Shown here one piece after another: positions 1 to 64,000 of a stretch of 64,000 nucleotides of DNA. The DNA is taken from contig NZ_LN884297.1 of NCBI RefSeq assembly GCF_001403875.1, forward strand, positions 186,001 to 250,000, given 5' to 3'. The stretch is from Paenibacillus ihumii (lineage in GTDB: Bacteria; Bacillota; Bacilli; Paenibacillales; Paenibacillaceae). Under the pieces are notes generated by a model, which was not told where the DNA came from, did not search any database, and worked only from the letters and a program-made list of their open reading frames with translations. Both the position numbers and the translations under genes were made by a program. Every line of letters begins with the position of its first letter. Position 1 is the first letter of the stretch.

Positions 1-1529
1 CCCTTCTTCTGCGTAAAGATTTGCGCTGGCGAGCCTTGCTCGATCGGAATACTCCAAGCCGGATACCAAGGACGCTCGTCAGGCGCAGCGAACAATTGCG
101 AGAACGACTTGACGCCGTACGCTTCCAGCAGCTTCTTGTCACCTTCGTGATAAGACATTTGCGCTACTTCAGGCTGACGCCCCGCCCCTACGGAGTTGCC
201 GTCCGGCAGTGAAGAACCATTGCCGTAACGCGGCCAGTTGTATTCAAAGTACTTGAATCCGAACGACTCGCGGAAGGATTCCTTGTTCGTCTGCTCAATT
301 TGCTCCGCCGTACGGTAGAATCGGCCGTTTTCATCTACGGAATAGGTCTCGCCTTCGATTCCCCAGTTGGACAGGATCTGATTCTCATCGGTTAGAAGAT
401 TATCGAAATATTTGATAATCCGTACAGGGTCCTTTGCGCTGACCGAGATGCCCACCCCGCGGTTGTTCACAAAGGAAGGCGGGTCAAGATACTGATCCTT
501 GATGTTCTCGTCAAACACGATCGGCAATGCCATGTATTCCAGATCATCGTTACCGGTTTGCAGCGATACTTCGCGCAGATTATTCATCGCCTGGCCTACC
601 TGCCATCTGTAGTCGAAGAAGCCTAGCACTTTTCCGGAGGCGATTTTGGCAATGTACTGGTCACGGTTGTCAACGAAGGACGATTTGTCAAATAATCCGT
701 CCGCATTCAGCTTGTTCAGCTCCTGCAAATAACGTTTGGTAATCTCATCATCGGCGTAGTCATTCGCCTCGTGAGTTTCCATGTCGATGATGACTCCCCC
801 GTCATTCGGATACCCCGCAAGATGCATCGGCGGATTCGTCAAAGCAAAAAACTGGTCTTGCGTAGTCAAAGCGATATATCCGGTCAAGTCCTCATCTGGA
901 TGCTTCTTTGCATAGTCGCGAATCAGGCTCAAGTATTCGTCAAACGTTTTGATCTTAGGATAGCCCGCTTCCTTCAGCACCCGGCGCTGAATCCAGAAGG
1001 CTCCCTGCTCGATGTTCGGAGCGGAAATATACTCGCCCACTACGGCGCTCATCGGAAGGAAATAGATATTTCCGTCCTCGGCCTTCATCAGGTTGTAGTA
1101 AGGCTCGTATACCCGTTTGATATTCGGAGCATGCTCTTCGATCAGATCGTTCAGCGGGATAAACGAGCCCGCACTCAGCAGCTTATCGATCGATCCGCCC
1201 GGCACTAGAACGTCCGGGTAGCTGTTGCTTGCGATGAATGTGCCTACCTTCGTATTCTCATCGCCGACAAGATGCTCGATTTTAAAGTTCACGCCGGTCT
1301 GGTCTTCAATGATTTTGCCAATTCTCGTCTCATTCGTATTAATGTCCTTGCCCGCTACTGCATTAAAATAAGTAAAAGTTACTTTATCCAGCTTCTCTTC
1401 CTGGGCCCCGCCGCCTGTTGACGTACTGCCTAGAGGCTGATTACTCTCCTTGCCGCCGGAGCAGGCAGACAACAGCGATGCCAGCATTACGATGGTCAGA
1501 CAACTTAGCCAAAACCGTCTTTTTTTCAT
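1..1529 (-). CDS. Extracellular sugar-binding lipoprotein of an ABC importer, C-terminus cut by window edge
   Basis: This is a solute-binding protein (family 1-like, of the type found with YesM/YesN systems) that would capture oligosaccharides outside the membrane and hand them to an ABC permease. The start is the ATG at 1529, preceded by an AGGGG ribosome binding site. A Lys/Arg-rich n-region and hydrophobic stretch end in a lipobox (LLSAC, lipid-bearing Cys23), followed by a Gly/Ser/Thr-rich linker. About 509 residues are visible and the frame is still open at base 1, so the C-terminus lies outside. It is downstream of a sensor kinase and response regulator on the same strand, the usual arrangement for xylo-oligosaccharide or pectin-oligosaccharide uptake. 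With hexuronate genes alongside, an aldouronic acid or similar ligand is likely, but this is inference. Confidence 0.85.
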   Translation of the reverse strand, partial: MKKRRFWLSCLTIVMLASLLSACSGGKESNQPLGSTSTGGGAQEEKLDKVTFTYFNAVAGKDINTNETRIGKIIEDQTGVNFKIEHLVGDENTKVGTFIASNSYPDVLVPGGSIDKLLSAGSFIPLNDLIEEHAPNIKRVYEPYYNLMKAEDGNIYFLPMSAVVGEYISAPNIEQGAFWIQRRVLKEAGYPKIKTFDEYLSLIRDYAKKHPDEDLTGYIALTTQDQFFALTNPPMHLAGYPNDGGVIIDMETHEANDYADDEITKRYLQELNKLNADGLFDKSSFVDNRDQYIAKIASGKVLGFFDYRWQVGQAMNNLREVSLQTGNDDLEYMALPIVFDENIKDQYLDPPSFVNNRGVGISVSAKDPVRIIKYFDNLLTDENQILSNWGIEGETYSVDENGRFYRTAEQIEQTNKESFRESFGFKYFEYNWPRYGNGSSLPDGNSVGAGRQPEVAQMSYHEGDKKLLEAYGVKSFSQLFAAPDERPWYPAWSIPIEQGSPAQIFTQKK

Positions 1530-1562
1530 GCTTTTGACTTCCCCTTTCGAACCCTTCATTAT

Positions 1563-1576
1563 TGTAAGCACTTTCA
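1563..1576. promoter_or_regulatory. cre-like catabolite repression site upstream of the sugar-binding lipoprotein gene
   Basis: The 14-mer TGTAAGCACTTTCA differs at one position from the degenerate Gram-positive cre consensus (TGWNANCGNTNWCA) and is nearly palindromic. It lies 34 bases upstream of the lipoprotein start codon, where CcpA binding would block or limit transcription. The match is by eye; function is inferred. Confidence 0.5.
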
Positions 1577-1657
1577 TTATAAAAGAGGCCAACGGGGAGT
1601 TTTACCCGTCAATCTAAAGTTGATACTTAGGAAACTATAGGAGCCTGATATAGATTT

Positions 1658-3412
1658 CTATATGAATTGCTTCTCAGCCGGAATAATCAGAAGAATCTCC
1701 GTCCCCTCGCCAGGCTGGCTTTTAATGTTCAGACTCAGCTGCTCCTTGTAATACATTCTCAGCCGGTAAATGACGTTTTGAATCCCGATGCGCTCGCCCA
1801 TCTCCTCCTCGCCCTCCATATAGCGGTACAATTTCTCGACCTGCTCACTGGACATGCCGACACCGTTATCGCGGACAGAGCATATTAATTGCGCGCCGGA
1901 CTGCTTGATTTCTACCTCAATCCTCCCGCCCTGCTTGAGCGGCTCGATGCCATGAATGCTTGCGTTCTCCACGAAGGTGACGATGGACATTTTGGGAATC
2001 GGGATCGAAGAATCGGCTTCGCTTGCCGTCACCGTGTAGTCGATTTTATCGCCGAACCGGTACTTCTGGATTTCCAGGAAGCAGTATATGAATTCCAGCT
2101 CCTCCTTCAAGGTGACCATGTCCCTCCGCCATACGAGAGAATTGCGGAAAATCTTCGCCATATTGTGAATGATGCGGGCGGTCTCCTCCTCGTCCTTCAT
2201 CAAGCTCCGCATGCGGATCGTCTCCAGCGCATTGAACAGAAAATGCGGATTGATCTGGCTTTGCAGCGCATTCAGCTGGGCATGGCGGCGTTCCAGCTCC
2301 AGGTTCTTCTTCTGGATGTCAGCTACGTATACATTGTTGATAAGACTCTGAATTTGCAGGGTCATCCGGTTGAATTCTCCGGTTAATTGTCCGATCTCGT
2401 CACGCGAGCCTTCCTCCCCAATCGTTTCAAAGTGCTGGTTTTTAACCTTCTTCATATGCTTCAAAATACGAATCAGCCTTACATTCAGCGACCGGGTAAT
2501 CCAGACGATAATCAGGGTCGGCAGCAGAATATTAAGGCATGTCAGCAGCACAATGAAATCGCGGTTTTGTCTGACCTCCTGGAACACCTCATCCTCGGAA
2601 ATCCTCCCGACGATGCTCCAGCCGCTTAAATTATTGCTTTGCCCATAAGCTTTGCGGAATTCAATCGTTCGCTCGGGAGCGATGATCTGGTCGAAGGGGA
2701 CGGCTCCCGCATGCAGGTCGAGATCGGCATCGTTCGTATACTCGACCTCCTCCCGGTCGTTCAGCAAGTAAATGCGGCCCTGCAGGTTCAGATTGTTAAA
2801 TATCTGCCGAATAACCGGCATGCGCATATCAATTTTCAGGAAGTTCCCGTTCTCCTGCCGCGAGAAATAGTAATAATCCATCCGGCGGATCACGCTGAAT
2901 GTATCCAGCTGGCCGTTTTGGCCCGTTCGCACGAAGATCGGCGCGGACTGCTTGGCTGAGGAAATTTGCTTGTACCATTCCTGCTGCTTGACGTTCTGAT
3001 CGATATAAACAATGCCGCCGGAATACAGCAGCGTGGGATTGTCGACATATAGGGTGATCGCCTCCACAGAATTGTAGGTCGGGCTGGAGGTGTTGATGGT
3101 TCGCCGCAGATAGGAGTCATAGGCTTCTACATACTCTGCGGGGTGCTCGTATTCCGTCTCGATGATCTCGTTAAGAAGATGGTCGGTATAAAAAACAGAA
3201 GATACCTGCAGGGTATCTTCCACTTCTTGAAGAAACTCGTTCTTGACTTGCTCCAGAGCCCGGGAAATGTCCTGCATGCGCTGATTTTTGACACTGGTTG
3301 TGGTCACATTATAGAAAATGAAATTCGTAAGCAGGATCGGAACGAATACGCATAGAAAATAAAGCAGCAGCATTTTGTCCCTAAGCCGGACATTATTCAA
3401 ATTAGGTATCAT
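1658..3412 (-). CDS. YesM-type sensor histidine kinase
   Basis: A membrane sensor kinase of the LytS/YesM class, 584 aa. There is one transmembrane helix near residues 14-34, an extracellular sensing region, a second helix near residue 290, a HAMP linker, then a His-kinase domain with the INPHFLFN signature (His near residue 390) and an ATPase domain with an N-box (FVENAS) and a DNGVGM G-box. The start ATG at 3412 overlaps the stop of the upstream response regulator gene (ATGA), showing translational coupling. It would sense a sugar, perhaps through the neighbouring binding protein, and phosphorylate its partner to induce transport genes. The signal is unknown. Confidence 0.9.
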   Translation of the reverse strand: MIPNLNNVRLRDKMLLLYFLCVFVPILLTNFIFYNVTTTSVKNQRMQDISRALEQVKNEFLQEVEDTLQVSSVFYTDHLLNEIIETEYEHPAEYVEAYDSYLRRTINTSSPTYNSVEAITLYVDNPTLLYSGGIVYIDQNVKQQEWYKQISSAKQSAPIFVRTGQNGQLDTFSVIRRMDYYYFSRQENGNFLKIDMRMPVIRQIFNNLNLQGRIYLLNDREEVEYTNDADLDLHAGAVPFDQIIAPERTIEFRKAYGQSNNLSGWSIVGRISEDEVFQEVRQNRDFIVLLTCLNILLPTLIIVWITRSLNVRLIRILKHMKKVKNQHFETIGEEGSRDEIGQLTGEFNRMTLQIQSLINNVYVADIQKKNLELERRHAQLNALQSQINPHFLFNALETIRMRSLMKDEEETARIIHNMAKIFRNSLVWRRDMVTLKEELEFIYCFLEIQKYRFGDKIDYTVTASEADSSIPIPKMSIVTFVENASIHGIEPLKQGGRIEVEIKQSGAQLICSVRDNGVGMSSEQVEKLYRYMEGEEEMGERIGIQNVIYRLRMYYKEQLSLNIKSQPGEGTEILLIIPAEKQFI

Positions 3413-5010
3413 CGGCTCGCCCCTTCGGACGCCCCTCCCTTCATGAGCTGCGCGCGGTATTCGCTTGGCGTCAGCTTCTCCAGCTTCTCGAATTGGGTGA
3501 CGAAGTAATCGGGATTGCTGAAGCCAACGCGATCAGCGACCTCATATATGCGCATGTCCGTCTGGCGGAGCAGGCGCTTCGCCTCGCCTATTCTTAACTG
3601 CAGAAGGAAATCATTGAAATATACCCCATAGGTTTTGCGGAACAATTGGCCCAGGTAGACGGGATTCATGTAGAATTTTGCGGCAATGGATTTCAGGCTG
3701 ATGTTCTCCTGGTAATGCTCTTCAATGTAAGTGCGGATTTTATGGATGCCTCCCTTTTGCCGCTCCTTGCGCAGGGCACAAATATATTGGCCGCTCTCCG
3801 CTGCAAAAGCGGTAAAAAGACGCTGCAGTTCCCGCAAGGACAAATTCAGGTCCTGCCAGCCGATGACCGGGTTCAAGGAGCCGAGCGTCCGCTCATCCCC
3901 ATCCATGCTTCGGATAATGTCGATCACGCCGATTACGCATTGGTGAATATTCATCTTCACGGCCTCCGGAGCATAGCGCAGCTCCTGAAAACGCCGGAAC
4001 AGCTGCTTGATCGAACGCTCAAGCTCCTCGAGCCGGTATTCTTCGATCTGCTCGATTAAACGATGGTACAGCTCCTGATCGACAGGCATATACTGAACGG
4101 TACATTCACTGTTAGGACTGTGAATCACGATGCCGTCATGGTCGTGAATATATTTATACAGCAGAGCCTCCTTGGCGCTCTCGTATGCGCCCCGAAGACC
4201 GGCCAGCCCTTGAACCGGGCATCCGGCGTAAATAAAGACGCGCCCTTCGCGAAGCTCTATATTGGCTTGAAGCGCTTCGGCGAACGGGCGGATATGATGA
4301 TGGAACGGCTTCAGCATGCGATCGGAAACGATTACCCCGATGCGGTTGCGATGCTCGTGTATGTAGAGCGGCTGTTCACCGCCAACGATGGCCTGCAGCG
4401 CCTGCTCCACCTGATCCATGAACCGGTGAAGCGGTACTTCCTCTGCCTCCCGCCACGGATGCAGATCATTCAGCTCCACGAACATATAATATAAGGAGCT
4501 GCTGCTGGTCATCTTCAGTTGAGCCTCCCAAACCGCTATGACGGACTCATCGGCTTCGTTCTTGATGATCGATTCGATTATCGCCTGATTCTCCAGCCGC
4601 TTCTCCCGCTCCTTCTCGTCCTGCTCCCGGAGGAGCCTGTCGCTCAATCTGCACAGCATGTCGGTGAACTCAACTTCGTCGATCGGCTTGAGGATGAAAT
4701 CATGCACCCCATAGCGAACCGCCTGCTGGGCATAGCTGAAATCGTCATAGCCGCTAATAATGACAAATACGGGCGGCTCTTCATCCTCCTCAATCAGCTG
4801 CTGGATTAGCCCGAGTCCATCCAGCACCGGCATGCGAATGTCAGTAATGACCAGATCGGGATTCGTTGTCCGAATCAACTCCAGCGCGTCTTCTCCGTTA
4901 TCGGCCTCGCCGGTGATCCGGAAGCCGCAGCTCTCCCAGTCGATCAGTTTGATCAACCCCTTCCGCGTATACACCTCATCATCCACAAGAACAACACTGT
5001 GTAGCCCCAT
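3409..5010 (-). CDS. YesN-type response regulator with AraC DNA-binding domain
   Basis: A 533-aa cytoplasmic regulator. The N-terminal receiver domain carries the acidic pair near residues 10-11 and the phospho-acceptor Asp57 (in VITDIRMP). A long middle region follows, and a C-terminal AraC-type double helix-turn-helix ends the protein. A longer reading frame exists to 5055, but the ATG at 5010 has a textbook AGGAGGT site seven bases upstream and aligns with the start of the receiver domain, so it is used here. The gene is translationally coupled to the sensor kinase downstream and lies 76 bases after uxaC. It probably activates the binding-protein transporter genes to its left. Confidence 0.9.
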   Translation of the reverse strand: MGLHSVVLVDDEVYTRKGLIKLIDWESCGFRITGEADNGEDALELIRTTNPDLVITDIRMPVLDGLGLIQQLIEEDEEPPVFVIISGYDDFSYAQQAVRYGVHDFILKPIDEVEFTDMLCRLSDRLLREQDEKEREKRLENQAIIESIIKNEADESVIAVWEAQLKMTSSSSLYYMFVELNDLHPWREAEEVPLHRFMDQVEQALQAIVGGEQPLYIHEHRNRIGVIVSDRMLKPFHHHIRPFAEALQANIELREGRVFIYAGCPVQGLAGLRGAYESAKEALLYKYIHDHDGIVIHSPNSECTVQYMPVDQELYHRLIEQIEEYRLEELERSIKQLFRRFQELRYAPEAVKMNIHQCVIGVIDIIRSMDGDERTLGSLNPVIGWQDLNLSLRELQRLFTAFAAESGQYICALRKERQKGGIHKIRTYIEEHYQENISLKSIAAKFYMNPVYLGQLFRKTYGVYFNDFLLQLRIGEAKRLLRQTDMRIYEVADRVGFSNPDYFVTQFEKLEKLTPSEYRAQLMKGGASEGASR

Positions 5011-5086
5011 CGATATACCTCCTCTCTGCCGGCGTGCCCGGACTGCAGCCGGCATTGATGTTTGTAATTATGGTCCGATTCTGCGC

Positions 5087-6490
5087 CTAGGAAACACCGA
5101 AATACCGAACCGCGTTATGGTAGCAAATGTCCTGCACGATCCCCCCGATATAACCGTAATCTGCGGGGAGCTCTCCTTCTTCTATCCATTCTCCGAATAG
5201 CCGGCACAGCACCCGCCGGAAATATTCATGCCTCGGCAGAGACATGAAGCTGCGCGAATCCGTCAGCATGCCTACGAAGGTGCTGATGACCCCGATTGAG
5301 GATAACGCTTTCAACTGCTGCAGCATTCCCTCCTTCTGGTCATGGAACCACCAAGCGGAGCCAAGCTGAAGCTTGCCTGCGCTCTCGCCGGATTGAAAAT
5401 TGCCGATTGTCGTAGCAAGCATTTCATAATGATAAGGATACAGGCTGTACACGATTGTCCTTGGCAACTGGCGGGCCAGCTCCAATTCATTCAGAAAGGC
5501 GTTCAAGGACGAAGCCAGATGATAATCGAGGATTGAATCGTACCCGCTGTCCCTGCCGATGGTTTCCAGCATGCGGGTGTTATTGTTGCGGATTGCCCCG
5601 ATATGGAGCTGCATGGCCCAGCCGCGCTCATAATACATTTCTCCCAGACGAAGCAGCGTGAACGTGCGGTATTTATTTTCTTCCGAGTCCGTCAGCGCTG
5701 CCCCGCGAAGCGCTTTGGCAAAAATCTCCCCCGTCTCGCGCTTTGTCGCCCGCTCAAATGGAAACTCACCGAAGCCATGGTCGGACAAACGGCAGCCCTG
5801 CTCATGAAAAAAGTCGATTCTGTTCTTCAAGGCAGCCAACAAATCCTCGTAGCCTGCGATCGTGCAGCCTGCTGCCCGGCCCAGCTCCTCCATGTACTCT
5901 ATGAACCCCGGAGCAGTGATGTTCAGCGCCCGATCCGGCCTGAAGGTCGGCAGCACCTTGGCCGTAATCTGATCATTGTCCTTGATTCGTCCATGCGCAG
6001 CCAAATCATCAGCCGGATCATCCGTCGTACACGCGACCCGTACGTCAAAATGCTGCAATATGCCTGCCGCCCGAAGCGATTTCTCCTGCAGCCGCTCATT
6101 GCAGCGATGCCAGATTTCCGCGGCGTTCTCCTCGCTCAGCCGCTCCTCGATGCCAAAATATCGGGACAGCTCCAAATGGCTCCAGTGGTAGAGCGGATTG
6201 CCGACGAGGCGCGGAACGGCGCGGGCCCAGGCCATGAACTTCTCCTCATCGCTTGCCTCTCCCGTAATAAGCGATTCATCGATGCCGAGCCAGCGCATCG
6301 CCCGCCATTTATAGTGATCTCCTTCCAGCCACAGCTCCGTCAAATTGCGGAACTGTTTATTCGCCGCAATATCCGCCGGATTCAAATGATTGTGATAATC
6401 GTAAATCGGCATCCCTGCTGCATATTCAAAGTAGAGCTTCTTGGCGCTATTGCTCGTAAGCAGCAGATTTTCGGTATTAAATTGCTTCAT
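5087..6490 (-). CDS. uxaC: Uronate (glucuronate/galacturonate) isomerase
   Basis: UxaC converts D-glucuronate to D-fructuronate (and galacturonate to tagaturonate), the first intracellular step of hexuronate use. The 467-aa length matches the family (about 470). The amidohydrolase-like metal motif is visible at His33/His35 (YDYHNHL), and the GDHYKWRAMR segment is characteristic of uronate isomerases. An in-frame ATG two codons earlier (6496) abuts the GGGGG of the ribosome binding site, whereas ATG 6490 has six-base spacing, so the later start is preferred. It is divergent from gntR-uxuA-uxuB and shares a control region holding a perfect palindrome. Confidence 0.95.
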   Translation of the reverse strand: MKQFNTENLLLTSNSAKKLYFEYAAGMPIYDYHNHLNPADIAANKQFRNLTELWLEGDHYKWRAMRWLGIDESLITGEASDEEKFMAWARAVPRLVGNPLYHWSHLELSRYFGIEERLSEENAAEIWHRCNERLQEKSLRAAGILQHFDVRVACTTDDPADDLAAHGRIKDNDQITAKVLPTFRPDRALNITAPGFIEYMEELGRAAGCTIAGYEDLLAALKNRIDFFHEQGCRLSDHGFGEFPFERATKRETGEIFAKALRGAALTDSEENKYRTFTLLRLGEMYYERGWAMQLHIGAIRNNNTRMLETIGRDSGYDSILDYHLASSLNAFLNELELARQLPRTIVYSLYPYHYEMLATTIGNFQSGESAGKLQLGSAWWFHDQKEGMLQQLKALSSIGVISTFVGMLTDSRSFMSLPRHEYFRRVLCRLFGEWIEEGELPADYGYIGGIVQDICYHNAVRYFGVS

Positions 6491-6560
6491 CTCCATCCCC
6501 CTGACAGATTATATTCCTGGCTAACAATTCACAGCGATATTTCTTGATTATTATTCAGTT

Positions 6561-6590
6561 CCATACTACCATACAAGTGTGGTAGTATGG
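6561..6590. promoter_or_regulatory. Perfect inverted repeat, candidate GntR operator in the uxaC/gntR divergent promoter
   Basis: CCATACTACC and GGTAGTATGG are exact 10-bp inverted arms around a 10-bp centre. The centre is itself nearly symmetric. It sits between the divergent uxaC and gntR starts, 21 bases upstream of the gntR start codon, and overlaps a possible gntR -10 region (TTGATT at 6544-6549, 17-bp spacer, TACCAT at 6567-6572). This is the expected place for an autoregulating GntR/FadR-type repressor controlling both directions. Confidence 0.7.
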
Positions 6591-6611
6591 AAGAAGTAAG
6601 GAGGTGATCGA

Positions 6612-7307
6612 TTGAGAGGAATGAACCCTCCCATGCAAGAATCGGCTGGGAATACCGTTTATTATGAGTTAAAGAAGCAAATCGTCAATATGGAGCTGGC
6701 TCCGGGAACTACACTGTCCGAGAAGGAAATGTCGATCACTTTCAATGTGAGCCGCACCCCCGTCAGGGAGAGCTTCGTCCGGCTTGCGCAGGAAGGATTG
6801 GTGGTGGTGCTTCCCCAGCGCGGCACGCGGGTATCGCTGATTGACCCGGAGCTCGTGATGGAAGCCCAGTTCATGCGGGAGCAGCTCGAGCGAGCCGTGA
6901 TCCGGCTGGCCTGCAGGCATTTTCCCGAGGAGCTGCTCGCCGAGCTCAGGAACAATCTGTCCCTGCAGAAGGAATCACTGATGAAGCATGACGGAACGGC
7001 GATGTTCGAGCTCGATGAGCAGTTTCACCGTATATTGTTCGCGGGGGTCAACAAGCTCGGAACCTGGGGCGTCATTCAGCAAATGAATGCCCATTTGAAT
7101 CGGAGCCGCATCCTGTGGATGAGAACGGAGCCGCACTGGGATCATCTGTTCGAGCAGCATCGTGACATGTATGAGGCGATTCGCCAGAAGAATGAAGCCT
7201 TGGCGGATCGCCTGATGGAGACCCATCTAGCGCTCAGCATATATAATCTGGGCCTGCTTCAGGAGAAATTTCCCGATTATTTTAATAACCAGACAAAAAT
7301 TAACTAG
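6612..7307 (+). CDS. GntR family (FadR subfamily) transcriptional regulator of hexuronate genes
   Basis: A 231-aa regulator with an N-terminal winged helix-turn-helix (roughly residues 15-75, with the FNVSRTPVRE recognition segment typical of GntR) and a C-terminal all-helical FCD ligand-binding domain (about 85-220). The start is TTG at 6612, placed seven bases after AAGGAGG at 6598-6604; the next ATG (6621) is too far from that site. It heads an apparent operon with uxuA and uxuB, much like ExuR/UxuR-type regulators of uronate use. Its likely effector is a uronate pathway intermediate, and its likely operator is the palindrome just upstream; both are inferred. Confidence 0.88.
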   Translation: MRGMNPPMQESAGNTVYYELKKQIVNMELAPGTTLSEKEMSITFNVSRTPVRESFVRLAQEGLVVVLPQRGTRVSLIDPELVMEAQFMREQLERAVIRLACRHFPEELLAELRNNLSLQKESLMKHDGTAMFELDEQFHRILFAGVNKLGTWGVIQQMNAHLNRSRILWMRTEPHWDHLFEQHRDMYEAIRQKNEALADRLMETHLALSIYNLGLLQEKFPDYFNNQTKIN

Positions 7308-7319
7308 GCGGTGGAAAGC

Positions 7320-8417
7320 ATGCGTATGGTATTTCGCTGGTTCGGCGAGAACAACGACACGGTTACGCTGGATCAAATTAGACAAATCCCTGGAACGGAG
7401 GGAATCGTGTGGGCGCTTCATGATGTGCCCGCTGGGGAGGTATGGCCTCTGGAACGGATTACGGAAGTCCGCGACTTAGCCAGCAAGCACGGCTTGCATA
7501 CGGAAGTCGTCGAGAGTGTAAACGTTCACGAGGATATCAAGCTCGGGCTGCCTACCCGGGATCAATATATCGAGAATTATATTCGTACGATCGAGAATCT
7601 AGCGCAAATCGGCGTTAAGGTTATCTGCTACAATTTCATGCCTGTATTTGACTGGGCGAGAACGGATCTGTTCAAAGAGCTGGAAGACGGCTCCACCGCT
7701 CTATTCTTTGAGAAGGAGAAAATAGACGGGGTAGATCCGTTCGAGCTCGTAAAAATCATCAATCAGAACAGCGATCTAACCATGCCAGGCTGGGAGCCGG
7801 AGCGTCTCGCACATCTCACCTCCTTATTCGAGGCCTACCGGGATGTGACGGAAGAGGATTTGTGGGACAATCTCAAATATTTCCTCGACAGAATTGTCCC
7901 CGTCGCCGAGAAGAATGGCATCCTGATGGCTGTTCACCCGGACGATCCGCCATTTTCAATCTTCGGTCTGCCGCGGATCCTGAACGACCAGGCCGGCTTC
8001 CGCCGCCTGCTATCGCTGCATGACAGCCCGGCCAACGGCATTACGCTCTGCACCGGCTCGCTCGGAGCCAAGCCAAGCAATGATATCATCTCCATGATTC
8101 ATGAATTCCAGGGGCGGATTCCGTTTACGCATATCCGCAACGTCCGCGTCATGGAGAATGGAGATTTCATCGAGACCTCGCACAAAACCTCCGATGGCAC
8201 CGTTGACATCAGCGGCGTTGTGAAAGCCTATTATGATACCGGTTTCACCGGCTATTGCCGTCCGGATCATGGCAGGCATATTTGGGGCGAACAATGCCGT
8301 CCGGGCTACGGACTGTATGATCGCGCCCTCGGAATTATGTACTTATGGGGACTGTGGGACGCCTATTCCAAACAGCAGGCTGAAGCGCCCAAGGCCAAAG
8401 CCGGGGAGGGGAAATAG
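7320..8417 (+). CDS. uxuA: Mannonate dehydratase
   Basis: UxuA dehydrates D-mannonate to 2-keto-3-deoxy-D-gluconate in the cytoplasm. The 365-aa protein starts with the family-typical [12 protein letters not shown]-like N-terminus and has the [12 protein letters not shown] segment and the metal-site region MAVHPDDPP. The reading frame opens at GTG 7311, but ATG 7320 sits five bases after GGCGGTGG and is preferred. It follows gntR by 12 bases and precedes the SDR reductase by two bases, so the three are one operon. Together with UxaC and the reductase it completes glucuronate to KDG; a KDG kinase and aldolase are not in the window. Confidence 0.95.
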
Positions 8418-8419
8418 CC

Positions 8420-9274
8420 ATGTGTGCATTGCCTAAGCATTCCTCCCTGGAAGGTAAAACAGCCGTTATTACCGGAGGCTCCGGCGTGCTCTGCCGAGCT
8501 ATGGCCCAGGAGCTTGCCCGACAGGGAGTCAAGGTAGCCATTCTTAACCGGACGAAGGAGAAGGGAGAAGAGGTTGCGGAGGCGATTCAGGCCAATGGCG
8601 GCCAGGCGATCGCGGTCGCCTGCGACGTCACCGACGAGGCCAGCGTCCGCGAAGCCGAGAAGATCGTCCAGGAGCAGCTGGGCCCTTGCGACATTCTGAT
8701 CAACGGCGCGGGCGGCAATCAGCCTAGCGCCAATACGACGAACGAAATTTTCCGCTCCGAGGATTTGACGAATCCGGATATCACGACCTTCTTCGACCTG
8801 AGCATTCCCGGGGTGCGAACCGTGTTCGATTTGAACTTCGTCGGCACGCTGATTCCTACCCAGGTTTTCTCCAAGGCGATGATCGGGCGTCCCGGGGCTG
8901 TCGTGCTGAACATCTCCTCGATGAGCGCGCCGTGCCCGATGACCAAAGTGCCGGCCTACAGCGCGGCGAAGGCCGCCATCAACAACTTTACGCAGTGGCT
9001 CGCCGTGCATCTGGCGGAATCCGGCATCCGCGTCAATGCCATTGCGCCCGGCTTCTTCCTGACGGAGCAGAACCGCAGACTGCTTACGCATGAGGACGGC
9101 TCGCTGACCGAGCGTTCGCACAAAATCATTACGCACACGCCGATGCGGCGCTTCGGCGTACCGGAGGATTTGCTCGGGACGCTGCTCTGGCTGGCCGATT
9201 CCGACACGTCCGGCTTCGTTACCGGAACGGTCATTCCGGTGGACGGCGGATTCATGGCCTATTCGGGAGTATGA
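8420..9274 (+). CDS. uxuB: D-mannonate oxidoreductase (fructuronate reductase), SDR type
   Basis: A short-chain dehydrogenase/reductase of 284 aa that would interconvert D-fructuronate and D-mannonate with NAD(P)H. The cofactor motif TGGSGVL is at residues 18-24, and the catalytic Ser-Tyr-Lys set is visible at Ser166-168 and Tyr180-x3-Lys184 (YSAAK). The C-terminus ends in the SDR-typical [12 protein letters not shown]. This is the non-homologous SDR form of UxuB seen in Bacillus (YjmF type), not the long-chain enterobacterial form. A GGGGAGGGG site precedes the ATG, and the gene is two bases after uxuA. The substrate is assigned from context and family. Confidence 0.85.
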
Positions 9275-9414
9275 TCAAGCTTTGAAAACTATAGCAGTTT
9301 CCCCTTGCAATTAAACATGTTGTTCTTAAACCTCCCGGACAAATAAGGGGATCTTATATACTGATTAAAATTCCGGAAACCGATGAATACCATTTTCTGT
9401 GCAGGGGGAGTATC

Positions 9415-12400
9415 ATGTTCAGCGAAAATTATGTTGTTGGGCAAGCCAGCGGCGACGGCGCTTTTCGGCTCGTCCATGAAGGATCTTCCGCGGATATCTA
9501 CATATCCGCCGAGGATCATGCCGGGGTCGTTCGGGCAGCAAAGGACCTTCAGGCCGATATCGGCCGCGTGTCCGGGCAGAGTCCCATGCTCATGCACGAT
9601 CCTAAGCTGCTGGCTAGTCATGCCGTCCTCATCGGGACGATCGGCAAGAGCCCGATCATTGACGCGCTGATCGCGGAAGGCAAACTGGATGCAGGCGATG
9701 TCACAGGGAAATGGGAGTCCTTTGTCATCCAGACGGTGGCCCATCCCCTTCCGGGCGTCGAGCAGGGGCTGGTCATCGCCGGCAGCGACAAAAGAGGAAC
9801 CATCTTCGGCATCTACGACGTATCCGAGAAGATCGGGGTATCACCGTGGTACTGGTGGGCGGACGTTCCTGCGGTGCGGAAGAACAGCCTCTTTATCGTG
9901 CCCGGCACCTATAAGCAGGGAGAGCCCTCGGTGAAATACAGAGGGATCTTCCTCAATGACGAGGGGCCATCCCTGATGGCCTGGGTGCGTGCGAATTACC
10001 GTGATTTCACCCATGAGTTCTATGAGAAAATATTCGAGCTGCTGCTCCGTTTGAAAGCGAATTATTTATGGCCGGCGATGTGGGACAACACGTTCTACGA
10101 GGATGATCCGCTAAACGCCGAGGTTGCCGACCGTTACGGCATCGTCATCGGAACCTCCCATCACGAGCCGATGCTGCGGCCCCACGGGGACTGGAAGAAG
10201 CATAAGGAAGGCCCCTGGGATTATTCCGTTAACGAGGACGTGCTCTACCGTTTCTGGGAGGAAGGCATCCGGCGCAGCCGGGACTATGAGAGCATCGTCA
10301 CACTCGGCATGCGGGGCGACGGGGATGAGGCGATGGGCGGACACTTGTCCTTGGAGGAGAAAATCGTCCTGCTCGAGAAGATCGTAAGCGACCAGCGGAA
10401 GATCATTGCCGAGCAGACCGGCAGGGCTCCGTCCGAGGTTCCACAGTTATGGGCGCTGTACAAGGAAGTTCAGGATTATTACGAGCACGGCATGCGCGTG
10501 CCTGACGATATTACGCTGCTGTGGTCCGACGACAACCACGGCAACCTGCGGCGAGTCCCTGCATCAGAGGAACGTCAGCGCTCCGGAGGAGCGGGCATCT
10601 ATTATCATCTTGATTACGTCGGCGGCCCCCGTTCCTATAAATGGATCAACACCGTGCCGGTTCCAAAAATATGGGAGCAAATGCATAAAGCCTACGAATA
10701 TGGTGCGGATCGCATCTGGATCGTGAATGTGGGCGACCTGAAGCCGATGGAATTTCCGCTGGAATACTTCCTGCGCATGGCTTGGGACATTTCGCAATTC
10801 ACGAAGGACAATGCCTGGGAATGCACGGTCCGATGGGCGCAGCAGCAATTCGGCCCCAAGTACGGCGAAGAGGCAGCGGAGATCCTGACGGGCTATGCCA
10901 AGTTCAACGGCAGAATCAAGCCGGAGCTCCTGAACGGCGTCGAGCTGTACAGCCTGACGGACTACAAGGAGGCGGAGCTGGCGTCAGCAGAGCTGAAGTC
11001 GATCTCCAGCAAGGCTGAACAGCTGTATAATGAGCTGCCTGAGCAGCTGCGCGACGCCTTTTTCCAGCTTGCCCTGTATCCGGCCCAGGCTTCCGCGCAG
11101 GTGCTGGAGCTTCATCTGCAGGCCGCGCGAAGCCGCCTGTATGCCCGCCAAGGAAGAGCTGCGGCCAATATCGCCGCTCGGGAGGCAGAGCTGCTCTTTG
11201 AAGCGGATCGCGAGCTGACCCTCGCTTACAACAAAATGCTCTCGCAAGGCAAGTGGGACCACCTGATGGATCAGACCCATATCGGGTACACCTACTGGAA
11301 CCAGCCGCCGGTCAATGCCATGCCGGAGACCGGCACGGTCGCCGCCAAGGAATATTTCGAGATGGGCATCGCCGTGGAGGGCTCGGCCGATGTATGGCCG
11401 GATGTCAACACGGTATGCAGGCTGCCCGAGTTCAACAGCTTTACCCGGGAGGCGCGGTACATCGATGTCTTCAATAAAGGCACGGAGCCGTTTACCTTCC
11501 GGGCGGCGGCCGGAGCTCCCTGGATCAAGCTGTCCATCTCCTCGGGCGAGATCGTTACGCAACAACGAATCTGGGTGGATATCGACTGGGCCGCCGCGCC
11601 CGTAGGTCACGAGGTGCATGGCGAAATCGTCATCAGCGGACCAACGGGAGAAGAAGTCGCCGTTCAAATCCTCGTCTTCCATCCCGCCGAGCCCACCCGG
11701 GAATCGTTAGTTGGCCACATTGAGACGGGCGGCGTCATCGCCATTGAGGCGGAGCATTTCTCCGCCAGCCACAGTGCCAGCGGAGCGAAGTGGCAGCCCA
11801 TTGCAGGCTATGGCCGCACATTATCCTCGGTGGCCGTATTCCCGGTCACCGCGCCTAGCGCGGAGCAGCCTCATCCCGAAAATTCGCCAAGCCTGGAATA
11901 TCCGGTCTACCTCACGAGCACAGGGGAGATCAGCGTCACGTTATACGCCGCTCCTTCCATCGATTTTGTAGTCGGCCAGGGGCTGCGCATCGGCGTCTCC
12001 TTCGATGATGGACCGGTACAGATTGCCGGGCTGATCGCGAAAATGCCGGACGGAGGATTCGATGAGGGCGATGGGGAGCAAAGCGTTATTTATAATATCC
12101 GTACGGGCGCAACGCGGCACCTTATCGAGCAGCCGGGCTATCATACGCTGCGCATATGGATGGTCGATCCGATCGTTGTACTGCAGAAGCTCGTTATCGA
12201 TACCGGCGGCCAAAAGCCGAGCCTGCTCGGCCCGCCGGAGAGCTATTACAACGGACTGCCTGCAGGGACGGAGCCATGGGCCTTGCAGACTGCGGATCGG
12301 GAAAGCTTCGATCCGTTCGTCGTCCCGGGTATCCTGGGCGGCTGCTGCACTTCTCCCGAGGAGAAGCTGGATATTTTCGTGCAGCAGAGCGGCCTGTACA

Positions 12401-13203
12401 CGCTGAAGCTGGCGGCCATCGTCAAGCCCGGCGACAAGCCGATGCTCCGGCTCCGCATCGACGGGCTGGAGCTGCCGGGGCCGATCTGCCTGAGGCCGGC
12501 CGAAAACAGGAGCGGGTCTCTGCGCTATATCGCGGAGAATATCCCGCTCCAGGCAGGCCGGCATTCGCTGCAGTTCACGGCCGAGCACTGCCGTGCCCTA
12601 AACGGGGAGATGCAGCTTCAGCTCGCTGCGCCGGATCGGCTGCGCGTTCGGCCATTGCTGCAGCGCAGCGGCCTGCTTCCAGAGAAGCCGCTTGTCGCCC
12701 AGATCGGCCTGCTCGGCATTGACGAGCGCTGCAGCTGCCGCTATGCGGTGACCGTCTCGCTATACAGCGAGGACGACCGCCTGCTGGACGAGGCAGCCGT
12801 GACCGGCATCGTGCCGCGCGGCGGCGAGGAAGTGCAGCGCGTCTGCCTGGCCGATCCGCGGCTTGGCAGCGAGGTTCGCGGCTATGCTCTGGCTGCCGAT
12901 AGCTGTAAGGCAGGCGGCCATGCCCTGGCTGCCGGAAGCGGCAGAGCCGCTAGCCTCGCTCAAACCGCTGGCGATGGCAAGGCCCTCAGCGGGAGCGGCG
13001 GGACAGAGGCCAGCATGGCGCAATGCAGCGCGGCAAAGAGCGGCGCAACAGAAAGCGGCATGACGCCGAGCAGCAACGCAGAATGGAGCAGAACGCAGAA
13101 CGGCGAAAAATGGGCTGGCGGCTCAGCTACCCGCTATAAGCTAAAGCTTGCCATAACCTATGACGGCATCACGCGAATGCACTGCTCAAATTGGATACTC
13201 TGA
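9415..13203 (+). CDS. Glycoside hydrolase family 115 xylan alpha-1,2-glucuronidase
   Basis: A 1262-aa GH115 enzyme that would remove (4-O-methyl)glucuronic acid from xylan or xylo-oligosaccharides. Family signatures are the PWYWWADVP segment, KYRGIFLNDEGP, the LKANYLWPAMWDN block and IGTSHHEPM. No signal peptide is present, so it should act inside the cell on imported aldouronic acids. The ATG follows GGGGGAG. The last part is odd: about residues 1157-1238 are an Ala/Gly/Ser-rich low-complexity stretch inserted before a final beta-strand-like segment. It lies 140 bases after uxuB on the same strand, and its product feeds UxaC. A strong bidirectional terminator follows. Confidence 0.92.
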   Translation: MFSENYVVGQASGDGAFRLVHEGSSADIYISAEDHAGVVRAAKDLQADIGRVSGQSPMLMHDPKLLASHAVLIGTIGKSPIIDALIAEGKLDAGDVTGKWESFVIQTVAHPLPGVEQGLVIAGSDKRGTIFGIYDVSEKIGVSPWYWWADVPAVRKNSLFIVPGTYKQGEPSVKYRGIFLNDEGPSLMAWVRANYRDFTHEFYEKIFELLLRLKANYLWPAMWDNTFYEDDPLNAEVADRYGIVIGTSHHEPMLRPHGDWKKHKEGPWDYSVNEDVLYRFWEEGIRRSRDYESIVTLGMRGDGDEAMGGHLSLEEKIVLLEKIVSDQRKIIAEQTGRAPSEVPQLWALYKEVQDYYEHGMRVPDDITLLWSDDNHGNLRRVPASEERQRSGGAGIYYHLDYVGGPRSYKWINTVPVPKIWEQMHKAYEYGADRIWIVNVGDLKPMEFPLEYFLRMAWDISQFTKDNAWECTVRWAQQQFGPKYGEEAAEILTGYAKFNGRIKPELLNGVELYSLTDYKEAELASAELKSISSKAEQLYNELPEQLRDAFFQLALYPAQASAQVLELHLQAARSRLYARQGRAAANIAAREAELLFEADRELTLAYNKMLSQGKWDHLMDQTHIGYTYWNQPPVNAMPETGTVAAKEYFEMGIAVEGSADVWPDVNTVCRLPEFNSFTREARYIDVFNKGTEPFTFRAAAGAPWIKLSISSGEIVTQQRIWVDIDWAAAPVGHEVHGEIVISGPTGEEVAVQILVFHPAEPTRESLVGHIETGGVIAIEAEHFSASHSASGAKWQPIAGYGRTLSSVAVFPVTAPSAEQPHPENSPSLEYPVYLTSTGEISVTLYAAPSIDFVVGQGLRIGVSFDDGPVQIAGLIAKMPDGGFDEGDGEQSVIYNIRTGATRHLIEQPGYHTLRIWMVDPIVVLQKLVIDTGGQKPSLLGPPESYYNGLPAGTEPWALQTADRESFDPFVVPGILGGCCTSPEEKLDIFVQQSGLYTLKLAAIVKPGDKPMLRLRIDGLELPGPICLRPAENRSGSLRYIAENIPLQAGRHSLQFTAEHCRALNGEMQLQLAAPDRLRVRPLLQRSGLLPEKPLVAQIGLLGIDERCSCRYAVTVSLYSEDDRLLDEAAVTGIVPRGGEEVQRVCLADPRLGSEVRGYALAADSCKAGGHALAAGSGRAASLAQTAGDGKALSGSGGTEASMAQCSAAKSGATESGMTPSSNAEWSRTQNGEKWAGGSATRYKLKLAITYDGITRMHCSNWIL

Positions 13204-13231
13204 TTTTTGTGGCATTATAAGCCTTATAGAA

Positions 13232-13264
13232 AAAACAGCTGCCGGATGATCCGGCAGCTGTTTT
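13232..13264. terminator. Bidirectional terminator between convergent GH115 and fucU genes
   Basis: A perfect 15-bp stem (AAAACAGCTGCCGGA with TCCGGCAGCTGTTTT) closes on a three-base loop TGA. A-rich and T-rich flanks on both sides give a U tract in either direction. It serves the GH115 gene from the left and the fuc operon from the right. Confidence 0.92.
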
Positions 13265-13297
13265 GGATTGCAGCCTTCTGGGAAATTAAATTTCGCT

Positions 13298-13726
13298 CTA
13301 AATGACAACGCCCTTTTTCAAAATGACATTTGCGTACAGCGCCCTCTCCCCCGTAGACACAATGGCATAGGCCTGCTTGGCCCTTTCGTAAAAGGCGAAC
13401 CGCTCCATTTCCTCAAAAGCATCTGCCCCGGAATGGTATTGCTCCACGATTTGCCGGTATCTGTCCCAAATCGGGGTATCCACGCCGTCCCCGGGGATTA
13501 CGGCCATCAGCGTCACGGGCCGGTCTACATACACATCCAGCGGAAACAACGGCAGTATCGCCTCCAGCAACTCAGCAATGCCATGGCCATCGCAGCGAAC
13601 CAGCCGCTGGGCATGACTCGCTGCCGGGAAATTGGCATCAGCAAGCACGACTTCATCCGCATGCCCCATCTCCATCAGTACTTTTATGAGCTCCGGCGAG
13701 ATCAGGCTGGAGATTCCTTTTAACAT
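13298..13726 (-). CDS. fucU: L-fucose mutarotase, RbsD/FucU family
   Basis: FucU speeds the alpha/beta anomer exchange of L-fucose before isomerisation. The 142-aa length fits the family (about 140), and the N-terminal block with the MGHADEVVLADANFP motif holds the conserved His and Asp of RbsD/FucU proteins. The reading frame extends to a TTG at 13741, but ATG 13726 lies six bases after GGGAGGG and aligns with the usual MLKGI start. It is the last gene of the fuc set, 215 bases after the kinase, so it may have its own promoter. Confidence 0.9.
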   Translation of the reverse strand: MLKGISSLISPELIKVLMEMGHADEVVLADANFPAASHAQRLVRCDGHGIAELLEAILPLFPLDVYVDRPVTLMAVIPGDGVDTPIWDRYRQIVEQYHSGADAFEEMERFAFYERAKQAYAIVSTGERALYANVILKKGVVI

Positions 13727-13941
13727 GACAAGCCCTCCCAACTTATTATCGATGAATCATAGGATTGGCCTAAACTGGCAATAATCCGAGCCAGACGGGA
13801 TCAGCCAGCTTGCTTGCGGTGTATAGGCATCACAGCACAAACATCTCCATTAAGCAACCTTCGGCTGACTGATACGGTTTTCTGTTGTTCCTCTAACCAT
13901 CACTGAATTCAGGCTATCGCTTCAAGAATCCCATCTCATGA

Positions 13942-15489
13942 TCAACCCTCAGCCCGGGCAGCTAGCCCGCAGTATTTCTCATAAGCCTCTTCCCATTCAT
14001 TTCGGCCTTCAGGCTCGTAGACTCGCATCGGAAATGACGCCTTTACCACTTCGATGCCTTCCCCCATATTGCGAATGCAGCCTCCAGCCTGCAGCTGTAC
14101 AAGCATATTCCCGATAGCGCTGGCCTCCACCGGTCCGGTCCATACCGGGCGCTGGAGGGCATTGGCCGTAAACTGGCACAGCAGCTCGTTCTGGATGCCG
14201 CCCCCTACCATATGCAGCCCCTCGAACCGCTCCCCGGTCAGCTGCTCAGCCTGCTCCAGCACCTGACGGTAGCGCAGGGCCAGACTCTCCATGATGCAGC
14301 GGACGGTCTCTCCGATGCTGCGTGGCTCCGCTTGGCCAGTCTCCCGGCAGTAGCCGAGAATCTCTTTAGGCATATCCGAAGGATTCATGAAGCGCAGATC
14401 GTCCGGGTTGATTAGGCTGCGAAACGGCGCTGCGGGCTCCGCCAAGGAAGCCAGTTCTGGATAAGAATAAGAACTGCCGGACTGCTCCCATTTTCGCCTG
14501 CATTCCTGCAGAAGCCATAGCCCCATTATATTCTTCAATAAATGATAGCTGCCGCAGGCCCCGCCCTCATTTGAGAACTGCAGCTCCAGCACCGCAGGGT
14601 CCAGCAGCGGCTGTTCCAGCGGAGTACCGAGCAGCGACCATGTGCCGCTGACCAGGTAGGCAAAGCGCGGCGAAGCGGAAGGAACGGCCGCTGCCGCCGA
14701 TTCGGTATCGTGCGAGGCCACCGCCACCACCTGCAGTGGAGGCACGCCCAGCTCGGCGCATAAGGACTCGCTCAGCTCTCCAATAACCGTTCCAGGATAC
14801 ACCGGCTCAAGAAGTATATCTGCAGGCAGGCCGAGCTTCTCCATCAAAGGCTTATTCCAGCCTCCTTTGACCGGATCGTACAGCTGCGTCGTCGTGGCCA
14901 TCGTGAATTCGCAAGCCTTGCGCCCCGTCAGGAAATAATTCAGCAAATCGGGGGTCAGCAGCAGGGCTGCGGCCGCTTCCAGCTTGGGAGAATTTCTTTT
15001 TTTCAAGGCATAGAGCTGATACAGTGTATTAAAAGGCATAAATTGCAGCCCGCTCTCCCGAAACAGCCGCTCCTTCCCGATCAGTGCGGATAGTTCCTCC
15101 ACCAGCCCTTCAGTCTGGCGGTCCCGGTAGTGGTAAGGCATGCCCAACAATTCGCCGTTGCGATCCAGCAGGCCGAAATCGACGCCCCAAGTATCGATTC
15201 CGCAGCTTATCGGCTTATATCCCGCCTGGCAGGCTTGGCGGATGGCGTGCTTGATCTCCTGCAGCAGCAGCGCGATATTCCAATGCAGGTATCTGCCGAT
15301 CTGTACTGGCGTATTGGAGAATCTATGGATTTCCGTAATGCGCAGTCGGCCGGGAGTCCTGGAATCGCCAGGATCGGCGGGTTGGGCGGAAGCCAACAGA
15401 TCTCCTTCGTCCCTGACAAGCTCGCCGATGAGCGCCCTGCCGCTGCCTGCCCCCAAATCGAAGGCCAGAACGCAAGGGGATTTATTCAT
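13942..15489 (-). CDS. FGGY sugar kinase, rhamnulokinase-like, probably acting as L-fuculokinase
   Basis: A 515-aa FGGY carbohydrate kinase. The N-terminal phosphate-binding loop (AFDLGAGSGRA), the GIDTWGVDFGLLD segment with the catalytic Asp region, and the ASHDTESA block are all visible and resemble rhamnulokinase. Its neighbours are fucA, fucI and fucU, with no rhamnose isomerase, so phosphorylation of L-fuculose to L-fuculose 1-phosphate is the likely role. The ATG at 15489 follows GGCGGTGAT. It lies 17 bases downstream of fucA. Rhamnulose activity cannot be excluded from sequence alone. Confidence 0.85.
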   Translation of the reverse strand: MNKSPCVLAFDLGAGSGRALIGELVRDEGDLLASAQPADPGDSRTPGRLRITEIHRFSNTPVQIGRYLHWNIALLLQEIKHAIRQACQAGYKPISCGIDTWGVDFGLLDRNGELLGMPYHYRDRQTEGLVEELSALIGKERLFRESGLQFMPFNTLYQLYALKKRNSPKLEAAAALLLTPDLLNYFLTGRKACEFTMATTTQLYDPVKGGWNKPLMEKLGLPADILLEPVYPGTVIGELSESLCAELGVPPLQVVAVASHDTESAAAAVPSASPRFAYLVSGTWSLLGTPLEQPLLDPAVLELQFSNEGGACGSYHLLKNIMGLWLLQECRRKWEQSGSSYSYPELASLAEPAAPFRSLINPDDLRFMNPSDMPKEILGYCRETGQAEPRSIGETVRCIMESLALRYRQVLEQAEQLTGERFEGLHMVGGGIQNELLCQFTANALQRPVWTGPVEASAIGNMLVQLQAGGCIRNMGEGIEVVKASFPMRVYEPEGRNEWEEAYEKYCGLAARAEG

Positions 15490-15506
15490 CTTTGATCACC
15501 GCCCGT

Positions 15507-16166
15507 TCATTTCATTTTTTGCAGCAGCTTAATCCGGTAGTCCTCGCTTTCCAGCGCGGCAATATCCGCCGTCTCTTGAGCCGTAAGCGGTACCGGGCTG
15601 CCTGCGGCTTTGGCGCTCAAGTAAATTTTCGCGCTCTCCTCCACCACCTGGGTGCGGTAATAAGCCTCCCGCAAATTGCGGCCGGTCGTAACCAGACCAT
15701 GGTTGCCGAGGAGAATCGAACTGGCTTCGTTCACCTTGGCGGCCACGGCCTCCGCAAGCACATCCGTCGTCGGAATCAGGTAGGGAATATACACGGTGCT
15801 TCCGACAAGAGCCGCCTGATCGGGGAACATAATCGGCAGCTCCCGTTCGATCAGGGTAAAAGCGATGCAGTAAGGGGGATGCGTATGAACCATCGCACCC
15901 ATATCGGGCTTCTGCCGGTACCCGTATAAATGCATCAGCACCTCCGAGGATGGGCGCAAGCCGGTATCGGCAATCTCACCCGTGGGAATATCCACCTCAA
16001 TCCACTGCTCAGGTTCAATTTCCTCCAGGGCAAAGCCGCTGGGGGACAGGTACATTTTATCTCCCGCCCGCGCGCTGATGTTGCCCCCGGGTCCGACGAC
16101 AAGGCCGCGTTCCACGATTTTGTGCGCATATTTGCACAGCTCTATTCGCGTATCCATATTTCGCAT
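15507..16166 (-). CDS. fucA: L-fuculose-1-phosphate aldolase, class II
   Basis: This zinc aldolase would split L-fuculose 1-phosphate into dihydroxyacetone phosphate and L-lactaldehyde. The 219-aa protein carries the class II (AraD/FucA) metal site: Glu75 in SSEVLMHLY, His94 and His96 in HTHPP, and His156 in GNHG, positions that parallel the E. coli enzyme. GNIS near residue 28 is the phosphate-binding loop. The first ATG (16166) is seven bases after GGAGAGGAG. It sits between fucI (33 bases upstream) and the kinase (17 bases downstream), clearly one operon. Rhamnulose 1-phosphate specificity is less likely given the neighbours. Confidence 0.88.
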   Translation of the reverse strand: MRNMDTRIELCKYAHKIVERGLVVGPGGNISARAGDKMYLSPSGFALEEIEPEQWIEVDIPTGEIADTGLRPSSEVLMHLYGYRQKPDMGAMVHTHPPYCIAFTLIERELPIMFPDQAALVGSTVYIPYLIPTTDVLAEAVAAKVNEASSILLGNHGLVTTGRNLREAYYRTQVVEESAKIYLSAKAAGSPVPLTAQETADIAALESEDYRIKLLQKMK

Positions 16167-16199
16167 GCTGTCTCTCCTCTCCGATAACAGTAAAATACA

Positions 16200-17996
16200 T
16201 TACTTATACAACGGCCCGAAATTGGCGCAGGCCCGGTAATCCGCATTCTCCGCACTCTCCGTGCCGAACAGCCCCCATACCCGCGGGCGAAAAATTTGTT
16301 CTGCCGGAACATTGTGCATACTAACCGGAATGCGCAGAATCGAAGCAAGTGTAATCAGGTCGGCGCCGATATGACCGCAGCTGATAACTCCATGATTGGC
16401 CCCCCATTGATCCATTACGCTGTATACGCTCGTAAAAGCGCCGCTCCCCGTCAAATTTGGGGCGAACCAGGTCGTCGGCCAGGTAGGGTCGGTCCGTTGA
16501 TCGAGCACGTCATGTACATCCTGCGGCAGGTCGACCGAATACCCCTCGGCAATCTGCAGCACCGGGCCAAGCCCTCTGACGAGATTGAGCCGGGCCATCG
16601 TCATCGGCATGCCGCCGCGCGTCAAATAATCGGTAGAAAAGCCGCCTCCCCGGAAATACTCCAGCGATGCCGGACGCCACTGGGTTGCTGCGAGCATTCT
16701 CTCCACTTCTTCGTCGCTAATCTCCCAGAAGGGCTTGATCGCAGGCCGACCATCCTTCGTCTGTTCTCCCGTACCGTCCAAGGCGGCCGAGCCCGAATTG
16801 ATCAAATGAAGAACACCGTTCTTCGCCCCGCCCTCCAGCTGATAGCCCGCAACCCGCTCTACCGAAGCCGGGCTCCAATACGTTCTGACATCGGCAAAAA
16901 TCTGGGCCGTATTCGTAAGCAAATAGCCGAACAGCATGCTTGCCCCGTTCAAGCTGTCGTTCTCGGTAGCGACGATGTAGGGGGAGCGTCTGCCATTCCA
17001 GTCGAACGAGGAGTTGAGCAGCGTCTCCATAAAATCTCCGTTCGGACAATGATCCGTCCACTGGCGCTGCCCCTGGAATCCGGAGGCGATCGCATGGTGA
17101 CCCTGAGCCTCCTCCTCGAAGCCCAGCTCGGCCAGGCGCGGGTTGCCGATCATCAGATCGCGGGCTATAAGCGTCATTTTGACCACGGTCTCCCATTCCT
17201 GATCCTTGCGCTCGCGGGACGATTGCAGATGCTCGGGGTTATTATCCGCGCCCTCTTTGCAATGCTTCTTCGTCCAAGCCAGCGCTTTGTCATATTCCTC
17301 TGGATCGAATATGCCTTCATTCATACGCCGCGTGAACTCGCTCATATCGATGTATTCATTGCGCATCCCCAAATATTCCTGAAAGAAGCGGTCATCCACC
17401 ATGGAACCCGCGATGCCCATCGATACCGAGCCCATCGACAAATACGCCTTGTCCTTCATAATCGCAACCGCCAGCCCTGCTTTGGCAAAGCGCAGCAGCT
17501 TCTCCTGCACATCCGCCGGAATTGTCCCGTCTCCTTCATCCTGAACATCCTCCCCGTAGATGCCGAATGCCGGAAGGCCTTTTTGAGCGTGCGCCGACAG
17601 GACCGCGGCCAAGTATACCGCACCCGGACGGCCTGTTCCGTTGAAGCCCCACACCGCCTTGGGCAATGTCGGGTCGGTATCCATCGTCTCCGTTCCGTAG
17701 CACCAGCAGGGAGTAACCGTAATCGTCAGGCCGACGCCGGCGTTTTTGAATTTTTTTGCAGCCGCAGCCGCTTCGGCCACACCGCCTATGCAGGTATCGG
17801 CAATGACACATTTTACGGGCTCACCGTTCGGGTAACGCAGTTGCTCCGACAGCATGGCTGCTACCGCTTGGGCCAGGCCCATCGTCTGCTCCTCCAGCGA
17901 CTCGCGAACCCCTCTTCTTCTTCCATCGATCGTGGGACGAATCCCAATGGCCGGGAAGCCTTCCCGCCATCTGTAATCGCTTTCAAGCACTGTCAC
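16200..17996 (-). CDS. fucI: L-fucose isomerase
   Basis: FucI converts L-fucose to L-fuculose in the cytoplasm using Mn2+. The 598-aa length matches the family (about 590). Recognisable blocks are [11 protein letters not shown] at the N-terminus, [31 protein letters not shown], the [12 protein letters not shown] metal-site Glu region and the [13 protein letters not shown]-terminal segment. The start is GTG at 17996, six bases after GGAGGG. It is the first gene of the fucI-fucA-kinase operon and diverges from an AraC regulator across a 46-bp tandem repeat array. Confidence 0.95.
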
Positions 17997-18115
17997 TGTT
18001 CTCCCTCCATTCGTGAAATTCGAGCATACCTATATTCTAATGAGGAGCAGTGGGGAAGATAACCTACTATTTTGTTCTTTTGCCGTCTATAACGGTCAAT
18101 AATGTATACCTCTGA

Positions 18116-18500
18116 CTCTGATTTATATATGTGCTCCCTTGCACTCTGTGGCCTATGCGTTTCCTTTGTACTCTGGTTATGCATGGCTCCTAGTATTCTG
18201 ATATATGTACTCCCTGCACCCTGGTACCGCGCAGTCCTGTACTCTGATATATGTACTGCCTCTACCCTGATACATGCGTCCCCTGTACTCTGGTATGTGT
18301 ACCCCTCTACCTGTTACATGCGTTCCCCTGTACTCTGGTATGTGTACTCCCTCTACCTGTTACATGCGCCCCCCTGTACTCTGGTATGTGTGCTCCCTCT
18401 ACCTGTTACATGCGCCCCCCTGTACTCTGGTATGTGTGCTCCCTCTACCTGTTACATGCGCCCCCCTGTACTCTGGTATGTGTGCTCCCTTCACTTGTTA
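18116..18500. repeat. 46-bp tandem repeat array in the fucI/araC divergent control region
   Basis: This fills most of the 543-base gap between fucI and the AraC gene. Units begin at 18283, 18328, 18374, 18420 and 18466 (spacing 45-46 bases) with near-identical sequence; older, degenerate units extend left to about 18116. Each unit contains CTGTACTCTGGTATGTGT and CTGTTACATGCG. The last unit degrades into TATAAT at 18501-18506, which may serve as the -10 of the AraC gene. The array is open in several frames, which creates spurious ORFs. On the fucI side, a TTGACC hexamer (minus strand, 18099-18094) could be a -35 element. Confidence 0.9.
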
Positions 18501-18539
18501 TATAATGGTAGTTAAAGTTCGGATAGGGAGGACTGACCA

Positions 18540-19400
18540 GTGCCGAAAATTGAAATTCCCTACAACAAGAGCGATCGGTTTCGTTTCAAGAAAATCCCCG
18601 AGCTCCTATACGCCGGGCAAGTCGTGGACGAGACCGCCTTCTATGCACCGACGCAAATTCACGATTTCTGCGAAGTCATCTATATCGTCGAAGGCTCGGG
18701 CGAGTTCAAAATCGGCGGCAAATACTATACCCTGCAGCAAGGTGATGTGGCGATCTATAACCCCGGCGTCCTGCATGAGGAACGCTCGACGAGCCGAAAT
18801 GGAGATATGTTCAAGGTCGTTTATTGCGGGCTGGACAATGTGCATATCGAAGGCGTTCCAGTCGGATTGCTGCTGCCGCCGTATGTTGACCCTGTCATTA
18901 ACTGCGGGCAATATGCCGGCCGGGTCGAATCCTACTTATCGGAAATACTCCGGGAGTGCGATTCCCAGGATTTAGGCTACGAGACGCTTAGCAGCAATCT
19001 GCTGATGTCGCTCATCACACTCCTTTATCGGCTCATTGACGCAGAGCACCAGTTCCATTCCTTCAAGGGCAAAAGCGAGCTGACGATCCGAACGAAGGAA
19101 TTTATCGACAACAATTTTACGCAAAGCATTACCCTGAAAGAGATCGCCGACACCCTCTATGTCAGCCAGCATTATTTGTCCCGCTTATTCAAAAAAGATT
19201 TGGGCGACTCTCCGGTCAACTATCTTATCACCCGGCGAATTGAAGCAGCCAAGCGCCTGCTCAACGAAAGCGATTCCCCAGTGCATGAGGTGGCTGCCGC
19301 CGTCGGCTACAATAACGACAAATACTTCTCTATGCTCTTCAAAAAAGTCACCGGTCAAACCCCAAGCGCCTTCCGCGAAGCACGGAGGCTGAAGCAGTAA
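18540..19400 (+). CDS. AraC family transcriptional regulator, probable fucose operon activator
   Basis: A 286-aa regulator with an N-terminal cupin-like sugar-sensing domain (about residues 20-110, with IHDFCEVIYIVEGSGEF and the GDVAIYNPGVLHE strand) and a C-terminal AraC double helix-turn-helix (about 185-283, ending in GYNNDKYFSMLFKKVTGQTP). The start is GTG at 18540, eight bases after GGGAGG. It diverges from fucI, so control of the fuc operon in response to fucose or an intermediate is likely but inferred. No recognisable operator was found apart from the tandem array between them. Confidence 0.88.
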   Translation: MPKIEIPYNKSDRFRFKKIPELLYAGQVVDETAFYAPTQIHDFCEVIYIVEGSGEFKIGGKYYTLQQGDVAIYNPGVLHEERSTSRNGDMFKVVYCGLDNVHIEGVPVGLLLPPYVDPVINCGQYAGRVESYLSEILRECDSQDLGYETLSSNLLMSLITLLYRLIDAEHQFHSFKGKSELTIRTKEFIDNNFTQSITLKEIADTLYVSQHYLSRLFKKDLGDSPVNYLITRRIEAAKRLLNESDSPVHEVAAAVGYNNDKYFSMLFKKVTGQTPSAFREARRLKQ

Positions 19401-19594
19401 TTTGCTGAAAAAACTTGCAGGCTGACAGTTAGCATTACCGATAGGTCTGCTGGGTAAATTATGTAAATGAGGGGTTGATTGATACAGCTGTGGCATATTG
19501 GAGGCAATTTGGGGGCGATTGGTTGGCCTACTCGACTGTTGTGAGTATTGTGATTAGTAAAAAAACCATGGGCATCCACCCGGCAGCCAATGTG

Positions 19595-20062
19595 TTACGT
19601 AAGGTTAGGTTACTCTAAGTGCCGCTGATGCAGACTTAAGCCGTGTACACTACTGCTGAGTTATGTAGTATAGGTGGCTATATGGATCGCCGTTGTAGAT
19701 CAGTAGCGTATGCTGATGCTTGTGTTGCGTAGTATAGGTTGCTCTAAGTGCCACGATACAGACTTAAGCCGTGTACACTACTGCTGAGTTATGTAGTATA
19801 GGTGGCTATATGGATCGCCGTTGTAGATCAGTAGCGTATGCTGATGCTTGTGTTGCGTAGTATAAGTGCCACGATACAGACTTAAGCCGTGTACATTGCT
19901 GCTGAGTTATATAGTATAGGTGGCTATATGGATCGCCGTTGTAGATCAGCAGCGTAGACTGATGCTTGTGTTGCATATTATAAGTTACTCTAAGTGCCTC
20001 GATACAGACTTAAGGTGTGTACACTGCTGCTGAGTTATGTAGTATAGGTGGCTCTAAGTGCA
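19595..20062. repeat. 128-bp tandem repeat array (about 3.5 copies)
   Basis: Part of a 1.3-kb gene-free gap (19401-20694). The marker GACTTAAG recurs at 19633, 19761, 19879 and 20007, giving periods of 128, 118 and 128 bases; the 118 unit has lost 10 bases. Units share long identical stretches, such as GGATCGCCGTTGTAGATCAG, and differ by few substitutions, so the expansion is recent. No convincing reading frame runs through it. The bases from 19401 to 19594 show no gene. Confidence 0.9.
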
Positions 20063-20162
20063 ATTGTTCCGGTGACGTGATGCGTGTAGTGTGGTACAGG
20101 GTTTGACGGTTAATTTGTTGAATCTAAGTGTCGAGCTGAGCAGAACCAATCCAGCTAATTGC

Positions 20163-20344
20163 TAACGGACACAGAAGCCGCTATTTCGATGATTTCGGCG
20201 ATTTTCCGGTTGTTACGGACACAGGAGACCTTATTAGGCAAAATTGGCTAAATTTAGGTTGCTTTTAAGCAAATAAGGTCCTCTGAGTCCGTTAGTTCTT
20301 TATTTTAGGCATTTTTATCGAAATAGCGGAACCTGTGTCCGTTA
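20163..20344. repeat. Nested palindromic intergenic element (REP/MITE-like)
   Basis: Outer arms at 20163-20190 and 20317-20344 are 28-base inverted repeats with three mismatches, beginning TAACGGACACAG. Inner arms at 20212-20240 and 20269-20295 form a second inverted pair beginning with a similar (G)TTACGGACACAGG motif. The whole 182-bp piece can fold into one long hairpin. There is no reading frame. The symmetric structure and sharp ends suggest a mobile or formerly mobile repeat. Confidence 0.75.
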
Positions 20345-20397
20345 CCATCCGTTTCCCGCTATACGAACGCTCTAACAAGCTAAGCTGACTCTTGCCA

Positions 20398-20575
20398 ATG
20401 TTGCACCGGATCCCCAACAGTAGTGCAATACCATCCAGCGCGAGCTCCGCTTGCTACAACTATACTACTCGCAACAGGTTGCACCGGTATCCCCAACAGT
20501 AGTGCAAAGTCATCCAGCACGAACGCGCTTGCTACAGATACACTGACTCGCAGCAGGCTGCACCCCTGCTCGCTG
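20398..20575. repeat. 78-bp direct repeat, two copies plus a partial third
   Basis: TTGCACCGG followed by a shared block (CCCCAACAGTAGTGCAA) starts at 20401 and 20479, and a decayed third start (CTGCACCC) is at 20558. The period is 78-79 bases. It lies beyond the 3' end of the AAC(3)-type gene. No gene is seen in 20345-20694. Confidence 0.75.
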
Positions 20576-20694
20576 GCTGATCGGCGACAACACTTCACGC
20601 AAGCATCCGCCATGCGCTATCGTCCCGCCTGAACGTGCCTACTGCTCCGCGCTTCCTCAAACAGCTTGGAACAGGCTTGCCTTCCAGCGCAGCG

Positions 20695-21498
20695 CTATCG
20701 GCGGTTCTGCTCCAGCCACTGTACGCCATAATCTACTAGCTCCCTCTGCGGCATCAGCATTGCGGTTGCCCCGGCTATTTTTCCCCGACGGATTCGTCCG
20801 CCAGACTCTTCCATATCTGCACCCAAGCGCTCGAAGTCAGCCGATTCGTAATCCAGATCCATGTAGTTGATCCATTGCCTGATGCCATCACTTGTTACCG
20901 GAGATTTGCATTCTACCTCTTTCTTGCCAGCGTAGCTTGCCCGATGCTCCGCAAGATGAAGCGAGGTATTGCTGCCATGACCGACGCCGAGCAGCAGTAC
21001 CCATCCACAGCGATCATAGATTTTGGCTAGCGGCGAACGCTCGCCAAGACCGTGATCAAGCTCATGCCCTGCCACGATGTCACTTGCATTTGCCCCCCAG
21101 GCGGCAAATGAGACTTGGGGGTGGCTGCTGCGGACAACTCCCTTTTGCTTGCGAAACGTATCGGGAATGACGCCCATCCATTCACAGGGTGTCAGATCCT
21201 TATCATAAGGAGGCATCTCTTTCCGGATCGTCTCCCACCAAGCTTGCGATACCGGCGGATTCATCCAGCCTGACGGATCGCTTAAATCGGGAGTATGGGT
21301 CGGCATAACCAAGGTGCCGTTCTCTCCGATCGCCTTCTCTAGGGCAAGTATGACGGAGACCGGGCCGCCGAGCACCCACTGCCCGAGCGATTTAAAGGAG
21401 GAATGCACCAAAAGCGTCATGCCCTCTTCTATTCCGAGCTTCCTTAAATCCTGTAACAGCGTATCCACTGTAATTAATGATCCTTTAATTTCTTCCAT
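20695..21498 (-). CDS. AAC(3)-family N-acetyltransferase
   Basis: A 267-aa member of the antibiotic N-acetyltransferase (aminoglycoside 3-N-acetyltransferase-like, YokD type) family, using acetyl-CoA. Visible family features are the LLVHSSFKSLG segment, GTLVMPTHTPDLSDP, RSSHPQVSFAAWG and the LLLGVGHGSNTSLHLAEH motif with the conserved His/Glu. The start ATG (21498) follows AAGGTGAT. It stands alone between repeat-rich gaps. Chromosomal members of this family in soil Firmicutes are common and often have unknown natural substrates, so aminoglycoside resistance should not be assumed. Confidence 0.85.
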   Translation of the reverse strand: MEEIKGSLITVDTLLQDLRKLGIEEGMTLLVHSSFKSLGQWVLGGPVSVILALEKAIGENGTLVMPTHTPDLSDPSGWMNPPVSQAWWETIRKEMPPYDKDLTPCEWMGVIPDTFRKQKGVVRSSHPQVSFAAWGANASDIVAGHELDHGLGERSPLAKIYDRCGWVLLLGVGHGSNTSLHLAEHRASYAGKKEVECKSPVTSDGIRQWINYMDLDYESADFERLGADMEESGGRIRRGKIAGATAMLMPQRELVDYGVQWLEQNRR

Positions 21499-21665
21499 TG
21501 CGTTATCACCTTTTCTTCCGATTCAATCACTTATTGCCGTTGAAAAAACATATGACCAGCAGCCGTCCAGTGAGCGGCAGCCATCAGGCATGCCTCGGGC
21601 CATTTGCCATACCCACAGGAAGCCAGGCCTATGGCGTACCTATTGAAGCTTATCCGGTATACCTA

Positions 21666-21760
21666 GTGACGCTTTATCTGGTGTACCTATTGAAGAATTT
21701 TCTGCCTGTGCATCCAAATCACCCGGATATATGTGACGCTTTATCTGGTGTACCTATTGA
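21666..21760. repeat. 28-bp direct repeat pair in the gap upstream of the AAC(3)-type gene
   Basis: GTGACGCTTTATCTGGTGTA followed by CCTATTGA occurs at 21666-21693 and again at 21733-21760, 67 bases apart; a weaker relative (CGTACCTATTGAAGC) is near 21632. The surrounding 306-base gap (21499-21804) holds no gene. Confidence 0.8.
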
Positions 21761-21804
21761 AACTCTACCGATTCTAGCCTACGGCCGACTGCCTCCCCGC
21801 GTCC

Positions 21805-22233
21805 CTACAGCCAACTGGCCTGCTCGCGCCGGCTCCGCATTCCGTTCAACAGCGCAATCTCACTGGACTGTACGAAGCGCTCGTATTCGGGCGTCTCCAT
21901 GCCATAAATAGCAATCCGCCCTTCAGCATCGTAATGAATGCCGAAGCCGTATTTTTTGGGAAGCTGGGAAGCCCTTAGGCAAGCATGCGATTTGCTGAAC
22001 AAGGCATTCCAAATTTGCTGCCGATTCTTCTCAAGCTCCTCGGCCGGAATGTTTTTATGCCGGATATGGACCTCGAACAAAAGCTGCTCATGGGTGTAGC
22101 GGTAGGGCTCACGGCTTAAGAGCTCATACTGGATCACGTGGACCGGCTTGCTGCCCCTGTTATACTGCGGAACGATGCTGCTGGTTACGGGGCAATCCGG
22201 CGATACCTTAATAAAAGTATTTTTGTAGCTCAT
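21805..22233 (-). CDS. DUF6157 family protein of unknown function
   Basis: A 142-aa soluble protein recognisable by its N-terminus (YKNTFIKVSPDCPVTSSIVP), the VIQYELLSREPYRYT segment and the FSKSHACLRASQLPKKYGFG C-terminal part, which match the DUF6157 pattern. The frame extends to 22302, but that adds a hydrophobic stretch not seen in the family; ATG 22233, after a GGGGGCGAAG purine stretch, is used. It has a conserved KKYGFGIHYD segment but no known catalytic motif. It is an isolated gene, and no function can be given. Confidence 0.75.
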   Translation of the reverse strand: MSYKNTFIKVSPDCPVTSSIVPQYNRGSKPVHVIQYELLSREPYRYTHEQLLFEVHIRHKNIPAEELEKNRQQIWNALFSKSHACLRASQLPKKYGFGIHYDAEGRIAIYGMETPEYERFVQSSEIALLNGMRSRREQASWL

Positions 22234-22806
22234 CGTTTGACTTCGCCCCCTTCGGATATCAACATGCAAGATTATAAGAATAACAGCTAGTAACATAATC
22301 ATACCCTCTATTGGTCTATTAACTCCAGCTAACTTTAGCCGCCGGTTCTATTGGAGCCGTTTAATCGAAGTGGCCTTCTCTCTTGGCCTTCCGAGGCAGC
22401 CGCTAGCCTACTCTCCTAAAGCCCTCCTTCTAAAAAAGTTATAACGGCGATCCACTCCGGCGGTAATCCGTTATTATAAGGATCCATTAGCGTGCGCGTA
22501 CATATAATCCGATAAGGCTACCCTTACTATAGCGATCTGCTACCATGATCCTTTACTATGCTGTTCCTATTCAATTCTTTCAGCAGCAATTTCCCCACGG
22601 ATTTTCGACAATTTTCACAGTTTCGCAAAAAATACGATAATATTTTGCAAAGAGACAGGAATATTGGAATGATTTGCCGAATAGTACCTGTTGGCGAACG
22701 AAGATGCTGATCTGTCGTTCTTTTAAGACTGCGGAAATAATGTACTCAATCATCTGCAGCTGCAGATTTATATGAAGCATTTCTGTACTGGATTCAGGAG
22801 GAAGAT
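22234..22806. other. Gene-free interval upstream of the M23 peptidase gene
   Basis: No convincing gene. The only notable features are a 7-bp inverted pair (ATAACGG at about 22440 with CCGTTAT about 20 bases on) and an AT-rich stretch near 22620-22680 that could hold the promoter of the M23-bactofilin operon. A short minus-strand reading frame at 22580-22780 has no ribosome binding site and no recognisable domain. Confidence 0.6.
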
Positions 22807-23829
22807 ATGAAGCTCGGATTTAAACGTAAAAACCAACGGTACACCGTTCTCTTTGTTCCCGAAGGCTCGCAGCCGGTCTTTCGTCTGAAATTGACTTCCA
22901 CATATTTGGTGGCCGGCATAGCCACTGCAGTTCTTTTGCTCGTTACTGCGCTCGTTCTGTTCACGCTGAACCGGAGCCATGCCTTCAAGATCGCAGCATT
23001 GGAGACCAGGCTCTCCGCCTCCTCGGAGCAGCTTCAAGCAACGGTCAGCGATAAAGAGCAGGAGATCGACCGGCTGCTGCTCCAATTGATGGAGCTTTCC
23101 GAGAAGTCCAAAGTGCTGGAAACGAAAATGACGGAGCTCGAGAAGCTGGAAGCAGAGTTGAAATCCATCACAAATGGAGAACGCAAAGGGAGCGGAATCC
23201 AGTCCGCTTCGGCTTTATCATGGGAAAATTCCGGCAGCGAGCAGAGTACGGAAGGAATGGGCGGCGAGCTCATCCCTTTGAGCGAGGAAGACATTGACTC
23301 TCTCCTCGAAGAGACGAGAGAGAGCATCTCCGCCTCTCTGGAAGAAATGCCTGCTCTGCAGGCCAGACTGGAGCAGACCAAGGAGGCCGTCACGGAGTAC
23401 AAGGAAATGATGCGCATATTGCCAACATTTTGGCCAGCGGATTCCTTAAAAACAACCTCGCCGTTCGGCAAAAGACAGGATCCGTTTACCGGCAGGCTCA
23501 CGCTGCATAACGGCCTGGATATCAAGGGTAGCACCGGCGATTCCATATACGCTGCGGCCGACGGAACTGTGACTGATGCCGGATATAGCTCGTCGCGCGG
23601 CAATTACGTCACCATCAGGCATCCGTCGGGACTATCGACGAACTACTTGCACCTAAACGAAATTTCTACGGCCAAGGGCGAGGAAGTGAAGCAAGGCGAT
23701 GTCATCGGCACCCTCGGTTCGACCGGGCGGAGCACGGGGCCTCATCTGCATTTTGAAGTGGTGAAGAACGGCGTTATGGTCGACCCTGAAATTTATCTAA
23801 TCAAACCGGAAAAGGATGAGGATGAATAA
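22807..23829 (+). CDS. M23 family metallopeptidase, membrane-anchored murein endopeptidase
   Basis: A 340-aa cell-wall peptidase. A short cytoplasmic N-terminus is followed by one transmembrane helix (about residues 32-53), a coiled-coil region (about 60-200, Glu/Leu-rich) and a C-terminal LytM/M23 domain. The zinc site is intact: His234 and Asp238 (HNGLD), and His313/His315 (HLHF). An AGGAGG site precedes the ATG. Its stop overlaps the ATG of a bactofilin gene by one base, so the two are translationally coupled. This pairing resembles the bactofilin-M23 pairs that shape cells in other bacteria. A second such pair lies at 33.1-34.5 kb. Confidence 0.92.
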   Translation: MKLGFKRKNQRYTVLFVPEGSQPVFRLKLTSTYLVAGIATAVLLLVTALVLFTLNRSHAFKIAALETRLSASSEQLQATVSDKEQEIDRLLLQLMELSEKSKVLETKMTELEKLEAELKSITNGERKGSGIQSASALSWENSGSEQSTEGMGGELIPLSEEDIDSLLEETRESISASLEEMPALQARLEQTKEAVTEYKEMMRILPTFWPADSLKTTSPFGKRQDPFTGRLTLHNGLDIKGSTGDSIYAAADGTVTDAGYSSSRGNYVTIRHPSGLSTNYLHLNEISTAKGEEVKQGDVIGTLGSTGRSTGPHLHFEVVKNGVMVDPEIYLIKPEKDEDE

Positions 23830-24242
23830 TGTTCAAGACCAAGGCGATTCCCGTAAAGCTTGATCCTGATACTACGGACACGCTGGTAGGCGAAGGCAGC
23901 AGCTTCGAAGGCAATATCAAATCGGACGCAAGCATCCGGATCGAAGGGGAGGTTACGGGCGATATCGAATGCAAAGGCGATGTGACGATCGGAGAGAAGG
24001 GGCGAGTTAAGTCCAACATTACCGCACGCAATGTCATTGTTGCCGGCACCGTGACCGGGGACATTCAAACGAAGAGCAAGCTCTCCATTACATCGACGGG
24101 GAAATTATACGGCAATATTACCGTTGCCAGCCTCTCGGTCGAGGAAGGCAGCATCTTTGAAGGCAGCAGCCGCATGAGCAGCCAGCCGGAAACAGCATCG
24201 AGCGCCAACCAGGAGGCGGCAGCCGCTTCGCAGACCTCTTAG
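23829..24242 (+). CDS. Bactofilin (polymer-forming cytoskeletal protein)
   Basis: A 137-aa bactofilin. The central beta-helix domain (about residues 18-110) shows short repeating strands such as SIRIEGEVTGDIECKGDVTI and VIVAGTVTGDIQTKSKLSI, with a flexible, Ser/Ala-rich C-terminal tail. Bactofilins self-assemble into filaments without nucleotide and often recruit M23 peptidases to a cell site. It overlaps the upstream M23 gene by one base, and the pair is paralogous to 33120-34544. Confidence 0.92.
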   Translation: MFKTKAIPVKLDPDTTDTLVGEGSSFEGNIKSDASIRIEGEVTGDIECKGDVTIGEKGRVKSNITARNVIVAGTVTGDIQTKSKLSITSTGKLYGNITVASLSVEEGSIFEGSSRMSSQPETASSANQEAAAASQTS

Positions 24243-24591
24243 TTTAGCTTTCGGTCCGGTCGGCCAAAATATAGGGTTCAACTTGGATTCGATCTTATGG
24301 AATGGCCTAGAACCCCCTCTGCCTAAGGAGGGAGATTAGACCGCCCATAGGGACTTTGGCAAAAGAATTGTGTTGTTCCGCATGCTGGGCGTGCTCTGCC
24401 GATATCTTATCTGGGGCTTCACTGAAATGGGTACGGAGGCACGCAGTACATCCAGCAGCCCGTTGGGCAGCTGACGAAATAAATAAACCCTTGCTGCAAT
24501 GGATCCAGCGGCTGCTGAAATGAGAACTTATAGAGCTTGTATATGTTTAAAAGAGCCCGTCGTCTCTTGCGATGGATTTTCCCCATCAAAA
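24243..24591. other. Gene-free interval between bactofilin and the tsa operon terminator
   Basis: About 350 bases with no reading frame carrying a ribosome binding site or recognisable domain. The sequence has no clear tandem repeat. The next feature is the tsa operon terminator. Confidence 0.6.
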
Positions 24592-24631
24592 AAAGATCTC
24601 ATCTTCCTTGCTTAAGGAATTTGAGATCTTT
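24592..24631 (-). terminator. Rho-independent terminator of the tsaE-tsaB-rimI-tsaD operon
   Basis: AAAGATCTCA and TGAGATCTTT are perfect 10-bp arms, extended inward by TTCCTT/AAGGAA with two mismatches. On the minus strand the stem runs straight into a seven-base T run. It lies 38 bases after the tsaD stop. Confidence 0.88.
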
Positions 24632-24669
24632 GCCTTTAAAGGGATATTTCAGGTCCAGGCTATCTATAG

Positions 24670-25713
24670 CTATGCCTTGTCTTCCTTGATCCCTACGGAC
24701 CAAGACTCCAGCGTTATGCACGGCTCAGCCTTGAGCTCCCAGCCGGAGAATTCACCGCTTTTCCATTTCAAATAGGCAGCGGCCCCGATCATGGCCGCGT
24801 TATCCGTACAATACTTCAGCGGGGGGATAACGAGGTCGATCCGCTCCTTCCCGCACCGTTCGGCAAGCGCCGACCGCAGCCCCCGGTTCGCGGCAACTCC
24901 GCCGCAGAGCAATAACTGCACCGCCCCCGTCGCCCTTACCGCTCGGATCGCCTTCTCCACCAGCACCTCGATGACCGACTCCTGAAAACCGCGGGCAATG
25001 GCTGGCCCGTAGCCTTCTTCCCCGCGCATTTTATGCTGATTTACCGCATTCAGAACCGCCGACTTCAACCCGCTAAAGCTGAAATCGTAAGAATCCGGCT
25101 CCAGCCAAGCCCGCGGCAGAACCTCGACGGTCTCGGACTCCAGCGCCAGCTTGTCGACGTGGGGTCCTCCGGGGTAAGGAAATCCCAGCGCCCTCGCTAC
25201 CTTGTCATAAGCCTCTCCCACGGCATCGTCTCTCGTGCGCCCGATAAGCTGAAAGCTGCCTTCGCGCTCCATCAGCACCAGCTCGGTATGGCCGCCGGAC
25301 ACAACTAGCGCGATCGAAGGATAATGGATGTCCTGCACAAGCCGGTTCGCATAAATATGCCCGGCGATGTGATGCGTGCCGATCAACGGTTTATCTATAG
25401 CAAAGGCCAGGCTCTTGGCGGCCATAATGCCGACCAGCAGGGCGCCAACGAGCCCCGGCCCCTCCGTTACGGCTACGGCCGACAGCTCCTCCAGGGCAAT
25501 GCCTGCCTCTTGAATCGCTCCCTCCAGCATGAGCGTGATGCTCTCCACATGCTTCCGGGAGGCTACCTCCGGCACGACTCCGCCAAATGCCTGGTGCGTT
25601 TCGATCTGGCTTGCGATCAAATTCGAGAGCACCTCGGTTCCATTTTTCACAACGGCAACAGAGGTCTCGTCACAGCTTGTCTCCACTGCCAATATATAAC
25701 AATTCCGATTCAA
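24670..25713 (-). CDS. tsaD: tRNA N6-adenosine threonylcarbamoyltransferase
   Basis: TsaD transfers threonylcarbamoyl to A37 of ANN-decoding tRNAs (t6A), working with TsaB and TsaE. The 347-aa length matches B. subtilis TsaD (about 346). Signatures are the N-terminal ILAVETSCDETSVAVV, the iron-binding HHIAGH, and the SGGHTEL and DDAVGEAYDKVAR blocks. A longer frame runs to 25929 inside rimI, but homology begins at residue 4 of the TTG start at 25713, which overlaps the rimI stop (TTGA). Last gene of a four-gene operon. Confidence 0.93.
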   Translation of the reverse strand: MNRNCYILAVETSCDETSVAVVKNGTEVLSNLIASQIETHQAFGGVVPEVASRKHVESITLMLEGAIQEAGIALEELSAVAVTEGPGLVGALLVGIMAAKSLAFAIDKPLIGTHHIAGHIYANRLVQDIHYPSIALVVSGGHTELVLMEREGSFQLIGRTRDDAVGEAYDKVARALGFPYPGGPHVDKLALESETVEVLPRAWLEPDSYDFSFSGLKSAVLNAVNQHKMRGEEGYGPAIARGFQESVIEVLVEKAIRAVRATGAVQLLLCGGVAANRGLRSALAERCGKERIDLVIPPLKYCTDNAAMIGAAAYLKWKSGEFSGWELKAEPCITLESWSVGIKEDKA

Positions 25714-26234
25714 ATCCAATCTTCTTCGCTTCCTTCCTCCGCGCCTGCTTGCGGCTCCCGTTCGGGAAGCTCGCACCACATGATGAGCGCATCCTCCTGA
25801 TTGTCGGAATAATAGCCCTTGCGGGTGCCGACAGAATGAAATCCGAGCTTCCTGTACAAGGATTGGGCGGAATGATTCGTAACGCGCACCTCCAGCGTCA
25901 TCCGGCGCATGCCGAGCTCGCCTGCCCAATCGATCATTTTGCGGAACAGCAGCTCGCCCAAATGATGGCCGCGATACGCTGTTCTAACGGCGATATTGGT
26001 AATATGCGCCTCATCAAGCACCGTCCACATGCCTGCATATCCGATCGGGCTTCCCTCGTATTCCATCACCAGATATTTCGCGAAATGATTGAGCGTCATT
26101 TCGCTGCGGAATGCCTCCTCGCTCCAGGGCAAGGTAAAGGATTCATGCTCGATAATCATAATATCGGGAATATCCTCAAGCGTCATACGACGGAAGGTTA
26201 CCTTGTCCATTTGGATCGATTCTACTGACACCAT
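25710..26234 (-). CDS. rimI: Ribosomal protein S18-alanine N-acetyltransferase
   Basis: A 174-aa GNAT acetyltransferase of the RimI type, which acetylates the N-terminus of ribosomal protein S18. The acetyl-CoA-binding region (about residues 78-105, ITNIAVRTAYRGHHLGE) and the C-terminal NHSAQSLYRKLGF segment are typical. An acidic tail (about residues 160-174) follows the domain. The ATG at 26234 is preceded by GGAGGGGGG. It lies 20 bases after tsaB and overlaps tsaD by four bases, the usual tsaB-rimI-tsaD order in Firmicutes. Confidence 0.92.
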   Translation of the reverse strand: MVSVESIQMDKVTFRRMTLEDIPDIMIIEHESFTLPWSEEAFRSEMTLNHFAKYLVMEYEGSPIGYAGMWTVLDEAHITNIAVRTAYRGHHLGELLFRKMIDWAGELGMRRMTLEVRVTNHSAQSLYRKLGFHSVGTRKGYYSDNQEDALIMWCELPEREPQAGAEEGSEEDWI

Positions 26235-26254
26235 GTCCGCCCCCCTCCTGAATG

Positions 26255-27118
26255 CTAACGCAGCTTCTTCGCTTCCGCCTCGGCCAGCTGGGTATAATTG
26301 GGCTCCAGCGTGTGAACGTCGTCAAGCGCACCACGCAGGAACTGTTCCGAGCCCATAAGCCCCAGCCATGCCCCCTCGAGCTCATATCCTCGAAGATGCA
26401 GCGTGTCTCCCAATAAAGGCCGGAGCTCCTCCAGCGCTGCCTCGTGAATTGCAGCGTCCCCAACAAACCATACCCCTGCAGGCCTTTGTCCGGGGGGCAG
26501 GGCCTGCAGGCGGCCGGCAAGCTCGTCCCGCCAATCCGCCACGAGCCGGATCGCGTCCGGCTCGATGCGTCGCGGGATTTGTCCTGCCGCCGCACTGAAT
26601 AGCGCGGTATAGGCCTGTCCACGCCGGGCATCGATGAGCGGCACGATCCAATGATGGGCAGAGTCAGCGGCTGCCTCAGCATCCGCGCCTGCAAGGATGC
26701 GGCTGCCGCCAGCCTCCGTCTCGGCGGAAGCCCCGTCTCCTGCAAGTGCGATCTGCCCTGGAACTTGACCGGTTCCCGCAGCAAAAGCGCCGAAGGCTAT
26801 CGCCGCCAGGCTCGATACGGCGGATACCGGCAGCCCCAGCGACCAGGCCAGCGTCTTGGCCGTCGTAACGGCAATGCGGACACCGGTATACGAGCCAGGG
26901 CCAACGCCTACAGCGATACCGTCCAGCTCCTGCTTTCCGACTCCGGCTGCCGCCATGGCTTCTTCGATCGCCGTCACTAAATAGGCCGAATGGTTGCGCT
27001 CCGCCTTGATATTCCGTTCCGCCAGCAGCCGGCCGTTCTCCATCACGGCGACGGACAGCGTCGATGTGGACGTATCCAGCGCCAATAACCGCAAGCGCGG
27101 CTGATTTGTATGCTTCAT
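26255..27118 (-). CDS. tsaB: tRNA threonylcarbamoyladenosine biosynthesis protein TsaB
   Basis: TsaB is the inactive TsaD paralogue that dimerises with TsaD in t6A synthesis. The 287-aa protein has the ASKHA N-terminal LLALDTSTSTLSVAV block and GVGPGSYTGVRIAV. It is longer than typical (about 230 aa) because of an Ala/Gly-rich insertion around residues 110-150. The ATG overlaps the tsaE stop (ATGA), so expression is coupled. Confidence 0.92.
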   Translation of the reverse strand: MKHTNQPRLRLLALDTSTSTLSVAVMENGRLLAERNIKAERNHSAYLVTAIEEAMAAAGVGKQELDGIAVGVGPGSYTGVRIAVTTAKTLAWSLGLPVSAVSSLAAIAFGAFAAGTGQVPGQIALAGDGASAETEAGGSRILAGADAEAAADSAHHWIVPLIDARRGQAYTALFSAAAGQIPRRIEPDAIRLVADWRDELAGRLQALPPGQRPAGVWFVGDAAIHEAALEELRPLLGDTLHLRGYELEGAWLGLMGSEQFLRGALDDVHTLEPNYTQLAEAEAKKLR

Positions 27119-27609
27119 TTAAGTGCAGCTCCATTCTCTCTCAAGGTCGAGATCCATTGTCCATAAGGATCTCCGCGTCCGGTCAAATGCATTTTACGCT
27201 TTGAGCCTAATCCGGCTTCTATATATATGTGCAGCACCCGTTCCGGCAAAATTTCGTCGATGATGCTGGACCATTCCACCAGCGTCACGCCTGGGCCGTA
27301 GAAGTACTCGTCCAGCCCTAAATCCTCCGCTTCCTCCAGCGTCAGCCGGTATACATCCATATGGTAAAAGGGCAGTCTGCCCTCATACTCCTTGATCAAA
27401 GTAAAAGTCGGGCTGTTCACCGTATCCCGAACCTCTAAATGCTTCGCAAACAGCTGGGAGAAAGCCGTCTTCCCCGCGCCCAAATCGCCGTCCAAGGCTA
27501 TGACTGTCCCCGGCGTCGCCCGGGCCGCGAGAAAAGCGGCAAGCCGTCCGGTCCCTTCCAAATCCTCCGCTTCATATATCCAATCGGCCGAAGCCCGATC
27601 AAATCCCAC
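27115..27609 (-). CDS. tsaE: tRNA threonylcarbamoyladenosine biosynthesis ATPase TsaE
   Basis: TsaE is the small ATPase that resets the TsaBD complex. The Walker A motif GDLGAGKT is at residues 41-48, followed by NSPTFTLIKEY and the FYHMDVYRL strand typical of the family. The open frame extends to 27657; GTG at 27609 (ten bases after AAAGGTGG) gives 164 aa, close to the family length of about 155. The exact start is uncertain. First gene of the tsaE-tsaB-rimI-tsaD operon. Confidence 0.88.
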   Translation of the reverse strand: MGFDRASADWIYEAEDLEGTGRLAAFLAARATPGTVIALDGDLGAGKTAFSQLFAKHLEVRDTVNSPTFTLIKEYEGRLPFYHMDVYRLTLEEAEDLGLDEYFYGPGVTLVEWSSIIDEILPERVLHIYIEAGLGSKRKMHLTGRGDPYGQWISTLRENGAALK

Positions 27610-27927
27610 TACAATACAACCACCTTTACATACGAAAAATCGCGGCGCAGACTGCACTGCACCAAGACATCGTCCAGGGCACGCCAGCTCCGCGGAACTA
27701 TGCTTAAATGCTCAAACGTATGTCCCCATTATATCGGTCTGCCGCTTGGCCCGCAACAGCTTCGGCCGAAGCCCGCCCGGTTATGAGGAGCCAAATTGGA
27801 CCATACTATGATAGAGACCATCCGATAATATCCCTGGCATCACGCCCATTACAGCAACACTTTAGCCATCATCCTAAGCTTAACCGCCAAAAAATAAAAT
27901 ATGGAACACAGAAAGGAGCAACCTCAA
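27610..27927. other. Divergent intergenic region between tsaE and ku
   Basis: This 318-base gap must hold promoters for both the tsa operon (leftward) and ku (rightward). No convincing gene, repeat or palindrome was seen. GAAAGGAG at 27911-27918 is the ribosome binding site that fixes the ku start. Confidence 0.5.
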
Positions 27928-28851
27928 ATGCATACCGTATGGAAGGGCGCAATCAGCTTCGGGCTTGTGCACGTCCCCGTCAAAATGTTCTCCGCTACGG
28001 AAGACAAAGACATTTCCATGAAATACATCCATACCGCCTGCGGCAGCCCGATTTCTTATGTAAGGCGTTGTCCGACCTGCGATAAGGATACGTCCTGGGA
28101 GGAGATTTCACGGGGGTATGAGTATGAGAAAGGCAAATACGTCCTGTTCGAAAAAGAGGAGCTGGATCAGCTGTCGGCCCAAACCGAGAAAACGATCACC
28201 ATTCTGGATTTCGTGGATTTGACTGAAATCGATCCGATCTATTTTCAGAAAACATATTATCTCTCACCTGACCAGGCAGGATCGAACGCCTACCAGCTGC
28301 TGCTGGAAGCGATGCGCCAGTCCGGCAAAATCGGCATCGCCAAGATCGCGATCCGCTCCAAGAGCAGCCTCGCGGCCATCCGCGTTATGGAGGGCTGTCT
28401 GGCCGTGGAGACGATCTTCTATCCCGATGAAATCAGGCCGATCGCACAGGTGCCGAATCTGCCGGAAAACATCAATGTAAACGATAAGGAGCTGTCTATG
28501 GCCAAGCTGCTGATCGAACAGCTCTCCACACCGTTCGAACCGGGAAAATATTCCGACGATTACCGCGAATCCCTGCTGCATCTTATCGAGCAGAAGATTG
28601 CCGGCGAGGAGATCAGTCTGGCTCCAGCCAAGCCTCAGAACAATGTCATCGACCTGATGGCGGCCCTGCAGGCCAGCATCGAGGCCGTGAAGCCTGTCGT
28701 TACCGATCCCGGCCCTGCCAAGCGCACGCGTAAAACGACGGCCAAGAAGCCGGAGGCCGGAACAGGCGCTCAAGATGCTCCTGCTGCAGGCGAAGGCACG
28801 CCTAAGCCGAAGAAGCGCGCATCCAGCAAAGCGAAGAAAACTATCTCCTGA
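27928..28851 (+). CDS. ku: Ku protein of bacterial non-homologous end joining
   Basis: Bacterial Ku forms a ring on broken DNA ends and recruits LigD. The 307-aa protein starts with the family-typical MHTVWKGAISFGLVHVPVKM and continues through the core Ku beta-barrel to about residue 250. The C-terminal tail is Lys/Ala/Pro-rich (about residues 265-307), as in other Ku proteins that bind DNA and LigD. The reading frame opens at 27901, but ATG 27928 has a GAAAGGAG site nine bases upstream. LigD ligase and polymerase genes lie just to the right. Confidence 0.95.
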   Translation: MHTVWKGAISFGLVHVPVKMFSATEDKDISMKYIHTACGSPISYVRRCPTCDKDTSWEEISRGYEYEKGKYVLFEKEELDQLSAQTEKTITILDFVDLTEIDPIYFQKTYYLSPDQAGSNAYQLLLEAMRQSGKIGIAKIAIRSKSSLAAIRVMEGCLAVETIFYPDEIRPIAQVPNLPENINVNDKELSMAKLLIEQLSTPFEPGKYSDDYRESLLHLIEQKIAGEEISLAPAKPQNNVIDLMAALQASIEAVKPVVTDPGPAKRTRKTTAKKPEAGTGAQDAPAAGEGTPKPKKRASSKAKKTIS

Positions 28852-28879
28852 GGGCAGCCCGGTCTTTTTAGCACAGGTC

Positions 28880-28909
28880 GCACCGCGCGCAGCTCCCAGC
28901 GCGCGGTGC
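28880..28909. terminator. GC-rich hairpin between convergent ku and ligase genes
   Basis: GCACCGCGCGC and GCGCGCGGTGC are exact 11-bp arms around an eight-base loop. It lies in the 92-base gap between the two convergent stop codons. There is no U tract on either strand, so it may be a weak or factor-assisted bidirectional terminator. Confidence 0.6.
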
Positions 28910-28943
28910 TTCGCTGCATGACGGCGGTCGGTCGACCACAGGG

Positions 28944-29894
28944 TTAGATGCTCTGCGTAACCGTACAGCTCTCCGGCGGCATGTCCGCCATTCCCTGCAA
29001 TACGGGATGGCGCATCGTTCCGCCGGGAGTCCACTCCATGAACTGCACCTTCACCGTAAGCAGCGGCCGGGTCCAAACCGCTCCCTTGATGCGCTGCGGA
29101 ATATTGTGAAAGGTTCGCTCCCTTACCGTCAGAGCGGATATTTGCTGTGCAAGGCTGCGCCAGGCCTCCTGATTCAGCTTGCCGCTGCCCGTATGCCCGA
29201 TATACACGAAACGCCCTTCCTCATCATACAATCCGAGCAGCAGGGCATTCATGACGCCGCCTTCCCGATAGGTTACACCGCCGATCACCGCATATAAATC
29301 ATAGCCGAGCTTCAGCTTCTGCCAGCGCCCGTCTTTGCCGCCAACAGCATAAAGGCTGTCAAGCCGCTTGCTGACGACTCCTTCCCAGCCCCGCTCCTTC
29401 ATGACTGTGAACAGCCGCTCTCCGTCGGTATAGCTGGGAACGAGCTGAATTTGGGCGCTCGGGATCAGAATTTCCTGCAGCAGCTCCTGCCGCTCGGCAA
29501 GAGGACGTCCCGTGACCCATTCCCCGTTATAAAACAGCACGTCAAAAATCATATGTATCGCAGGGATCTGCTTGACGGCGAAACGAATTTCCGTTTCCCG
29601 CCGCAGGCTGTCCCGCTTCATAATTTCGTGGAAGGACGGCCGGTCACCGGCAAGCGCAATCATCTCTCCGTCAAGAATGACAGATTCCGCCCGGCAATAA
29701 GAGGAGACGTCCATAAATTCCGGATACTGCCGACTTCGCTCGTTGCCCTTGCGGTTAATCAGCCGAGTCCCGTTTCCATCATAATAAGTGAGTAATCGCA
29801 CCCCGTCCCATTTAACCTGCGCAATCCATTCCGGCCCCGCTGGAAGCACTTCAGTACGGATCGGCTCAAAGGGGACTACCGGCTTCAGCTCCAT
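28944..29894 (-). CDS. ATP-dependent DNA ligase, LigD ligase-domain protein
   Basis: A 316-aa ATP-dependent DNA ligase of the LigD type. The adenylation motif KWDGVR gives the nucleotidyl Lys near residue 28, with downstream motifs LDGEMIAL, the FDVLFYNGEW strand, GWEGVVSKR and WQKLKLGYD. The C-terminal third is the OB-fold. Only the ligase domain is present; the polymerase domain is a separate gene at 30618. GGAGGAATG precedes the ATG. It would seal breaks held by Ku. In Bacillus the two domains are fused, so this split is unusual but known in some Firmicutes. Confidence 0.92.
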   Translation of the reverse strand: MELKPVVPFEPIRTEVLPAGPEWIAQVKWDGVRLLTYYDGNGTRLINRKGNERSRQYPEFMDVSSYCRAESVILDGEMIALAGDRPSFHEIMKRDSLRRETEIRFAVKQIPAIHMIFDVLFYNGEWVTGRPLAERQELLQEILIPSAQIQLVPSYTDGERLFTVMKERGWEGVVSKRLDSLYAVGGKDGRWQKLKLGYDLYAVIGGVTYREGGVMNALLLGLYDEEGRFVYIGHTGSGKLNQEAWRSLAQQISALTVRERTFHNIPQRIKGAVWTRPLLTVKVQFMEWTPGGTMRHPVLQGMADMPPESCTVTQSI

Positions 29895-30617
29895 CTTTCC
29901 ATTCCTCCTGCCTTTGCTTGTTCCTCCAGCTTGGCGCCGAAGCCAGCCTGGCCCTAAATACGCCGTTTATGTGCGCATCCATTTAATGTACATGCAGACC
30001 GATATACGGAACTTACGCGTATCTTCGGATCAGCATACGGCGTTTATGCGTATCCTCCGAACAGCATGCACTGTTTACGTGTATCCTTCGGACCGGCATA
30101 CTGGGCTTGCATTGATCTTCGGATCGGCATACTGGGCTTGAGTCTAACTTCGGACCGTCATACGCATATCTTCCAACCTAAGACCGAGCTTACACATATC
30201 TTCCAGCCTTCATCCGCACTTACACGTAGCTTCCGACCTGCATACCACGTTTGCGTTGTATCTTGAAACCAGCAGAAGCTGTTTACAGGTATCTTTCACC
30301 AAGTTTGCCCATGCCGGGTTACTTCCATTCTATGTACAGGAAACAGCTTCTATAGCGGTGTTAAGTTTATTCAAAATGGGTAAGCCTAGAAACAAGCGCA
30401 GTCATACTTTTTATGAGCAACAGATCGAACAGATCGAACAGATCGAACCCATCGAACAAGTTACACAGGTCGAACAGAACAGTACAAATACAGTCAAATA
30501 CAGTACAAACCGAACCAACCGGACTGACTAACTAAGCAGACTGAACTGACTGAACTGGCCGCACTGAAAAGTCCAAGGCAAGCCAGAGAAATCTATATCA
30601 AGACAAGGAGCATGTCC
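29895..30617. repeat. Repeat-rich gap between the divergent ligase and LigD polymerase genes
   Basis: 723 bases with no supported gene. From about 29950 to 30300 there are degenerate units of roughly 30-35 bases built on CGGACCGGCATACTGGGCTTG and GTTTATGCGTATC motifs. From about 30420 to 30560 a short tandem array of AGATCGAAC (9-10-base units) is followed by a run of GAACTGACT-like units. Reading frames here are products of the repeats. The polymerase promoter must lie within it. Confidence 0.7.
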
Positions 30618-31502
30618 ATGTCCAGAACGCTGAAAGGCACGATCCTCGTCGATGGCGAGGAAGTCACCATCTCCAACCCCGATAAGCTGCTGTGGCCGGA
30701 GGCCGGAATTACGAAGAAGCTGTATTTGGAGAAGCTCGCTGAAATTTCCCCCTACCTGCTGCGTTACTGCCGAAACCGTCTACTTACCACCATCCGGTAT
30801 CCGGACGGGGTGGGGCGCAAATTTTTCTATCAGAAAAATGCCCCTGAACCGCTGCCGTCATTCGTCCGCACCTCCATGCATGAGGGGGTCGACTACGTCG
30901 TGCTTGACAGCCTGCCGGTGCTGCTGTGGCTCGGCAATCTGGCATGCATCGAATTCCATCCATCGCTCCATTACGTGCAAGAACAGCTGCCATGCGAATG
31001 GATGATCGATCTGGATCCCTCGCAGGATGAGGAGCCTCGCATTATGGAGGCCGCCGCCTACGTCGGGGATATTCTGTCCTCCCTGGGACTGGAGTCGGTG
31101 CCGAAAACCTCCGGGGCAACGGGCGTGCAAATCATCGTGCCGATCGAATACGGCGTTACGTTTGACGAGCTGCGGCTGATCGGGCATTTCGTAGCCCGTT
31201 ATGCCACGGAGAAGTACCCCAAGCTGTTCACCATCGAACGGCTCAAAAAAGATCGCGGCGACAAAATTTATTTCGACTACCTGCAGCATTATGCCGGAAA
31301 GACGCTGGCTGCGCCCTACACGCCCCGGGCCCGCCCTGCTGCCAGCGTGTCGACGCCGTTAACCTGGGACGAGGTGCGCAGCAACCCGCTGCCCTCCGAC
31401 TTCAACCTGCTCAACATCGGAGAGCGACTGAAGCAGAAGGGCGATTTGCTTGCAAACGTTCCGCCGCAGTCCGTCAAGCTCATTCTGCAGCATTTGAAGT
31501 AA
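30618..31502 (+). CDS. LigD-type NHEJ polymerase (AEP/primase-like domain)
   Basis: A 294-aa stand-alone LigD polymerase domain that would fill gaps at Ku-held breaks, preferring ribonucleotides. Visible family motifs are the NPDKLLWPEAGITK N-terminus, the metal-binding DLDP (near residue 132), the SGATGVQI strand and the YFDYLQH motif. ATG 30618 is chosen over ATG 30612 because AAGGAG at 30605-30610 is seven bases upstream of it. The partner ligase is divergent at 28944-29894. Confidence 0.93.
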   Translation: MSRTLKGTILVDGEEVTISNPDKLLWPEAGITKKLYLEKLAEISPYLLRYCRNRLLTTIRYPDGVGRKFFYQKNAPEPLPSFVRTSMHEGVDYVVLDSLPVLLWLGNLACIEFHPSLHYVQEQLPCEWMIDLDPSQDEEPRIMEAAAYVGDILSSLGLESVPKTSGATGVQIIVPIEYGVTFDELRLIGHFVARYATEKYPKLFTIERLKKDRGDKIYFDYLQHYAGKTLAAPYTPRARPAASVSTPLTWDEVRSNPLPSDFNLLNIGERLKQKGDLLANVPPQSVKLILQHLK

Positions 31503-31524
31503 ATCCCAGCTTGCTGCAAAACCA

Positions 31525-32955
31525 TCAGAGCAGCGGGGAGAGCAGCCGGCACAGAAGCTCCAGCCCTTTCTGCAGCTTCGTACGGCGGGAAAAGGCCTTC
31601 AGCTCGATCTCCCGGCTCTCTCCCAGATCCTTTAAGAAATCCTCGCATAAGTGCTGGATCGGCGCTTCATCAAACAGAATCGCCGTCATTTCGAAATTGC
31701 AGAAGAAGCTGCGCATATCCATGTTCGCCGTGCCGACCGAGGCCAGCAAGTCGTCTATGATCATGACCTTGGCGTGGATGAACCCCTTCTGGTATTGATA
31801 GAATTTCACACCGGATTGAAGCAGCTCCTCTACATAGGATAGCGAAGCATACTTCACGATCCGGCCGTCAGACTTGTAGGGAATAATGATTTTGACGTCA
31901 ACCCCGCTGACGGCAGCTGTCTTGATCGCATTGTAGATGCTGGGATCAGGAATGAAGTACGGCGAAGTAATCCAAATGCGGCGCTTGGCGACGGCAATCG
32001 CCCCGAAGCACATCTCCTGAATCGCATCCCAATGCTGGTCGGGACCGCTGGTAAGTACCTGCACCTGCTCGCGGCCCTGGCAGTGATGCACGGGATACAG
32101 CTCAGGATGATTGATCCGCTGGCCCGAAGCGAGACGCCAATCTCCCAGGAAAGCATTTTGCAGAAAATACACCGCGTCCCCGCTAACCTGCAGATGCGTA
32201 TCGCGCCAATAGCCCAGCTTCCCGTCCAGCCCCAGGTATTCATCCCCTACATTAAGTCCTCCGACAAAGCCCACCGTTCCGTCGACTACGAGTATTTTCC
32301 GATGATTGCGATAGTTTACCCTCCGGTCAAATGTGGCGAGTAGCGCCGGCAGGAAGAAATATACCTCAACTCCGCCATCCCGAAGCTCTTGTACGAATGA
32401 GTTTTTTAATTGGTAGCTGCCGAGTCCGTCGCAGATTAGCCTGACCTTCACGCCCTCCTGCGCCTTTCGGAGCATGACCCTTTGGAAGCTGTATCCTATC
32501 CCATCCGCACGAAAAATATAAGATTCCATATGTATATGATCCTTCGCTCGCTCCATCGCCTCCAGCATCGCCGTAAAAGTCTTCTCCCCGTCCGTCAGCA
32601 CCATCGTCTCATTGCAGCCCGTAACCGGGCTTTCCGAAATATGGGTAAGCAGGCCGAATAATCTCTCCTGATGACGGTATTCCGGATTATTCATCTGGTC
32701 GATGCTGTCTATAATGGCCGCCTGCTGCCACAGCCGGGAACGTATTTCCTGAAACACCCTGGAACCCCGGCGCCGCAGCTTCCGCCGCTTCTTATAGTCC
32801 TGGGCCACGAAATAATACAGAATGAAGCCGATAACCGGAAAGAGGAACAGAATAAGCATCCAGGCCACGGCCTTGCCCGGATTGCGGAATTCCAGAATCA
32901 GAATCGTAGCGATTTGAAAAATAAATGCGAGCAATATTAGCACCAGCCACCACAT
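31525..32955 (-). CDS. cls: Cardiolipin synthase (phospholipase D family)
   Basis: A 476-aa membrane enzyme that joins two phosphatidylglycerols into cardiolipin. Two N-terminal transmembrane helices (about residues 3-25 and 32-51) are followed by two HKD phosphotransferase motifs: HRKILVVDG (His218) and HAKVMIID (His394), both intact. Start: ATG 32955 is eight bases after GGAAGG; an upstream in-frame GTG (32964) is too close to the site. It is convergent with the LigD polymerase gene, with 22 bases between stops. Confidence 0.93.
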   Translation of the reverse strand: MWWLVLILLAFIFQIATILILEFRNPGKAVAWMLILFLFPVIGFILYYFVAQDYKKRRKLRRRGSRVFQEIRSRLWQQAAIIDSIDQMNNPEYRHQERLFGLLTHISESPVTGCNETMVLTDGEKTFTAMLEAMERAKDHIHMESYIFRADGIGYSFQRVMLRKAQEGVKVRLICDGLGSYQLKNSFVQELRDGGVEVYFFLPALLATFDRRVNYRNHRKILVVDGTVGFVGGLNVGDEYLGLDGKLGYWRDTHLQVSGDAVYFLQNAFLGDWRLASGQRINHPELYPVHHCQGREQVQVLTSGPDQHWDAIQEMCFGAIAVAKRRIWITSPYFIPDPSIYNAIKTAAVSGVDVKIIIPYKSDGRIVKYASLSYVEELLQSGVKFYQYQKGFIHAKVMIIDDLLASVGTANMDMRSFFCNFEMTAILFDEAPIQHLCEDFLKDLGESREIELKAFSRRTKLQKGLELLCRLLSPLL

Positions 32956-33119
32956 GGACCTCACCTTCCTCCACTCAGCATTAGCCAGGACATTCCCAAT
33001 TTATTCATATCATTTATACCGTGAACTATATGAGACAAGATGACTTTTTTGACATGTTTTAAGAGACGGGAGAATAGATACAGTAATAGAAGCTATCAAA
33101 TATACGGGAAGGAGATGCC

Positions 33120-34097
33120 ATGAGAAGTGCTAGTTTATCCCGCCGCATGACGCTGCTCGTTCTCCGGGAAGCCAATCAGCCCGTCAAGCAAATCCAGGTA
33201 TCGAAACCGTTCGTCATTGCCGTGCCCATCGTCGCCCTGCTATCCATTTCCGGCCTGATTGTCAGCTTGCAGATGCAGTCAGAGAACACCATTTCGCGCC
33301 TGGAGGATACGCTAAAGCTGCAGAACCTTAAATTCGAAGCCGTCGTCACGGACAAGAATGAAGCGATCGAGCGGCTGCAGAGCCAGGTCATCACGCTATC
33401 CGGGCAGTCCAAGGAATTGATGGACCGCATGGAGCGGGTAAGCGAGCTGGAAGCCGAGCTGCAACAATTTATAGATAAATACGGGAGCCCGGGCGATGCC
33501 GGCAAGCTGTCCTCCCTCTCCAGCCTGTCCTGGGACGATTCGCTGGGAAGAGGCGGAGAGTTCATAGCCGTATATGATCAGGAAATTGAAGAATTGGCTC
33601 AGGAGACAAGCGACGATTTCCTGGAAATTAGCGCGATGCTTGATGAAATCGAGAAGAATGTGCCCGCAACGCTGCAGAAGGCCAAGCAGACCCAGTATTC
33701 CATCTCGGGAACTCCCTCGGAATGGCCAACGCTGTCCACCCGCCTGACGTCGAACTTTGGATATAGAACCGATCCGTTTACAAGGAAGGCTGCTTTTCAT
33801 GCCGGAATAGACATTGCCGGCAAGATCGGCGACCCTGTGTATGCCGCGGCAGCCGGCAAAATCATCGCAGCGGAGAGCAACCGCTCCCGCGGCAAATACA
33901 TTATAATTCAACATCCGAACGGACTGCAAAGCTGGTATATGCATCTCAGCGAGCTCAAGGTCTCCGAGGGAGATGCCGTCAAGAAGGGGCAGACCATTGC
34001 AACTCTGGGCAATACCGGCAGGAGTACGGGACCCCATTTGCATTTCGAGATCGTCAAGGGGGACAAGAAGGTCAATCCGCTTTCCTATTTGCAATAA
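33120..34097 (+). CDS. M23 family metallopeptidase, second copy of the bactofilin-linked type
   Basis: A 325-aa membrane-anchored murein endopeptidase. A cytoplasmic stub is followed by one transmembrane helix (about residues 30-50), a coiled coil (about 55-195) and an M23 domain with His227/Asp231 (HAGID) and His306/His308 (HLHF) intact. The same layout and ordering as at 22807-24242 mark the two as paralogous modules. AAGGAG precedes the ATG. A bactofilin gene follows after 30 bases with its own ribosome binding site. Confidence 0.92.
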   Translation: MRSASLSRRMTLLVLREANQPVKQIQVSKPFVIAVPIVALLSISGLIVSLQMQSENTISRLEDTLKLQNLKFEAVVTDKNEAIERLQSQVITLSGQSKELMDRMERVSELEAELQQFIDKYGSPGDAGKLSSLSSLSWDDSLGRGGEFIAVYDQEIEELAQETSDDFLEISAMLDEIEKNVPATLQKAKQTQYSISGTPSEWPTLSTRLTSNFGYRTDPFTRKAAFHAGIDIAGKIGDPVYAAAAGKIIAAESNRSRGKYIIIQHPNGLQSWYMHLSELKVSEGDAVKKGQTIATLGNTGRSTGPHLHFEIVKGDKKVNPLSYLQ

Positions 34098-34127
34098 TAT
34101 ATCCCATTCATGAACGGAGGGTAAAAT

Positions 34128-34544
34128 ATGTTGAAGGATCATAAAAAAGCGTCGGGATGGCAAGGTACTCTGATCGGGCAAGGCAGCGTTGCCGAGGGCA
34201 AGCTGGAATGCGAAGCCGGCCTCAGGATCGAAGGTTCGTTCCGCGGGGAAATCCACTGCCAGGGCCAGGTGATCATAGGCGAGACCGGGGAGGCGCATTC
34301 CAATATCCATGGCGCGGACATTATCGTGGCCGGCAAGGTCGTCGGGGATATCGCTTCGCAAGGACGGCTGACGATAACGAGCAGCGGGCTGGTGGAAGGC
34401 AACGTCCATGTAGCCAAGCTGGTGATCGTGGAAGGCGGGCTGCTCAACGGTGCCAGCAAAATGGAAAAGCCAGCCCCCGTATCGCTCCCTGCTGCCGATT
34501 CCAATAAGAAGGCTAAAAAGGCAAGACAGCCCGAAGCAGGGTAA
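34128..34544 (+). CDS. Bactofilin, second copy
   Basis: A 138-aa bactofilin. The beta-helix core (about residues 14-112) shows LRIEGSFRGEIHCQGQVII-type repeats; the C-terminus is Lys-rich (KKAKKARQ) rather than Ser/Ala-rich as in the copy at 23829. CGGAGGG precedes the ATG. It forms a unit with the M23 gene upstream. The final codons and stop lie inside the terminator stem-loop. Confidence 0.92.
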   Translation: MLKDHKKASGWQGTLIGQGSVAEGKLECEAGLRIEGSFRGEIHCQGQVIIGETGEAHSNIHGADIIVAGKVVGDIASQGRLTITSSGLVEGNVHVAKLVIVEGGLLNGASKMEKPAPVSLPAADSNKKAKKARQPEAG

Positions 34545-34568
34545 CCCCCGCTTTGGGCTGTCTTTTCA
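34523..34568 (+). terminator. Terminator folding over the bactofilin stop codon
   Basis: AAGACAGCCC (34523-34532) pairs exactly with GGGCTGTCTT (34555-34564), followed by TT. Inner pairing (AAGC/GCTT and GGG/CCC) extends the stem. The left arm is within the last codons of the bactofilin gene, and the TAA stop (34542-34544) is in the loop. Translating ribosomes could therefore influence termination. Confidence 0.85.
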
Positions 34569-34594
34569 CCGGTAAATCTATAGATTGATTAGAA

Positions 34595-36772
34595 TTATGC
34601 CTCGGCTGGTGCCATGCTCGCTTCATTCCGGTTCTCGCGCCGCAGGAAGTACAGCAGGGTGAGGATCAGGAACACGGCGCCAAAGCCAGCCAGTATGCCG
34701 ATATTCTGCCAGGCAATGCCGAAATCTCCGCTGGAAATGACCGCTTTGTAGCCGATAACGCTATAGGTCATTGGCAGGAGCGGATTCAGGACCTTCATCC
34801 AATCCGGAATCAGCTCAAGCGGGAATGTGCCCGCACTGGTTGTCAGCTGGAAGATCAGAATAAGAATCGCCAGGAAGCGTCCCGGATTATCCAGCCAGGT
34901 GACCAGGGCCTGAATAATGAACATGAAGCATAGGCTGGTCACGAAGGTAAAGAGATAGAACATCGGTACGCTGTGCACTTCCAGCTTCAGCACGTAAAGG
35001 ACGAGTGCGGCGGACAGAATCGACTGGACCAAGCTCATGCCTGTGAAGGCGAGAGCCCGGCTCACAAAGCGGTTCCACCCGGTGGCCTCGGCCACGGATG
35101 AGCCTCTGACCGGCACGACAAGCGTGGAGATCAACGCTCCGACGAACAAGCCGAGCGACAGGAAGTACGGGGAGAAGCCGGTACCGTAGTTCGGAACCTC
35201 ATTGATTTTATGCTCCTCGACTTCGATCGGCTGCGCGTACATGCTGACCAGCTCATCGCTTTTCTTCACGCCGGACGTTTGCTCTGCGGCTTCGTTCAGC
35301 TTGCTCGCCAGCTCCTCGGAGCCGGAGGCCAGCTTATCCATGCCGTCCTTAAGCTCGCCTGCGCCGCCAGCCAGCTGCTTCGAGCCGTTTGCGATCGTGC
35401 TGACGCCGCCGGTCAATTGGCCTACGCCACCCTGCAGCTGCTCGGCACCTCCGCTCAGCTGCGCCGCGCCGCTTGCCAAGCTCTGGCCGCCAGCCGCCGC
35501 CTCCGACAGCTTCGCGCCGAACTGCTGCAGCCCGCTCGCCAGCTGCTCTTGTCCGCCAATCAGCTGGCCTGCGCCCTGCGCAAGCTGCTGCTGGCCTTGC
35601 ACCAGCTGCTCGCTGCCCTGCAGCAGCTGTCCATGGGCGCCGTGCAATTCACGCGCGCCTTTCAGCAGCTCCTGCTGGCCGGCGGCGACCTGCTCGCTGC
35701 CTTCGGCTACCGCTTTGCTCGCGGCGAGCAGCTTCTGTACCTCCGGATTGGCAGCCAGCTCCGAATTCGCCTTCGTCAGCTGCTCAAGACCGTGCGCTAC
35801 GCCTTTGGCGCCTTCGGCCACTTGGCCGCTGCCCTGAAGCGAGGCCTCGAGCCCTGTCTGCAGCTTCGCGCTGCCCTGCTCGGCAGCGGTCAGGCCGGCT
35901 TGCAGCTTCTCGGCCCCCTGCAGCGAAGCCTGCAGGCCGGTATGAAGCTGCACTCCGCCTTCATGCGCCTGGACAGCGCCGTCCTCCAGCTGCTTCTGCG
36001 CAGCAGACAGCTGGTTCAGGCCGCTGGCGAGGCTGGAGGCTCCGCCTTTAAGCTCCTTAGCCCCCTGGCTAAGAGTGGCGATGCCCTCCGCCAGAGGCGA
36101 CACGCCGCTTTGCAGCTTGTTCGTGCCTTCGACCAGCTTGGCCAGGTTCTCTTTCAGCTTCAGAGCTCCTTCATCCAGCTGCACGGCGCCGTCGCTGATT
36201 GTGCTGGCTCCGGAGCCGGCGTCGCTTAAACCGCCGGAAATTTTCTCAACCTGTTCAAACAGGGTTTCCGTATAAGCTTCAGTTACTTTAGCCGATACCT
36301 TAGCTTTAATTTCCTTTACAGCGGTTCCGCCGATTTGCGAAGCCAGGAAGTTATAGCCTTCGTTCGGCTCGAACACGAGCTTGGCGGGCTGCGGCTGCTC
36401 ATCCATCAACGTGGTCGCCTTGGACGAGAAGTCTTCAGGAATAACGATCTTCATGTAATACTCGTCGTTCTTCATCCCTCTGTCCGCTTCTTCCCGGGTG
36501 ACGAACCTCCAGGAGAAGTCGTCGTTCTTCTTCAGCTCGTCGACCAAATCCTGGCCGGCCTGCAGCGACTTTCCTTCATATTCGGCACCGATATCTTCAT
36601 TAACTACAGCAACGGGCAGCTCATTCATTTTACCGTAAGGATCCCAGAATGCCGTCAGGAACATTCCACTGTACAGCACAGGGATGAACAGGACGACCAA
36701 AATGGGGATAATCACTTTTGGCTTTTTGAAAGAAGCTCCCAAATCCTTAAAAAACACCGACATTGATTTCAT
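34595..36772 (-). CDS. yhgE: YhgE/Pip family membrane protein
   Basis: A 725-aa membrane protein of the YhgE/Pip family (B. subtilis YhgE; related to phage-receptor and ESX-associated proteins). One transmembrane helix near residues 20-42 leads into a long extracellular region; residues about 185-500 are a chain of short Leu/Gly/Ser-rich repeats (forms such as LASGLNQLSAAQKQLEDGA), predicted to be coiled coil; then about five transmembrane helices (about 545-715). The start is ATG 36772 after AAAGGAGAG. It follows a TetR regulator by 83 bases, the same arrangement as yhgD-yhgE in Bacillus, so it is probably controlled by it. Molecular function is unknown. Confidence 0.88.
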   Translation of the reverse strand: MKSMSVFFKDLGASFKKPKVIIPILVVLFIPVLYSGMFLTAFWDPYGKMNELPVAVVNEDIGAEYEGKSLQAGQDLVDELKKNDDFSWRFVTREEADRGMKNDEYYMKIVIPEDFSSKATTLMDEQPQPAKLVFEPNEGYNFLASQIGGTAVKEIKAKVSAKVTEAYTETLFEQVEKISGGLSDAGSGASTISDGAVQLDEGALKLKENLAKLVEGTNKLQSGVSPLAEGIATLSQGAKELKGGASSLASGLNQLSAAQKQLEDGAVQAHEGGVQLHTGLQASLQGAEKLQAGLTAAEQGSAKLQTGLEASLQGSGQVAEGAKGVAHGLEQLTKANSELAANPEVQKLLAASKAVAEGSEQVAAGQQELLKGARELHGAHGQLLQGSEQLVQGQQQLAQGAGQLIGGQEQLASGLQQFGAKLSEAAAGGQSLASGAAQLSGGAEQLQGGVGQLTGGVSTIANGSKQLAGGAGELKDGMDKLASGSEELASKLNEAAEQTSGVKKSDELVSMYAQPIEVEEHKINEVPNYGTGFSPYFLSLGLFVGALISTLVVPVRGSSVAEATGWNRFVSRALAFTGMSLVQSILSAALVLYVLKLEVHSVPMFYLFTFVTSLCFMFIIQALVTWLDNPGRFLAILILIFQLTTSAGTFPLELIPDWMKVLNPLLPMTYSVIGYKAVISSGDFGIAWQNIGILAGFGAVFLILTLLYFLRRENRNEASMAPAEA

Positions 36773-36855
36773 TAAGCTTCTCTCCTTTGATGTCTCTATA
36801 TCTATTTATCTATATATGTTGGTTTCTGAGTTCTTCTCTCTCTACTTCTAGGCAC

Positions 36856-37434
36856 TTATTCGGGGGATAAGCCCCCTGACAGAAAAATGTGGACGAATTC
36901 CCTGATCTGCTCTTTGCTCAGCGGCTCCTCACGCTTGTTCCATTCTGAGGTGAGGGCAATATAGAGCTTGAACATCACGAAGGAGACCACCTTCGGATCC
37001 AGCGAGCGGATTTCCCCGCGCTGGGCGGCGAGCGTAATTTTGCCCTCCAGGTAGCGGAGGATCTCGTCCTCGATCCGCTGAAGCCCTTCACGAGCCTGCG
37101 GCGTGCCGAAATCGCGCACCTCCTGGGACAGCTTGATGAGCAGTTCATGCTCGCGCCTGAACTCCAGGAGCAGATCCATGGAGTGATATACGTTTTCGAA
37201 GAAGGATTTATCCTCGCTAACCTCCGTTTCAGTGATCCGCTTCATCTCCTTAATGACGGAACGGAGAATCTCGTCAAAGAGCTCTTCCTTATTCGTAAAA
37301 AAGGTATATATCGTCCCTTTCGCCACATTCGCGATTTTGGCCACCTGATCCATCGTGGTCGCCTTGTATCCGAACAGGGCAAAGGATTTCTCCGCCGCCT
37401 CAATAACCTGCTGTCTGCGGTCTACTACGGCCAT
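36856..37434 (-). CDS. TetR family regulator (YhgD-like), probable repressor of yhgE
   Basis: A 192-aa TetR-type repressor. The N-terminal helix-turn-helix (about residues 5-50) contains FALFGYKATTMDQVAKIANV and GTIYTFFTNKEEL; the rest is the helical ligand-binding domain. The frame runs to 37608, but ATG 37434 is eight bases after AGGAGG and matches the family start, so it is used. It is upstream of yhgE and likely represses itself and yhgE through the inverted repeat in its promoter. Confidence 0.88.
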   Translation of the reverse strand: MAVVDRRQQVIEAAEKSFALFGYKATTMDQVAKIANVAKGTIYTFFTNKEELFDEILRSVIKEMKRITETEVSEDKSFFENVYHSMDLLLEFRREHELLIKLSQEVRDFGTPQAREGLQRIEDEILRYLEGKITLAAQRGEIRSLDPKVVSFVMFKLYIALTSEWNKREEPLSKEQIREFVHIFLSGGLSPE

Positions 37435-37533
37435 CTTCATCACCTCCTTTAATTGGAATGATCGCCGGCTAGCCTTACTCGAATATCTGTCGGCGCATTC
37501 CCGGCCTAGAGCCTTGATATTTCTGATTTCTCG

Positions 37534-37576
37534 GAAAAATGACCAAAAATCTATTTCAGTCATTCGGTCATTTTTC
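37534..37576. promoter_or_regulatory. Candidate TetR operator: 11-bp inverted repeat at the tetR transcription start
   Basis: GAAAAATGACC and GGTCATTTTTC are exact 11-bp arms, 21 bases apart. It directly abuts a plausible promoter reading leftward (TTGCAA at 37600-37605, 17-bp spacer, -10 TAAAGT at 37577-37582), so a bound repressor would block the start site. A second AGTCATT half-site lies inside the spacer. Confidence 0.6.
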
Positions 37577-37605
37577 ACTTTAGCACTTCGATTATTTCTT
37601 TGCAA
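37577..37605 (-). promoter_or_regulatory. Candidate promoter of tetR-yhgE
   Basis: Minus-strand hexamers TTGCAA (37605-37600) and TAAAGT (37582-37577), spaced 17 bases; each matches four of six consensus bases. It overlaps the edge of the inverted repeat described separately. Confidence 0.45.
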
Positions 37606-37782
37606 CACTTTTTTGGCTTAATTCTTTTTCCCCGACTTAAGTCCAGCCTTCGACCAGTCTGCAGGCTCTTTTGTTTCCTGCTGCAAACTTTTAAACTATA
37701 ACCAGAACCGGACATTCACTTTACGAGTGGTGCCGGACGCGTAAACCATAAGATATACTTTCTAAATACGTTTAAAAAATAC

Positions 37783-37809
37783 AAAAAAAAACCGCCCCAT
37801 CAGGAGCGG
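37783..37809 (-). terminator. Minus-strand terminator-like hairpin just upstream of the glycosyltransferase gene
   Basis: On the minus strand CCGCTCC and GGGGCGG pair (one G-T pair) around a four-base loop and are followed by a run of nine T. No minus-strand gene ends here, so it may stop antisense transcription, or act as a structured leader for the rightward gene that starts at 37836. Purpose unclear. Confidence 0.5.
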
Positions 37810-37835
37810 ATTTATTCCTTGAAGCAGGTGATAAC

Positions 37836-38990
37836 ATGTCCAAAAAGCGAGTGCTGATTCTATCGGAAGGGTTCGGCAGCGGCCACACTCAGGCCGGCCA
37901 TGCATTGGCCGCCGGCATTAAGAAGCTCTGCCCGGACACAAAAACGAAAGTCATGGAGCTGGGCTCGTTCCTAAATCCGATTATCGCCCCGTGGATTTTG
38001 TCTGCTTACCGCGTTACCGTAAATACGAGTCCTGCGCTGGTAGGGATGCTGTACCGGAAAAAATACGAAAAGCCAGTCGGCCGATTGACCCGGCTGGCCC
38101 TTCATAAAATGTTCTACCACCATGCCTCCCAGGTCATTCAGCAGTTGAAGCCGGATGTCATCATATGCACGCATCCGATTCCCAATGCCATCATCGCAAG
38201 GCTGCGCAGCTCCGGCCTTCGCGTACCTCTGTATACGCTGATCACAGATTATGACGCCCATGGCGCCTGGATCAGCCCTGAGGTGGATCAATATCTCGTC
38301 TCCACGCCGGAGGTTAAAGAACTGCTGCTGCAGCGCGGAGTCCATCCCGATGCGGTACGGGTAACGGGAATCCCCGTCCATCCCGACTTCTGGAGCACCC
38401 AGGACAAAGCTTCCGCCAGAAGAGAGCTCGGCATCAAGCAGATGCCGACCGTCCTCGTCATGGGCGGCGGCTGGGGCTTGCAGCTGAAGGATGAGCTCTT
38501 TGACAAGCTTATCGCCTGGCGCGACAAGGTACAGATCATTTGCTGCACGGGGAGCAATGGCAAGCTGGCCGAGAAGCTGCGTGCCTGCCCGGAGCTAAGG
38601 CATGAGAATATAACCATCATCGGCCATACCAATGAAGTCAGCAAATGGATGGATGCCTCGGATATCCTCATCACGAAGCCTGGCGGCATGACATGCACCG
38701 AGGGATTAGCCAAGGGCATTCCCATGCTGTTCTTCGAATCGATCCCCGGTCAGGAAGAGAAGAATCGCGAGTATTTCGTCAGCCATGGCTTCGGCATGGA
38801 GATGTCGTCCCCGAAGCTTATCGATCAATGGTTCAAATCGATTACAGAGCCTTTGCAAGGCAGTCCGATTTACGGCAAAGCAAGATTCCGCCGCACCCCG
38901 GCATATCGGCCGGATGCCTGCGCCAAAGACGTGATCCAGCTGCTGCAGGGCAGCGCCTTTCAAACGAGGCTGGAGTACGCTTATTTATAG
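37836..38990 (+). CDS. Glycosyltransferase of the MGDG synthase / UgtP family
   Basis: A 384-aa GT28-like glycosyltransferase that resembles diacylglycerol glucosyltransferases. The N-terminal nucleotide-fold motif LILSEGFGSGHTQAGHAL, the VTDYDAHGAWI-like acceptor-side segment and the C-terminal TKPGGMTCTEGLAKGIPML donor-binding block are family marks. It could glucosylate diacylglycerol for membrane lipid or lipoteichoic-acid anchor synthesis; the exact acceptor is uncertain, and other paralogues are common. AGGTGAT precedes the ATG. Its last ten bases overlap, tail to tail, the end of the SleB-like gene. Confidence 0.82.
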   Translation: MSKKRVLILSEGFGSGHTQAGHALAAGIKKLCPDTKTKVMELGSFLNPIIAPWILSAYRVTVNTSPALVGMLYRKKYEKPVGRLTRLALHKMFYHHASQVIQQLKPDVIICTHPIPNAIIARLRSSGLRVPLYTLITDYDAHGAWISPEVDQYLVSTPEVKELLLQRGVHPDAVRVTGIPVHPDFWSTQDKASARRELGIKQMPTVLVMGGGWGLQLKDELFDKLIAWRDKVQIICCTGSNGKLAEKLRACPELRHENITIIGHTNEVSKWMDASDILITKPGGMTCTEGLAKGIPMLFFESIPGQEEKNREYFVSHGFGMEMSSPKLIDQWFKSITEPLQGSPIYGKARFRRTPAYRPDACAKDVIQLLQGSAFQTRLEYAYL

Positions 38991-39826
38991 AAGGTATGAT
39001 TCCCGATTTCCTTCGACTTGCTCTTCGTCCGGGCAACCGTTAAATCGGTAGCCAAAGAAAGCGACAAGAAATAATAAGTGTCGTCGGACACTTCCTTGCG
39101 CCCATGTAAAGCCTCCGTCACAGCCCGAATAGAATCCTCGTTCGGCGTAACCCGATCCATTCTTCCGTTCTGCACAGGACTAAATTGTGACTTCTGGTAA
39201 ATAACTTCCTTAATCGTGTCGGGGTAATTGGCGGACCGCAGCCGGTTCAAGACAACGTTGGCGACTGCCACTTTGCCTTCGTACGGTTCACCCTCTGCTT
39301 CTGCCATCACTATTTTGTGAAGGAGATGCAGCTCTTCATCCGTCAGGGCGTAGTGCCAGGTAGCCTTATCCTTGTCTGCCTGGCTAAGCAGCTCTGTCCG
39401 GGTGAAGTATATTTGGTTGGGGGGAAGAGACATATCTATTGCTTCTGCTGCCTTTGCAGCCGTCTCAGCCTTAACCGCCTGACCCTGCACCAGAGCTTGC
39501 TCCGCTGCAAGGAGATGGCGTGTGAACAAAAGCTGATAACGCTGGTTTGCCTTGGATTCGTTCTGCTTCTTCACCGGAAGTCTGGAAATAAGCGGAACGA
39601 TGGGTCGATAAATACGCCTCTCCTGAGACAGGGATGCGTCAAAGCTAGCGGCCGGATTCCGATCCTGCTGCTTAATTACGGACATATTATTTGATGAAAG
39701 CTCTATTGAACTAACACGATTCTGGCTATTATCCATACGACCCCATAATAATGAAATCGACCCTGAGCACACTAGAATAGCGCTTATTAAAAGCGCGACG
39801 TAACGATTCTGTCTGAAAATATACAT
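38981..39826 (-). CDS. Cell-wall hydrolase, SleB/CwlJ type (Hydrolase_2)
   Basis: A 281-aa exported or membrane-anchored protein. An N-terminal hydrophobic segment (about residues 8-28) is followed by a linker and a C-terminal SleB/CwlJ domain (about 160-281) with VMAEAEGEPYEGKVAVANVV, the conserved catalytic Glu region, and YQKSQFSPVQNG. Members cut spore cortex or vegetative murein. There is no peptidoglycan-binding domain. The last 10 bases overlap the end of the convergent glycosyltransferase gene. A cortex-lysis role is inferred from the family, not shown. Confidence 0.87.
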   Translation of the reverse strand: MYIFRQNRYVALLISAILVCSGSISLLWGRMDNSQNRVSSIELSSNNMSVIKQQDRNPAASFDASLSQERRIYRPIVPLISRLPVKKQNESKANQRYQLLFTRHLLAAEQALVQGQAVKAETAAKAAEAIDMSLPPNQIYFTRTELLSQADKDKATWHYALTDEELHLLHKIVMAEAEGEPYEGKVAVANVVLNRLRSANYPDTIKEVIYQKSQFSPVQNGRMDRVTPNEDSIRAVTEALHGRKEVSDDTYYFLSLSLATDLTVARTKSKSKEIGNHTFYK

Positions 39827-39923
39827 ATGGCCTCCTACAATTGCAAATATCTCTATAATGATTCTCTAACTATGTAACCGTAAAAAGAGGTTTTGAATAC
39901 TTTCTCTGAAAATTTCGACATAA

Positions 39924-39948
39924 AGAGCCTTCCGAAAGGGAAGGCTCT
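39924..39948 (-). terminator. Terminator of the thpR gene
   Basis: AGAGCCTTCC and GGAAGGCTCT form an exact 10-bp stem on a five-base loop; on the minus strand TTTATG follows. It lies 39 bases after the thpR stop. Confidence 0.8.
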
Positions 39949-39986
39949 CCTTATAATCGTTCTGCAGCTAGCGGAGAAACAGAGAT

Positions 39987-40556
39987 TCATTTCCGTAAAG
40001 GAACGATCCCAACTACCTCATACATCGGACTTACGGTTACCCTAGTACGATACAACAAAATGGTGTCATTTGTCCAATCCCCAAAGGATATTCCTTTATT
40101 TGTCAGCGGTTCCTTCAGCCTTTCGGCCTCCGCGAATTTGCGGGCCAGCGTAATATGCGGGGCATACGGGCGCTCCTCCGCAACGTACCCTAGCCTGGTA
40201 TTGACGGCGGTGACCCGGCTCTGAAGGCCATGCAGCGCAGCCAGATCCCCCTGCACGCCGCTCCATAGCACCCGGGGCTGGGCTGGGCGGCCGAAGGCTC
40301 CGATTCCCGCCGCTTCCAGCTGAAACGGCTCGATTCCGGAAACTGCCTCCCGAAGGCCTTCCAGTATCGCCTGTACGCGGGAAGATGGCGTATCTCCCAG
40401 AAATTGCACAGTGATGTGATAATCCGCCGGATGCACCCATTTGCGAAATTTCAACTCGTCCTGACGCTTCTGACACCAATCGTTCAGCCGATTCTTCACC
40501 TCGTCCGGCAGTGGCACGGCAATGAACAGTCGCCATTTTTCCCCTTCCATGGACAT
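39987..40556 (-). CDS. thpR: RNA 2',3'-cyclic phosphodiesterase
   Basis: ThpR is a 2H phosphoesterase that opens 2',3'-cyclic phosphates on RNA ends. Both HxT motifs are present: His47-x-Thr49 (YHITVQF) and His134-x-Thr136 (APHITLAR). The 189-aa length fits the family. The frame extends to 40757, but ATG 40556 lies six bases after AGGAGG. It diverges from the chemoreceptor gene across 148 bases. Confidence 0.92.
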   Translation of the reverse strand: MSMEGEKWRLFIAVPLPDEVKNRLNDWCQKRQDELKFRKWVHPADYHITVQFLGDTPSSRVQAILEGLREAVSGIEPFQLEAAGIGAFGRPAQPRVLWSGVQGDLAALHGLQSRVTAVNTRLGYVAEERPYAPHITLARKFAEAERLKEPLTNKGISFGDWTNDTILLYRTRVTVSPMYEVVGIVPLRK

Positions 40557-40704
40557 GATCCGCCTCCTTTGTGAAAACATTCTCAATATTTGTTTTTTTG
40601 TCACATTTGGACACTTACCGCTATTATTCAGCAAACAATTGAGAATTATAATGAACTTGTATATATCCATAACATAAAATTTAGGATAGGAGAACAATAA
40701 CAGC

Positions 40705-42399
40705 ATGGGATTAGCTCGAAAAATCACATTAGCGATCATCAGCCTCCTTATGGCCATCGGCTCCTTGATCGGCGTGTTCAGCTACCAGACCGCCTACCGT
40801 CAAATTCAACAATCGGTCGGCATTGAAGTGCTGGGCTGCGCCAACATTACTACAGGGCTCGTCGACCCCCGAATGATTGAGCAGCTGCTGCAGGGTGACC
40901 AATCCGTGTTGTCCACCGTAGAGGAACAGCTCAACTGGACCGTGGACCATAAATCCTTGTTTAAGGAGAGCTTCATCTTGTCTCTGGACGGCAAAATTCT
41001 GGCTGCCGACAAATACCTCCAGGCACGCGGCTACTCCGCGGGGGATTCCTTCTATTTGGCGGAGGCGGATCGGGATATGATCCGGGAGATGAAGCACTCT
41101 CACTATAGCAGCGTATATACATATGACGGCACTGAGCTGTTGTCGGGGTATGCTCCAATTTTCTTGAACCATGATCCGGCAGGACCTATCGTTGGGCTGA
41201 TGACCATCAATTTTGACGCTTCCATCATTCACGGGCGCACATGGGAGATCATTACGCTGCCCTTCGTGATCGGCGCCGCAGTCTTGCTGCTCGGAGCGGT
41301 CTGCGTCTATTTCTTCATCCATCGCATGATCCGGCCGCTCGAGCAGCTTTCCCGGCAGGTAAACCAGGTCGCAGCTGGGGATTTAAGCGTGCAGCCCCCC
41401 GCGATCCGAAGCCGGGATGAAGTCGGGCAGCTCGCCAGCGATTTCGGAAATATGGCCGCAAGCCTGCGGCAGCTTATCGCCGAGGTCAATGAAACGTCGA
41501 TGCAGGTCGCTGCGGCCTCCCAGCAGCTCGCCGCCAACACCGACCAGACCGGCCAGGCTAGCGAGCAGGCTGCGCAGATAACCGAGCGGCTGACGGAAGA
41601 CACCGAGTCGCAGCTGCGCAGACTGGCGGACAGCTCGGCCGTCATCCGGAGCATGGCGACGGCCATCGACGAAATCAGCCACCGTGCCGAGGCTGTCGCG
41701 CAGTCGGCACAGCAATCCGCCGATGCCTCCCGGCAAGGCCGGAGCGCGGTGCAGCTTGGCGCAGCGCAGATGGAGGTCATGGAGCAGAAGATAGAACGGC
41801 TGGCCGCCATGATCGAGGAGCTCGGCAGCCATTCCAAAGAAATTCAAAGCATTATCGGCATAATGACCGAGATTTCCGCAGAGACGAACCTGCTTGCCTT
41901 GAACGCCGCGATTGAAGCTGCTCGAGCGGGGGAACAGGGGCGCGGCTTCGCAGTCGTCGCGGCTTCAGTACGCAAGCTGGCCGAGCGTTCGGTAGAATCG
42001 GCAGAGCAGGTTTCCGGCCTCATCGGCTACATGATTCAGCAAATGGAGCTGAGCGGTGAATCGATGCGCGATGCTCTGCAGGAGACGCTTCACAGCACCG
42101 AGCTTGTACGCAAAGCCGGCCATTCCTTTACAGCGATTGAATCCTCCGCCGCCTCTACCGCGGAATCGATCGAGGGGGTTGCCAGGAATGTCAAGGAGCT
42201 CTCCGATCGTTCCGTCCGTTTAGTAGAATCCGTAGAGGACATTGTTGCTGTAGCCAATGATAATGCAAAGCGGACTCAGACGATATCCGCCGCAGCCGAA
42301 GAACAGCTGGCCGCCATGGAGGAGGTTGGAGCGTCCGCCAGCTTCCTGTCCGGCCTGTCAGAGAAGCTGCACAGCATGATTGAACGATTCAAAGTATAG
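40705..42399 (+). CDS. Methyl-accepting chemotaxis protein
   Basis: A 564-aa transmembrane chemoreceptor: a transmembrane helix near residues 9-27, an extracellular sensing domain (about 30-175, single-Cache-like), a second helix (about 183-208), a HAMP domain (about 212-262), then the cytoplasmic signalling helices with the invariant tip [20 protein letters not shown] (about residues 393-412). It would couple an unknown ligand to CheA/CheW. An AGGAG lies 12 bases upstream of the ATG, which is long spacing. A large repeat block follows it. Confidence 0.92.
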
Positions 42400-42449
42400 T
42401 TCCCCCAACAGCAAAGGGCTGTCCCAAAAATAAACTTTACGACCGGTTG

Positions 42450-42620
42450 CCCTTGATGGGACCAGTATGCTCTCGGTCTCAAGATGCGTTCGATGCGACT
42501 AATACGCTCTCGGTCTCTGCGCTTAATCGGACCACTATACTCTCGGCCTCAAGTTGCCCTTGATGCGACTAATACGCTCTCGGCCTCCGCGCTTGATGGG
42601 ACCAAACTCGCTCTCCACCT
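42450..42620. repeat. 70-bp higher-order tandem repeat (37 + 33 bp) after the chemoreceptor gene
   Basis: CTCTCGG recurs at 42470, 42507, 42540 and 42577, with a decayed copy at 42610, giving alternating spacings of 37, 33, 37 and 33 bases. The real unit is thus about 70 bases made of two related halves, each with TGGGACC or TGCGACTAATACG. It opens the 1.39-kb gene-free block 42400-43792. Confidence 0.8.
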
Positions 42621-42639
42621 CCCTTTTACGCCGAGTATG

Positions 42640-42790
42640 AACCGCGGGCTTCTCGTTCTAGCGAACTTGAATCCGGGAATCCGGGTTACTCGTTCGAGCG
42701 AACGTGAATCCGGGAATCCGGGTTACTCGTTCGTGCGAACTTGAATCGCGGACCTCTCGTTCTAAAGAACATGAACCGCGGCTTTCTCGA
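42640..42790. repeat. 37-bp tandem repeat with internal palindromes
   Basis: CTCGTTC recurs at 42652, 42689, 42726 and 42755 (spacings 37, 37 and 29). Each unit contains a small palindrome, GTTCGAGCGAAC-like, and a GAATCCGGGAATCCGGG block. The sequence is unrelated to the 70-bp array beside it. Confidence 0.8.
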
Positions 42791-42791
42791 T

Positions 42792-42975
42792 TAAATGGAT
42801 TTATAGTAGTTAGTTTCTGCGTCAAAGCAAGGAAAGCAGATTTAAATGGATTTCATGTCGTTAGTAAGGAGGAACTGTCCATCATGGGCGGGATTCTTGA
42901 TTTTAGGTGCATCAAATCCATCTAATCTGTTGAACCACTCATTTAGAACATAATTAGATACATGAAATCCATTTA
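42792..42975 (+). repeat. MITE-like dispersed element, copy A
   Basis: About 184 bp starting TAAATGGATT and ending AATCCATTTA, a perfect 10-bp terminal inverted repeat. Two further copies of the same motif lie inside it in opposite orientation. It is the inverse-oriented homologue of 60173-60360, with matching blocks such as GAAAGCAGATTTAAATGGAT and ATTTTAGGTGCAT. It has no coding capacity. Bases 42976 to about 43070 after it have no gene. Confidence 0.85.
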
Positions 42976-43069
42976 GTTTTTGAGTTCGATAGGCAAACCT
43001 AAGTGGATAATAGTCGGTGTCGGTGAAGATTACATGAATTCCATTCAGTATTCGAGTTCGATAGCTTAG

Positions 43070-43400
43070 TTCGTGCTTTAGTTCATGCTTGTGTTTGTGC
43101 TTGTGCTCGTGCTCGTGCTTGTATTCGTGCTTGTATTCGTGCTTGTATTCGTGCTTGTGTTCATGCTTGTGCTCGTGCTTGTGTTCGTGCTTTAGTTCGT
43201 GCTTGTGCTTGTGCTCGTACTTGTGTTCGTGCTTATGTTCATGCTTGTATTCGTGCTTGAGTTCATGCTTGTGTTCGTGCTTGTGTTCGTGCTTGTGTTC
43301 ATGCTTGTGTTCGTGCTTGTGTTCGTGCTTGTGTTCGTGCTTGTGTTCATGCTTGTGTTCATGCTTGTGTTCATGCTTGTGTTCGTGCTTGAGTTCGACA
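43070..43400. repeat. 12-bp tandem array (TTCGTGCTTGTG unit, about 26 copies)
   Basis: TTCGTGCTTGTG with variants (TTCATGCTTGTG, TTCGTGCTTGAG) repeats about 26 times. Because 12 is a multiple of three, every frame on both strands stays open, giving spurious Cys-Leu, Val-Leu or Asn-Thr-Ser peptides. No ribosome binding site or domain supports a gene. Confidence 0.9.
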
Positions 43401-43515
43401 GCATATGTTCGAGTTTAGAGTGCCACAGCTTATATAAGATGAGCCAAAGAATGGGGTTCAGGCAAGGGAGAAATGGATTCCGGCAAACATTGATTCGCAG
43501 AAGCGGATTTCCAGA

Positions 43516-43655
43516 GACGAATCCCGCAGAAACGAATCCCATAGAGACGAATTCCGCAGAGACGAATCCCACAGAGACGAGTTCCGCAGAGACGAATTCC
43601 GCAGAGACGAATCCCACAGAGACGAATTCCGCAGAGACGAATACGCAGAAACAAA
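43516..43655. repeat. 15-bp tandem array (GACGAATTCCGCAGA unit, about 9 copies)
   Basis: Units start every 15 bases from 43516; the two main variants alternate (GAATTCCGCAGA and GAATCCCACAGA). It is unrelated to the 12-bp array 100 bases to its left. Reading frames through it on both strands are artefacts of the period. Confidence 0.9.
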
Positions 43656-43687
43656 TTTCGTAGAAACGGATAGCTTTCTAAAAGAAA

Positions 43688-43729
43688 GGGGGCGCCCCCG
43701 TCATCTATGATGACTTCTGGGACGGCCCC
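43688..43729 (-). terminator. Terminator of the KGG stress protein gene
   Basis: On the minus strand GGGGC pairs with GCCCC at the base, and an inner perfect stem GTCATC/GATGAC closes on three bases; the stem is followed by TTTCTTTT. It lies 63 bases after the KGG gene stop. Confidence 0.75.
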
Positions 43730-43792
43730 TTGCTTGGCCTAAAGGCCAGTCACGTATATTGTATAATCATCGTACCATGCATGAACACGCTG

Positions 43793-44134
43793 TTATTTAT
43801 CCCTGCGCTGGCGAGCCCGCGCTTCGCCGCCTTTGCGGCCCGCTTCCTCGCGGCTCATCTTCCCGTCATCGTTATCGGAATTGCTGCGGGCTTCGCCGCC
43901 TTTGTGCCCGATTTCCTGATAGAACTCTTTGTCATGATTTTTAGCGGTAGCCTCGCCGCCTTTGCGGCCAATTTCCTGATAGAATTCCTTATCATGGTTC
44001 TTAGCGGTAGCTTCGCCACCCTTCTTGCCAATCTCCTGATAGAATTCCTTGTCATGATTTCTGGCAGTAGCCTCGCCGCCCTTACGGCCTGCTTCCTCCA
44101 AGCTCATCTTACCGTCACGATTGTTGTTAGCCAT
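43793..44134 (-). CDS. KGG-repeat stress-induced protein (GsiB-like)
   Basis: A 113-aa hydrophilic, glycine-rich protein made of five tandem repeats of about 20-22 residues with the core (A/H)(R/K)KGGEA and HDKEFYQEIG. This matches the GsiB/KGG general stress and desiccation-protection family. The DNA repeats (about 60 bp) are nearly identical, which marks recent expansion. The start is ATG 44134 with AAGGAG upstream; the frame extends to 44173 without support. A sigma-B-like promoter lies about 55 bases upstream. A role in protecting proteins under dehydration or starvation is known for relatives only. Confidence 0.88.
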   Translation of the reverse strand: MANNNRDGKMSLEEAGRKGGEATARNHDKEFYQEIGKKGGEATAKNHDKEFYQEIGRKGGEATAKNHDKEFYQEIGHKGGEARSNSDNDDGKMSREEAGRKGGEARARQRRDK

Positions 44135-44189
44135 GGTTGGTTCACTCCTTATCGTATTTGTAAGGTACCGCATCGGGTACGGTATTGTA

Positions 44190-44214
44190 TTACCCGCTCC
44201 ACAGAAATCAAAAC
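44190..44214 (-). promoter_or_regulatory. Sigma-B-like promoter of the KGG gene
   Basis: On the minus strand GTTTTG (44214-44209) and GGGTAA (44195-44190) are separated by 13 bases, close to the Bacillus sigma-B consensus GTTTAA-N12-14-GGGTAT. It lies 56 bases upstream of the KGG start codon. GsiB in B. subtilis is sigma-B-dependent, so the match is meaningful, but whether this organism has sigma-B is unknown. Confidence 0.5.
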
Positions 44215-44215
44215 A

Positions 44216-44362
44216 TCAGCGCCGTATAATATGCGTCTTGGCAACTGGTACATAGGTGACGTTGTCAAGCAAGAGATCGTAGCCAATCGGTTCTCCATTT
44301 ACGGTTATCGTAATTTTCTTCAATTTATGATCCAGCTCGTTCGTTTGCAATTTCTGTTTCAT
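44216..44362 (-). CDS. Small 48-aa protein resembling a copper amine oxidase N-terminal (stalk) domain fragment
   Basis: ATG 44362, preceded by AAGGAG at 11 bases, opens a 48-codon frame ending TGA at 44216. The peptide has the strand pattern ITITVNGEPIGYDLLLDNVTYVPV, which resembles the VNG...N...YVPL signature of the amine-oxidase N-terminal / stalk domain found on many Bacillus wall proteins. There is no signal peptide. It may be a real micro-protein, or a decayed remnant of a longer stalk protein. Its stop lies two bases from the -35 hexamer of the KGG promoter. Confidence 0.45.
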   Translation of the reverse strand: MKQKLQTNELDHKLKKITITVNGEPIGYDLLLDNVTYVPVAKTHIIRR

Positions 44363-44449
44363 AATCGATTTCTCTCCTTATACTTCTGTGCAGATTTGCA
44401 TGGACGCTTAAAATTAACCTGCCTGGAGATCATCGAAACAGTAAGCACG

Positions 44450-45175
44450 CTAGAGCACAATAACAGCGAGGAGCAAATATTGAACAGAGCCGATAATTTC
44501 TATAATCCCTACTTTCATAGGCCGCAGTGTTCTCCCGGCAAAAACGAAGGTACGAATAAGCGGGAACAAATAGGCTGTCATCATCAGCGGCAAGCCTAGC
44601 AGCCAGGGAATCACCAGCAGGACGACATGGTATCCTTTTGCACAGGCGATCCACCGCCTATTGGTCCGCTCGCGGAATACAGACTTCACGAAGAACACGC
44701 TGCCCATGAAAAAAAGCACGTTAAACCAAACGACCAGCAGCATGGTGCGATCCCATCCGCCTCCGCCAAGCCAATAAGCGGCAGCCCCGCCGATCGAGAA
44801 GATCAGAACAGCACACAGATCATTCAATACGGCCCGTTCTGATTTTTGCTTCACATGCCATAAATTGACCGATAGCAGGACAAGCAAAATCGGCCCAAAA
44901 TAAAATAGCTTCGGAAAGCTGATCAGAACCGGAACCAAGCATAATAGGGCAATAGCGCCATAAATCACGCCCCAAGCGACCAGGCGTCTGCGCTCTTTTT
45001 TGCGCTTGACCGATTGTAGAAACGGATACGACGACAAGTATAGAAACAGCCATGCCAGAATTAAAGGCAGATGCATCCACTGCGGCCGCCCCGTCACCAT
45101 TCCGATCACAAACGGAACACTGACCATGGCCCATCCCCCATGCTCATGGGGAATGACGATCCCCTGCTTCTTCAC
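44450..45175 (-). CDS. ywiC: YwiC-like membrane protein
   Basis: A 241-aa integral membrane protein with about seven or eight hydrophobic helices. The N-terminus has the family mark IPHEHGGWAM. In B. subtilis, ywiC sits beside narGHJI and narK, and here too it is next to the molybdenum cofactor and nitrate genes, supporting the call. Its function is unknown; a role linked to anaerobic nitrate respiration is inference. The start is GTG 45175 with a weak GAGG site, so the true start is uncertain. It lies 34 bases after moaA. Confidence 0.85.
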   Translation of the reverse strand: MKKQGIVIPHEHGGWAMVSVPFVIGMVTGRPQWMHLPLILAWLFLYLSSYPFLQSVKRKKERRRLVAWGVIYGAIALLCLVPVLISFPKLFYFGPILLVLLSVNLWHVKQKSERAVLNDLCAVLIFSIGGAAAYWLGGGGWDRTMLLVVWFNVLFFMGSVFFVKSVFRERTNRRWIACAKGYHVVLLVIPWLLGLPLMMTAYLFPLIRTFVFAGRTLRPMKVGIIEIIGSVQYLLLAVIVL

Positions 45176-45209
45176 ATTCCTCTAACCTCTTCCCCTTATG
45201 CCATTTCTT

Positions 45210-46229
45210 TTAACCGCCAATATAGGACATATTGATTTTCTTCCGCAGCAGAGCCCTCTGCTCCGTTCGTTCATCGGAGTACCGATCCCCCCGCTGCTCC
45301 CAGACGCTTCGAATGGCGGCAAGGATTTCCTCCCTGGACGCCCCTCCCCGCAAGAGGCTGCGCAAATCAAAGCCCTGCGAGGCAAACAGGCAGGTATAGA
45401 ATTTCCCTTCAGACGAGAGCCTAGCACGCGTACAGGTCGAACAGAATGATTCCGATACCGAGGTAATAAAGCCGACCTCGGCTTCAGCGTCCTTATAGCG
45501 GTATCTCTGCGCTACTTCACCATAATAATGCGGCTCCAAGGCCTCCAGCTCGTACACCCTGGACAATTGATCATAAATATCCCTTTTGGTAACCACGCGG
45601 TCCAGACTCCAATCGTTATCGTTGCCCACATCCATGAATTCGATGAAGCACAGCGTGATGCCCTTCTCTTTGAAGTAGGCAGCCATCGGAAGAATTTCCT
45701 GATTATTTACGCCTTTTTGCACCACCATATTTACCTTGATCTGAAAGCCGATTTCCCTGGCATGCTCAATATTGTCAAGTATGGTGACCGGTCTGATGCC
45801 GCGTCCATTCATATATGCAAATAAATCCGGATCCAGGGCATCCAGGCTAATGTTCAACCTGCGGAGGCCTTGATCATACAACGCTTGAGCATATTGCTTC
45901 AGGAGCAGGCCATTCGTAGTCAGGCCTATGTCCTCGATCCCTTCAATGTTCACCAGCCTGCCCACGAGTTCCGGCAAATTTCTGCGCAGCAGGGGCTCCC
46001 CGCCTGTTAAACGAATCTTCTTTACACCCAGAGAAGCAAACAATTGTGCTGTGTAACAGATTTCTTCCAGTGTCAGCAGCTCGCTTTTAGGCAAAAATTC
46101 ATAATCATCGCCGAAAATCTCCTTAGGCATGCAGTAGGTACAGCGAAAATTGCAGCGATCCGTTACTGAAATGCGCAGATCGCGGATGGGCCGATTCAGC
46201 TGGTCGCGTATAGGTTCATTTCTCAACAT
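45210..46229 (-). CDS. moaA: GTP 3',8-cyclase
   Basis: MoaA is the radical SAM enzyme that begins molybdenum cofactor synthesis from GTP. Both Fe-S sites are visible: the radical-SAM CNFRCTYC (Cys26, Cys30, Cys33) and the C-terminal CSTC plus the distant Cys in FYTCLF. It ends MSYIGG with the terminal Gly-Gly needed for activity. The 339-aa length fits. The frame extends to 46259; ATG 46229 is the start that gives the usual distance to the first conserved strand (DLRIS), with AGAGGGG upstream. It is downstream of moaD and serves NarG. Confidence 0.92.
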   Translation of the reverse strand: MLRNEPIRDQLNRPIRDLRISVTDRCNFRCTYCMPKEIFGDDYEFLPKSELLTLEEICYTAQLFASLGVKKIRLTGGEPLLRRNLPELVGRLVNIEGIEDIGLTTNGLLLKQYAQALYDQGLRRLNISLDALDPDLFAYMNGRGIRPVTILDNIEHAREIGFQIKVNMVVQKGVNNQEILPMAAYFKEKGITLCFIEFMDVGNDNDWSLDRVVTKRDIYDQLSRVYELEALEPHYYGEVAQRYRYKDAEAEVGFITSVSESFCSTCTRARLSSEGKFYTCLFASQGFDLRSLLRGGASREEILAAIRSVWEQRGDRYSDERTEQRALLRKKINMSYIGG

Positions 46230-46285
46230 CCCCTTTGCCCCTCTCATGTCCTCCCGCAATTACTTATCATATGGCCCTTTAGCAT

Positions 46286-46519
46286 TTAACCGCCGCTCAC
46301 GGGAGGTATTACAGCCACCGTGTCCCCTGTCCGGATAACATCATCTTGGCGAGCATACTCCTCATTCACAGCAACAAATACAGTTTTAGCCTTAAAATCC
46401 GGGTAGGCTGCTTGTACCCAGTCCATAAATTCCTGAACCGTCCATTCCTGACGATCAATGAGCTCCTCCGGCTTCCCTGTCACATCGCGCAGACCTGCAA
46501 AATAGAGCACTCGTATCAT
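46286..46519 (-). CDS. moaD: Molybdopterin synthase small subunit (sulfur carrier)
   Basis: MoaD is a 77-aa ubiquitin-fold sulfur carrier. The C-terminal PVSGG ends in the Gly-Gly that forms the thiocarboxylate. Its ATG overlaps the moaE stop (ATGA), so the two subunits are made together. With MoaE it converts precursor Z to molybdopterin. Confidence 0.9.
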   Translation of the reverse strand: MIRVLYFAGLRDVTGKPEELIDRQEWTVQEFMDWVQAAYPDFKAKTVFVAVNEEYARQDDVIRTGDTVAVIPPVSGG

Positions 46520-46962
46520 TCCGCTCTCCCTCCAAGCTCAGGCTTCTTCCCCTGCTCTCCAATCCATTCCTCGCCGTCTTCCCATATTTCCTTCTTCCAG
46601 ATCGGCACCATTTCTTTGATGCGTTCAATTGCGTATTCATTGGCCCCGTAAGCCGCCTTCCGATGCGGTGACGATACGGCAATGACGACGGCAATGTCGG
46701 AAATGTGCAATTCACCGATGCGATGGGTTATCGCCACACGCGTGCCCGGCCATTTCTCTTCAACTTCGGCGCCGATTTGCGCCAGCTTCCTTTCCGCCAT
46801 CGGAATATAAGCCTCATAAGCCAAATATAGCGTTCTGACGCCGTGTGTCCACTCCCGCACATGCCCCGTAAACGTAGTTACGGCACCTGCCCCCGGATGC
46901 AGCACCTTATCTATAGCATCCTGAATATTTATAGGCCCGTCGACTATTTCGTACTGCTTCAT
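46516..46962 (-). CDS. moaE: Molybdopterin synthase catalytic subunit
   Basis: MoaE, 148 aa, is the large subunit of molybdopterin synthase. Motifs include GAVTTFTGHVRE, the YEAYIPMAERKL segment and VAVSSPHRKAAY, plus the conserved Lys region (VPIWKKEIWEDGEEW). The frame extends to 47031, but ATG 46962 is six bases after AAGGTGG. It lies 65 bases after the narK stop and is coupled to moaD. Confidence 0.92.
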   Translation of the reverse strand: MKQYEIVDGPINIQDAIDKVLHPGAGAVTTFTGHVREWTHGVRTLYLAYEAYIPMAERKLAQIGAEVEEKWPGTRVAITHRIGELHISDIAVVIAVSSPHRKAAYGANEYAIERIKEMVPIWKKEIWEDGEEWIGEQGKKPELGGRAE

Positions 46963-47027
46963 TTCCATCCACCTTACATCTAAAAATAGCTCAGGGCTAC
47001 CAGCCGAATGACCGGTCGCCCTGATTT

Positions 47028-48518
47028 TCACGATACACTAATATCGCTGAACAATCCAACATAGTGGACGACTTCACCTGAATCATCTTTTACCGCATTG
47101 ATCGTCAGAAACTCCAAATATTCCTCCCCATTCTTCCGCCGGTTCCAAATTTCCCCTTGCCACTGGCCCGTTTCTCGGATCGTATGCCACATTTCCTCGT
47201 AGAATGGTTTAGACTGCCTGCCTGATTTTAATATACTGGGCTTATGGCCGATGACCTCATCCTCATTATAACCTGTTAGCTTGGTGAAGGCAGGATTAAC
47301 GCTTCGAATCCTTCCCTTGGCGTCGGTAACTAGAATTCCCTGCCCTGTATAGCGAAACACCTTACTGGACATGACCAGCCGGTCCTGATAATACATCCAT
47401 ATGACAAGGATTAGGCTTGCTAGAGCTACTTGAGACAAAGCCATGAACCCAATGGAATACTGCCCGGTCATGGAATAAATCATGGAGAGCATAAGCGGCG
47501 GAAAGAAGCCCCCCAGCCCCCCCATCATCGATACGATCCCATTCACGGTTCCGGCCTGCTTGCCGAAGTATTGCGGAACCAGCTTGAATATAACGCCATT
47601 TCCCAGCCCCGCACAAATCGCTATAGTTAAACTGCCTATTGTATACAACCCGATCGATGGAGAGAAGGCAAGCAAAATGCCGGAAAGCGTCAGCCCTAGA
47701 AATATACCCATCAGCAAAATTAACGGCTTAAACTTGTCGCCAAGCCATCCGCCCACTGGACGCATGAATGTAGCCAGTGCGATAAATCCCGCTGTACGCA
47801 TCCCGGCATCCACTTTATCAAGCTCAAAATGCGAGACCAGAAAGTTAGGCAAGTACACGGTGAAGGCCACAAACGAACCAAACGTGAGGAAATAGAAAAG
47901 CGAGAAAAACCACAGCTTATCGCTCTTATAGACCGCCTTGATTTCCTCCTTAATAGGCGTCTTCCCTTTGACTTCTTTCCGGTCGCCAAACAGAAGATTT
48001 AAGCCGATAAAAATCAATAGCAAAATCAGATATAGCTTGACCGTTAATGACCAGCCTACCTGGGTCGCAATCACCGGTGCTGCAAACGTAGTAATCGCTG
48101 TGCCCAGATTGCCAATCCCGTACACGCCATTGACCAGCCCATGCCGTTCCTTCGGGTAGTACTTCGGCAAAGACGTTACGCCCACAGAGAATACGGCGCC
48201 GCCAACCCCCAGAAACAATCCGCCGATGACTAAATCGGTATACGAAGAAGCCTCGCTGATATAGAATACCGGGAACAGCAGCAGCACGAAGCTAACCGAG
48301 AATACGATACGCGCTCCGAACACATTGGCATAGTACCCGAAAGGGATTCTTAGAACTGACCCGAGCACGACGGGGATCGCCGTGAGCATCGCCAGCTTCT
48401 CCGCTGGAATTTGAATATCTTCTTTCATAAATGGAATGAGCGCCGAAATAATCACCCACACCATAAAGCCAAGTACTAAATTCATCGTTTGCAAAGGCAG
48501 CTGCATTTTTCTAATCAT
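47028..48518 (-). CDS. narK: Nitrate/nitrite transporter NarK fused to a C-terminal PAS domain
   Basis: The first 385 or so residues are a 12-helix MFS nitrate/nitrite antiporter (NarK): the two nitrate-binding Arg segments are present (RIPFGYY near Arg57 and MRPVGGWLGD near Arg253), with the Gly-rich nitrate signatures GGLFLGVGGAVFSVG and CAGLGNG. Residues about 393-496 form a PAS/PAC domain (GILVTDAKGRIRSVNPAFTKL ... YVGLFSDIS), joined by a short linker after helix 12. Length is 496 aa against about 400 for plain NarK. The start ATG 48518 follows TAGGTGAT. Two NreC-like boxes lie upstream. The PAS could make transport responsive to redox or another signal, which is inference. Confidence 0.9.
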   Translation of the reverse strand: MIRKMQLPLQTMNLVLGFMVWVIISALIPFMKEDIQIPAEKLAMLTAIPVVLGSVLRIPFGYYANVFGARIVFSVSFVLLLFPVFYISEASSYTDLVIGGLFLGVGGAVFSVGVTSLPKYYPKERHGLVNGVYGIGNLGTAITTFAAPVIATQVGWSLTVKLYLILLLIFIGLNLLFGDRKEVKGKTPIKEEIKAVYKSDKLWFFSLFYFLTFGSFVAFTVYLPNFLVSHFELDKVDAGMRTAGFIALATFMRPVGGWLGDKFKPLILLMGIFLGLTLSGILLAFSPSIGLYTIGSLTIAICAGLGNGVIFKLVPQYFGKQAGTVNGIVSMMGGLGGFFPPLMLSMIYSMTGQYSIGFMALSQVALASLILVIWMYYQDRLVMSSKVFRYTGQGILVTDAKGRIRSVNPAFTKLTGYNEDEVIGHKPSILKSGRQSKPFYEEMWHTIRETGQWQGEIWNRRKNGEEYLEFLTINAVKDDSGEVVHYVGLFSDISVS

Positions 48519-48594
48519 CAGATCACCTAATTCCTGCATACTGAATTATTGGTTCCCACGTCTAATTGTAAATGCAGTACGAGAAGAAAAATAA

Positions 48595-48630
48595 TAGGGA
48601 AATCCCCTGATCGTGCCGAGGAATTCCCTA
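48595..48630. promoter_or_regulatory. Paired NreC-like boxes upstream of narK
   Basis: TAGGGAAATCCCCT (48595-48608) and AGGAATTCCCTA (48619-48630) are GGG-N4-CCC-type palindromes (the second with one mismatch), 77-112 bases upstream of the narK start. The first shares the exact 10-mer GGGAAATCCC with a box upstream of narG. NreC sites in Staphylococcus have a GGG-N4-CCC core, and nreC is in this locus. Confidence 0.6.
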
Positions 48631-48674
48631 AATATTGTGCGTTTTAGATTTGGCTATGTTAACCTTTATTATAA

Positions 48675-48845
48675 TATTCAGCGGGTGTGTTACTTGTAGA
48701 ACCAGTGACAGCTCCTATTATCGGTGCTACGAAAACGTCTCATCTCGAAGATGCCATAGGTGCCCTTTCTATTACATTAACACCAGAGGAAATCGTATCA
48801 TTAGAAGAAACGTATATACCTCACAGGATAATTGAACACGAGTAA
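48675..48845 (+). pseudogene. Decayed C-terminal fragment of an aldo/keto reductase
   Basis: The plus-strand frame through 48687-48845 translates to GVLLVEPVTAPIIGATKTSH followed by LEDAIGALSITLTPEEIVSL and a short tail before TAA, the conserved C-terminus of YhdN-type aldo/keto reductases (the PIIGATK NADP-binding segment and the SLEE... end). The frame is closed upstream by a stop at 48672-48674, there is no ribosome binding site, and the catalytic barrel is missing. It lies in the 379-base gap upstream of narK and is the relic of a gene lost from this spot. Confidence 0.85.
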
Positions 48846-48872
48846 TATTGACTTTTAGTCAGCTAGCTTATT

Positions 48873-48892
48873 AAACCCCTTACGGGGCGGTT
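48873..48892 (-). terminator. Short terminator-like hairpin after nreC
   Basis: On the minus strand CCCC-GTAA-GGGG, extended by AACC/GGTT-like pairing with a mismatch, is followed by TTTAATAAG. It lies six bases after the nreC stop. Confidence 0.6.
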
Positions 48893-48897
48893 ATTGG

Positions 48898-49545
48898 CTA
48901 AAAATCAAGCAGCTTCTTCTTGAGGGCGTACTCCACTAATTCCGGGCGGCTCTTTAAGCCCAGCTTCTCCATGATTTTCGCCTTATGCACCTCGACCGTC
49001 TTGACGGAAATGAACAATTTCTCGGCAATTTCTTTGTTCCCATAACCCTTAGCAATCAGTGGCAGCACTTCTATCTCCCGCTTGGTTAACAGATTGAAAG
49101 GGTCGGAATCACTGGATTCCTGATCCTTCTTGATGAACTCCCTGACAAGGGATGTCGCCATCTTGGAGTGAATGTACGTTTCCCCCTGATGAACGGTGCG
49201 AATCGCCGTCAGCAATTCCTCGTCCGGTGCGTTTTTCAGCACATAGCCTGCAGCCCCGTTCTTTAGAACATGGAATAAATATTCCTCATCGTCGTACATG
49301 GTGAGAATCAATATTTTGGTATCGGGATAATCACTGCTGATCTTGCCTGTCGCGATCAGACCGCTTTCTCCCGGCGGCATGCTTAAATCCATCAATAAGA
49401 CGTCAGGGCTATGCTTGGCAACCATTTGATACGCCTCGATTCCATCTGCGGCCGTGGCCACGACCTCCATGTCGGGCTGATAATTCAGGATCATGGAGAA
49501 GCCGCTGCGAACGACGGCGTGATCGTCAGCGATAACAATTTTCAC
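48898..49545 (-). CDS. nreC: NarL/NreC family response regulator
   Basis: A 215-aa regulator: receiver domain with Asp7/Asp8 and phospho-acceptor Asp53 (LMDLSMP), and a C-terminal LuxR helix-turn-helix (about residues 148-205, [20 protein letters not shown]). It is the output partner of the oxygen-sensing kinase next to it and should activate narG and narK when oxygen is low. The ATG overlaps the kinase stop by four bases. Its likely target is the GGG-N4-CCC palindrome found upstream of both nar promoters. Confidence 0.9.
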
Positions 49546-50606
49546 TGCTTACCCCCTCCTTGATTTGACGATAACGGAATGCGAAGATGGATCGTCGTTC
49601 CCACGCCCACCTCCGACAATATCGTTAATTGGCCCTGCACAAGCTCGGCACGCTCCCGCATCCCGAACAAACCCAGCCCTGTCCCTCGCGGATCCTTGGC
49701 GTTCAATTGAAATCCGGAGCCCTCATCCTGCACGATGAGCTGCAGTTCCCCCTCCTCCTCAAACAGCCTGACCAGCATTTCATCTGTATTCGCATATTTC
49801 AGTGCATTCAATACCGCTTCCTGGCAGATCCGGTAGACGACCGTCTCTATTTCGCTGCTGTATCTCGCAGCGGATAACTCTGCCTTGAAGTCGATCAGCA
49901 GGCCATAGTTCTTCTCCAGCCATTTGAAATGGGAGCGGAATGCCGCCTCCAGTCCGAAATCATCCAATGACGCCGGGCGCAATTCCACAGCCAGCCGCCG
50001 GATATCATCGAGCAGCCGGGTTAACGAGGCTTCCGTCTGCTGCAGCTTGTTCAGGACGACTTCGTCGGCATTCATATATTTCAGAACGCGCAGATCGACG
50101 AGGGAGCTTAACAGCTCTTGAGCAACGCTGTCATGCAGCTCGCGTGAAATTCGCTTCCGCTCGTCCTCTTGCGCCTTGATCACATATTTGGTCATATTGG
50201 TCTGATACAGCATTTCCTGAGTTCGGTATTGCTTCGTTAAATTAAGCAGCATGAAGACACGGATGCCCCTCGCCTCATCGATCACATGGAAGCTTGCTGC
50301 ATAAGGAACAAGCCCTCTGCCCCGCGTATTCAAATACACTTGAAAGGAGGAGAAGTCCTCCTTCGTATTCTTCAAGAAGCAATTCACACAGGAGATCATC
50401 GCTTCTTCACTCGTATAGCCGGCACAGGAGCTGCAAATCGAGATCGTTTCTCCTTTATGCAGCTGTTCGATCACATCGTAATCCAGAATATTCTCCGCGG
50501 CCGGGTTCATATGCAGAATTTCCCCCTCGGAATTGACGAAGAAAATAGCCTCCATGCTGTTCTCGTACATATTCCTTAACAGATCTGACATCGGGATATC
50601 GATCAA
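49542..50606 (-). CDS. nreB: Oxygen-sensing histidine kinase with Fe-S PAS domain
   Basis: A cytoplasmic kinase (354 aa) of the NreB type. An N-terminal PAS domain carries Cys58-x2-Cys61-x11-Cys73-x2-Cys76, the same spacing and nearly the same positions as the four ligands of the oxygen-labile [4Fe-4S] cluster in staphylococcal NreB. The kinase core has the HisKA_3 motif [14 protein letters not shown] (His158) and an ATPase domain ending DEGSGF...[12 protein letters not shown]. The start is taken at TTG 50606, eight bases after AGGAG; a GTG at 50615 that overlaps the nreA stop is the alternative. Loss of the cluster in air would switch it off. Confidence 0.92.
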
Positions 50607-50611
50607 GGGGC

Positions 50612-51079
50612 TCACTCCTCTATCAGCTCTTTGGTGAAATAGGGGCCGAATGATGGGTCGAGATACTGCCTGAAATCATCGAGCAAGGAGGCTGTTAACC
50701 GGTTTGCTTCGCGAAAGCCTACCAGCAATACGCCGGCAACGCGGCTTTCCTTCCATAAAGGAGTGGCGCATACGGCTTGAAGCTGCTCCGCAACGATAAT
50801 CGGATAATTGAACAAATCGTTCGGATCGAGTTCATCCGCTATATTTTGAATCATCATCGGCTTTCCCGTCTTGAACACCATGCCGGCGATCCCTTTGCCC
50901 GAATGCAGTACAATCCGCTTATAGCGTTCGTTCAAATTGCCTGATGCGTACTGCCAGGTGAGTACAAACTGATCGGCAGCGGATTGAACAAGCGCAATAG
51001 AGACTAGATCAAAGTCAAACCGTTCCCGCAGTGAATCAATCGCTTGCTGAAAATCAAAATTCGGTTCATCCCTCATCAT
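50612..51079 (-). CDS. nreA: Nitrate-sensing GAF protein
   Basis: A 155-aa single-GAF protein, located directly upstream of and overlapping the kinase gene, as in the staphylococcal nreABC operon, where NreA binds nitrate and releases NreB from inhibition. The GAF fold strands (VSIALVQSAADQF, IVLHSGKGIAGMVFKTGKPM, AVCATPLWKESRVAGVLLVG) are clear. The first ATG (51079) follows GGGG at seven bases. The nitrate-sensing role is known for the relative and inferred here. Confidence 0.88.
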   Translation of the reverse strand: MMRDEPNFDFQQAIDSLRERFDFDLVSIALVQSAADQFVLTWQYASGNLNERYKRIVLHSGKGIAGMVFKTGKPMMIQNIADELDPNDLFNYPIIVAEQLQAVCATPLWKESRVAGVLLVGFREANRLTASLLDDFRQYLDPSFGPYFTKELIEE

Positions 51080-51128
51080 TTAAACACCCCTGCTTAGTGA
51101 AAAGAAAGAAGGCATAACGCCTTCTCTC

Positions 51129-51821
51129 CTACAATCCTTGTTTACGGTTCTTTCTGTATAGAATATAACTTCTGCCTACATAATTCAATGGAACACTCCA
51201 GACGTGAACCAGCCTTGTAAACGGCCATAGCCCAAAGATAAAGAAGGCCGATAAAATGTGAATTTTAAACGAAATCGGCACATCCGCCATTAAGCTGGCC
51301 TCAGGACGAAGGACAAACAAATTCCGGAACCATACGGATATCGTCGAGCGATAATCGAAATCAGGCTGGACGGTATTCGTAACGATCGTACTGTACATGC
51401 CCATGATGACAATAAATAACAATACCAGGTTTACGATAATGTCCGATGCGGAGCTCAATCTTCTTACATTTCTAATCGTCAGGCGCCGGGCGGTCAGCAG
51501 CAGCATTCCTCCCAGTGTGATCATTCCGAAGAAGCCTCCGATATACATCGCGCCCAGATGATACAGATGATCGCTAATCCCTATAGACTGTATCCATTCT
51601 TTAGGAATTCCAAGTCCGGCAAGATGGCCGAAGAACACGGGGATGATGCCCAGATGGAACATCAGGCTGCCGAGCCTCAGATGCTTCTTCTCGATAAATT
51701 CGCTGGACTTGGCTGTCCAGTGGAATTGATCATGGCGATAACGGTAGATATGGCCGACAACAAATAGGACGAGACATAGATAGGGGAAAATCACCCACAG
51801 GAATTGATTCCATAAGCTCAT
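51129..51821 (-). CDS. narI: Respiratory nitrate reductase, gamma (cytochrome b) subunit
   Basis: NarI anchors the enzyme in the membrane and passes electrons from menaquinol to NarH through two haems b. The 230-aa protein has five transmembrane helices and His residues in the expected helices (FHLGIIPVFFGH, and FKIHILSAF to RLVHVW). The ATG (51821) overlaps the narJ stop (ATGA); the AGGAGG site is 13 bases upstream, an unusually long spacing, so coupling from narJ probably matters. Last gene of narGHJI. Confidence 0.93.
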   Translation of the reverse strand: MSLWNQFLWVIFPYLCLVLFVVGHIYRYRHDQFHWTAKSSEFIEKKHLRLGSLMFHLGIIPVFFGHLAGLGIPKEWIQSIGISDHLYHLGAMYIGGFFGMITLGGMLLLTARRLTIRNVRRLSSASDIIVNLVLLFIVIMGMYSTIVTNTVQPDFDYRSTISVWFRNLFVLRPEASLMADVPISFKIHILSAFFIFGLWPFTRLVHVWSVPLNYVGRSYILYRKNRKQGL

Positions 51822-52387
51822 TGCTCTTTTGCCACCTCCTGTTTGACACAAGCCTTCAGCGTCTCCCGCAATCCCTTGATCAAGTGGTAGTAGGGATTTT
51901 CATTTTTCTCCAGCGATTTCAGCAAATGATAGGTGCCATCCTCAATGACGCCTGCCAGTACGCTAAAGTCTTTCTCGGCCTGTGCATTACCCTGCCAGCT
52001 TGCCGCATAAATAAACTCGCACATCAACGGCAAATAATCAGACAGCTCATGATCCGGCATTTCCAGCCCGAACATCTGATACAGAATTTTCAGCTTGGCC
52101 AGCATTTGCCCGCGTTCCTTGGTATCTTCGAATTTGAAGTAAGTCATATATAAGGTCGAATCCTTTTGAAAATCAAAGGTCTGCACGTACATTTCCTCTA
52201 TTTGCTCCATACTGAAGCCATGCATCAAATCCCAGAATCTCCTCACATGCTCATAAGCCGGGTCGCCGGGATCCAGCAGACCTTCAATGACCGATGGATG
52301 GAAATCAAGCTTCTCCGGGTACGTTAATTGCTGGGCGAAAAAGCCGAATATATGCTTATATTCATAAAGCTTCTCGAGATTAATCAC
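51818..52387 (-). CDS. narJ: Nitrate reductase molybdenum cofactor assembly chaperone
   Basis: NarJ binds apo-NarG while the cofactor is inserted. The 189-aa protein has the TorD/NarJ family helical pattern, with FFAQQLTYPEKLDFHPSVIE and YVQTFDFQKDSTLYMTY near the middle, then the PDHELSDYLPLMCEF segment. The start is GTG 52387, seven bases after GGGGGA and overlapping the last codons of narH; an upstream ATG at 52402 has no good site. It overlaps narH by 8 bases and narI by 4. Confidence 0.9.
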   Translation of the reverse strand: MINLEKLYEYKHIFGFFAQQLTYPEKLDFHPSVIEGLLDPGDPAYEHVRRFWDLMHGFSMEQIEEMYVQTFDFQKDSTLYMTYFKFEDTKERGQMLAKLKILYQMFGLEMPDHELSDYLPLMCEFIYAASWQGNAQAEKDFSVLAGVIEDGTYHLLKSLEKNENPYYHLIKGLRETLKACVKQEVAKEQ

Positions 52388-53912
52388 GCCAAATTCCCCC
52401 ATAGAAGTAATCTTCTTCTGTCGCATTCTTCGCTCCGGGTGATCCGCCAATTCCGCAGCCCCCACAATCCATCCCGAAGCCCGCCGAGCCCTGGGCATGA
52501 TAGGTGTCCAAGTACGTTTCCTTATGAGATGTCGGGATTACGAATCGATCCTCATATTTGGCAATAGCTAGCAGGCGATAGATTTGCTCGGTCTGGTGCG
52601 CGGTTAATCCCAGGCGGTTCAGCCGCCCCTCATCGAAGGCCTTGCCTGTCTGTGTGGCTCTCATATACGAACGCATCATCGCCAGACGCTGCAGCGATTC
52701 TTGCACAGGCTCGGGATCGCCGGCGGTTAACATATTGGCTAAATATTGAATTGGGGTTCTCATTTCTTCAATCGCCGGGAAGATCATATCCGGGTTCTGA
52801 ATCGAATCCTTGCCTTCGAAGTAATTCATGATCGGACTGAGCGGCGGTACATACCATACCATCGGCAATGTCCGGTATTCCGGATGCAGCGGGAAAGCCA
52901 GCTTGTATTCAATAGCCAGCTTGTAAACCGGCGAATTCTGGGCCGCCTCGATCCACTCCTCCGTTATGCCGTCTGCACGGGCCTGTGCGATGACGGCAGG
53001 ATCATTCGGATCAAGGAATAAATCGCATTGAGCCTGGTACAAATCCCTCTCGTTCGGCATGGAAGCCGCCTCCTGCACCCGGTCGGCATCATACAGCAAT
53101 ACGCCAAGGTAGCGGATACGGCCCGTGCATGTCTCGGAGCATACCGTCGGAAGCCCGGCTTCGATCCGCGGGAAGCAGAAGGTGCACTTCTCGGCCTTGT
53201 TCGTCTGCCAGTTGAAATATACTTTCTTGTACGGGCAGCCTGTCATGCAATAACGCCAGCCGCGGCAGGCCTCCTGATCGACAAGGACGATGCCGTCCTC
53301 GTCGCGCTTGTACATCGCTCCAGACGGACAGGACGCCACGCAGCTCGGGTTCAGGCAATGCTCGCAAAGACGCGGCAAATACATCATGAAGGCCTGCTCG
53401 AAGTTGAACTTAATCTCTTCCTCGATCTTCTCGATGTTCGGATCCCTCGGTCCTGTAACATGAGCGCCCGCCAGATCGTCCTCCCAGTTCGGCCCCCACT
53501 CCAGCTCCATGTTGTCGCCCGTAATGGCCGACTTCGGACGGGCCACCGGCTGGTGCTTCTTCTCGCCCGCAGTAGTGAGATGCTCATAGTTGTAGTTCCA
53601 TGGCTCGTAATAATCCTTCATCTCGGGCATATCCGGGTTGTGAAAGATTTTGCCGAGGGCGATCTTGGACAGCTTGTTCCCGGATTTCAATTCAAGCTTG
53701 CCGTTCTTAAGCGTCCAGCCGCCTTTATATTGCTCCTGATCCTCCCAACGCTTCGGATAGCCGATGCCCGGCTTCGTCTCCACGTTGTTGAACCACATGT
53801 ATTCCGCGCCAGGACGGTTCGTCCAAGTGCTCTTGCAGGTCACGCTGCAGGTATGGCATCCTATGCATTTATCCAAATTCATAACCATGGCGATTTGCGC
53901 TTTAATCTTCAA
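52380..53912 (-). CDS. narH: Respiratory nitrate reductase, beta (iron-sulfur) subunit
   Basis: NarH, 510 aa, carries four Fe-S clusters between NarI and NarG. The four Cys groups are present: CIGCHTCSVTC, CEHCLNPSCVASC, CRGWRYCMTGC (a Trp in place of the second Cys, the mark of the [3Fe-4S] cluster) and CTFC with CSETC. The start is TTG 53912, nine bases after AAGGAGG; it lies inside the narG end (11-base overlap), and the MKIKAQIAMVMNLDKC N-terminus matches Bacillus NarH. The TTG at 53921 is next to the site and less likely. Confidence 0.95.
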   Translation of the reverse strand: MKIKAQIAMVMNLDKCIGCHTCSVTCKSTWTNRPGAEYMWFNNVETKPGIGYPKRWEDQEQYKGGWTLKNGKLELKSGNKLSKIALGKIFHNPDMPEMKDYYEPWNYNYEHLTTAGEKKHQPVARPKSAITGDNMELEWGPNWEDDLAGAHVTGPRDPNIEKIEEEIKFNFEQAFMMYLPRLCEHCLNPSCVASCPSGAMYKRDEDGIVLVDQEACRGWRYCMTGCPYKKVYFNWQTNKAEKCTFCFPRIEAGLPTVCSETCTGRIRYLGVLLYDADRVQEAASMPNERDLYQAQCDLFLDPNDPAVIAQARADGITEEWIEAAQNSPVYKLAIEYKLAFPLHPEYRTLPMVWYVPPLSPIMNYFEGKDSIQNPDMIFPAIEEMRTPIQYLANMLTAGDPEPVQESLQRLAMMRSYMRATQTGKAFDEGRLNRLGLTAHQTEQIYRLLAIAKYEDRFVIPTSHKETYLDTYHAQGSAGFGMDCGGCGIGGSPGAKNATEEDYFYGGIWRD

Positions 53913-56900
53913 GCCAGTCAACCTCCTTCATCTTACGGACCGCAACATAGACATCCCGCTGGTTCCCGATCGGTCCGTAATAGTTGAAGCCATAGCTGAG
54001 TTGGGCGTAGCCGCCTACCATTTGCGTTGGCTTAACGTGAATTCGCGTCGGCGCATTGTGGCTTCCGCCGCGTTCCTTCGTAATCTCGGAGCCTGGAACG
54101 TTAATATGCTTATCCTGCGCGTGATACATGAACATCGTGCCTCTCGGCATGCGATGGCTAACCACCGCTCGCGCTGTAACAACGCCGTTCCGGTTGTACA
54201 CCTCAAGCCAATCATTATCCTGAATCTGGTGGGCAGCGGCATCCTCGTCGTTGATCCAGACCGTCGGGCCGCCGCGGAACAAGGTCAGCATATGAAGATT
54301 ATCCTGATACATGCTGTGAATATTCCATTTGCCATGCGGCGTTAAATAGCGCAGCACAAGCGCATCCGTGCCGCCGGCAATTTGCTTGTCCCGAGGGCCG
54401 AACACCATGGGCGGCAAGGTCGGCTTATAGACCGGCAATGCCTCGCCAAATTGCAGGAACAGCTCATGATCGATGTAGAAATGCTGTCTGCCTGTAAGCG
54501 TACGGAATGGCACAAGGCGCTCAATATTCGTGGTGAATGGGGAATAACGCCGCCCCATTTTATTGGATCCGCTGAACACCGGGGTAGGAATGACTTCGCG
54601 CGGCTGTACCGTAATGCTCTGGAACGTAATGCGCTCGGCTGCTCTGTCGGCGGAAATATCTTTAAGCGAAACGCCCGTATCCTGCTCCGCCGACTCCCAT
54701 GCCCGCTGGGACACTTTGCCATTCGTGGCGGATGACAGATTCAGGATGGCGTCAGCGGCATGGCGGGCGGTCTGGAGCTTCGGAAGCCCATTTTTGATCG
54801 AATCATCATGATAAGTGCCGTTGATGCGCTTCAGTTCCTCATATTCCTCGGCGACCGAGAAGCTGACACCGTGCGCCCCCACTTTGCCTGTGCTCAAATT
54901 CGGTCCAAGAGTAATGTATTTGTCATAGATCTTCGTATAGTCGCGTTCGACAATGCTCAGATTCGGCATGGTCTTGCCAGGAATCGGCTCAGCTTCACCC
55001 TTATGCCAATCCTTGATGACGCCGTACGGCTGGGCAATTTCATTCACAGAATCATGGGCAAGCGGTGTAGTTACAACATCTTTATATACGCCGGGAAGAT
55101 GCTCCTTCGCCATGTCCGAGAAAACGCCGGCAATCGTCCGGTAAATATCCCAGTCTGAACGGGATTCCCACAAGGGATCGACCGCCGGATTGAACGGGTG
55201 CACGAACGGATGCATATCCGTAGAAGACAAATCTGTCTTCTCATACCAGGTTGCCGCAGGCAATACGATATCCGCATACATCGGCGTCGACGTCATCCGG
55301 AAATCCAGCGCCACGAGCAAATCCAGCTTTCCCTCGACATCCTCTCGCCAGGTGATTTCCTCGGGCTTCTCCTCCTCGTTAGGCGTTGACAACAGCCCAT
55401 CCGATGCGCCCAGCAGATGCTTCATAAAGTACTCTTGCCCCTTCGCCGAGCTGGATATCAGATTTGAGCGCCAAACAAATAGCGTACGCGGGAAATTCTC
55501 CGGCGCATCCGGATCTTCAACAGCAAAGCTGGCTTCTCCAGATACGATTTGCTCCAATGCCTGCTTCATAATGCCTTCGTTATCTGTTATGCCTTGCTGT
55601 TCAGCTTCTGCAGCAAAAGCGAGGCTGCTCTTGTTAAACTGCGGATAGGACGGCAGCCAGCCGAGCCGGGCAGCGAGCACATTGTAATCCGCGGGATGCT
55701 GATAGCGCAGCTCTCCCCCAGTAGGCGATTTCAGCGAATTCGTCCCCGTCTCCTCATACTTCCATTGATCTGTTGCAAAATAGAAGAACGACGTGGCATT
55801 CTGCTGGCGCGAAGCACCCTGCCAGTCCTTCGCAAAAGCAATCGCGGACCAGCCTTCGATCGGACGGCATTTCTCCTGGCCCACATAATGCGCCCAGCCG
55901 CCGCCGTTCACCCCCTGTGATGCTGTCAGTATGACCAGATTCAGAATGGAGCGGTAGATCGTGTCGCTGTTAAACCAGTGATTAATCCCGGCGCCCATAA
56001 TAATCATGGAGCGTCCCCCGGTATCCAGTGAATTCTGCGCAAATTCACGGGCAATTTGAATGACGATGGAGGACTTGACGCCTGTGATGGCTTCCTGCCA
56101 TGCGGGCGTATAGTGTGTTGATGCGTCATCATATCCAGCTGCCTCATGGTCACTGCCGCTGCAACGCACGCCATATTGGCTCAGCATTAAGTCATATACG
56201 GTAACGGCCAGGCGTTCTGTACCATCAGCCAACTGGATTTTTCGAGCCGGAATCGAACGCTTGAAGGTTCCGTTCCCGGTAGGATCAAAGAACGGGAATA
56301 CCATCTCTTCCCACTGGGCGCCATGGGCTTCCACAGATAACGCCGGGCTGATCTTCGTACCGTCCTCGCGTTCCAGAATCAGGTTCCACTTCTTGTCCTT
56401 CTCCCAGCGCTGACCCATCGTTCCATTCGGAACCAAAATCTCATCTGTGGCTTCGTCGAGAATGACCGGCTTCCACTCCGCATGCTGTGATGTGTCTCCC
56501 AGATCACTGGCTCGCAGGAAGCGCCCAGCTTTGTAGCTGCCTTCATGCGGATCCAGAAGAATAAGGAACGGCATATCTGTATATTGTTTGGCATAGTCAA
56601 GGAACATCGGCTCCTGACGCTCATGATAGAACTCACTCAAAATAACATGGGTCATCGCTTGGGCAAGCGCCGCATCCGTCCCGGGATTCGGGGCCAGCCA
56701 ATGATCAGCGAACTTGACGTTTTCGGCATAGTCCGGCGCTACTGATACTACTTTTGTGCCTTTATAGCGAACCTCGGTCATAAAATGAGCGTCTGGTGTA
56801 CGCGTTAACGGCACGTTAGAGCCCCACATGATCAGGTAGCCGGAGTTGTACCAGTCGCTAGACTCGGGCACATCCGTCTGCTCGCCCCAAATTTGCGGCG

Positions 56901-57576
56901 AGGCGGGAGGCAGGTCGGCATACCAGTCATAGAAGCTGAGCATTTCGCCGCCCAACAGCGAGATGAACCGGGCGCCGGAGGCATAGCTGATCATCGACAT
57001 CGCCGGAATCGGCGTGAAGCCGGCGATCCGGTCCGGACCGTACTTGCGGATCGTATAGATGAGCTGTGCTGCGATGATCTGCGTGGCATCCTCCCAGGAT
57101 ACGCGGACATGGCCCCCTTTTCCCCGGGCCTGCTTGTAGGATCTCGCCTTTTCCGGATTTTCCACGATACTTGCCCAGGCGGCTACCGGATTGGCAGCTT
57201 CCTTCAGGGCTTGCTTCCACATTCTCAAGAGCCGGCCCCGCATATAGGGATATTTCACCCGCAGCGGACTGTATTCATACCACGAAAATGAAGCGCCGCG
57301 CGGGCAGCCGCGCGGTTCAAATTCCGGCATATCCGGTCCGCATGACGGATAATCGATCTGTTGATTTTCCCAGGTAATAATTCCATTCTTCACGAATACC
57401 TTCCAGCTGCAGGAGCCGGTGCAATTAACCCCGTGCGTCGTACGGACGACCTTGTCATGCGCCCATCGTCCGCGGTACATATTCTCCCAAGTGCGATCCT
57501 TCTCTTCAAGAATCGACCAATGATCAGAGTAGCTCTCAATCGGTTTGAAAAATCTCAGTCCGAAATTCCGTTTCAC
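53902..57576 (-). CDS. narG: Respiratory nitrate reductase, alpha (molybdenum) subunit
   Basis: NarG, about 1224 aa, is the catalytic subunit that reduces nitrate to nitrite at a bis-MGD molybdenum centre on the cytoplasmic face. The N-terminal FS0 Fe-S motif (HGVNCTGSCSWKVFVKNG and RGCPRGASFSW) and the long molybdopterin domains are intact. The start is ambiguous: the frame opens at GTG 57588, directly against AAGGA, while GTG 57576 is 11 bases from the site, so 57576 is used; the first conserved residues follow soon after. It heads narGHJI and has an NreC-like box about 107 bases upstream. Confidence 0.95.
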   Translation of the reverse strand: MKRNFGLRFFKPIESYSDHWSILEEKDRTWENMYRGRWAHDKVVRTTHGVNCTGSCSWKVFVKNGIITWENQQIDYPSCGPDMPEFEPRGCPRGASFSWYEYSPLRVKYPYMRGRLLRMWKQALKEAANPVAAWASIVENPEKARSYKQARGKGGHVRVSWEDATQIIAAQLIYTIRKYGPDRIAGFTPIPAMSMISYASGARFISLLGGEMLSFYDWYADLPPASPQIWGEQTDVPESSDWYNSGYLIMWGSNVPLTRTPDAHFMTEVRYKGTKVVSVAPDYAENVKFADHWLAPNPGTDAALAQAMTHVILSEFYHERQEPMFLDYAKQYTDMPFLILLDPHEGSYKAGRFLRASDLGDTSQHAEWKPVILDEATDEILVPNGTMGQRWEKDKKWNLILEREDGTKISPALSVEAHGAQWEEMVFPFFDPTGNGTFKRSIPARKIQLADGTERLAVTVYDLMLSQYGVRCSGSDHEAAGYDDASTHYTPAWQEAITGVKSSIVIQIAREFAQNSLDTGGRSMIIMGAGINHWFNSDTIYRSILNLVILTASQGVNGGGWAHYVGQEKCRPIEGWSAIAFAKDWQGASRQQNATSFFYFATDQWKYEETGTNSLKSPTGGELRYQHPADYNVLAARLGWLPSYPQFNKSSLAFAAEAEQQGITDNEGIMKQALEQIVSGEASFAVEDPDAPENFPRTLFVWRSNLISSSAKGQEYFMKHLLGASDGLLSTPNEEEKPEEITWREDVEGKLDLLVALDFRMTSTPMYADIVLPAATWYEKTDLSSTDMHPFVHPFNPAVDPLWESRSDWDIYRTIAGVFSDMAKEHLPGVYKDVVTTPLAHDSVNEIAQPYGVIKDWHKGEAEPIPGKTMPNLSIVERDYTKIYDKYITLGPNLSTGKVGAHGVSFSVAEEYEELKRINGTYHDDSIKNGLPKLQTARHAADAILNLSSATNGKVSQRAWESAEQDTGVSLKDISADRAAERITFQSITVQPREVIPTPVFSGSNKMGRRYSPFTTNIERLVPFRTLTGRQHFYIDHELFLQFGEALPVYKPTLPPMVFGPRDKQIAGGTDALVLRYLTPHGKWNIHSMYQDNLHMLTLFRGGPTVWINDEDAAAHQIQDNDWLEVYNRNGVVTARAVVSHRMPRGTMFMYHAQDKHINVPGSEITKERGGSHNAPTRIHVKPTQMVGGYAQLSYGFNYYGPIGNQRDVYVAVRKMKEVDWLED

Positions 57577-57682
57577 TGGATGAATCACTCCTTCTGCAGA
57601 ATGACAAAGATATGGCGGGAACCAATAATTTGTCTATTCTTATACCTTCATTATGAAAGGGAGCCATTCTCATTCCTATAAG

Positions 57683-57714
57683 GGGAAGTCCTGATATCGT
57701 TTCGGGGAAATCCC
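57683..57714. promoter_or_regulatory. NreC-like boxes upstream of narG
   Basis: GGGAAATCCC at 57705-57714 (a GGG-N4-CCC palindrome identical to the 10-mer upstream of narK) and a degenerate GGGAAGTCCT at 57683-57692 lie about 107-138 bases upstream of the narG start. They are 22 bases apart centre to centre, about two helical turns, as are the pair upstream of narK. Confidence 0.6.
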
Positions 57715-57753
57715 TCTTTCTTTCAAGAATCGCTTCTTCGTCGGCCGGCAGGG

Positions 57754-57783
57754 TTTACTTCCTGCTTCACAACCACTTATAAT
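57754..57783 (+). promoter_or_regulatory. Candidate sigma-A promoter of modA
   Basis: TTTACT (57754-57759) and a perfect TATAAT (57778-57783) are 18 bases apart, with modA starting at 57840. The -10 is exact and the -35 matches four of six. It diverges from the narG promoter region. Confidence 0.6.
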
Positions 57784-57839
57784 GAAACGCGAATCGTCCA
57801 ACAAATACTGCATCATCACTGGAAAGGGAGTTTGTATGT

Positions 57840-58622
57840 ATGAGAAGCCTGCGGACCTTTCTTGCCTTGTTCCTGTTCATCCCCCTTATATCTGCCGGTT
57901 GCAGTGCAGCTCCCAAAGAGCAGGTGGAATTAACCATTTCAGCAGCGGCAAGCCTTACAGACGCTATGAAAGAAATACAAGCCCTCTATGAAGTGAAGCA
58001 GCCTGCTGTTAAGCTCACTTTTAATTTCGGGGGCTCCGGCGCTCTGCAGAAGCAGATCGAGCAAGGTGCGCCTGCCGATTTATTTCTCTCTGCAGCAGCT
58101 AACAATATGAACGCCCTGCTGGACCAAGGCATGATTGATGACGAACAGCATGTCAATCTGCTGACCAATAAGCTTGTCGTTATCATGCCTGTCGAGAACA
58201 CTGAAGAGGTACAAGAACTGAGCGGCTTAAAAGATAATCGCATCAAGATGATCGCCCTGGGAATTCCGGAGAGCGTCCCGGCGGGAAGCTATGCCAAGGA
58301 AGCTTTAATGTCTGCCGGGCTATGGGACAGCCTCCAGTCAAAAGTGGTACAAGCCAAGGATGTTCGGCAAGTTCTGCAATACATAGAGACCGGCAACGCC
58401 GATGCAGGCTTTGTCTACCAGTCCGATGCGCTGACCTCTTCCAAGGTGAAGGTCGTTTTTCCCGTTGATCCGGCCAGCTACACGCCTGTCGAGTATCCGA
58501 TCGGCGTTATCAAGTCCACCAAGCATAGCAAGGAGGCCGCGGAGCTCTATAACTATCTTCAGTCTAAAGAGGCGCTGGACATTTTTATCAAATATGGCTT
58601 CGCTCCGGCACAGAACTTATGA
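57840..58622 (+). CDS. modA: Molybdate ABC transporter substrate-binding lipoprotein
   Basis: ModA captures molybdate outside the membrane. The 260-aa protein has a signal sequence ending in lipobox ISAGC (lipid Cys21), then the family segments LTISAAASLTDAMKE, FNFGGSGALQKQIEQGAPADLF and GFVYQSDAL. AAAGGGAG is nine bases before the ATG. Its stop overlaps modB (ATGA). Molybdenum is needed for NarG, which explains its place in the nitrate island. Confidence 0.94.
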   Translation: MRSLRTFLALFLFIPLISAGCSAAPKEQVELTISAAASLTDAMKEIQALYEVKQPAVKLTFNFGGSGALQKQIEQGAPADLFLSAAANNMNALLDQGMIDDEQHVNLLTNKLVVIMPVENTEEVQELSGLKDNRIKMIALGIPESVPAGSYAKEALMSAGLWDSLQSKVVQAKDVRQVLQYIETGNADAGFVYQSDALTSSKVKVVFPVDPASYTPVEYPIGVIKSTKHSKEAAELYNYLQSKEALDIFIKYGFAPAQNL

Positions 58623-59305
58623 GCATTCAAATACTTCAAATACCTTGGCATGAATTTTGGCCGCCTATCCGCTTATCCCTGCAGGTCGCCCTGCTGTCCA
58701 GCGTGCTGGTCACGATTCTGGGGACGGCCATCGCCCGATGGACATCCAGCCGGCAATGGAAAGGCAAAATTGTACTAGAGACAGTGCTTATGCTGCCGCT
58801 CGTCCTGCCTCCTACAGTTGTCGGATTCTTGCTGCTTGTCCTCCTGGGAAGGAGGAGCGGGATAGGCCGTTTCGCCGAATGGCTATTCTCCTCCCCGCTC
58901 ATATTCTCCTGGTGGGCAGCAGTCATTGCCTCTATCGTCGTCTCATTTCCGCTCGTCTACCAGACGATGAAATCCGCGTTTGCCTCGGTAGATCGGGAGC
59001 TGGAGGATGCTGGACGATCCAGCGGAGCCAGCGAGTGGCAAGTATTTCGCCATATTACGCTGCCGCTCTGCAGTCCATCCCTGATGACGGCCTATATACT
59101 CGGGTTTGCCCGGGGGCTGGGGGAATTTGGAGCAACCATCATGTTCGCTGGAAATATTCCGGGCAAAACCCAGACGCTTCCCACCGCAATCTATGTAGCC
59201 GTCGATACCGGGAACACCGAATTGGCCTGGGCCTGGACCATTACCATCGTCTTCATTTCCTTCCTGATGCTGCTGTTGACCCGGCGAAAAAATAAAACAT
59301 GGTGA
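58619..59305 (+). CDS. modB: Molybdate ABC transporter permease
   Basis: ModB, 228 aa, is the membrane channel of the molybdate importer. About five transmembrane helices and the EAA loop (about residues 125-150, ELEDAGRSSGASEWQVFRHITLP) that contacts the ATPase are present, with the GFARGLGEFGATIMFAGN segment typical of ModB. The ATG overlaps modA by four bases. No ModC ATPase gene follows within the window, so the transporter probably borrows an ATPase encoded elsewhere. Confidence 0.93.
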   Translation: MSIQILQIPWHEFWPPIRLSLQVALLSSVLVTILGTAIARWTSSRQWKGKIVLETVLMLPLVLPPTVVGFLLLVLLGRRSGIGRFAEWLFSSPLIFSWWAAVIASIVVSFPLVYQTMKSAFASVDRELEDAGRSSGASEWQVFRHITLPLCSPSLMTAYILGFARGLGEFGATIMFAGNIPGKTQTLPTAIYVAVDTGNTELAWAWTITIVFISFLMLLLTRRKNKTW

Positions 59306-59338
59306 ACAAAGGAGCACTCCTCACTCCTTGTCCACCAT
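59299..59338 (+). terminator. Hairpin after modB
   Basis: ATGGTG-ACAA-GGAG-type arms (59299-59314) pair with CTCCTTGTCCACCAT (59324-59338) with two bulged bases around a nine-base loop. There is no U tract, so it is a possible weak terminator or 3'-end structure. The left arm begins in the last codons of modB. Confidence 0.45.
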
Positions 59339-59394
59339 CAGGCTGATCGGGAACCCCGTCTTTTACTTGAATGGGTTCTCCTATTTTTCGGAAC

Positions 59395-59512
59395 TCTCTA
59401 TCTTTTCCAGAACTATATCTATTTCCAGAACTATATCTATCCATATGGGAACCATCTTTATCTTTTCCGGAACTATCTTTATCCATATGGGAACCATCTT
59501 TACCATAGTAGA
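59395..59512. repeat. Short degenerate tandem repeat between modB and the cupin gene
   Basis: CCATATGGGAACCATCTTTA occurs at 59441 and 59483 (42-base period), and TTTCCAGAACTATATCTAT occurs twice just before. No gene is seen in 59306-59588. Confidence 0.7.
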
Positions 59513-59588
59513 AAGTTAAACAAGCTTAGCTTCGTAACCAAAAAGATGTTCAAAGGAAAAGATGGGCAAAGGGCAAATTGGGAACTCT

Positions 59589-59927
59589 CTAAACGTTCTT
59601 GGCGTAGTTTTCGCCGGGGATCTTCGTCAATACAACGTACAGGCTGGAGTTCGTCTCACCGCCGCGATACGAGAAATCCTCGTACCCGGTAATATGCAGG
59701 ATGTCTCCCTGGGTCACGGCCGAGGCCTGCCCGCTGCAGATCACTTGGCCAGCACCTTCCAGGACTAGTATATACACATTTGCACCAGGGTGTTTATGTG
59801 TCGGCAGCTCCGCACCCGGAGCAAAGTTCAATATGAAAATAACGTTGTCCTCTTCCTTGAACACAATGCGCTTGGTAAATTTGTTCTCCTGATATTCCTG
59901 ATACTGGCTAAGCTGACGCTTCTCCAT
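59589..59927 (-). CDS. Small cupin-domain protein
   Basis: A 112-aa single-domain cupin. The metal-binding pattern is visible: PGAELPTHKHPGANVYILVLEG (His-x-His and Glu) and the second motif GDILHITGYEDFSYRG. It could be a regulator-like sensor or a small dioxygenase-type protein; no substrate can be assigned. ATG 59927 is nine bases after AAGGAGG; an earlier ATG at 59936 abuts the site. It is flanked by repeats on both sides. Confidence 0.8.
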   Translation of the reverse strand: MEKRQLSQYQEYQENKFTKRIVFKEEDNVIFILNFAPGAELPTHKHPGANVYILVLEGAGQVICSGQASAVTQGDILHITGYEDFSYRGGETNSSLYVVLTKIPGENYAKNV

Positions 59928-60000
59928 CGCGATCATCCTCCTTATGATATTGAAGCTGTATTAAACGTTGCTTGACGCTGCCGTTGAGGCCGCATGTTGA

Positions 60001-60118
60001 GGCTGCCTGCTACGCTGCCTGCTATGCTGCCTGCTATGCTGCCTGCTATGCTGCCTGCTACGCTGCCTGCTACGCTGCCTGCTATACTGCCCGCTATGCT
60101 GCCTGCTATGCTGCCTGT
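60001..60118. repeat. 12-bp tandem array (CTGCCTGCTATG unit, about 10 copies)
   Basis: CTGCCTGCTATG and variants (CTACG, CTATACTG) repeat every 12 bases. It produces a spurious MLPAMLPA-type frame. It begins 65 bases upstream of the cupin start and is part of the 612-base gap 59928-60539. Confidence 0.9.
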
Positions 60119-60172
60119 TTACACTAAAATGTTGTACAGTAAAAAGGCATGCACTAAAGCTGTGTCGTACAC

Positions 60173-60360
60173 ATAAATGGAATTCATGTATTTAATTATC
60201 CTCTAAACGAATGTTACGAGGGATTAGATGGATTTCATGCACCTAAATTCAAGAATCCAGCCCATGATCGCCATCTCCCTTTTTCTAATAACATGAAATC
60301 CATTTAAATCTGCTTTCCCTTTCTTGCCGCCGAAACTAACTACCATGAATCCATTTATAT
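60173..60360 (-). repeat. MITE-like dispersed element, copy B (inverted relative to copy A)
   Basis: About 188 bp ending in TAAATGGATT-type terminal inverted repeats. Read on the minus strand it aligns end to end with 42792-42975: shared blocks include GTAGTTAGTTTC, GAAAGCAGATTTAAATGGAT, ATCATGGGC and TAGGTGCAT. By eye about three quarters of positions agree. It has no coding capacity. Confidence 0.88.
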
Positions 60361-60426
60361 AAAATGAACTATTAACATGAATGCAGGGCAAGTACGTAAA
60401 ATGTTCCTACTACACCATCTATTAAC

Positions 60427-60493
60427 GCCATCTGTTGACGCTACCTGTAACGCTACCTGTAGCGATTCCTGTAGCGATTCCTGCTACGCTCCC
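60427..60493. repeat. Short 12-bp tandem repeat (ACGCTACCTGTA unit)
   Basis: ACGCTACCTGTA, then GCGATTCCTGTA, repeat about five times with substitutions in the gap downstream of the V4R gene. The unit resembles that of the 60001-60118 array (CTGCCTGCTATG) and may share an origin. Confidence 0.65.
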
Positions 60494-60539
60494 ACACGAT
60501 TACCCGCATCACTACCCTTAACGCTGCCTGTATCAAACA

Positions 60540-61004
60540 CTAGAGCCGCACCTCATACTCGCAGCAGTCGTCCCCATTTACATTGCACTTGATTTCCCTG
60601 ACGAACACTCTTTTGTTCATTATTTTGCTAAGCGCTCCCTCCATAATGGCGCCTTCCAGGTCGCAAACCAGATTCCCTTCGCTCTCCGGCAATCCCACGC
60701 AAAAACAATCATGTACCGCAATATGAAGCTTATGGTCTTCATCAAGAACAATTTGTGGATCGCCTACCTTCAATTCGCGGAATAAATCAAGCAGCTCTTG
60801 CACGGATTGTACGGGCAGGCTTTCACCGATTTTACGGCCAACCGTCAATGTCGTTCCCTTCCCTTTCATCGGAAGACCTTGATACATGCCGATAAGACGA
60901 ATAGCTCTATAAAGTTCGATCGGCACCGTGTGTCCCAATTTTGTCCTTGAAATTTTCTGCATATCATCAAAAGAAAATTCCTGCAAAGTATTTGCTTCTC
61001 TCAT
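60540..61004 (-). CDS. V4R-domain protein
   Basis: A 154-aa protein of the 4-vinyl reductase (V4R) small-molecule-binding class. The N-terminal helices (FDDMQKISRTKLGHTVPIEL) lead to an alpha/beta domain with the Cys-rich C-terminal pair typical of V4R: HDCFCVGLP (about residues 97-105) and CNVNGDDCCEYEV at the end. These Cys could bind a metal or ligand. The start is ATG 61004, which follows GAGGTG; the frame extends to 61142. It stands alone, so its ligand and partner are unknown. Confidence 0.78.
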   Translation of the reverse strand: MREANTLQEFSFDDMQKISRTKLGHTVPIELYRAIRLIGMYQGLPMKGKGTTLTVGRKIGESLPVQSVQELLDLFRELKVGDPQIVLDEDHKLHIAVHDCFCVGLPESEGNLVCDLEGAIMEGALSKIMNKRVFVREIKCNVNGDDCCEYEVRL

Positions 61005-61189
61005 ACAAGCACCTCGTTTCTTCATTTGCACCGGCCCTACTCTTATTGTATGGGATTGTTTTATGAAGATTGTGATTTTCGTCACAAATAGATAAATAAA
61101 CAGACTACTGCTGTTTTCAAATACTAAAGAAGCTATGGACACCGGCTTCTCTTTCTATAGCCTATCTGGATTCCATAACCGATACTGTA

Positions 61190-61560
61190 GACTGTGACTA
61201 ATAACCGGAACTAATATCCGTAAACAGTAAATGATTAACACTGATTACTGCTAACTGATAACTATGACTGATGACTGCTGACTGCTAACCAATGACTGAA
61301 CAGGAAATGAATATCCAATACTAATATCCGGGGGAACAAGTAACTGATAGCTGCAACCAATTCTGGCAACTGATAAACCGATGACTAATAACCGGCAACT
61401 TCTATCTGGAAACCGTGGCTGATTAACTATCGCCTCTACCTGATAACTCTAACTGAAAACTCTACCTAATAACTCTAACTATAACTCTAACTGTAACGTA
61501 CGTAAGCCAATAGCTGATTAACTGATTACAAAGCCAATTCTGACCAATGACCATAACCGG
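61190..61560. repeat. Low-complexity degenerate repeat of CTGATAACT/ACTGATGACT units
   Basis: Part of the 1.06-kb gap between the V4R gene and the nitroreductase. Units of 9-12 bases (CTGATAACT, ACTGATGAC, CTGCTAACC, CTAATAACT) recur loosely for about 370 bases. No gene is seen in 61005-62065 apart from the repeat, MITE-like copy C and a terminator. Confidence 0.7.
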
Positions 61561-61738
61561 TAAAATATCGCTGTCTGATATTCGAATTGAACTTTGTACG
61601 CCGTGCTTCTTGTGCACCGGATGCGGATCGAGGCATGCTTGGATAACTGTCGACCAACTCTGTATCCTGCACCCGATTAAGTAAGGTTTAGTTGGGTTTC
61701 GTGTACTTATTTTTAGTGTAATGGAGCGGCATAGAGAG

Positions 61739-61873
61739 TTAGATGGATTTCATGTATTTAAAACATTCCAGCCCCATTTTCCGGTGTAAAACCCCTGAAT
61801 TAATAACACAAAATCCAGTTATATTGCAGGCTCTGCACCATATCCATATTTTAATTACCGAAAATCCATTTAT
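61739..61873 (-). repeat. MITE-like dispersed element, copy C (decayed and shortened)
   Basis: About 135 bp with the motif AGATGGATTTCATGTATTTAA near 61740 and AAAATCCATTTAT at the end; the central part (ATTCCAGCCCCA, TAATAACACAAAATCCA) matches copy B in the same orientation. It has lost one outer quarter of the element. Confidence 0.7.
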
Positions 61874-61976
61874 CCTGTTACCTTGCTATATTGCCTAATT
61901 GTAAATTGCTAAATTGAACGGAAATAACAATCCATCTATCTTGCTAAATTGGACGGAAATCCAATATCTAAAAAAA

Positions 61977-62012
61977 CAAGCTTCTCATGCATCATCTGTC
62001 ATGAAAAGCTTG
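61977..62012 (-). terminator. Terminator of the nitroreductase gene
   Basis: CAAGCTT-TCATG and CATGA-AAGCTTG pair (with one bulged base on each side) around a ten-base loop; on the minus strand a run of seven T follows directly. It lies 53 bases after the nitroreductase stop. Confidence 0.88.
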
Positions 62013-62065
62013 CTGCAAGCGAATCGCGGTTTTGCTTCGTGATTATTTTATTCTAGTACCTTCAC

Positions 62066-62602
62066 TTACTGAGAGCCGAAGCTGTTCAAATGAAACACCG
62101 TATCCTGGCTGTACATTTCTTTCGGCGGCGGATCTATGGCAGAATAGCCCAGACCCAGAATGGCAACGACACGAAGCTTTGCAGGAATGTCTAATAACTC
62201 GCGGACATAATTTTCCCGCTGAGAAGATTCGCTATGATCCTCAGAATGGTACACCGCTCCCCAAGCTGCTCCAAGTCCGAGCGATGTCGCGGCCAGCCAG
62301 AGATATCCTCCAGCGATGGAGGCGTCCTGCAGCCAATATTTGCTCAGCTCCTCATTGCCTATAATCACTATCCCTGCCGCAGCCTGCTCCAGCCATTGCA
62401 TATAAGGTGTCGTCTTGCTCAATTGCGCTAGAAGCGGCTTATTCGTGATCACGATAAATTCCCTCGAAGGCAGATTATTTCCGGTAGGAGATAGATACAA
62501 AGCCATAGTAAGCTTGTTCAAATCCGTGTCCGAAATGGGGGTCTCTTTAAAGGATGTAATCTCTCTCCGCTTCTGTATTGCCGCCAATACGTCCATGTTC
62601 AT
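62066..62602 (-). CDS. Nitroreductase family protein
   Basis: A 178-aa FMN-dependent nitroreductase-like protein. Family marks are RREITSFKETPISD near the N-terminus (FMN phosphate contact), the SPTGNNLPSREFIVI block and the DASIAGGYLWLAATSLGLGAAWG segment near the middle. Its length fits short nitroreductases. Start options are ATG 62602 (after GGTGA) or 62614. The substrate is unknown, and a link to the nitrate island is only proximity. Confidence 0.85.
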   Translation of the reverse strand: MNMDVLAAIQKRREITSFKETPISDTDLNKLTMALYLSPTGNNLPSREFIVITNKPLLAQLSKTTPYMQWLEQAAAGIVIIGNEELSKYWLQDASIAGGYLWLAATSLGLGAAWGAVYHSEDHSESSQRENYVRELLDIPAKLRVVAILGLGYSAIDPPPKEMYSQDTVFHLNSFGSQ

Positions 62603-62757
62603 TTTAGTCACCATCCAATCCCAGTTTTGTTATATTGATCGATAAAACCAATCTGCTTACTATTATATAACTAATTATTGGAAATTTGATCGAACAAAAA
62701 ATAATACCTATAATGAAATATAGGTATTCATCAACATGAATGGAAGGTGCTCTAATC

Positions 62758-63078
62758 ATGATCAAATTGGAAGTCTCACCGCTGGCCGCCCGCAGAATTC
62801 AGGAAAAATTGGGTGAACAGTCCGGCGTTATCAAACTGTATTACGATACGGAAGGCTGCGGCTGCGATGGTATCAACACACTGCTGATTCAAAACAGACA
62901 AGGGGAATTTGACATTCCGCTTGATGCCGGGGACTTGTCCTTTGTCGTTGATCGTCAGCATCAGATTTTCTATGAAGATCTGCTGTGGCTTGATGCCGAG
63001 GAGAACTATCCTACCTTCAAATTGAGCAGCAAATCCTCCACGTACAGTTCGAACGTACAGCTTCGAGATTTACGGTAG
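62758..63078 (+). CDS. HesB/YqkB-like iron-sulfur cluster biosynthesis protein
   Basis: A 106-aa member of the HesB-like (iron-sulfur cluster biosynthesis) family close to Bacillus YqkB. The core YYDTEGCGCDGINTLL has the Cys pair of the family, and IPLDAGDLSFVVDRQHQIFYEDLL follows the usual strand order. ATG 62758 is eight bases after GGAAGGTG; the ATG at 62740 lacks a site. It would bind or transfer iron or Fe-S, which is inferred. It precedes a long tandem array. Confidence 0.82.
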   Translation: MIKLEVSPLAARRIQEKLGEQSGVIKLYYDTEGCGCDGINTLLIQNRQGEFDIPLDAGDLSFVVDRQHQIFYEDLLWLDAEENYPTFKLSSKSSTYSSNVQLRDLR

Positions 63079-63149
63079 ACCGTCTCCACTAGGCTGAAAC
63101 GACTTCTCTAACTTGGCCAAACTACTGCTGTTGATGTGGCCCAAACGGC

Positions 63150-63480
63150 CTAACAATGACCTGCCGAAACCACACTGCTAACTTAGCCGCAACAACTGAC
63201 GCTGACCTGCCGAAACCACACTGCTAACTTAGCCGCAACAACTGACGCTGACCTGCCGAGACGACTACTGCTAACTTAGCCGCAACAACTGACGCTGACC
63301 TGCCGAAACCACTACTGCTAACTTAGCCGTAACGACTGACGCTGACCTGCCGAAACCACTGCTGCTAACTTAGACTCAACGACTGACGCTGGCCGCCGAA
63401 ACCACTACTGCTAACCTAGACTCAACGACTGACGCTGGCCGCCGAAACCACTACTGCTAACCTAGACTCAACGACTGTCG
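63150..63480. repeat. 46-47-bp tandem repeat array, about 7 copies
   Basis: CTAACTTAG or CTAACCTAG recurs at 63178, 63224, 63271, 63318, 63365, 63411 and 63457: a period of 46-47 bases. Units contain CAACAACTGACGCTGACCTG or the later variant GACTCAACGACTGACGCTGG. It fills the 440-base gap 63079-63518 between convergent genes. The period equals that of the fuc array at 18.3 kb, but the sequence is unrelated. Confidence 0.92.
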
Positions 63481-63518
63481 ATGACTGGCCTAAGCGGCTG
63501 CTTATCGTTATTTACGCG

Positions 63519-63869
63519 TTATTGCCCCTCGAGAACCTCCTTCAGAACAAGGGCGTGGTTATGCTTCTGATCCTTCGCTGCATACAGCAGCGTGACGGTA
63601 TCCGTTTCGCTCCAGGCACGCAATTGCGCAAGATGCGTTTGAACCTCGTCCTGAGCCAGCTCCTGCGCGTAGAGCTGTGAAAATTCAGCAAAACGCTCCG
63701 GCTTATGTCCGAACCACTGCCTTAGCCCGGTGCTCGGAGCGACCTCCTTCATCCATAAGGACAGGCAGGCTTCGTCTTTGGCTACGCCGCGCGGCCATAT
63801 TCGGTCCACCAGGATGCGCTTGCCATCTTCGCTGGCAGGTCTCTCATAGATTCTTTTGATTCTTATCAC
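63519..63869 (-). CDS. DUF488 family protein
   Basis: A 116-aa DUF488 (YeaO-like) protein. The pattern RILVDRIWPRGVAKDEA, then MKEVAPSTGLRQWFGHKPERF and VTLLYAAKDQKHNHALVL, is characteristic. The frame extends to 63995, but GTG 63869 is eight bases after GGAGGGG and aligns with the family start (IRIKRIYE). Function unknown; no partner in view. The last 131 bases of the window (63870-64000) hold no gene. Confidence 0.85.
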   Translation of the reverse strand: MIRIKRIYERPASEDGKRILVDRIWPRGVAKDEACLSLWMKEVAPSTGLRQWFGHKPERFAEFSQLYAQELAQDEVQTHLAQLRAWSETDTVTLLYAAKDQKHNHALVLKEVLEGQ

Positions 63870-64000
63870 GGCTTCTTCCCCTCCGTTTATTGCTCCGTTA
63901 CCTCGTAAGAATCCCGTATGGAATTTTATGCAATAAATGTTATCCGTAAGAAAAGCACCCATAGATCCAATACCTGGACAACAGCCCCCGGTCACTAACA

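Follow-up and report, generated by a model that had tools for sequence, protein, structure and literature searches.

IS1272 is reported to use inverted repeats as targets and to replace them without duplicating target sequence, and to exist also in a larger form whose left side is tandemly duplicated (PMC5678879). The repeat described here was found in a 64,000-nucleotide stretch of the Paenibacillus ihumii genome (the window). It occurs in two contexts, which we call A-type and B-type, and we conclude that the A-type elements are probably non-autonomous IS1182 relatives that are mobilised in trans and replace inverted repeats, and that the 184-bp core that they carry is probably an older four-site module. 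The features are listed in Table 1.

Table 1. Features of the repeat and its surroundings, in window coordinates
Feature	Position	Strand	Basis or remark
Copy A, 184-bp core	42792..42975	-	Profile positions 1-184, 187.4 bits
Complete A-type composite (core and tandem arrays between IS1182-like ends)	42415..43729	-	Located ends and G038 IS1182 match
Right end (element orientation)	42415..42439	-	+ strand reads AGGGCTGTCCCAAAAATAAACTTTA
Left end (element orientation), hairpin and T-run, terminator-like	43675..43729	-	G038 IS1182 left-end match
Tandem arrays (periods 70 and 37) beside core A, lower coordinates	42448..42747		TRF
Tandem arrays (periods 12, 27, and 15/45) beside core A, higher coordinates	43069..43668		TRF
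Copy B, 184-bp core, B-type context	60174..60357	+	Profile positions 1-184, 186.7 bits
Stretch with copy B	59975..60539	+	Gap between flanking blocks (synteny): 16 bp in G004 and G009, 8 bp in G035
Array of 9.7 tandem 12-bp copies, left of core B	60002..60117		TRF
Truncated start of TATAAG-type MITE (E-B), abuts core B	60358..60407	+	60358-60383 located; right boundary approximate, placed by eye
Further 12-bp arrays near core B	60422-60483		TRF
Copy C, old decayed core	~61691..61873	+	Profile match 61691-61824 plus last motif 61860-61872, 32.8 bits

The 184-bp core and its distribution

The core is a non-coding sequence in which a TAAATGGATTTCATG-like motif occurs four times, with the spacing fixed; in copy A these motifs start at 42792, 42843, 42912, and 42963, which gives spacings of 51, 69, and 51. 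A preliminary description had proposed a dispersed element with at least three copies in the window (A, B, and C) and had called for a genome-wide search. Copies A and B align end to end, as it held, and both fill the 184-position profile, which was built from a set of copies that includes these two. Copy C, described there as a shortened, decayed relative, is indeed decayed, but it extends over the full length of the core. G004, G008, and G035 also carry it at the corresponding site, and G009 has a weak match there (E about 0.01).

The dispersal is larger than had been claimed. In the window, the motif pattern (≤2 mismatches) has 18 matches; 100 shuffles give 5.37 on average and never more than 13. 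All 40 of the matches scored in a genome-wide BLAST search with the core, among 86 initial candidates, have E values of ≤5.0e-47, and the exact 15-mer TAAATGGAWTTCATG occurs 87 times in the genome, compared with 0 times for the reversed control. The P. ihumii genome contains at least 60 cores at 60 different places, and 5 further TAAATGGAWTTCATG motif sites among those checked lie away from all 60 of them. The core is also present in 7 of the 40 congeneric Paenibacillus genomes searched, and a distant blastn search for it on plasmids or phages gave no match at E 1e-5.

Copies A and B are missing from the corresponding sites in the relatives that were compared. G036 and G037 have a mean identity of 96.3% over aligned blocks, and 400 kb of these genomes, with 4 cores each, all with counterparts, gave no sign of recent movement.

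The A-type element, its ends, and its insertion sites

The inverted sequences TAAATGG...CCATTTA bound the core, as the preliminary description stated, but similarity among copies continues beyond these borders, and the 184-bp palindrome is not supported as the mobile unit of the A-type copies: this unit is longer, has IS1182-like ends, and contains the core. Copy A sits within such an element of 1.3 kb. Its right end matches that of the IS1182 element of genome G038 at 25 of 27 aligned letters, with a score of 44, where the best of 1000 shuffles reached 21, and its left end scores 48 against the G038 left end, for which the shuffle maximum is 23. A slightly longer left-end stretch (43670-43735) has a folding energy of -27.8 kcal/mol.

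The outer end GGGCTGTCCCARAAGTMATC has 19 matches in the genome (≤1 mismatch), every one with a core within ~1 kb, and in 17 of the 19 the core is on the expected side and in the expected orientation. A second end pattern lies within 740 bp of a known core in 17 of 18 cases and at 5.1 kb in the other. Among the 17 copies whose core is correctly placed, 10 have a right-end candidate, and at least 2 of these 10 (L083 and L084) look unlike the IS end. We used as a reference IS an uninterrupted IS1182 (L217; NCBIfam NF033551, 463.7 bits with a cut-off of 270). Against this reference, 6 of the 19 left ends and 6 right ends were scored, and 12 of 12 exceeded all 1000 shuffles; since the reference was found by a query of 20 bp from an A-type end, only the letters past these 20 bp are independent evidence. 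Based on these 12 chosen end comparisons, the A-type elements have terminal inverted repeats in common with IS1182-family IS. Copy number, sites that are empty in relatives, and ends common to an IS family all support the earlier designation of the repeat as dispersed and MITE-like.

A core and a decayed IS1182 transposase occur together in the expected order at one locus in P. ihumii (L111) and at two in G008 (L229 and L272, the latter with no left end recognised). An uninterrupted transposase with matching ends was not found in the P. ihumii genome, and the G038 transposase protein has a sole match there (E up to 1e-30), which is a decayed copy. The earlier statement that the window lacks a transposase holds for the 9 of 181 listed ORFs that were scanned with Pfam. 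Five other IS1182 genes of P. ihumii score above the cut-off; 3 of these were examined as possible mobilisers and rejected, with no GGGGCTGTCCCA (≤2 mismatches) around them. We infer that the ends of A-type elements are those of an IS whose transposase gene has been lost or has decayed, leaving the core between variable tandem arrays as the interior, and that these elements may have spread in the P. ihumii lineage by means of a transposase supplied in trans.

At site A, the place that the element takes in the window is occupied by a strong hairpin (-26.0 to -37.8 kcal/mol) in the relatives G004, G008, G009, and G035. At a second site (L026), a hairpin (-18.2 to -33.8 kcal/mol; both sets of energies are without a shuffle control) follows the same gene in 7 of 7 relatives, and P. 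ihumii has the element there. Six of these relatives are 82 to 84% identical at this site and the seventh is 72% identical. Compared with G009, G035, and G037, the relatives whose downstream sequence could be matched by eye, ~90 to 100 bp past the hairpin are also gone from P. ihumii, so a plain deletion is possible at L026. Both A-type sites compared fit hairpin loss and look like hairpin replacement, with the qualification that the relatives are diverged and that L026 lost more than its hairpin.

A-type cores lie between convergent genes in 17 of 34 cases, compared with 53 of 326 in the background (p=2e-5), and in 26 of 34 a gene ends towards the A-type left end. Genes near copies were called by a simple longest-ORF script; one count dropped the 7 of 74 copies that overlap a called ORF, and another disregarded ORFs lying over the core and was made at 100 aa, compared with 90 aa for the background (G036 alone). 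A-type elements may land on inverted repeats, often the terminator hairpins of gene ends, and replace them, and each insertion would bring its own terminator-like left end. Hairpin-replacing transposition, which is reported for IS1272 in Staphylococcus, is suggested by these sites to occur in Paenibacillus, where it would remove gene terminators.

Conservation of the core and alternative explanations

The core also occurs beside a second MITE family, with ends TATAAGTTGAACTA, and this context is the older one. The E-B end pattern (≤2 mismatches) is present in 16 of 39 genomes, several of them without core matches, while the reversed control has 1 match across all genomes, in G028; 11 of the 17 E-B loci examined have a candidate right end. 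This occurrence in two unlike contexts would agree with a core that moves on its own, as a TA-flanked MITE whose inverted ends are TAAATGG, and that was separately inserted into IS1182 relatives and beside TATAAG MITEs. That all 85 cores scoring above 100 bits are 183 to 186 bp long points the same way, as do the 42 indel events compared with 1948 substitutions in an uneven sample of 86 cores (60 from P. ihumii and 26 from other genomes), both from a search that retains strong matches only, and the conservation of motif columns (~94% compared with 85%, equalled by 2 of 20000 random placements). We nevertheless consider this explanation doubtful. The sequence examined gave no convincing case of flanks joined directly with the core missing (one weak match has 4 mismatches in 23), empty sites miss more than the core, and no longer element bounded by core ends was seen in 20 regions around lone motifs and other sites, of which 18 have a strong full-length core, 1 a weak match, and 1 none. 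On the core tree, where support is weak at 51 of 81 inner branches and 16 of 86 cores are unassigned to a flank type (by fuzzy match), the A label changes 6 times, compared with 28.8 in shuffles, none of 500 being as low. Flank type tracks the core tree, so the core travelled with its flank as the A-type elements spread.

The fixed spacing of the four sites, the low number of indels, and at least 60 copies in one genome could also describe a host site for chromosome organisation or regulation that is selected after insertion. However, core sites vary from species to species, one core kept in G036 is missing in G037, and no constraint after insertion was detected in 8 orthologous pairs, where motif columns have 23 of only 85 changes (27.7 expected, p=0.16). 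In contrast, motif columns in 18 close paralog pairs have 60 of 293 changes, where 95.5 are expected (p=3e-6). Conservation of the motifs among paralogs, with none detected among orthologs, is a hint that they serve the spread of the element and not the host, though the direct contrast between orthologs and paralogs is weak (p=0.23 with 15-bp motifs and 0.051 with 22-bp motifs). A host site is improbable. A structured RNA is less probable still, to the point of being hardly credible. Pairing of the inverted motifs is conceivable, and the preliminary description had seen a four-armed palindrome in them, but folding 36 copies to a consensus gives -3.7 kcal/mol and a covariation term of -0.14, change on both sides occurs in 2 of 16 pairs, and a search of the window against Rfam gave no family at gathering score.

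IS1182 ends alone do not explain the conservation of the core motifs. In the explanation that we favor, of non-autonomous IS1182 relatives carrying an older module, the core would be a four-site DNA module that is also found beside the B-type MITE family, as at copy B, and its motifs would have been kept while the elements spread; a protein may bind the four. A tentative extension, with the odds against it, is that the core is a portable four-site module for recruitment, that two or more unlike families of non-autonomous elements have captured it, and that a putative protein binding to it lets its carriers multiply. Why four internal motifs stay conserved among spreading copies is the question that these data raise.

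Comparison with known systems

The suggestion that the repeat is undescribed was not contradicted in the open literature searched, mainly titles and listings with few subscription journals, which gave no account of the 184-bp repeat or of any Paenibacillus MITE. The A-type copy is best seen as an IS1182-related non-autonomous element that carries a four-site module with a putative binding partner. The system appears to capture intermediate stages in the shrinking of a transposon to a high-copy non-autonomous element.

Compared with IS1182-family elements, the A-type end sequences match, and the two A-type sites are compatible with the inverted-repeat replacement described for IS1272 (PMC5678879). 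The A-type element differs from both in that its transposase is absent or decayed and its interior is a four-site core between long variable arrays. BrickBuilt of Porphyromonas gingivalis, a MITE with an internal minisatellite, is likewise intergenic and MITE-like with internal tandem repeats, but its abstract describes a 23-nt repeat that has leader and tail units and mentions neither a four-site core nor an IS1182 link (PMC4596501). BOX, RUP, and SPRITE of Streptococcus pneumoniae resemble the core in their high copy number and were judged parasitic there, with slow turnover, but they belong to another host (PMC3049150). REP sequences and REPINs are also palindromic repeats with many copies, whereas the P. 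ihumii core is 184 bp long and has four motifs (PMC3116915).

Structure and distribution of the core repeat

Motif and profile matches confirm that the three copies (A, B and C) named in the preliminary description are real, but copy C, which it took for a shortened relative, is a full-length, decayed copy. Each 184-bp core contains four TAAATGGATTTCATG-like motifs, of which two face one way and two the other, with start spacings of 51, 69 and 51 bp. A genome-wide nucleotide search gave 86 first-look candidates in this genome (GCF_001403875.1; 5.92 Mb, 9 contigs), and 40 of 40 scored matches are strong. An exact core 15-mer occurs 87 times, versus 0 for the reversed control; at least 60 separate places carry the core, and 5 checked 15-mer motif sites fall elsewhere. 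The core is present in 7 of 40 congeneric genomes searched (this genome counted among the 40), with at least 20 matches in each of the 7 (20 candidates scored per genome); in the other 33, a search with an E limit of 0.001 found none. A stringent core pattern retrieved five stretches, which belong to the three species P. fonticola, P. bouchesdurhonensis and P. woosongensis, and a search of plasmid and phage records gave zero matches.

Indels in the core are rare (42 versus 1948 substitutions), and the motif columns are its best-conserved part (about 94% versus 85%; 2 of 20000 random placements were equally high). In the 18 closest disjoint paralog pairs, 60 of 293 changes fall in motifs versus 95.5 expected (p=3e-6). 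In 8 orthologous pairs the value is 23 of 85, versus 27.7 expected (p=0.16). Because the motifs are spared in paralog pairs and show no significant sparing in orthologs, we read them, with caution, as needed for spreading and not for the host; the ortholog-paralog contrast itself is not significant with 15-bp motifs (p=0.23) and borderline with 22-bp motifs (p=0.051). RNA structure analysis gave no support to a reading of the core as a structured RNA.

Many cores are flanked on both sides by tandem arrays, and copy B has related 12-bp units on either side. Such arrays are not confined to core sites, since three stretches of the window in which no core was found also contain them (see the table).

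Positions of an A-type element and of tandem repeats in the window
Feature	Position	Remarks
A-type element	42415-43729	Ends located in window
Tandem array, period 46	63157-63485	Strong; no core found in stretch
Tandem array, period 46	18193-18490	Strong; no core found in stretch
Tandem array, period 128	19591-20053	Strong; no core found in stretch
60-bp tandem repeat	43893-44089	3.3 copies; within a listed ORF

Gain or loss at matching sites

Judged from comparison of matching sites, the core has moved or been lost over evolutionary time. The blocks flanking copy B are about 540-570 bp apart in the window versus 16 bp in the congeneric genomes G004 and G009 and 8 bp in G035, and at site A, the place of copy A's element, the same flanking blocks are separated by 63 bp in G004. 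Copy C is old: it has counterparts at the matching place in G004, G008 and G035 (E 4e-6 to 3e-9) and, weakly, in G009 (E about 0.01). G036 and G037 are about 96% identical; the 4 cores in 400 kb of one correspond to the 4 in 400 kb of the other, and the arrays adjoining these cores are of unequal lengths. At locus L154, a segment of about 4 kb that adjoins a core in G037 (local positions 68362-72765 in the joined 400 kb) is missing from the corresponding place in G036; as judged by eye, its frames resemble those of an ABC transporter and of a two-component system.

B-type cores directly precede a second MITE family, E-B, with ends TATAAGTTGAACTA and TAGTTCATCTTATA, and several have a second E-B copy on the opposite side too. 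E-B ends were found in 16 of 39 genomes, some of these without the core. One shared B-type site reads E-B, core, E-B in G008; trimmed left E-B, core, E-B in this genome, G035 and G036; E-B of 269 bp without core in G037; and neither core nor E-B in G004 and G009. The core was not found at this site in G003, G011, G015 or G016, where the surroundings are different. Since G037 is close to G036, the core was likely lost from G037, perhaps through recombination between direct repeats.

A-type elements and IS1182

Similarity among copies extends past the core boundaries. The outer end GGGGCTGTCCCAGAAGTCATC is common to many copies (each of its 19 matches in the genome has a core nearby, in 17 cases on the side expected), and a right-end candidate was detected in 10 of 17 copies. 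L217, an uninterrupted IS1182-family element in G038, is bounded by A-type-like ends, and 12 of 12 chosen comparisons of A-type with IS1182 ends scored above 1000 shuffles; L217 was found via 20 bp of the A-type end, so the end-match evidence consists of the letters beyond those 20. In locus L111 of this genome, the left end and the core are followed by the remains of a decayed transposase (residues about 261-518) and then by the right end, and two G008 loci (L229 and L272) combine the core with transposase residues 408-532. In G015, which gave no core match, core-less elements some 390-405 bp long (L204, L206 and L220) are bounded by ends of the IS1182 type. Based on the shared ends, the decayed transposase loci and the core-less G015 elements, we read the A-type elements as core-carrying, non-autonomous relatives of IS1182. 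The search of this genome for an uninterrupted partner transposase with matching ends found none, which may leave the A-type family stranded here. Genome-wide, G015 has 32 end matches, several at contig edges. G009 is very rich in IS1182, with 17 family matches of 443-446 bits without stops and 15 weaker ones in 408-aa frames.

In a tree of 85 cores, with weak support for 51 of the 81 inner branches, the A-type flank label stays with the core (6 changes versus 28.8 shuffled) and orthologs from different species pair. A same-strand core pair 437 bp apart (L112, G000:C5:198000-203458) consists of mutual nearest relatives in this tree. By flank, 41 of 60 cores from this genome are A-type versus 2 of 26 from other genomes, which, with sampling this uneven (60 versus 26 cores), suggests an A-type burst in this genome's lineage.

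Hairpins at A-type insertion sites

At site A, a hairpin is present in each of G004, G008, G009 and G035, and at L026, a second A-type site, in 7 of 7 relatives, with fold energies, without shuffle control, of -26.0 to -37.8 and -18.2 to -33.8 kcal/mol, respectively. At both sites in this genome, an A-type element occupies the hairpin's place; at L026, a further 90-100 bp are also missing, as judged by eye. The left end of the A-type element itself folds into a hairpin with a T-run behind it (-27.8 and -25.9 kcal/mol at the two sites, again without shuffle control). Convergent-gene intervals are enriched for A-type copies (17 of 34 versus 53 of 326 background, p=2e-5). The IS1272 paper (PMC5678879) uses the term inverted-repeat-replacing transposition and states, with reference to other work, that palindromes are the targets of some members of the IS1182 family. 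The exchange of hairpin for element at site A and L026 is like this inverted-repeat-replacing transposition of IS1272 (PMC5678879).
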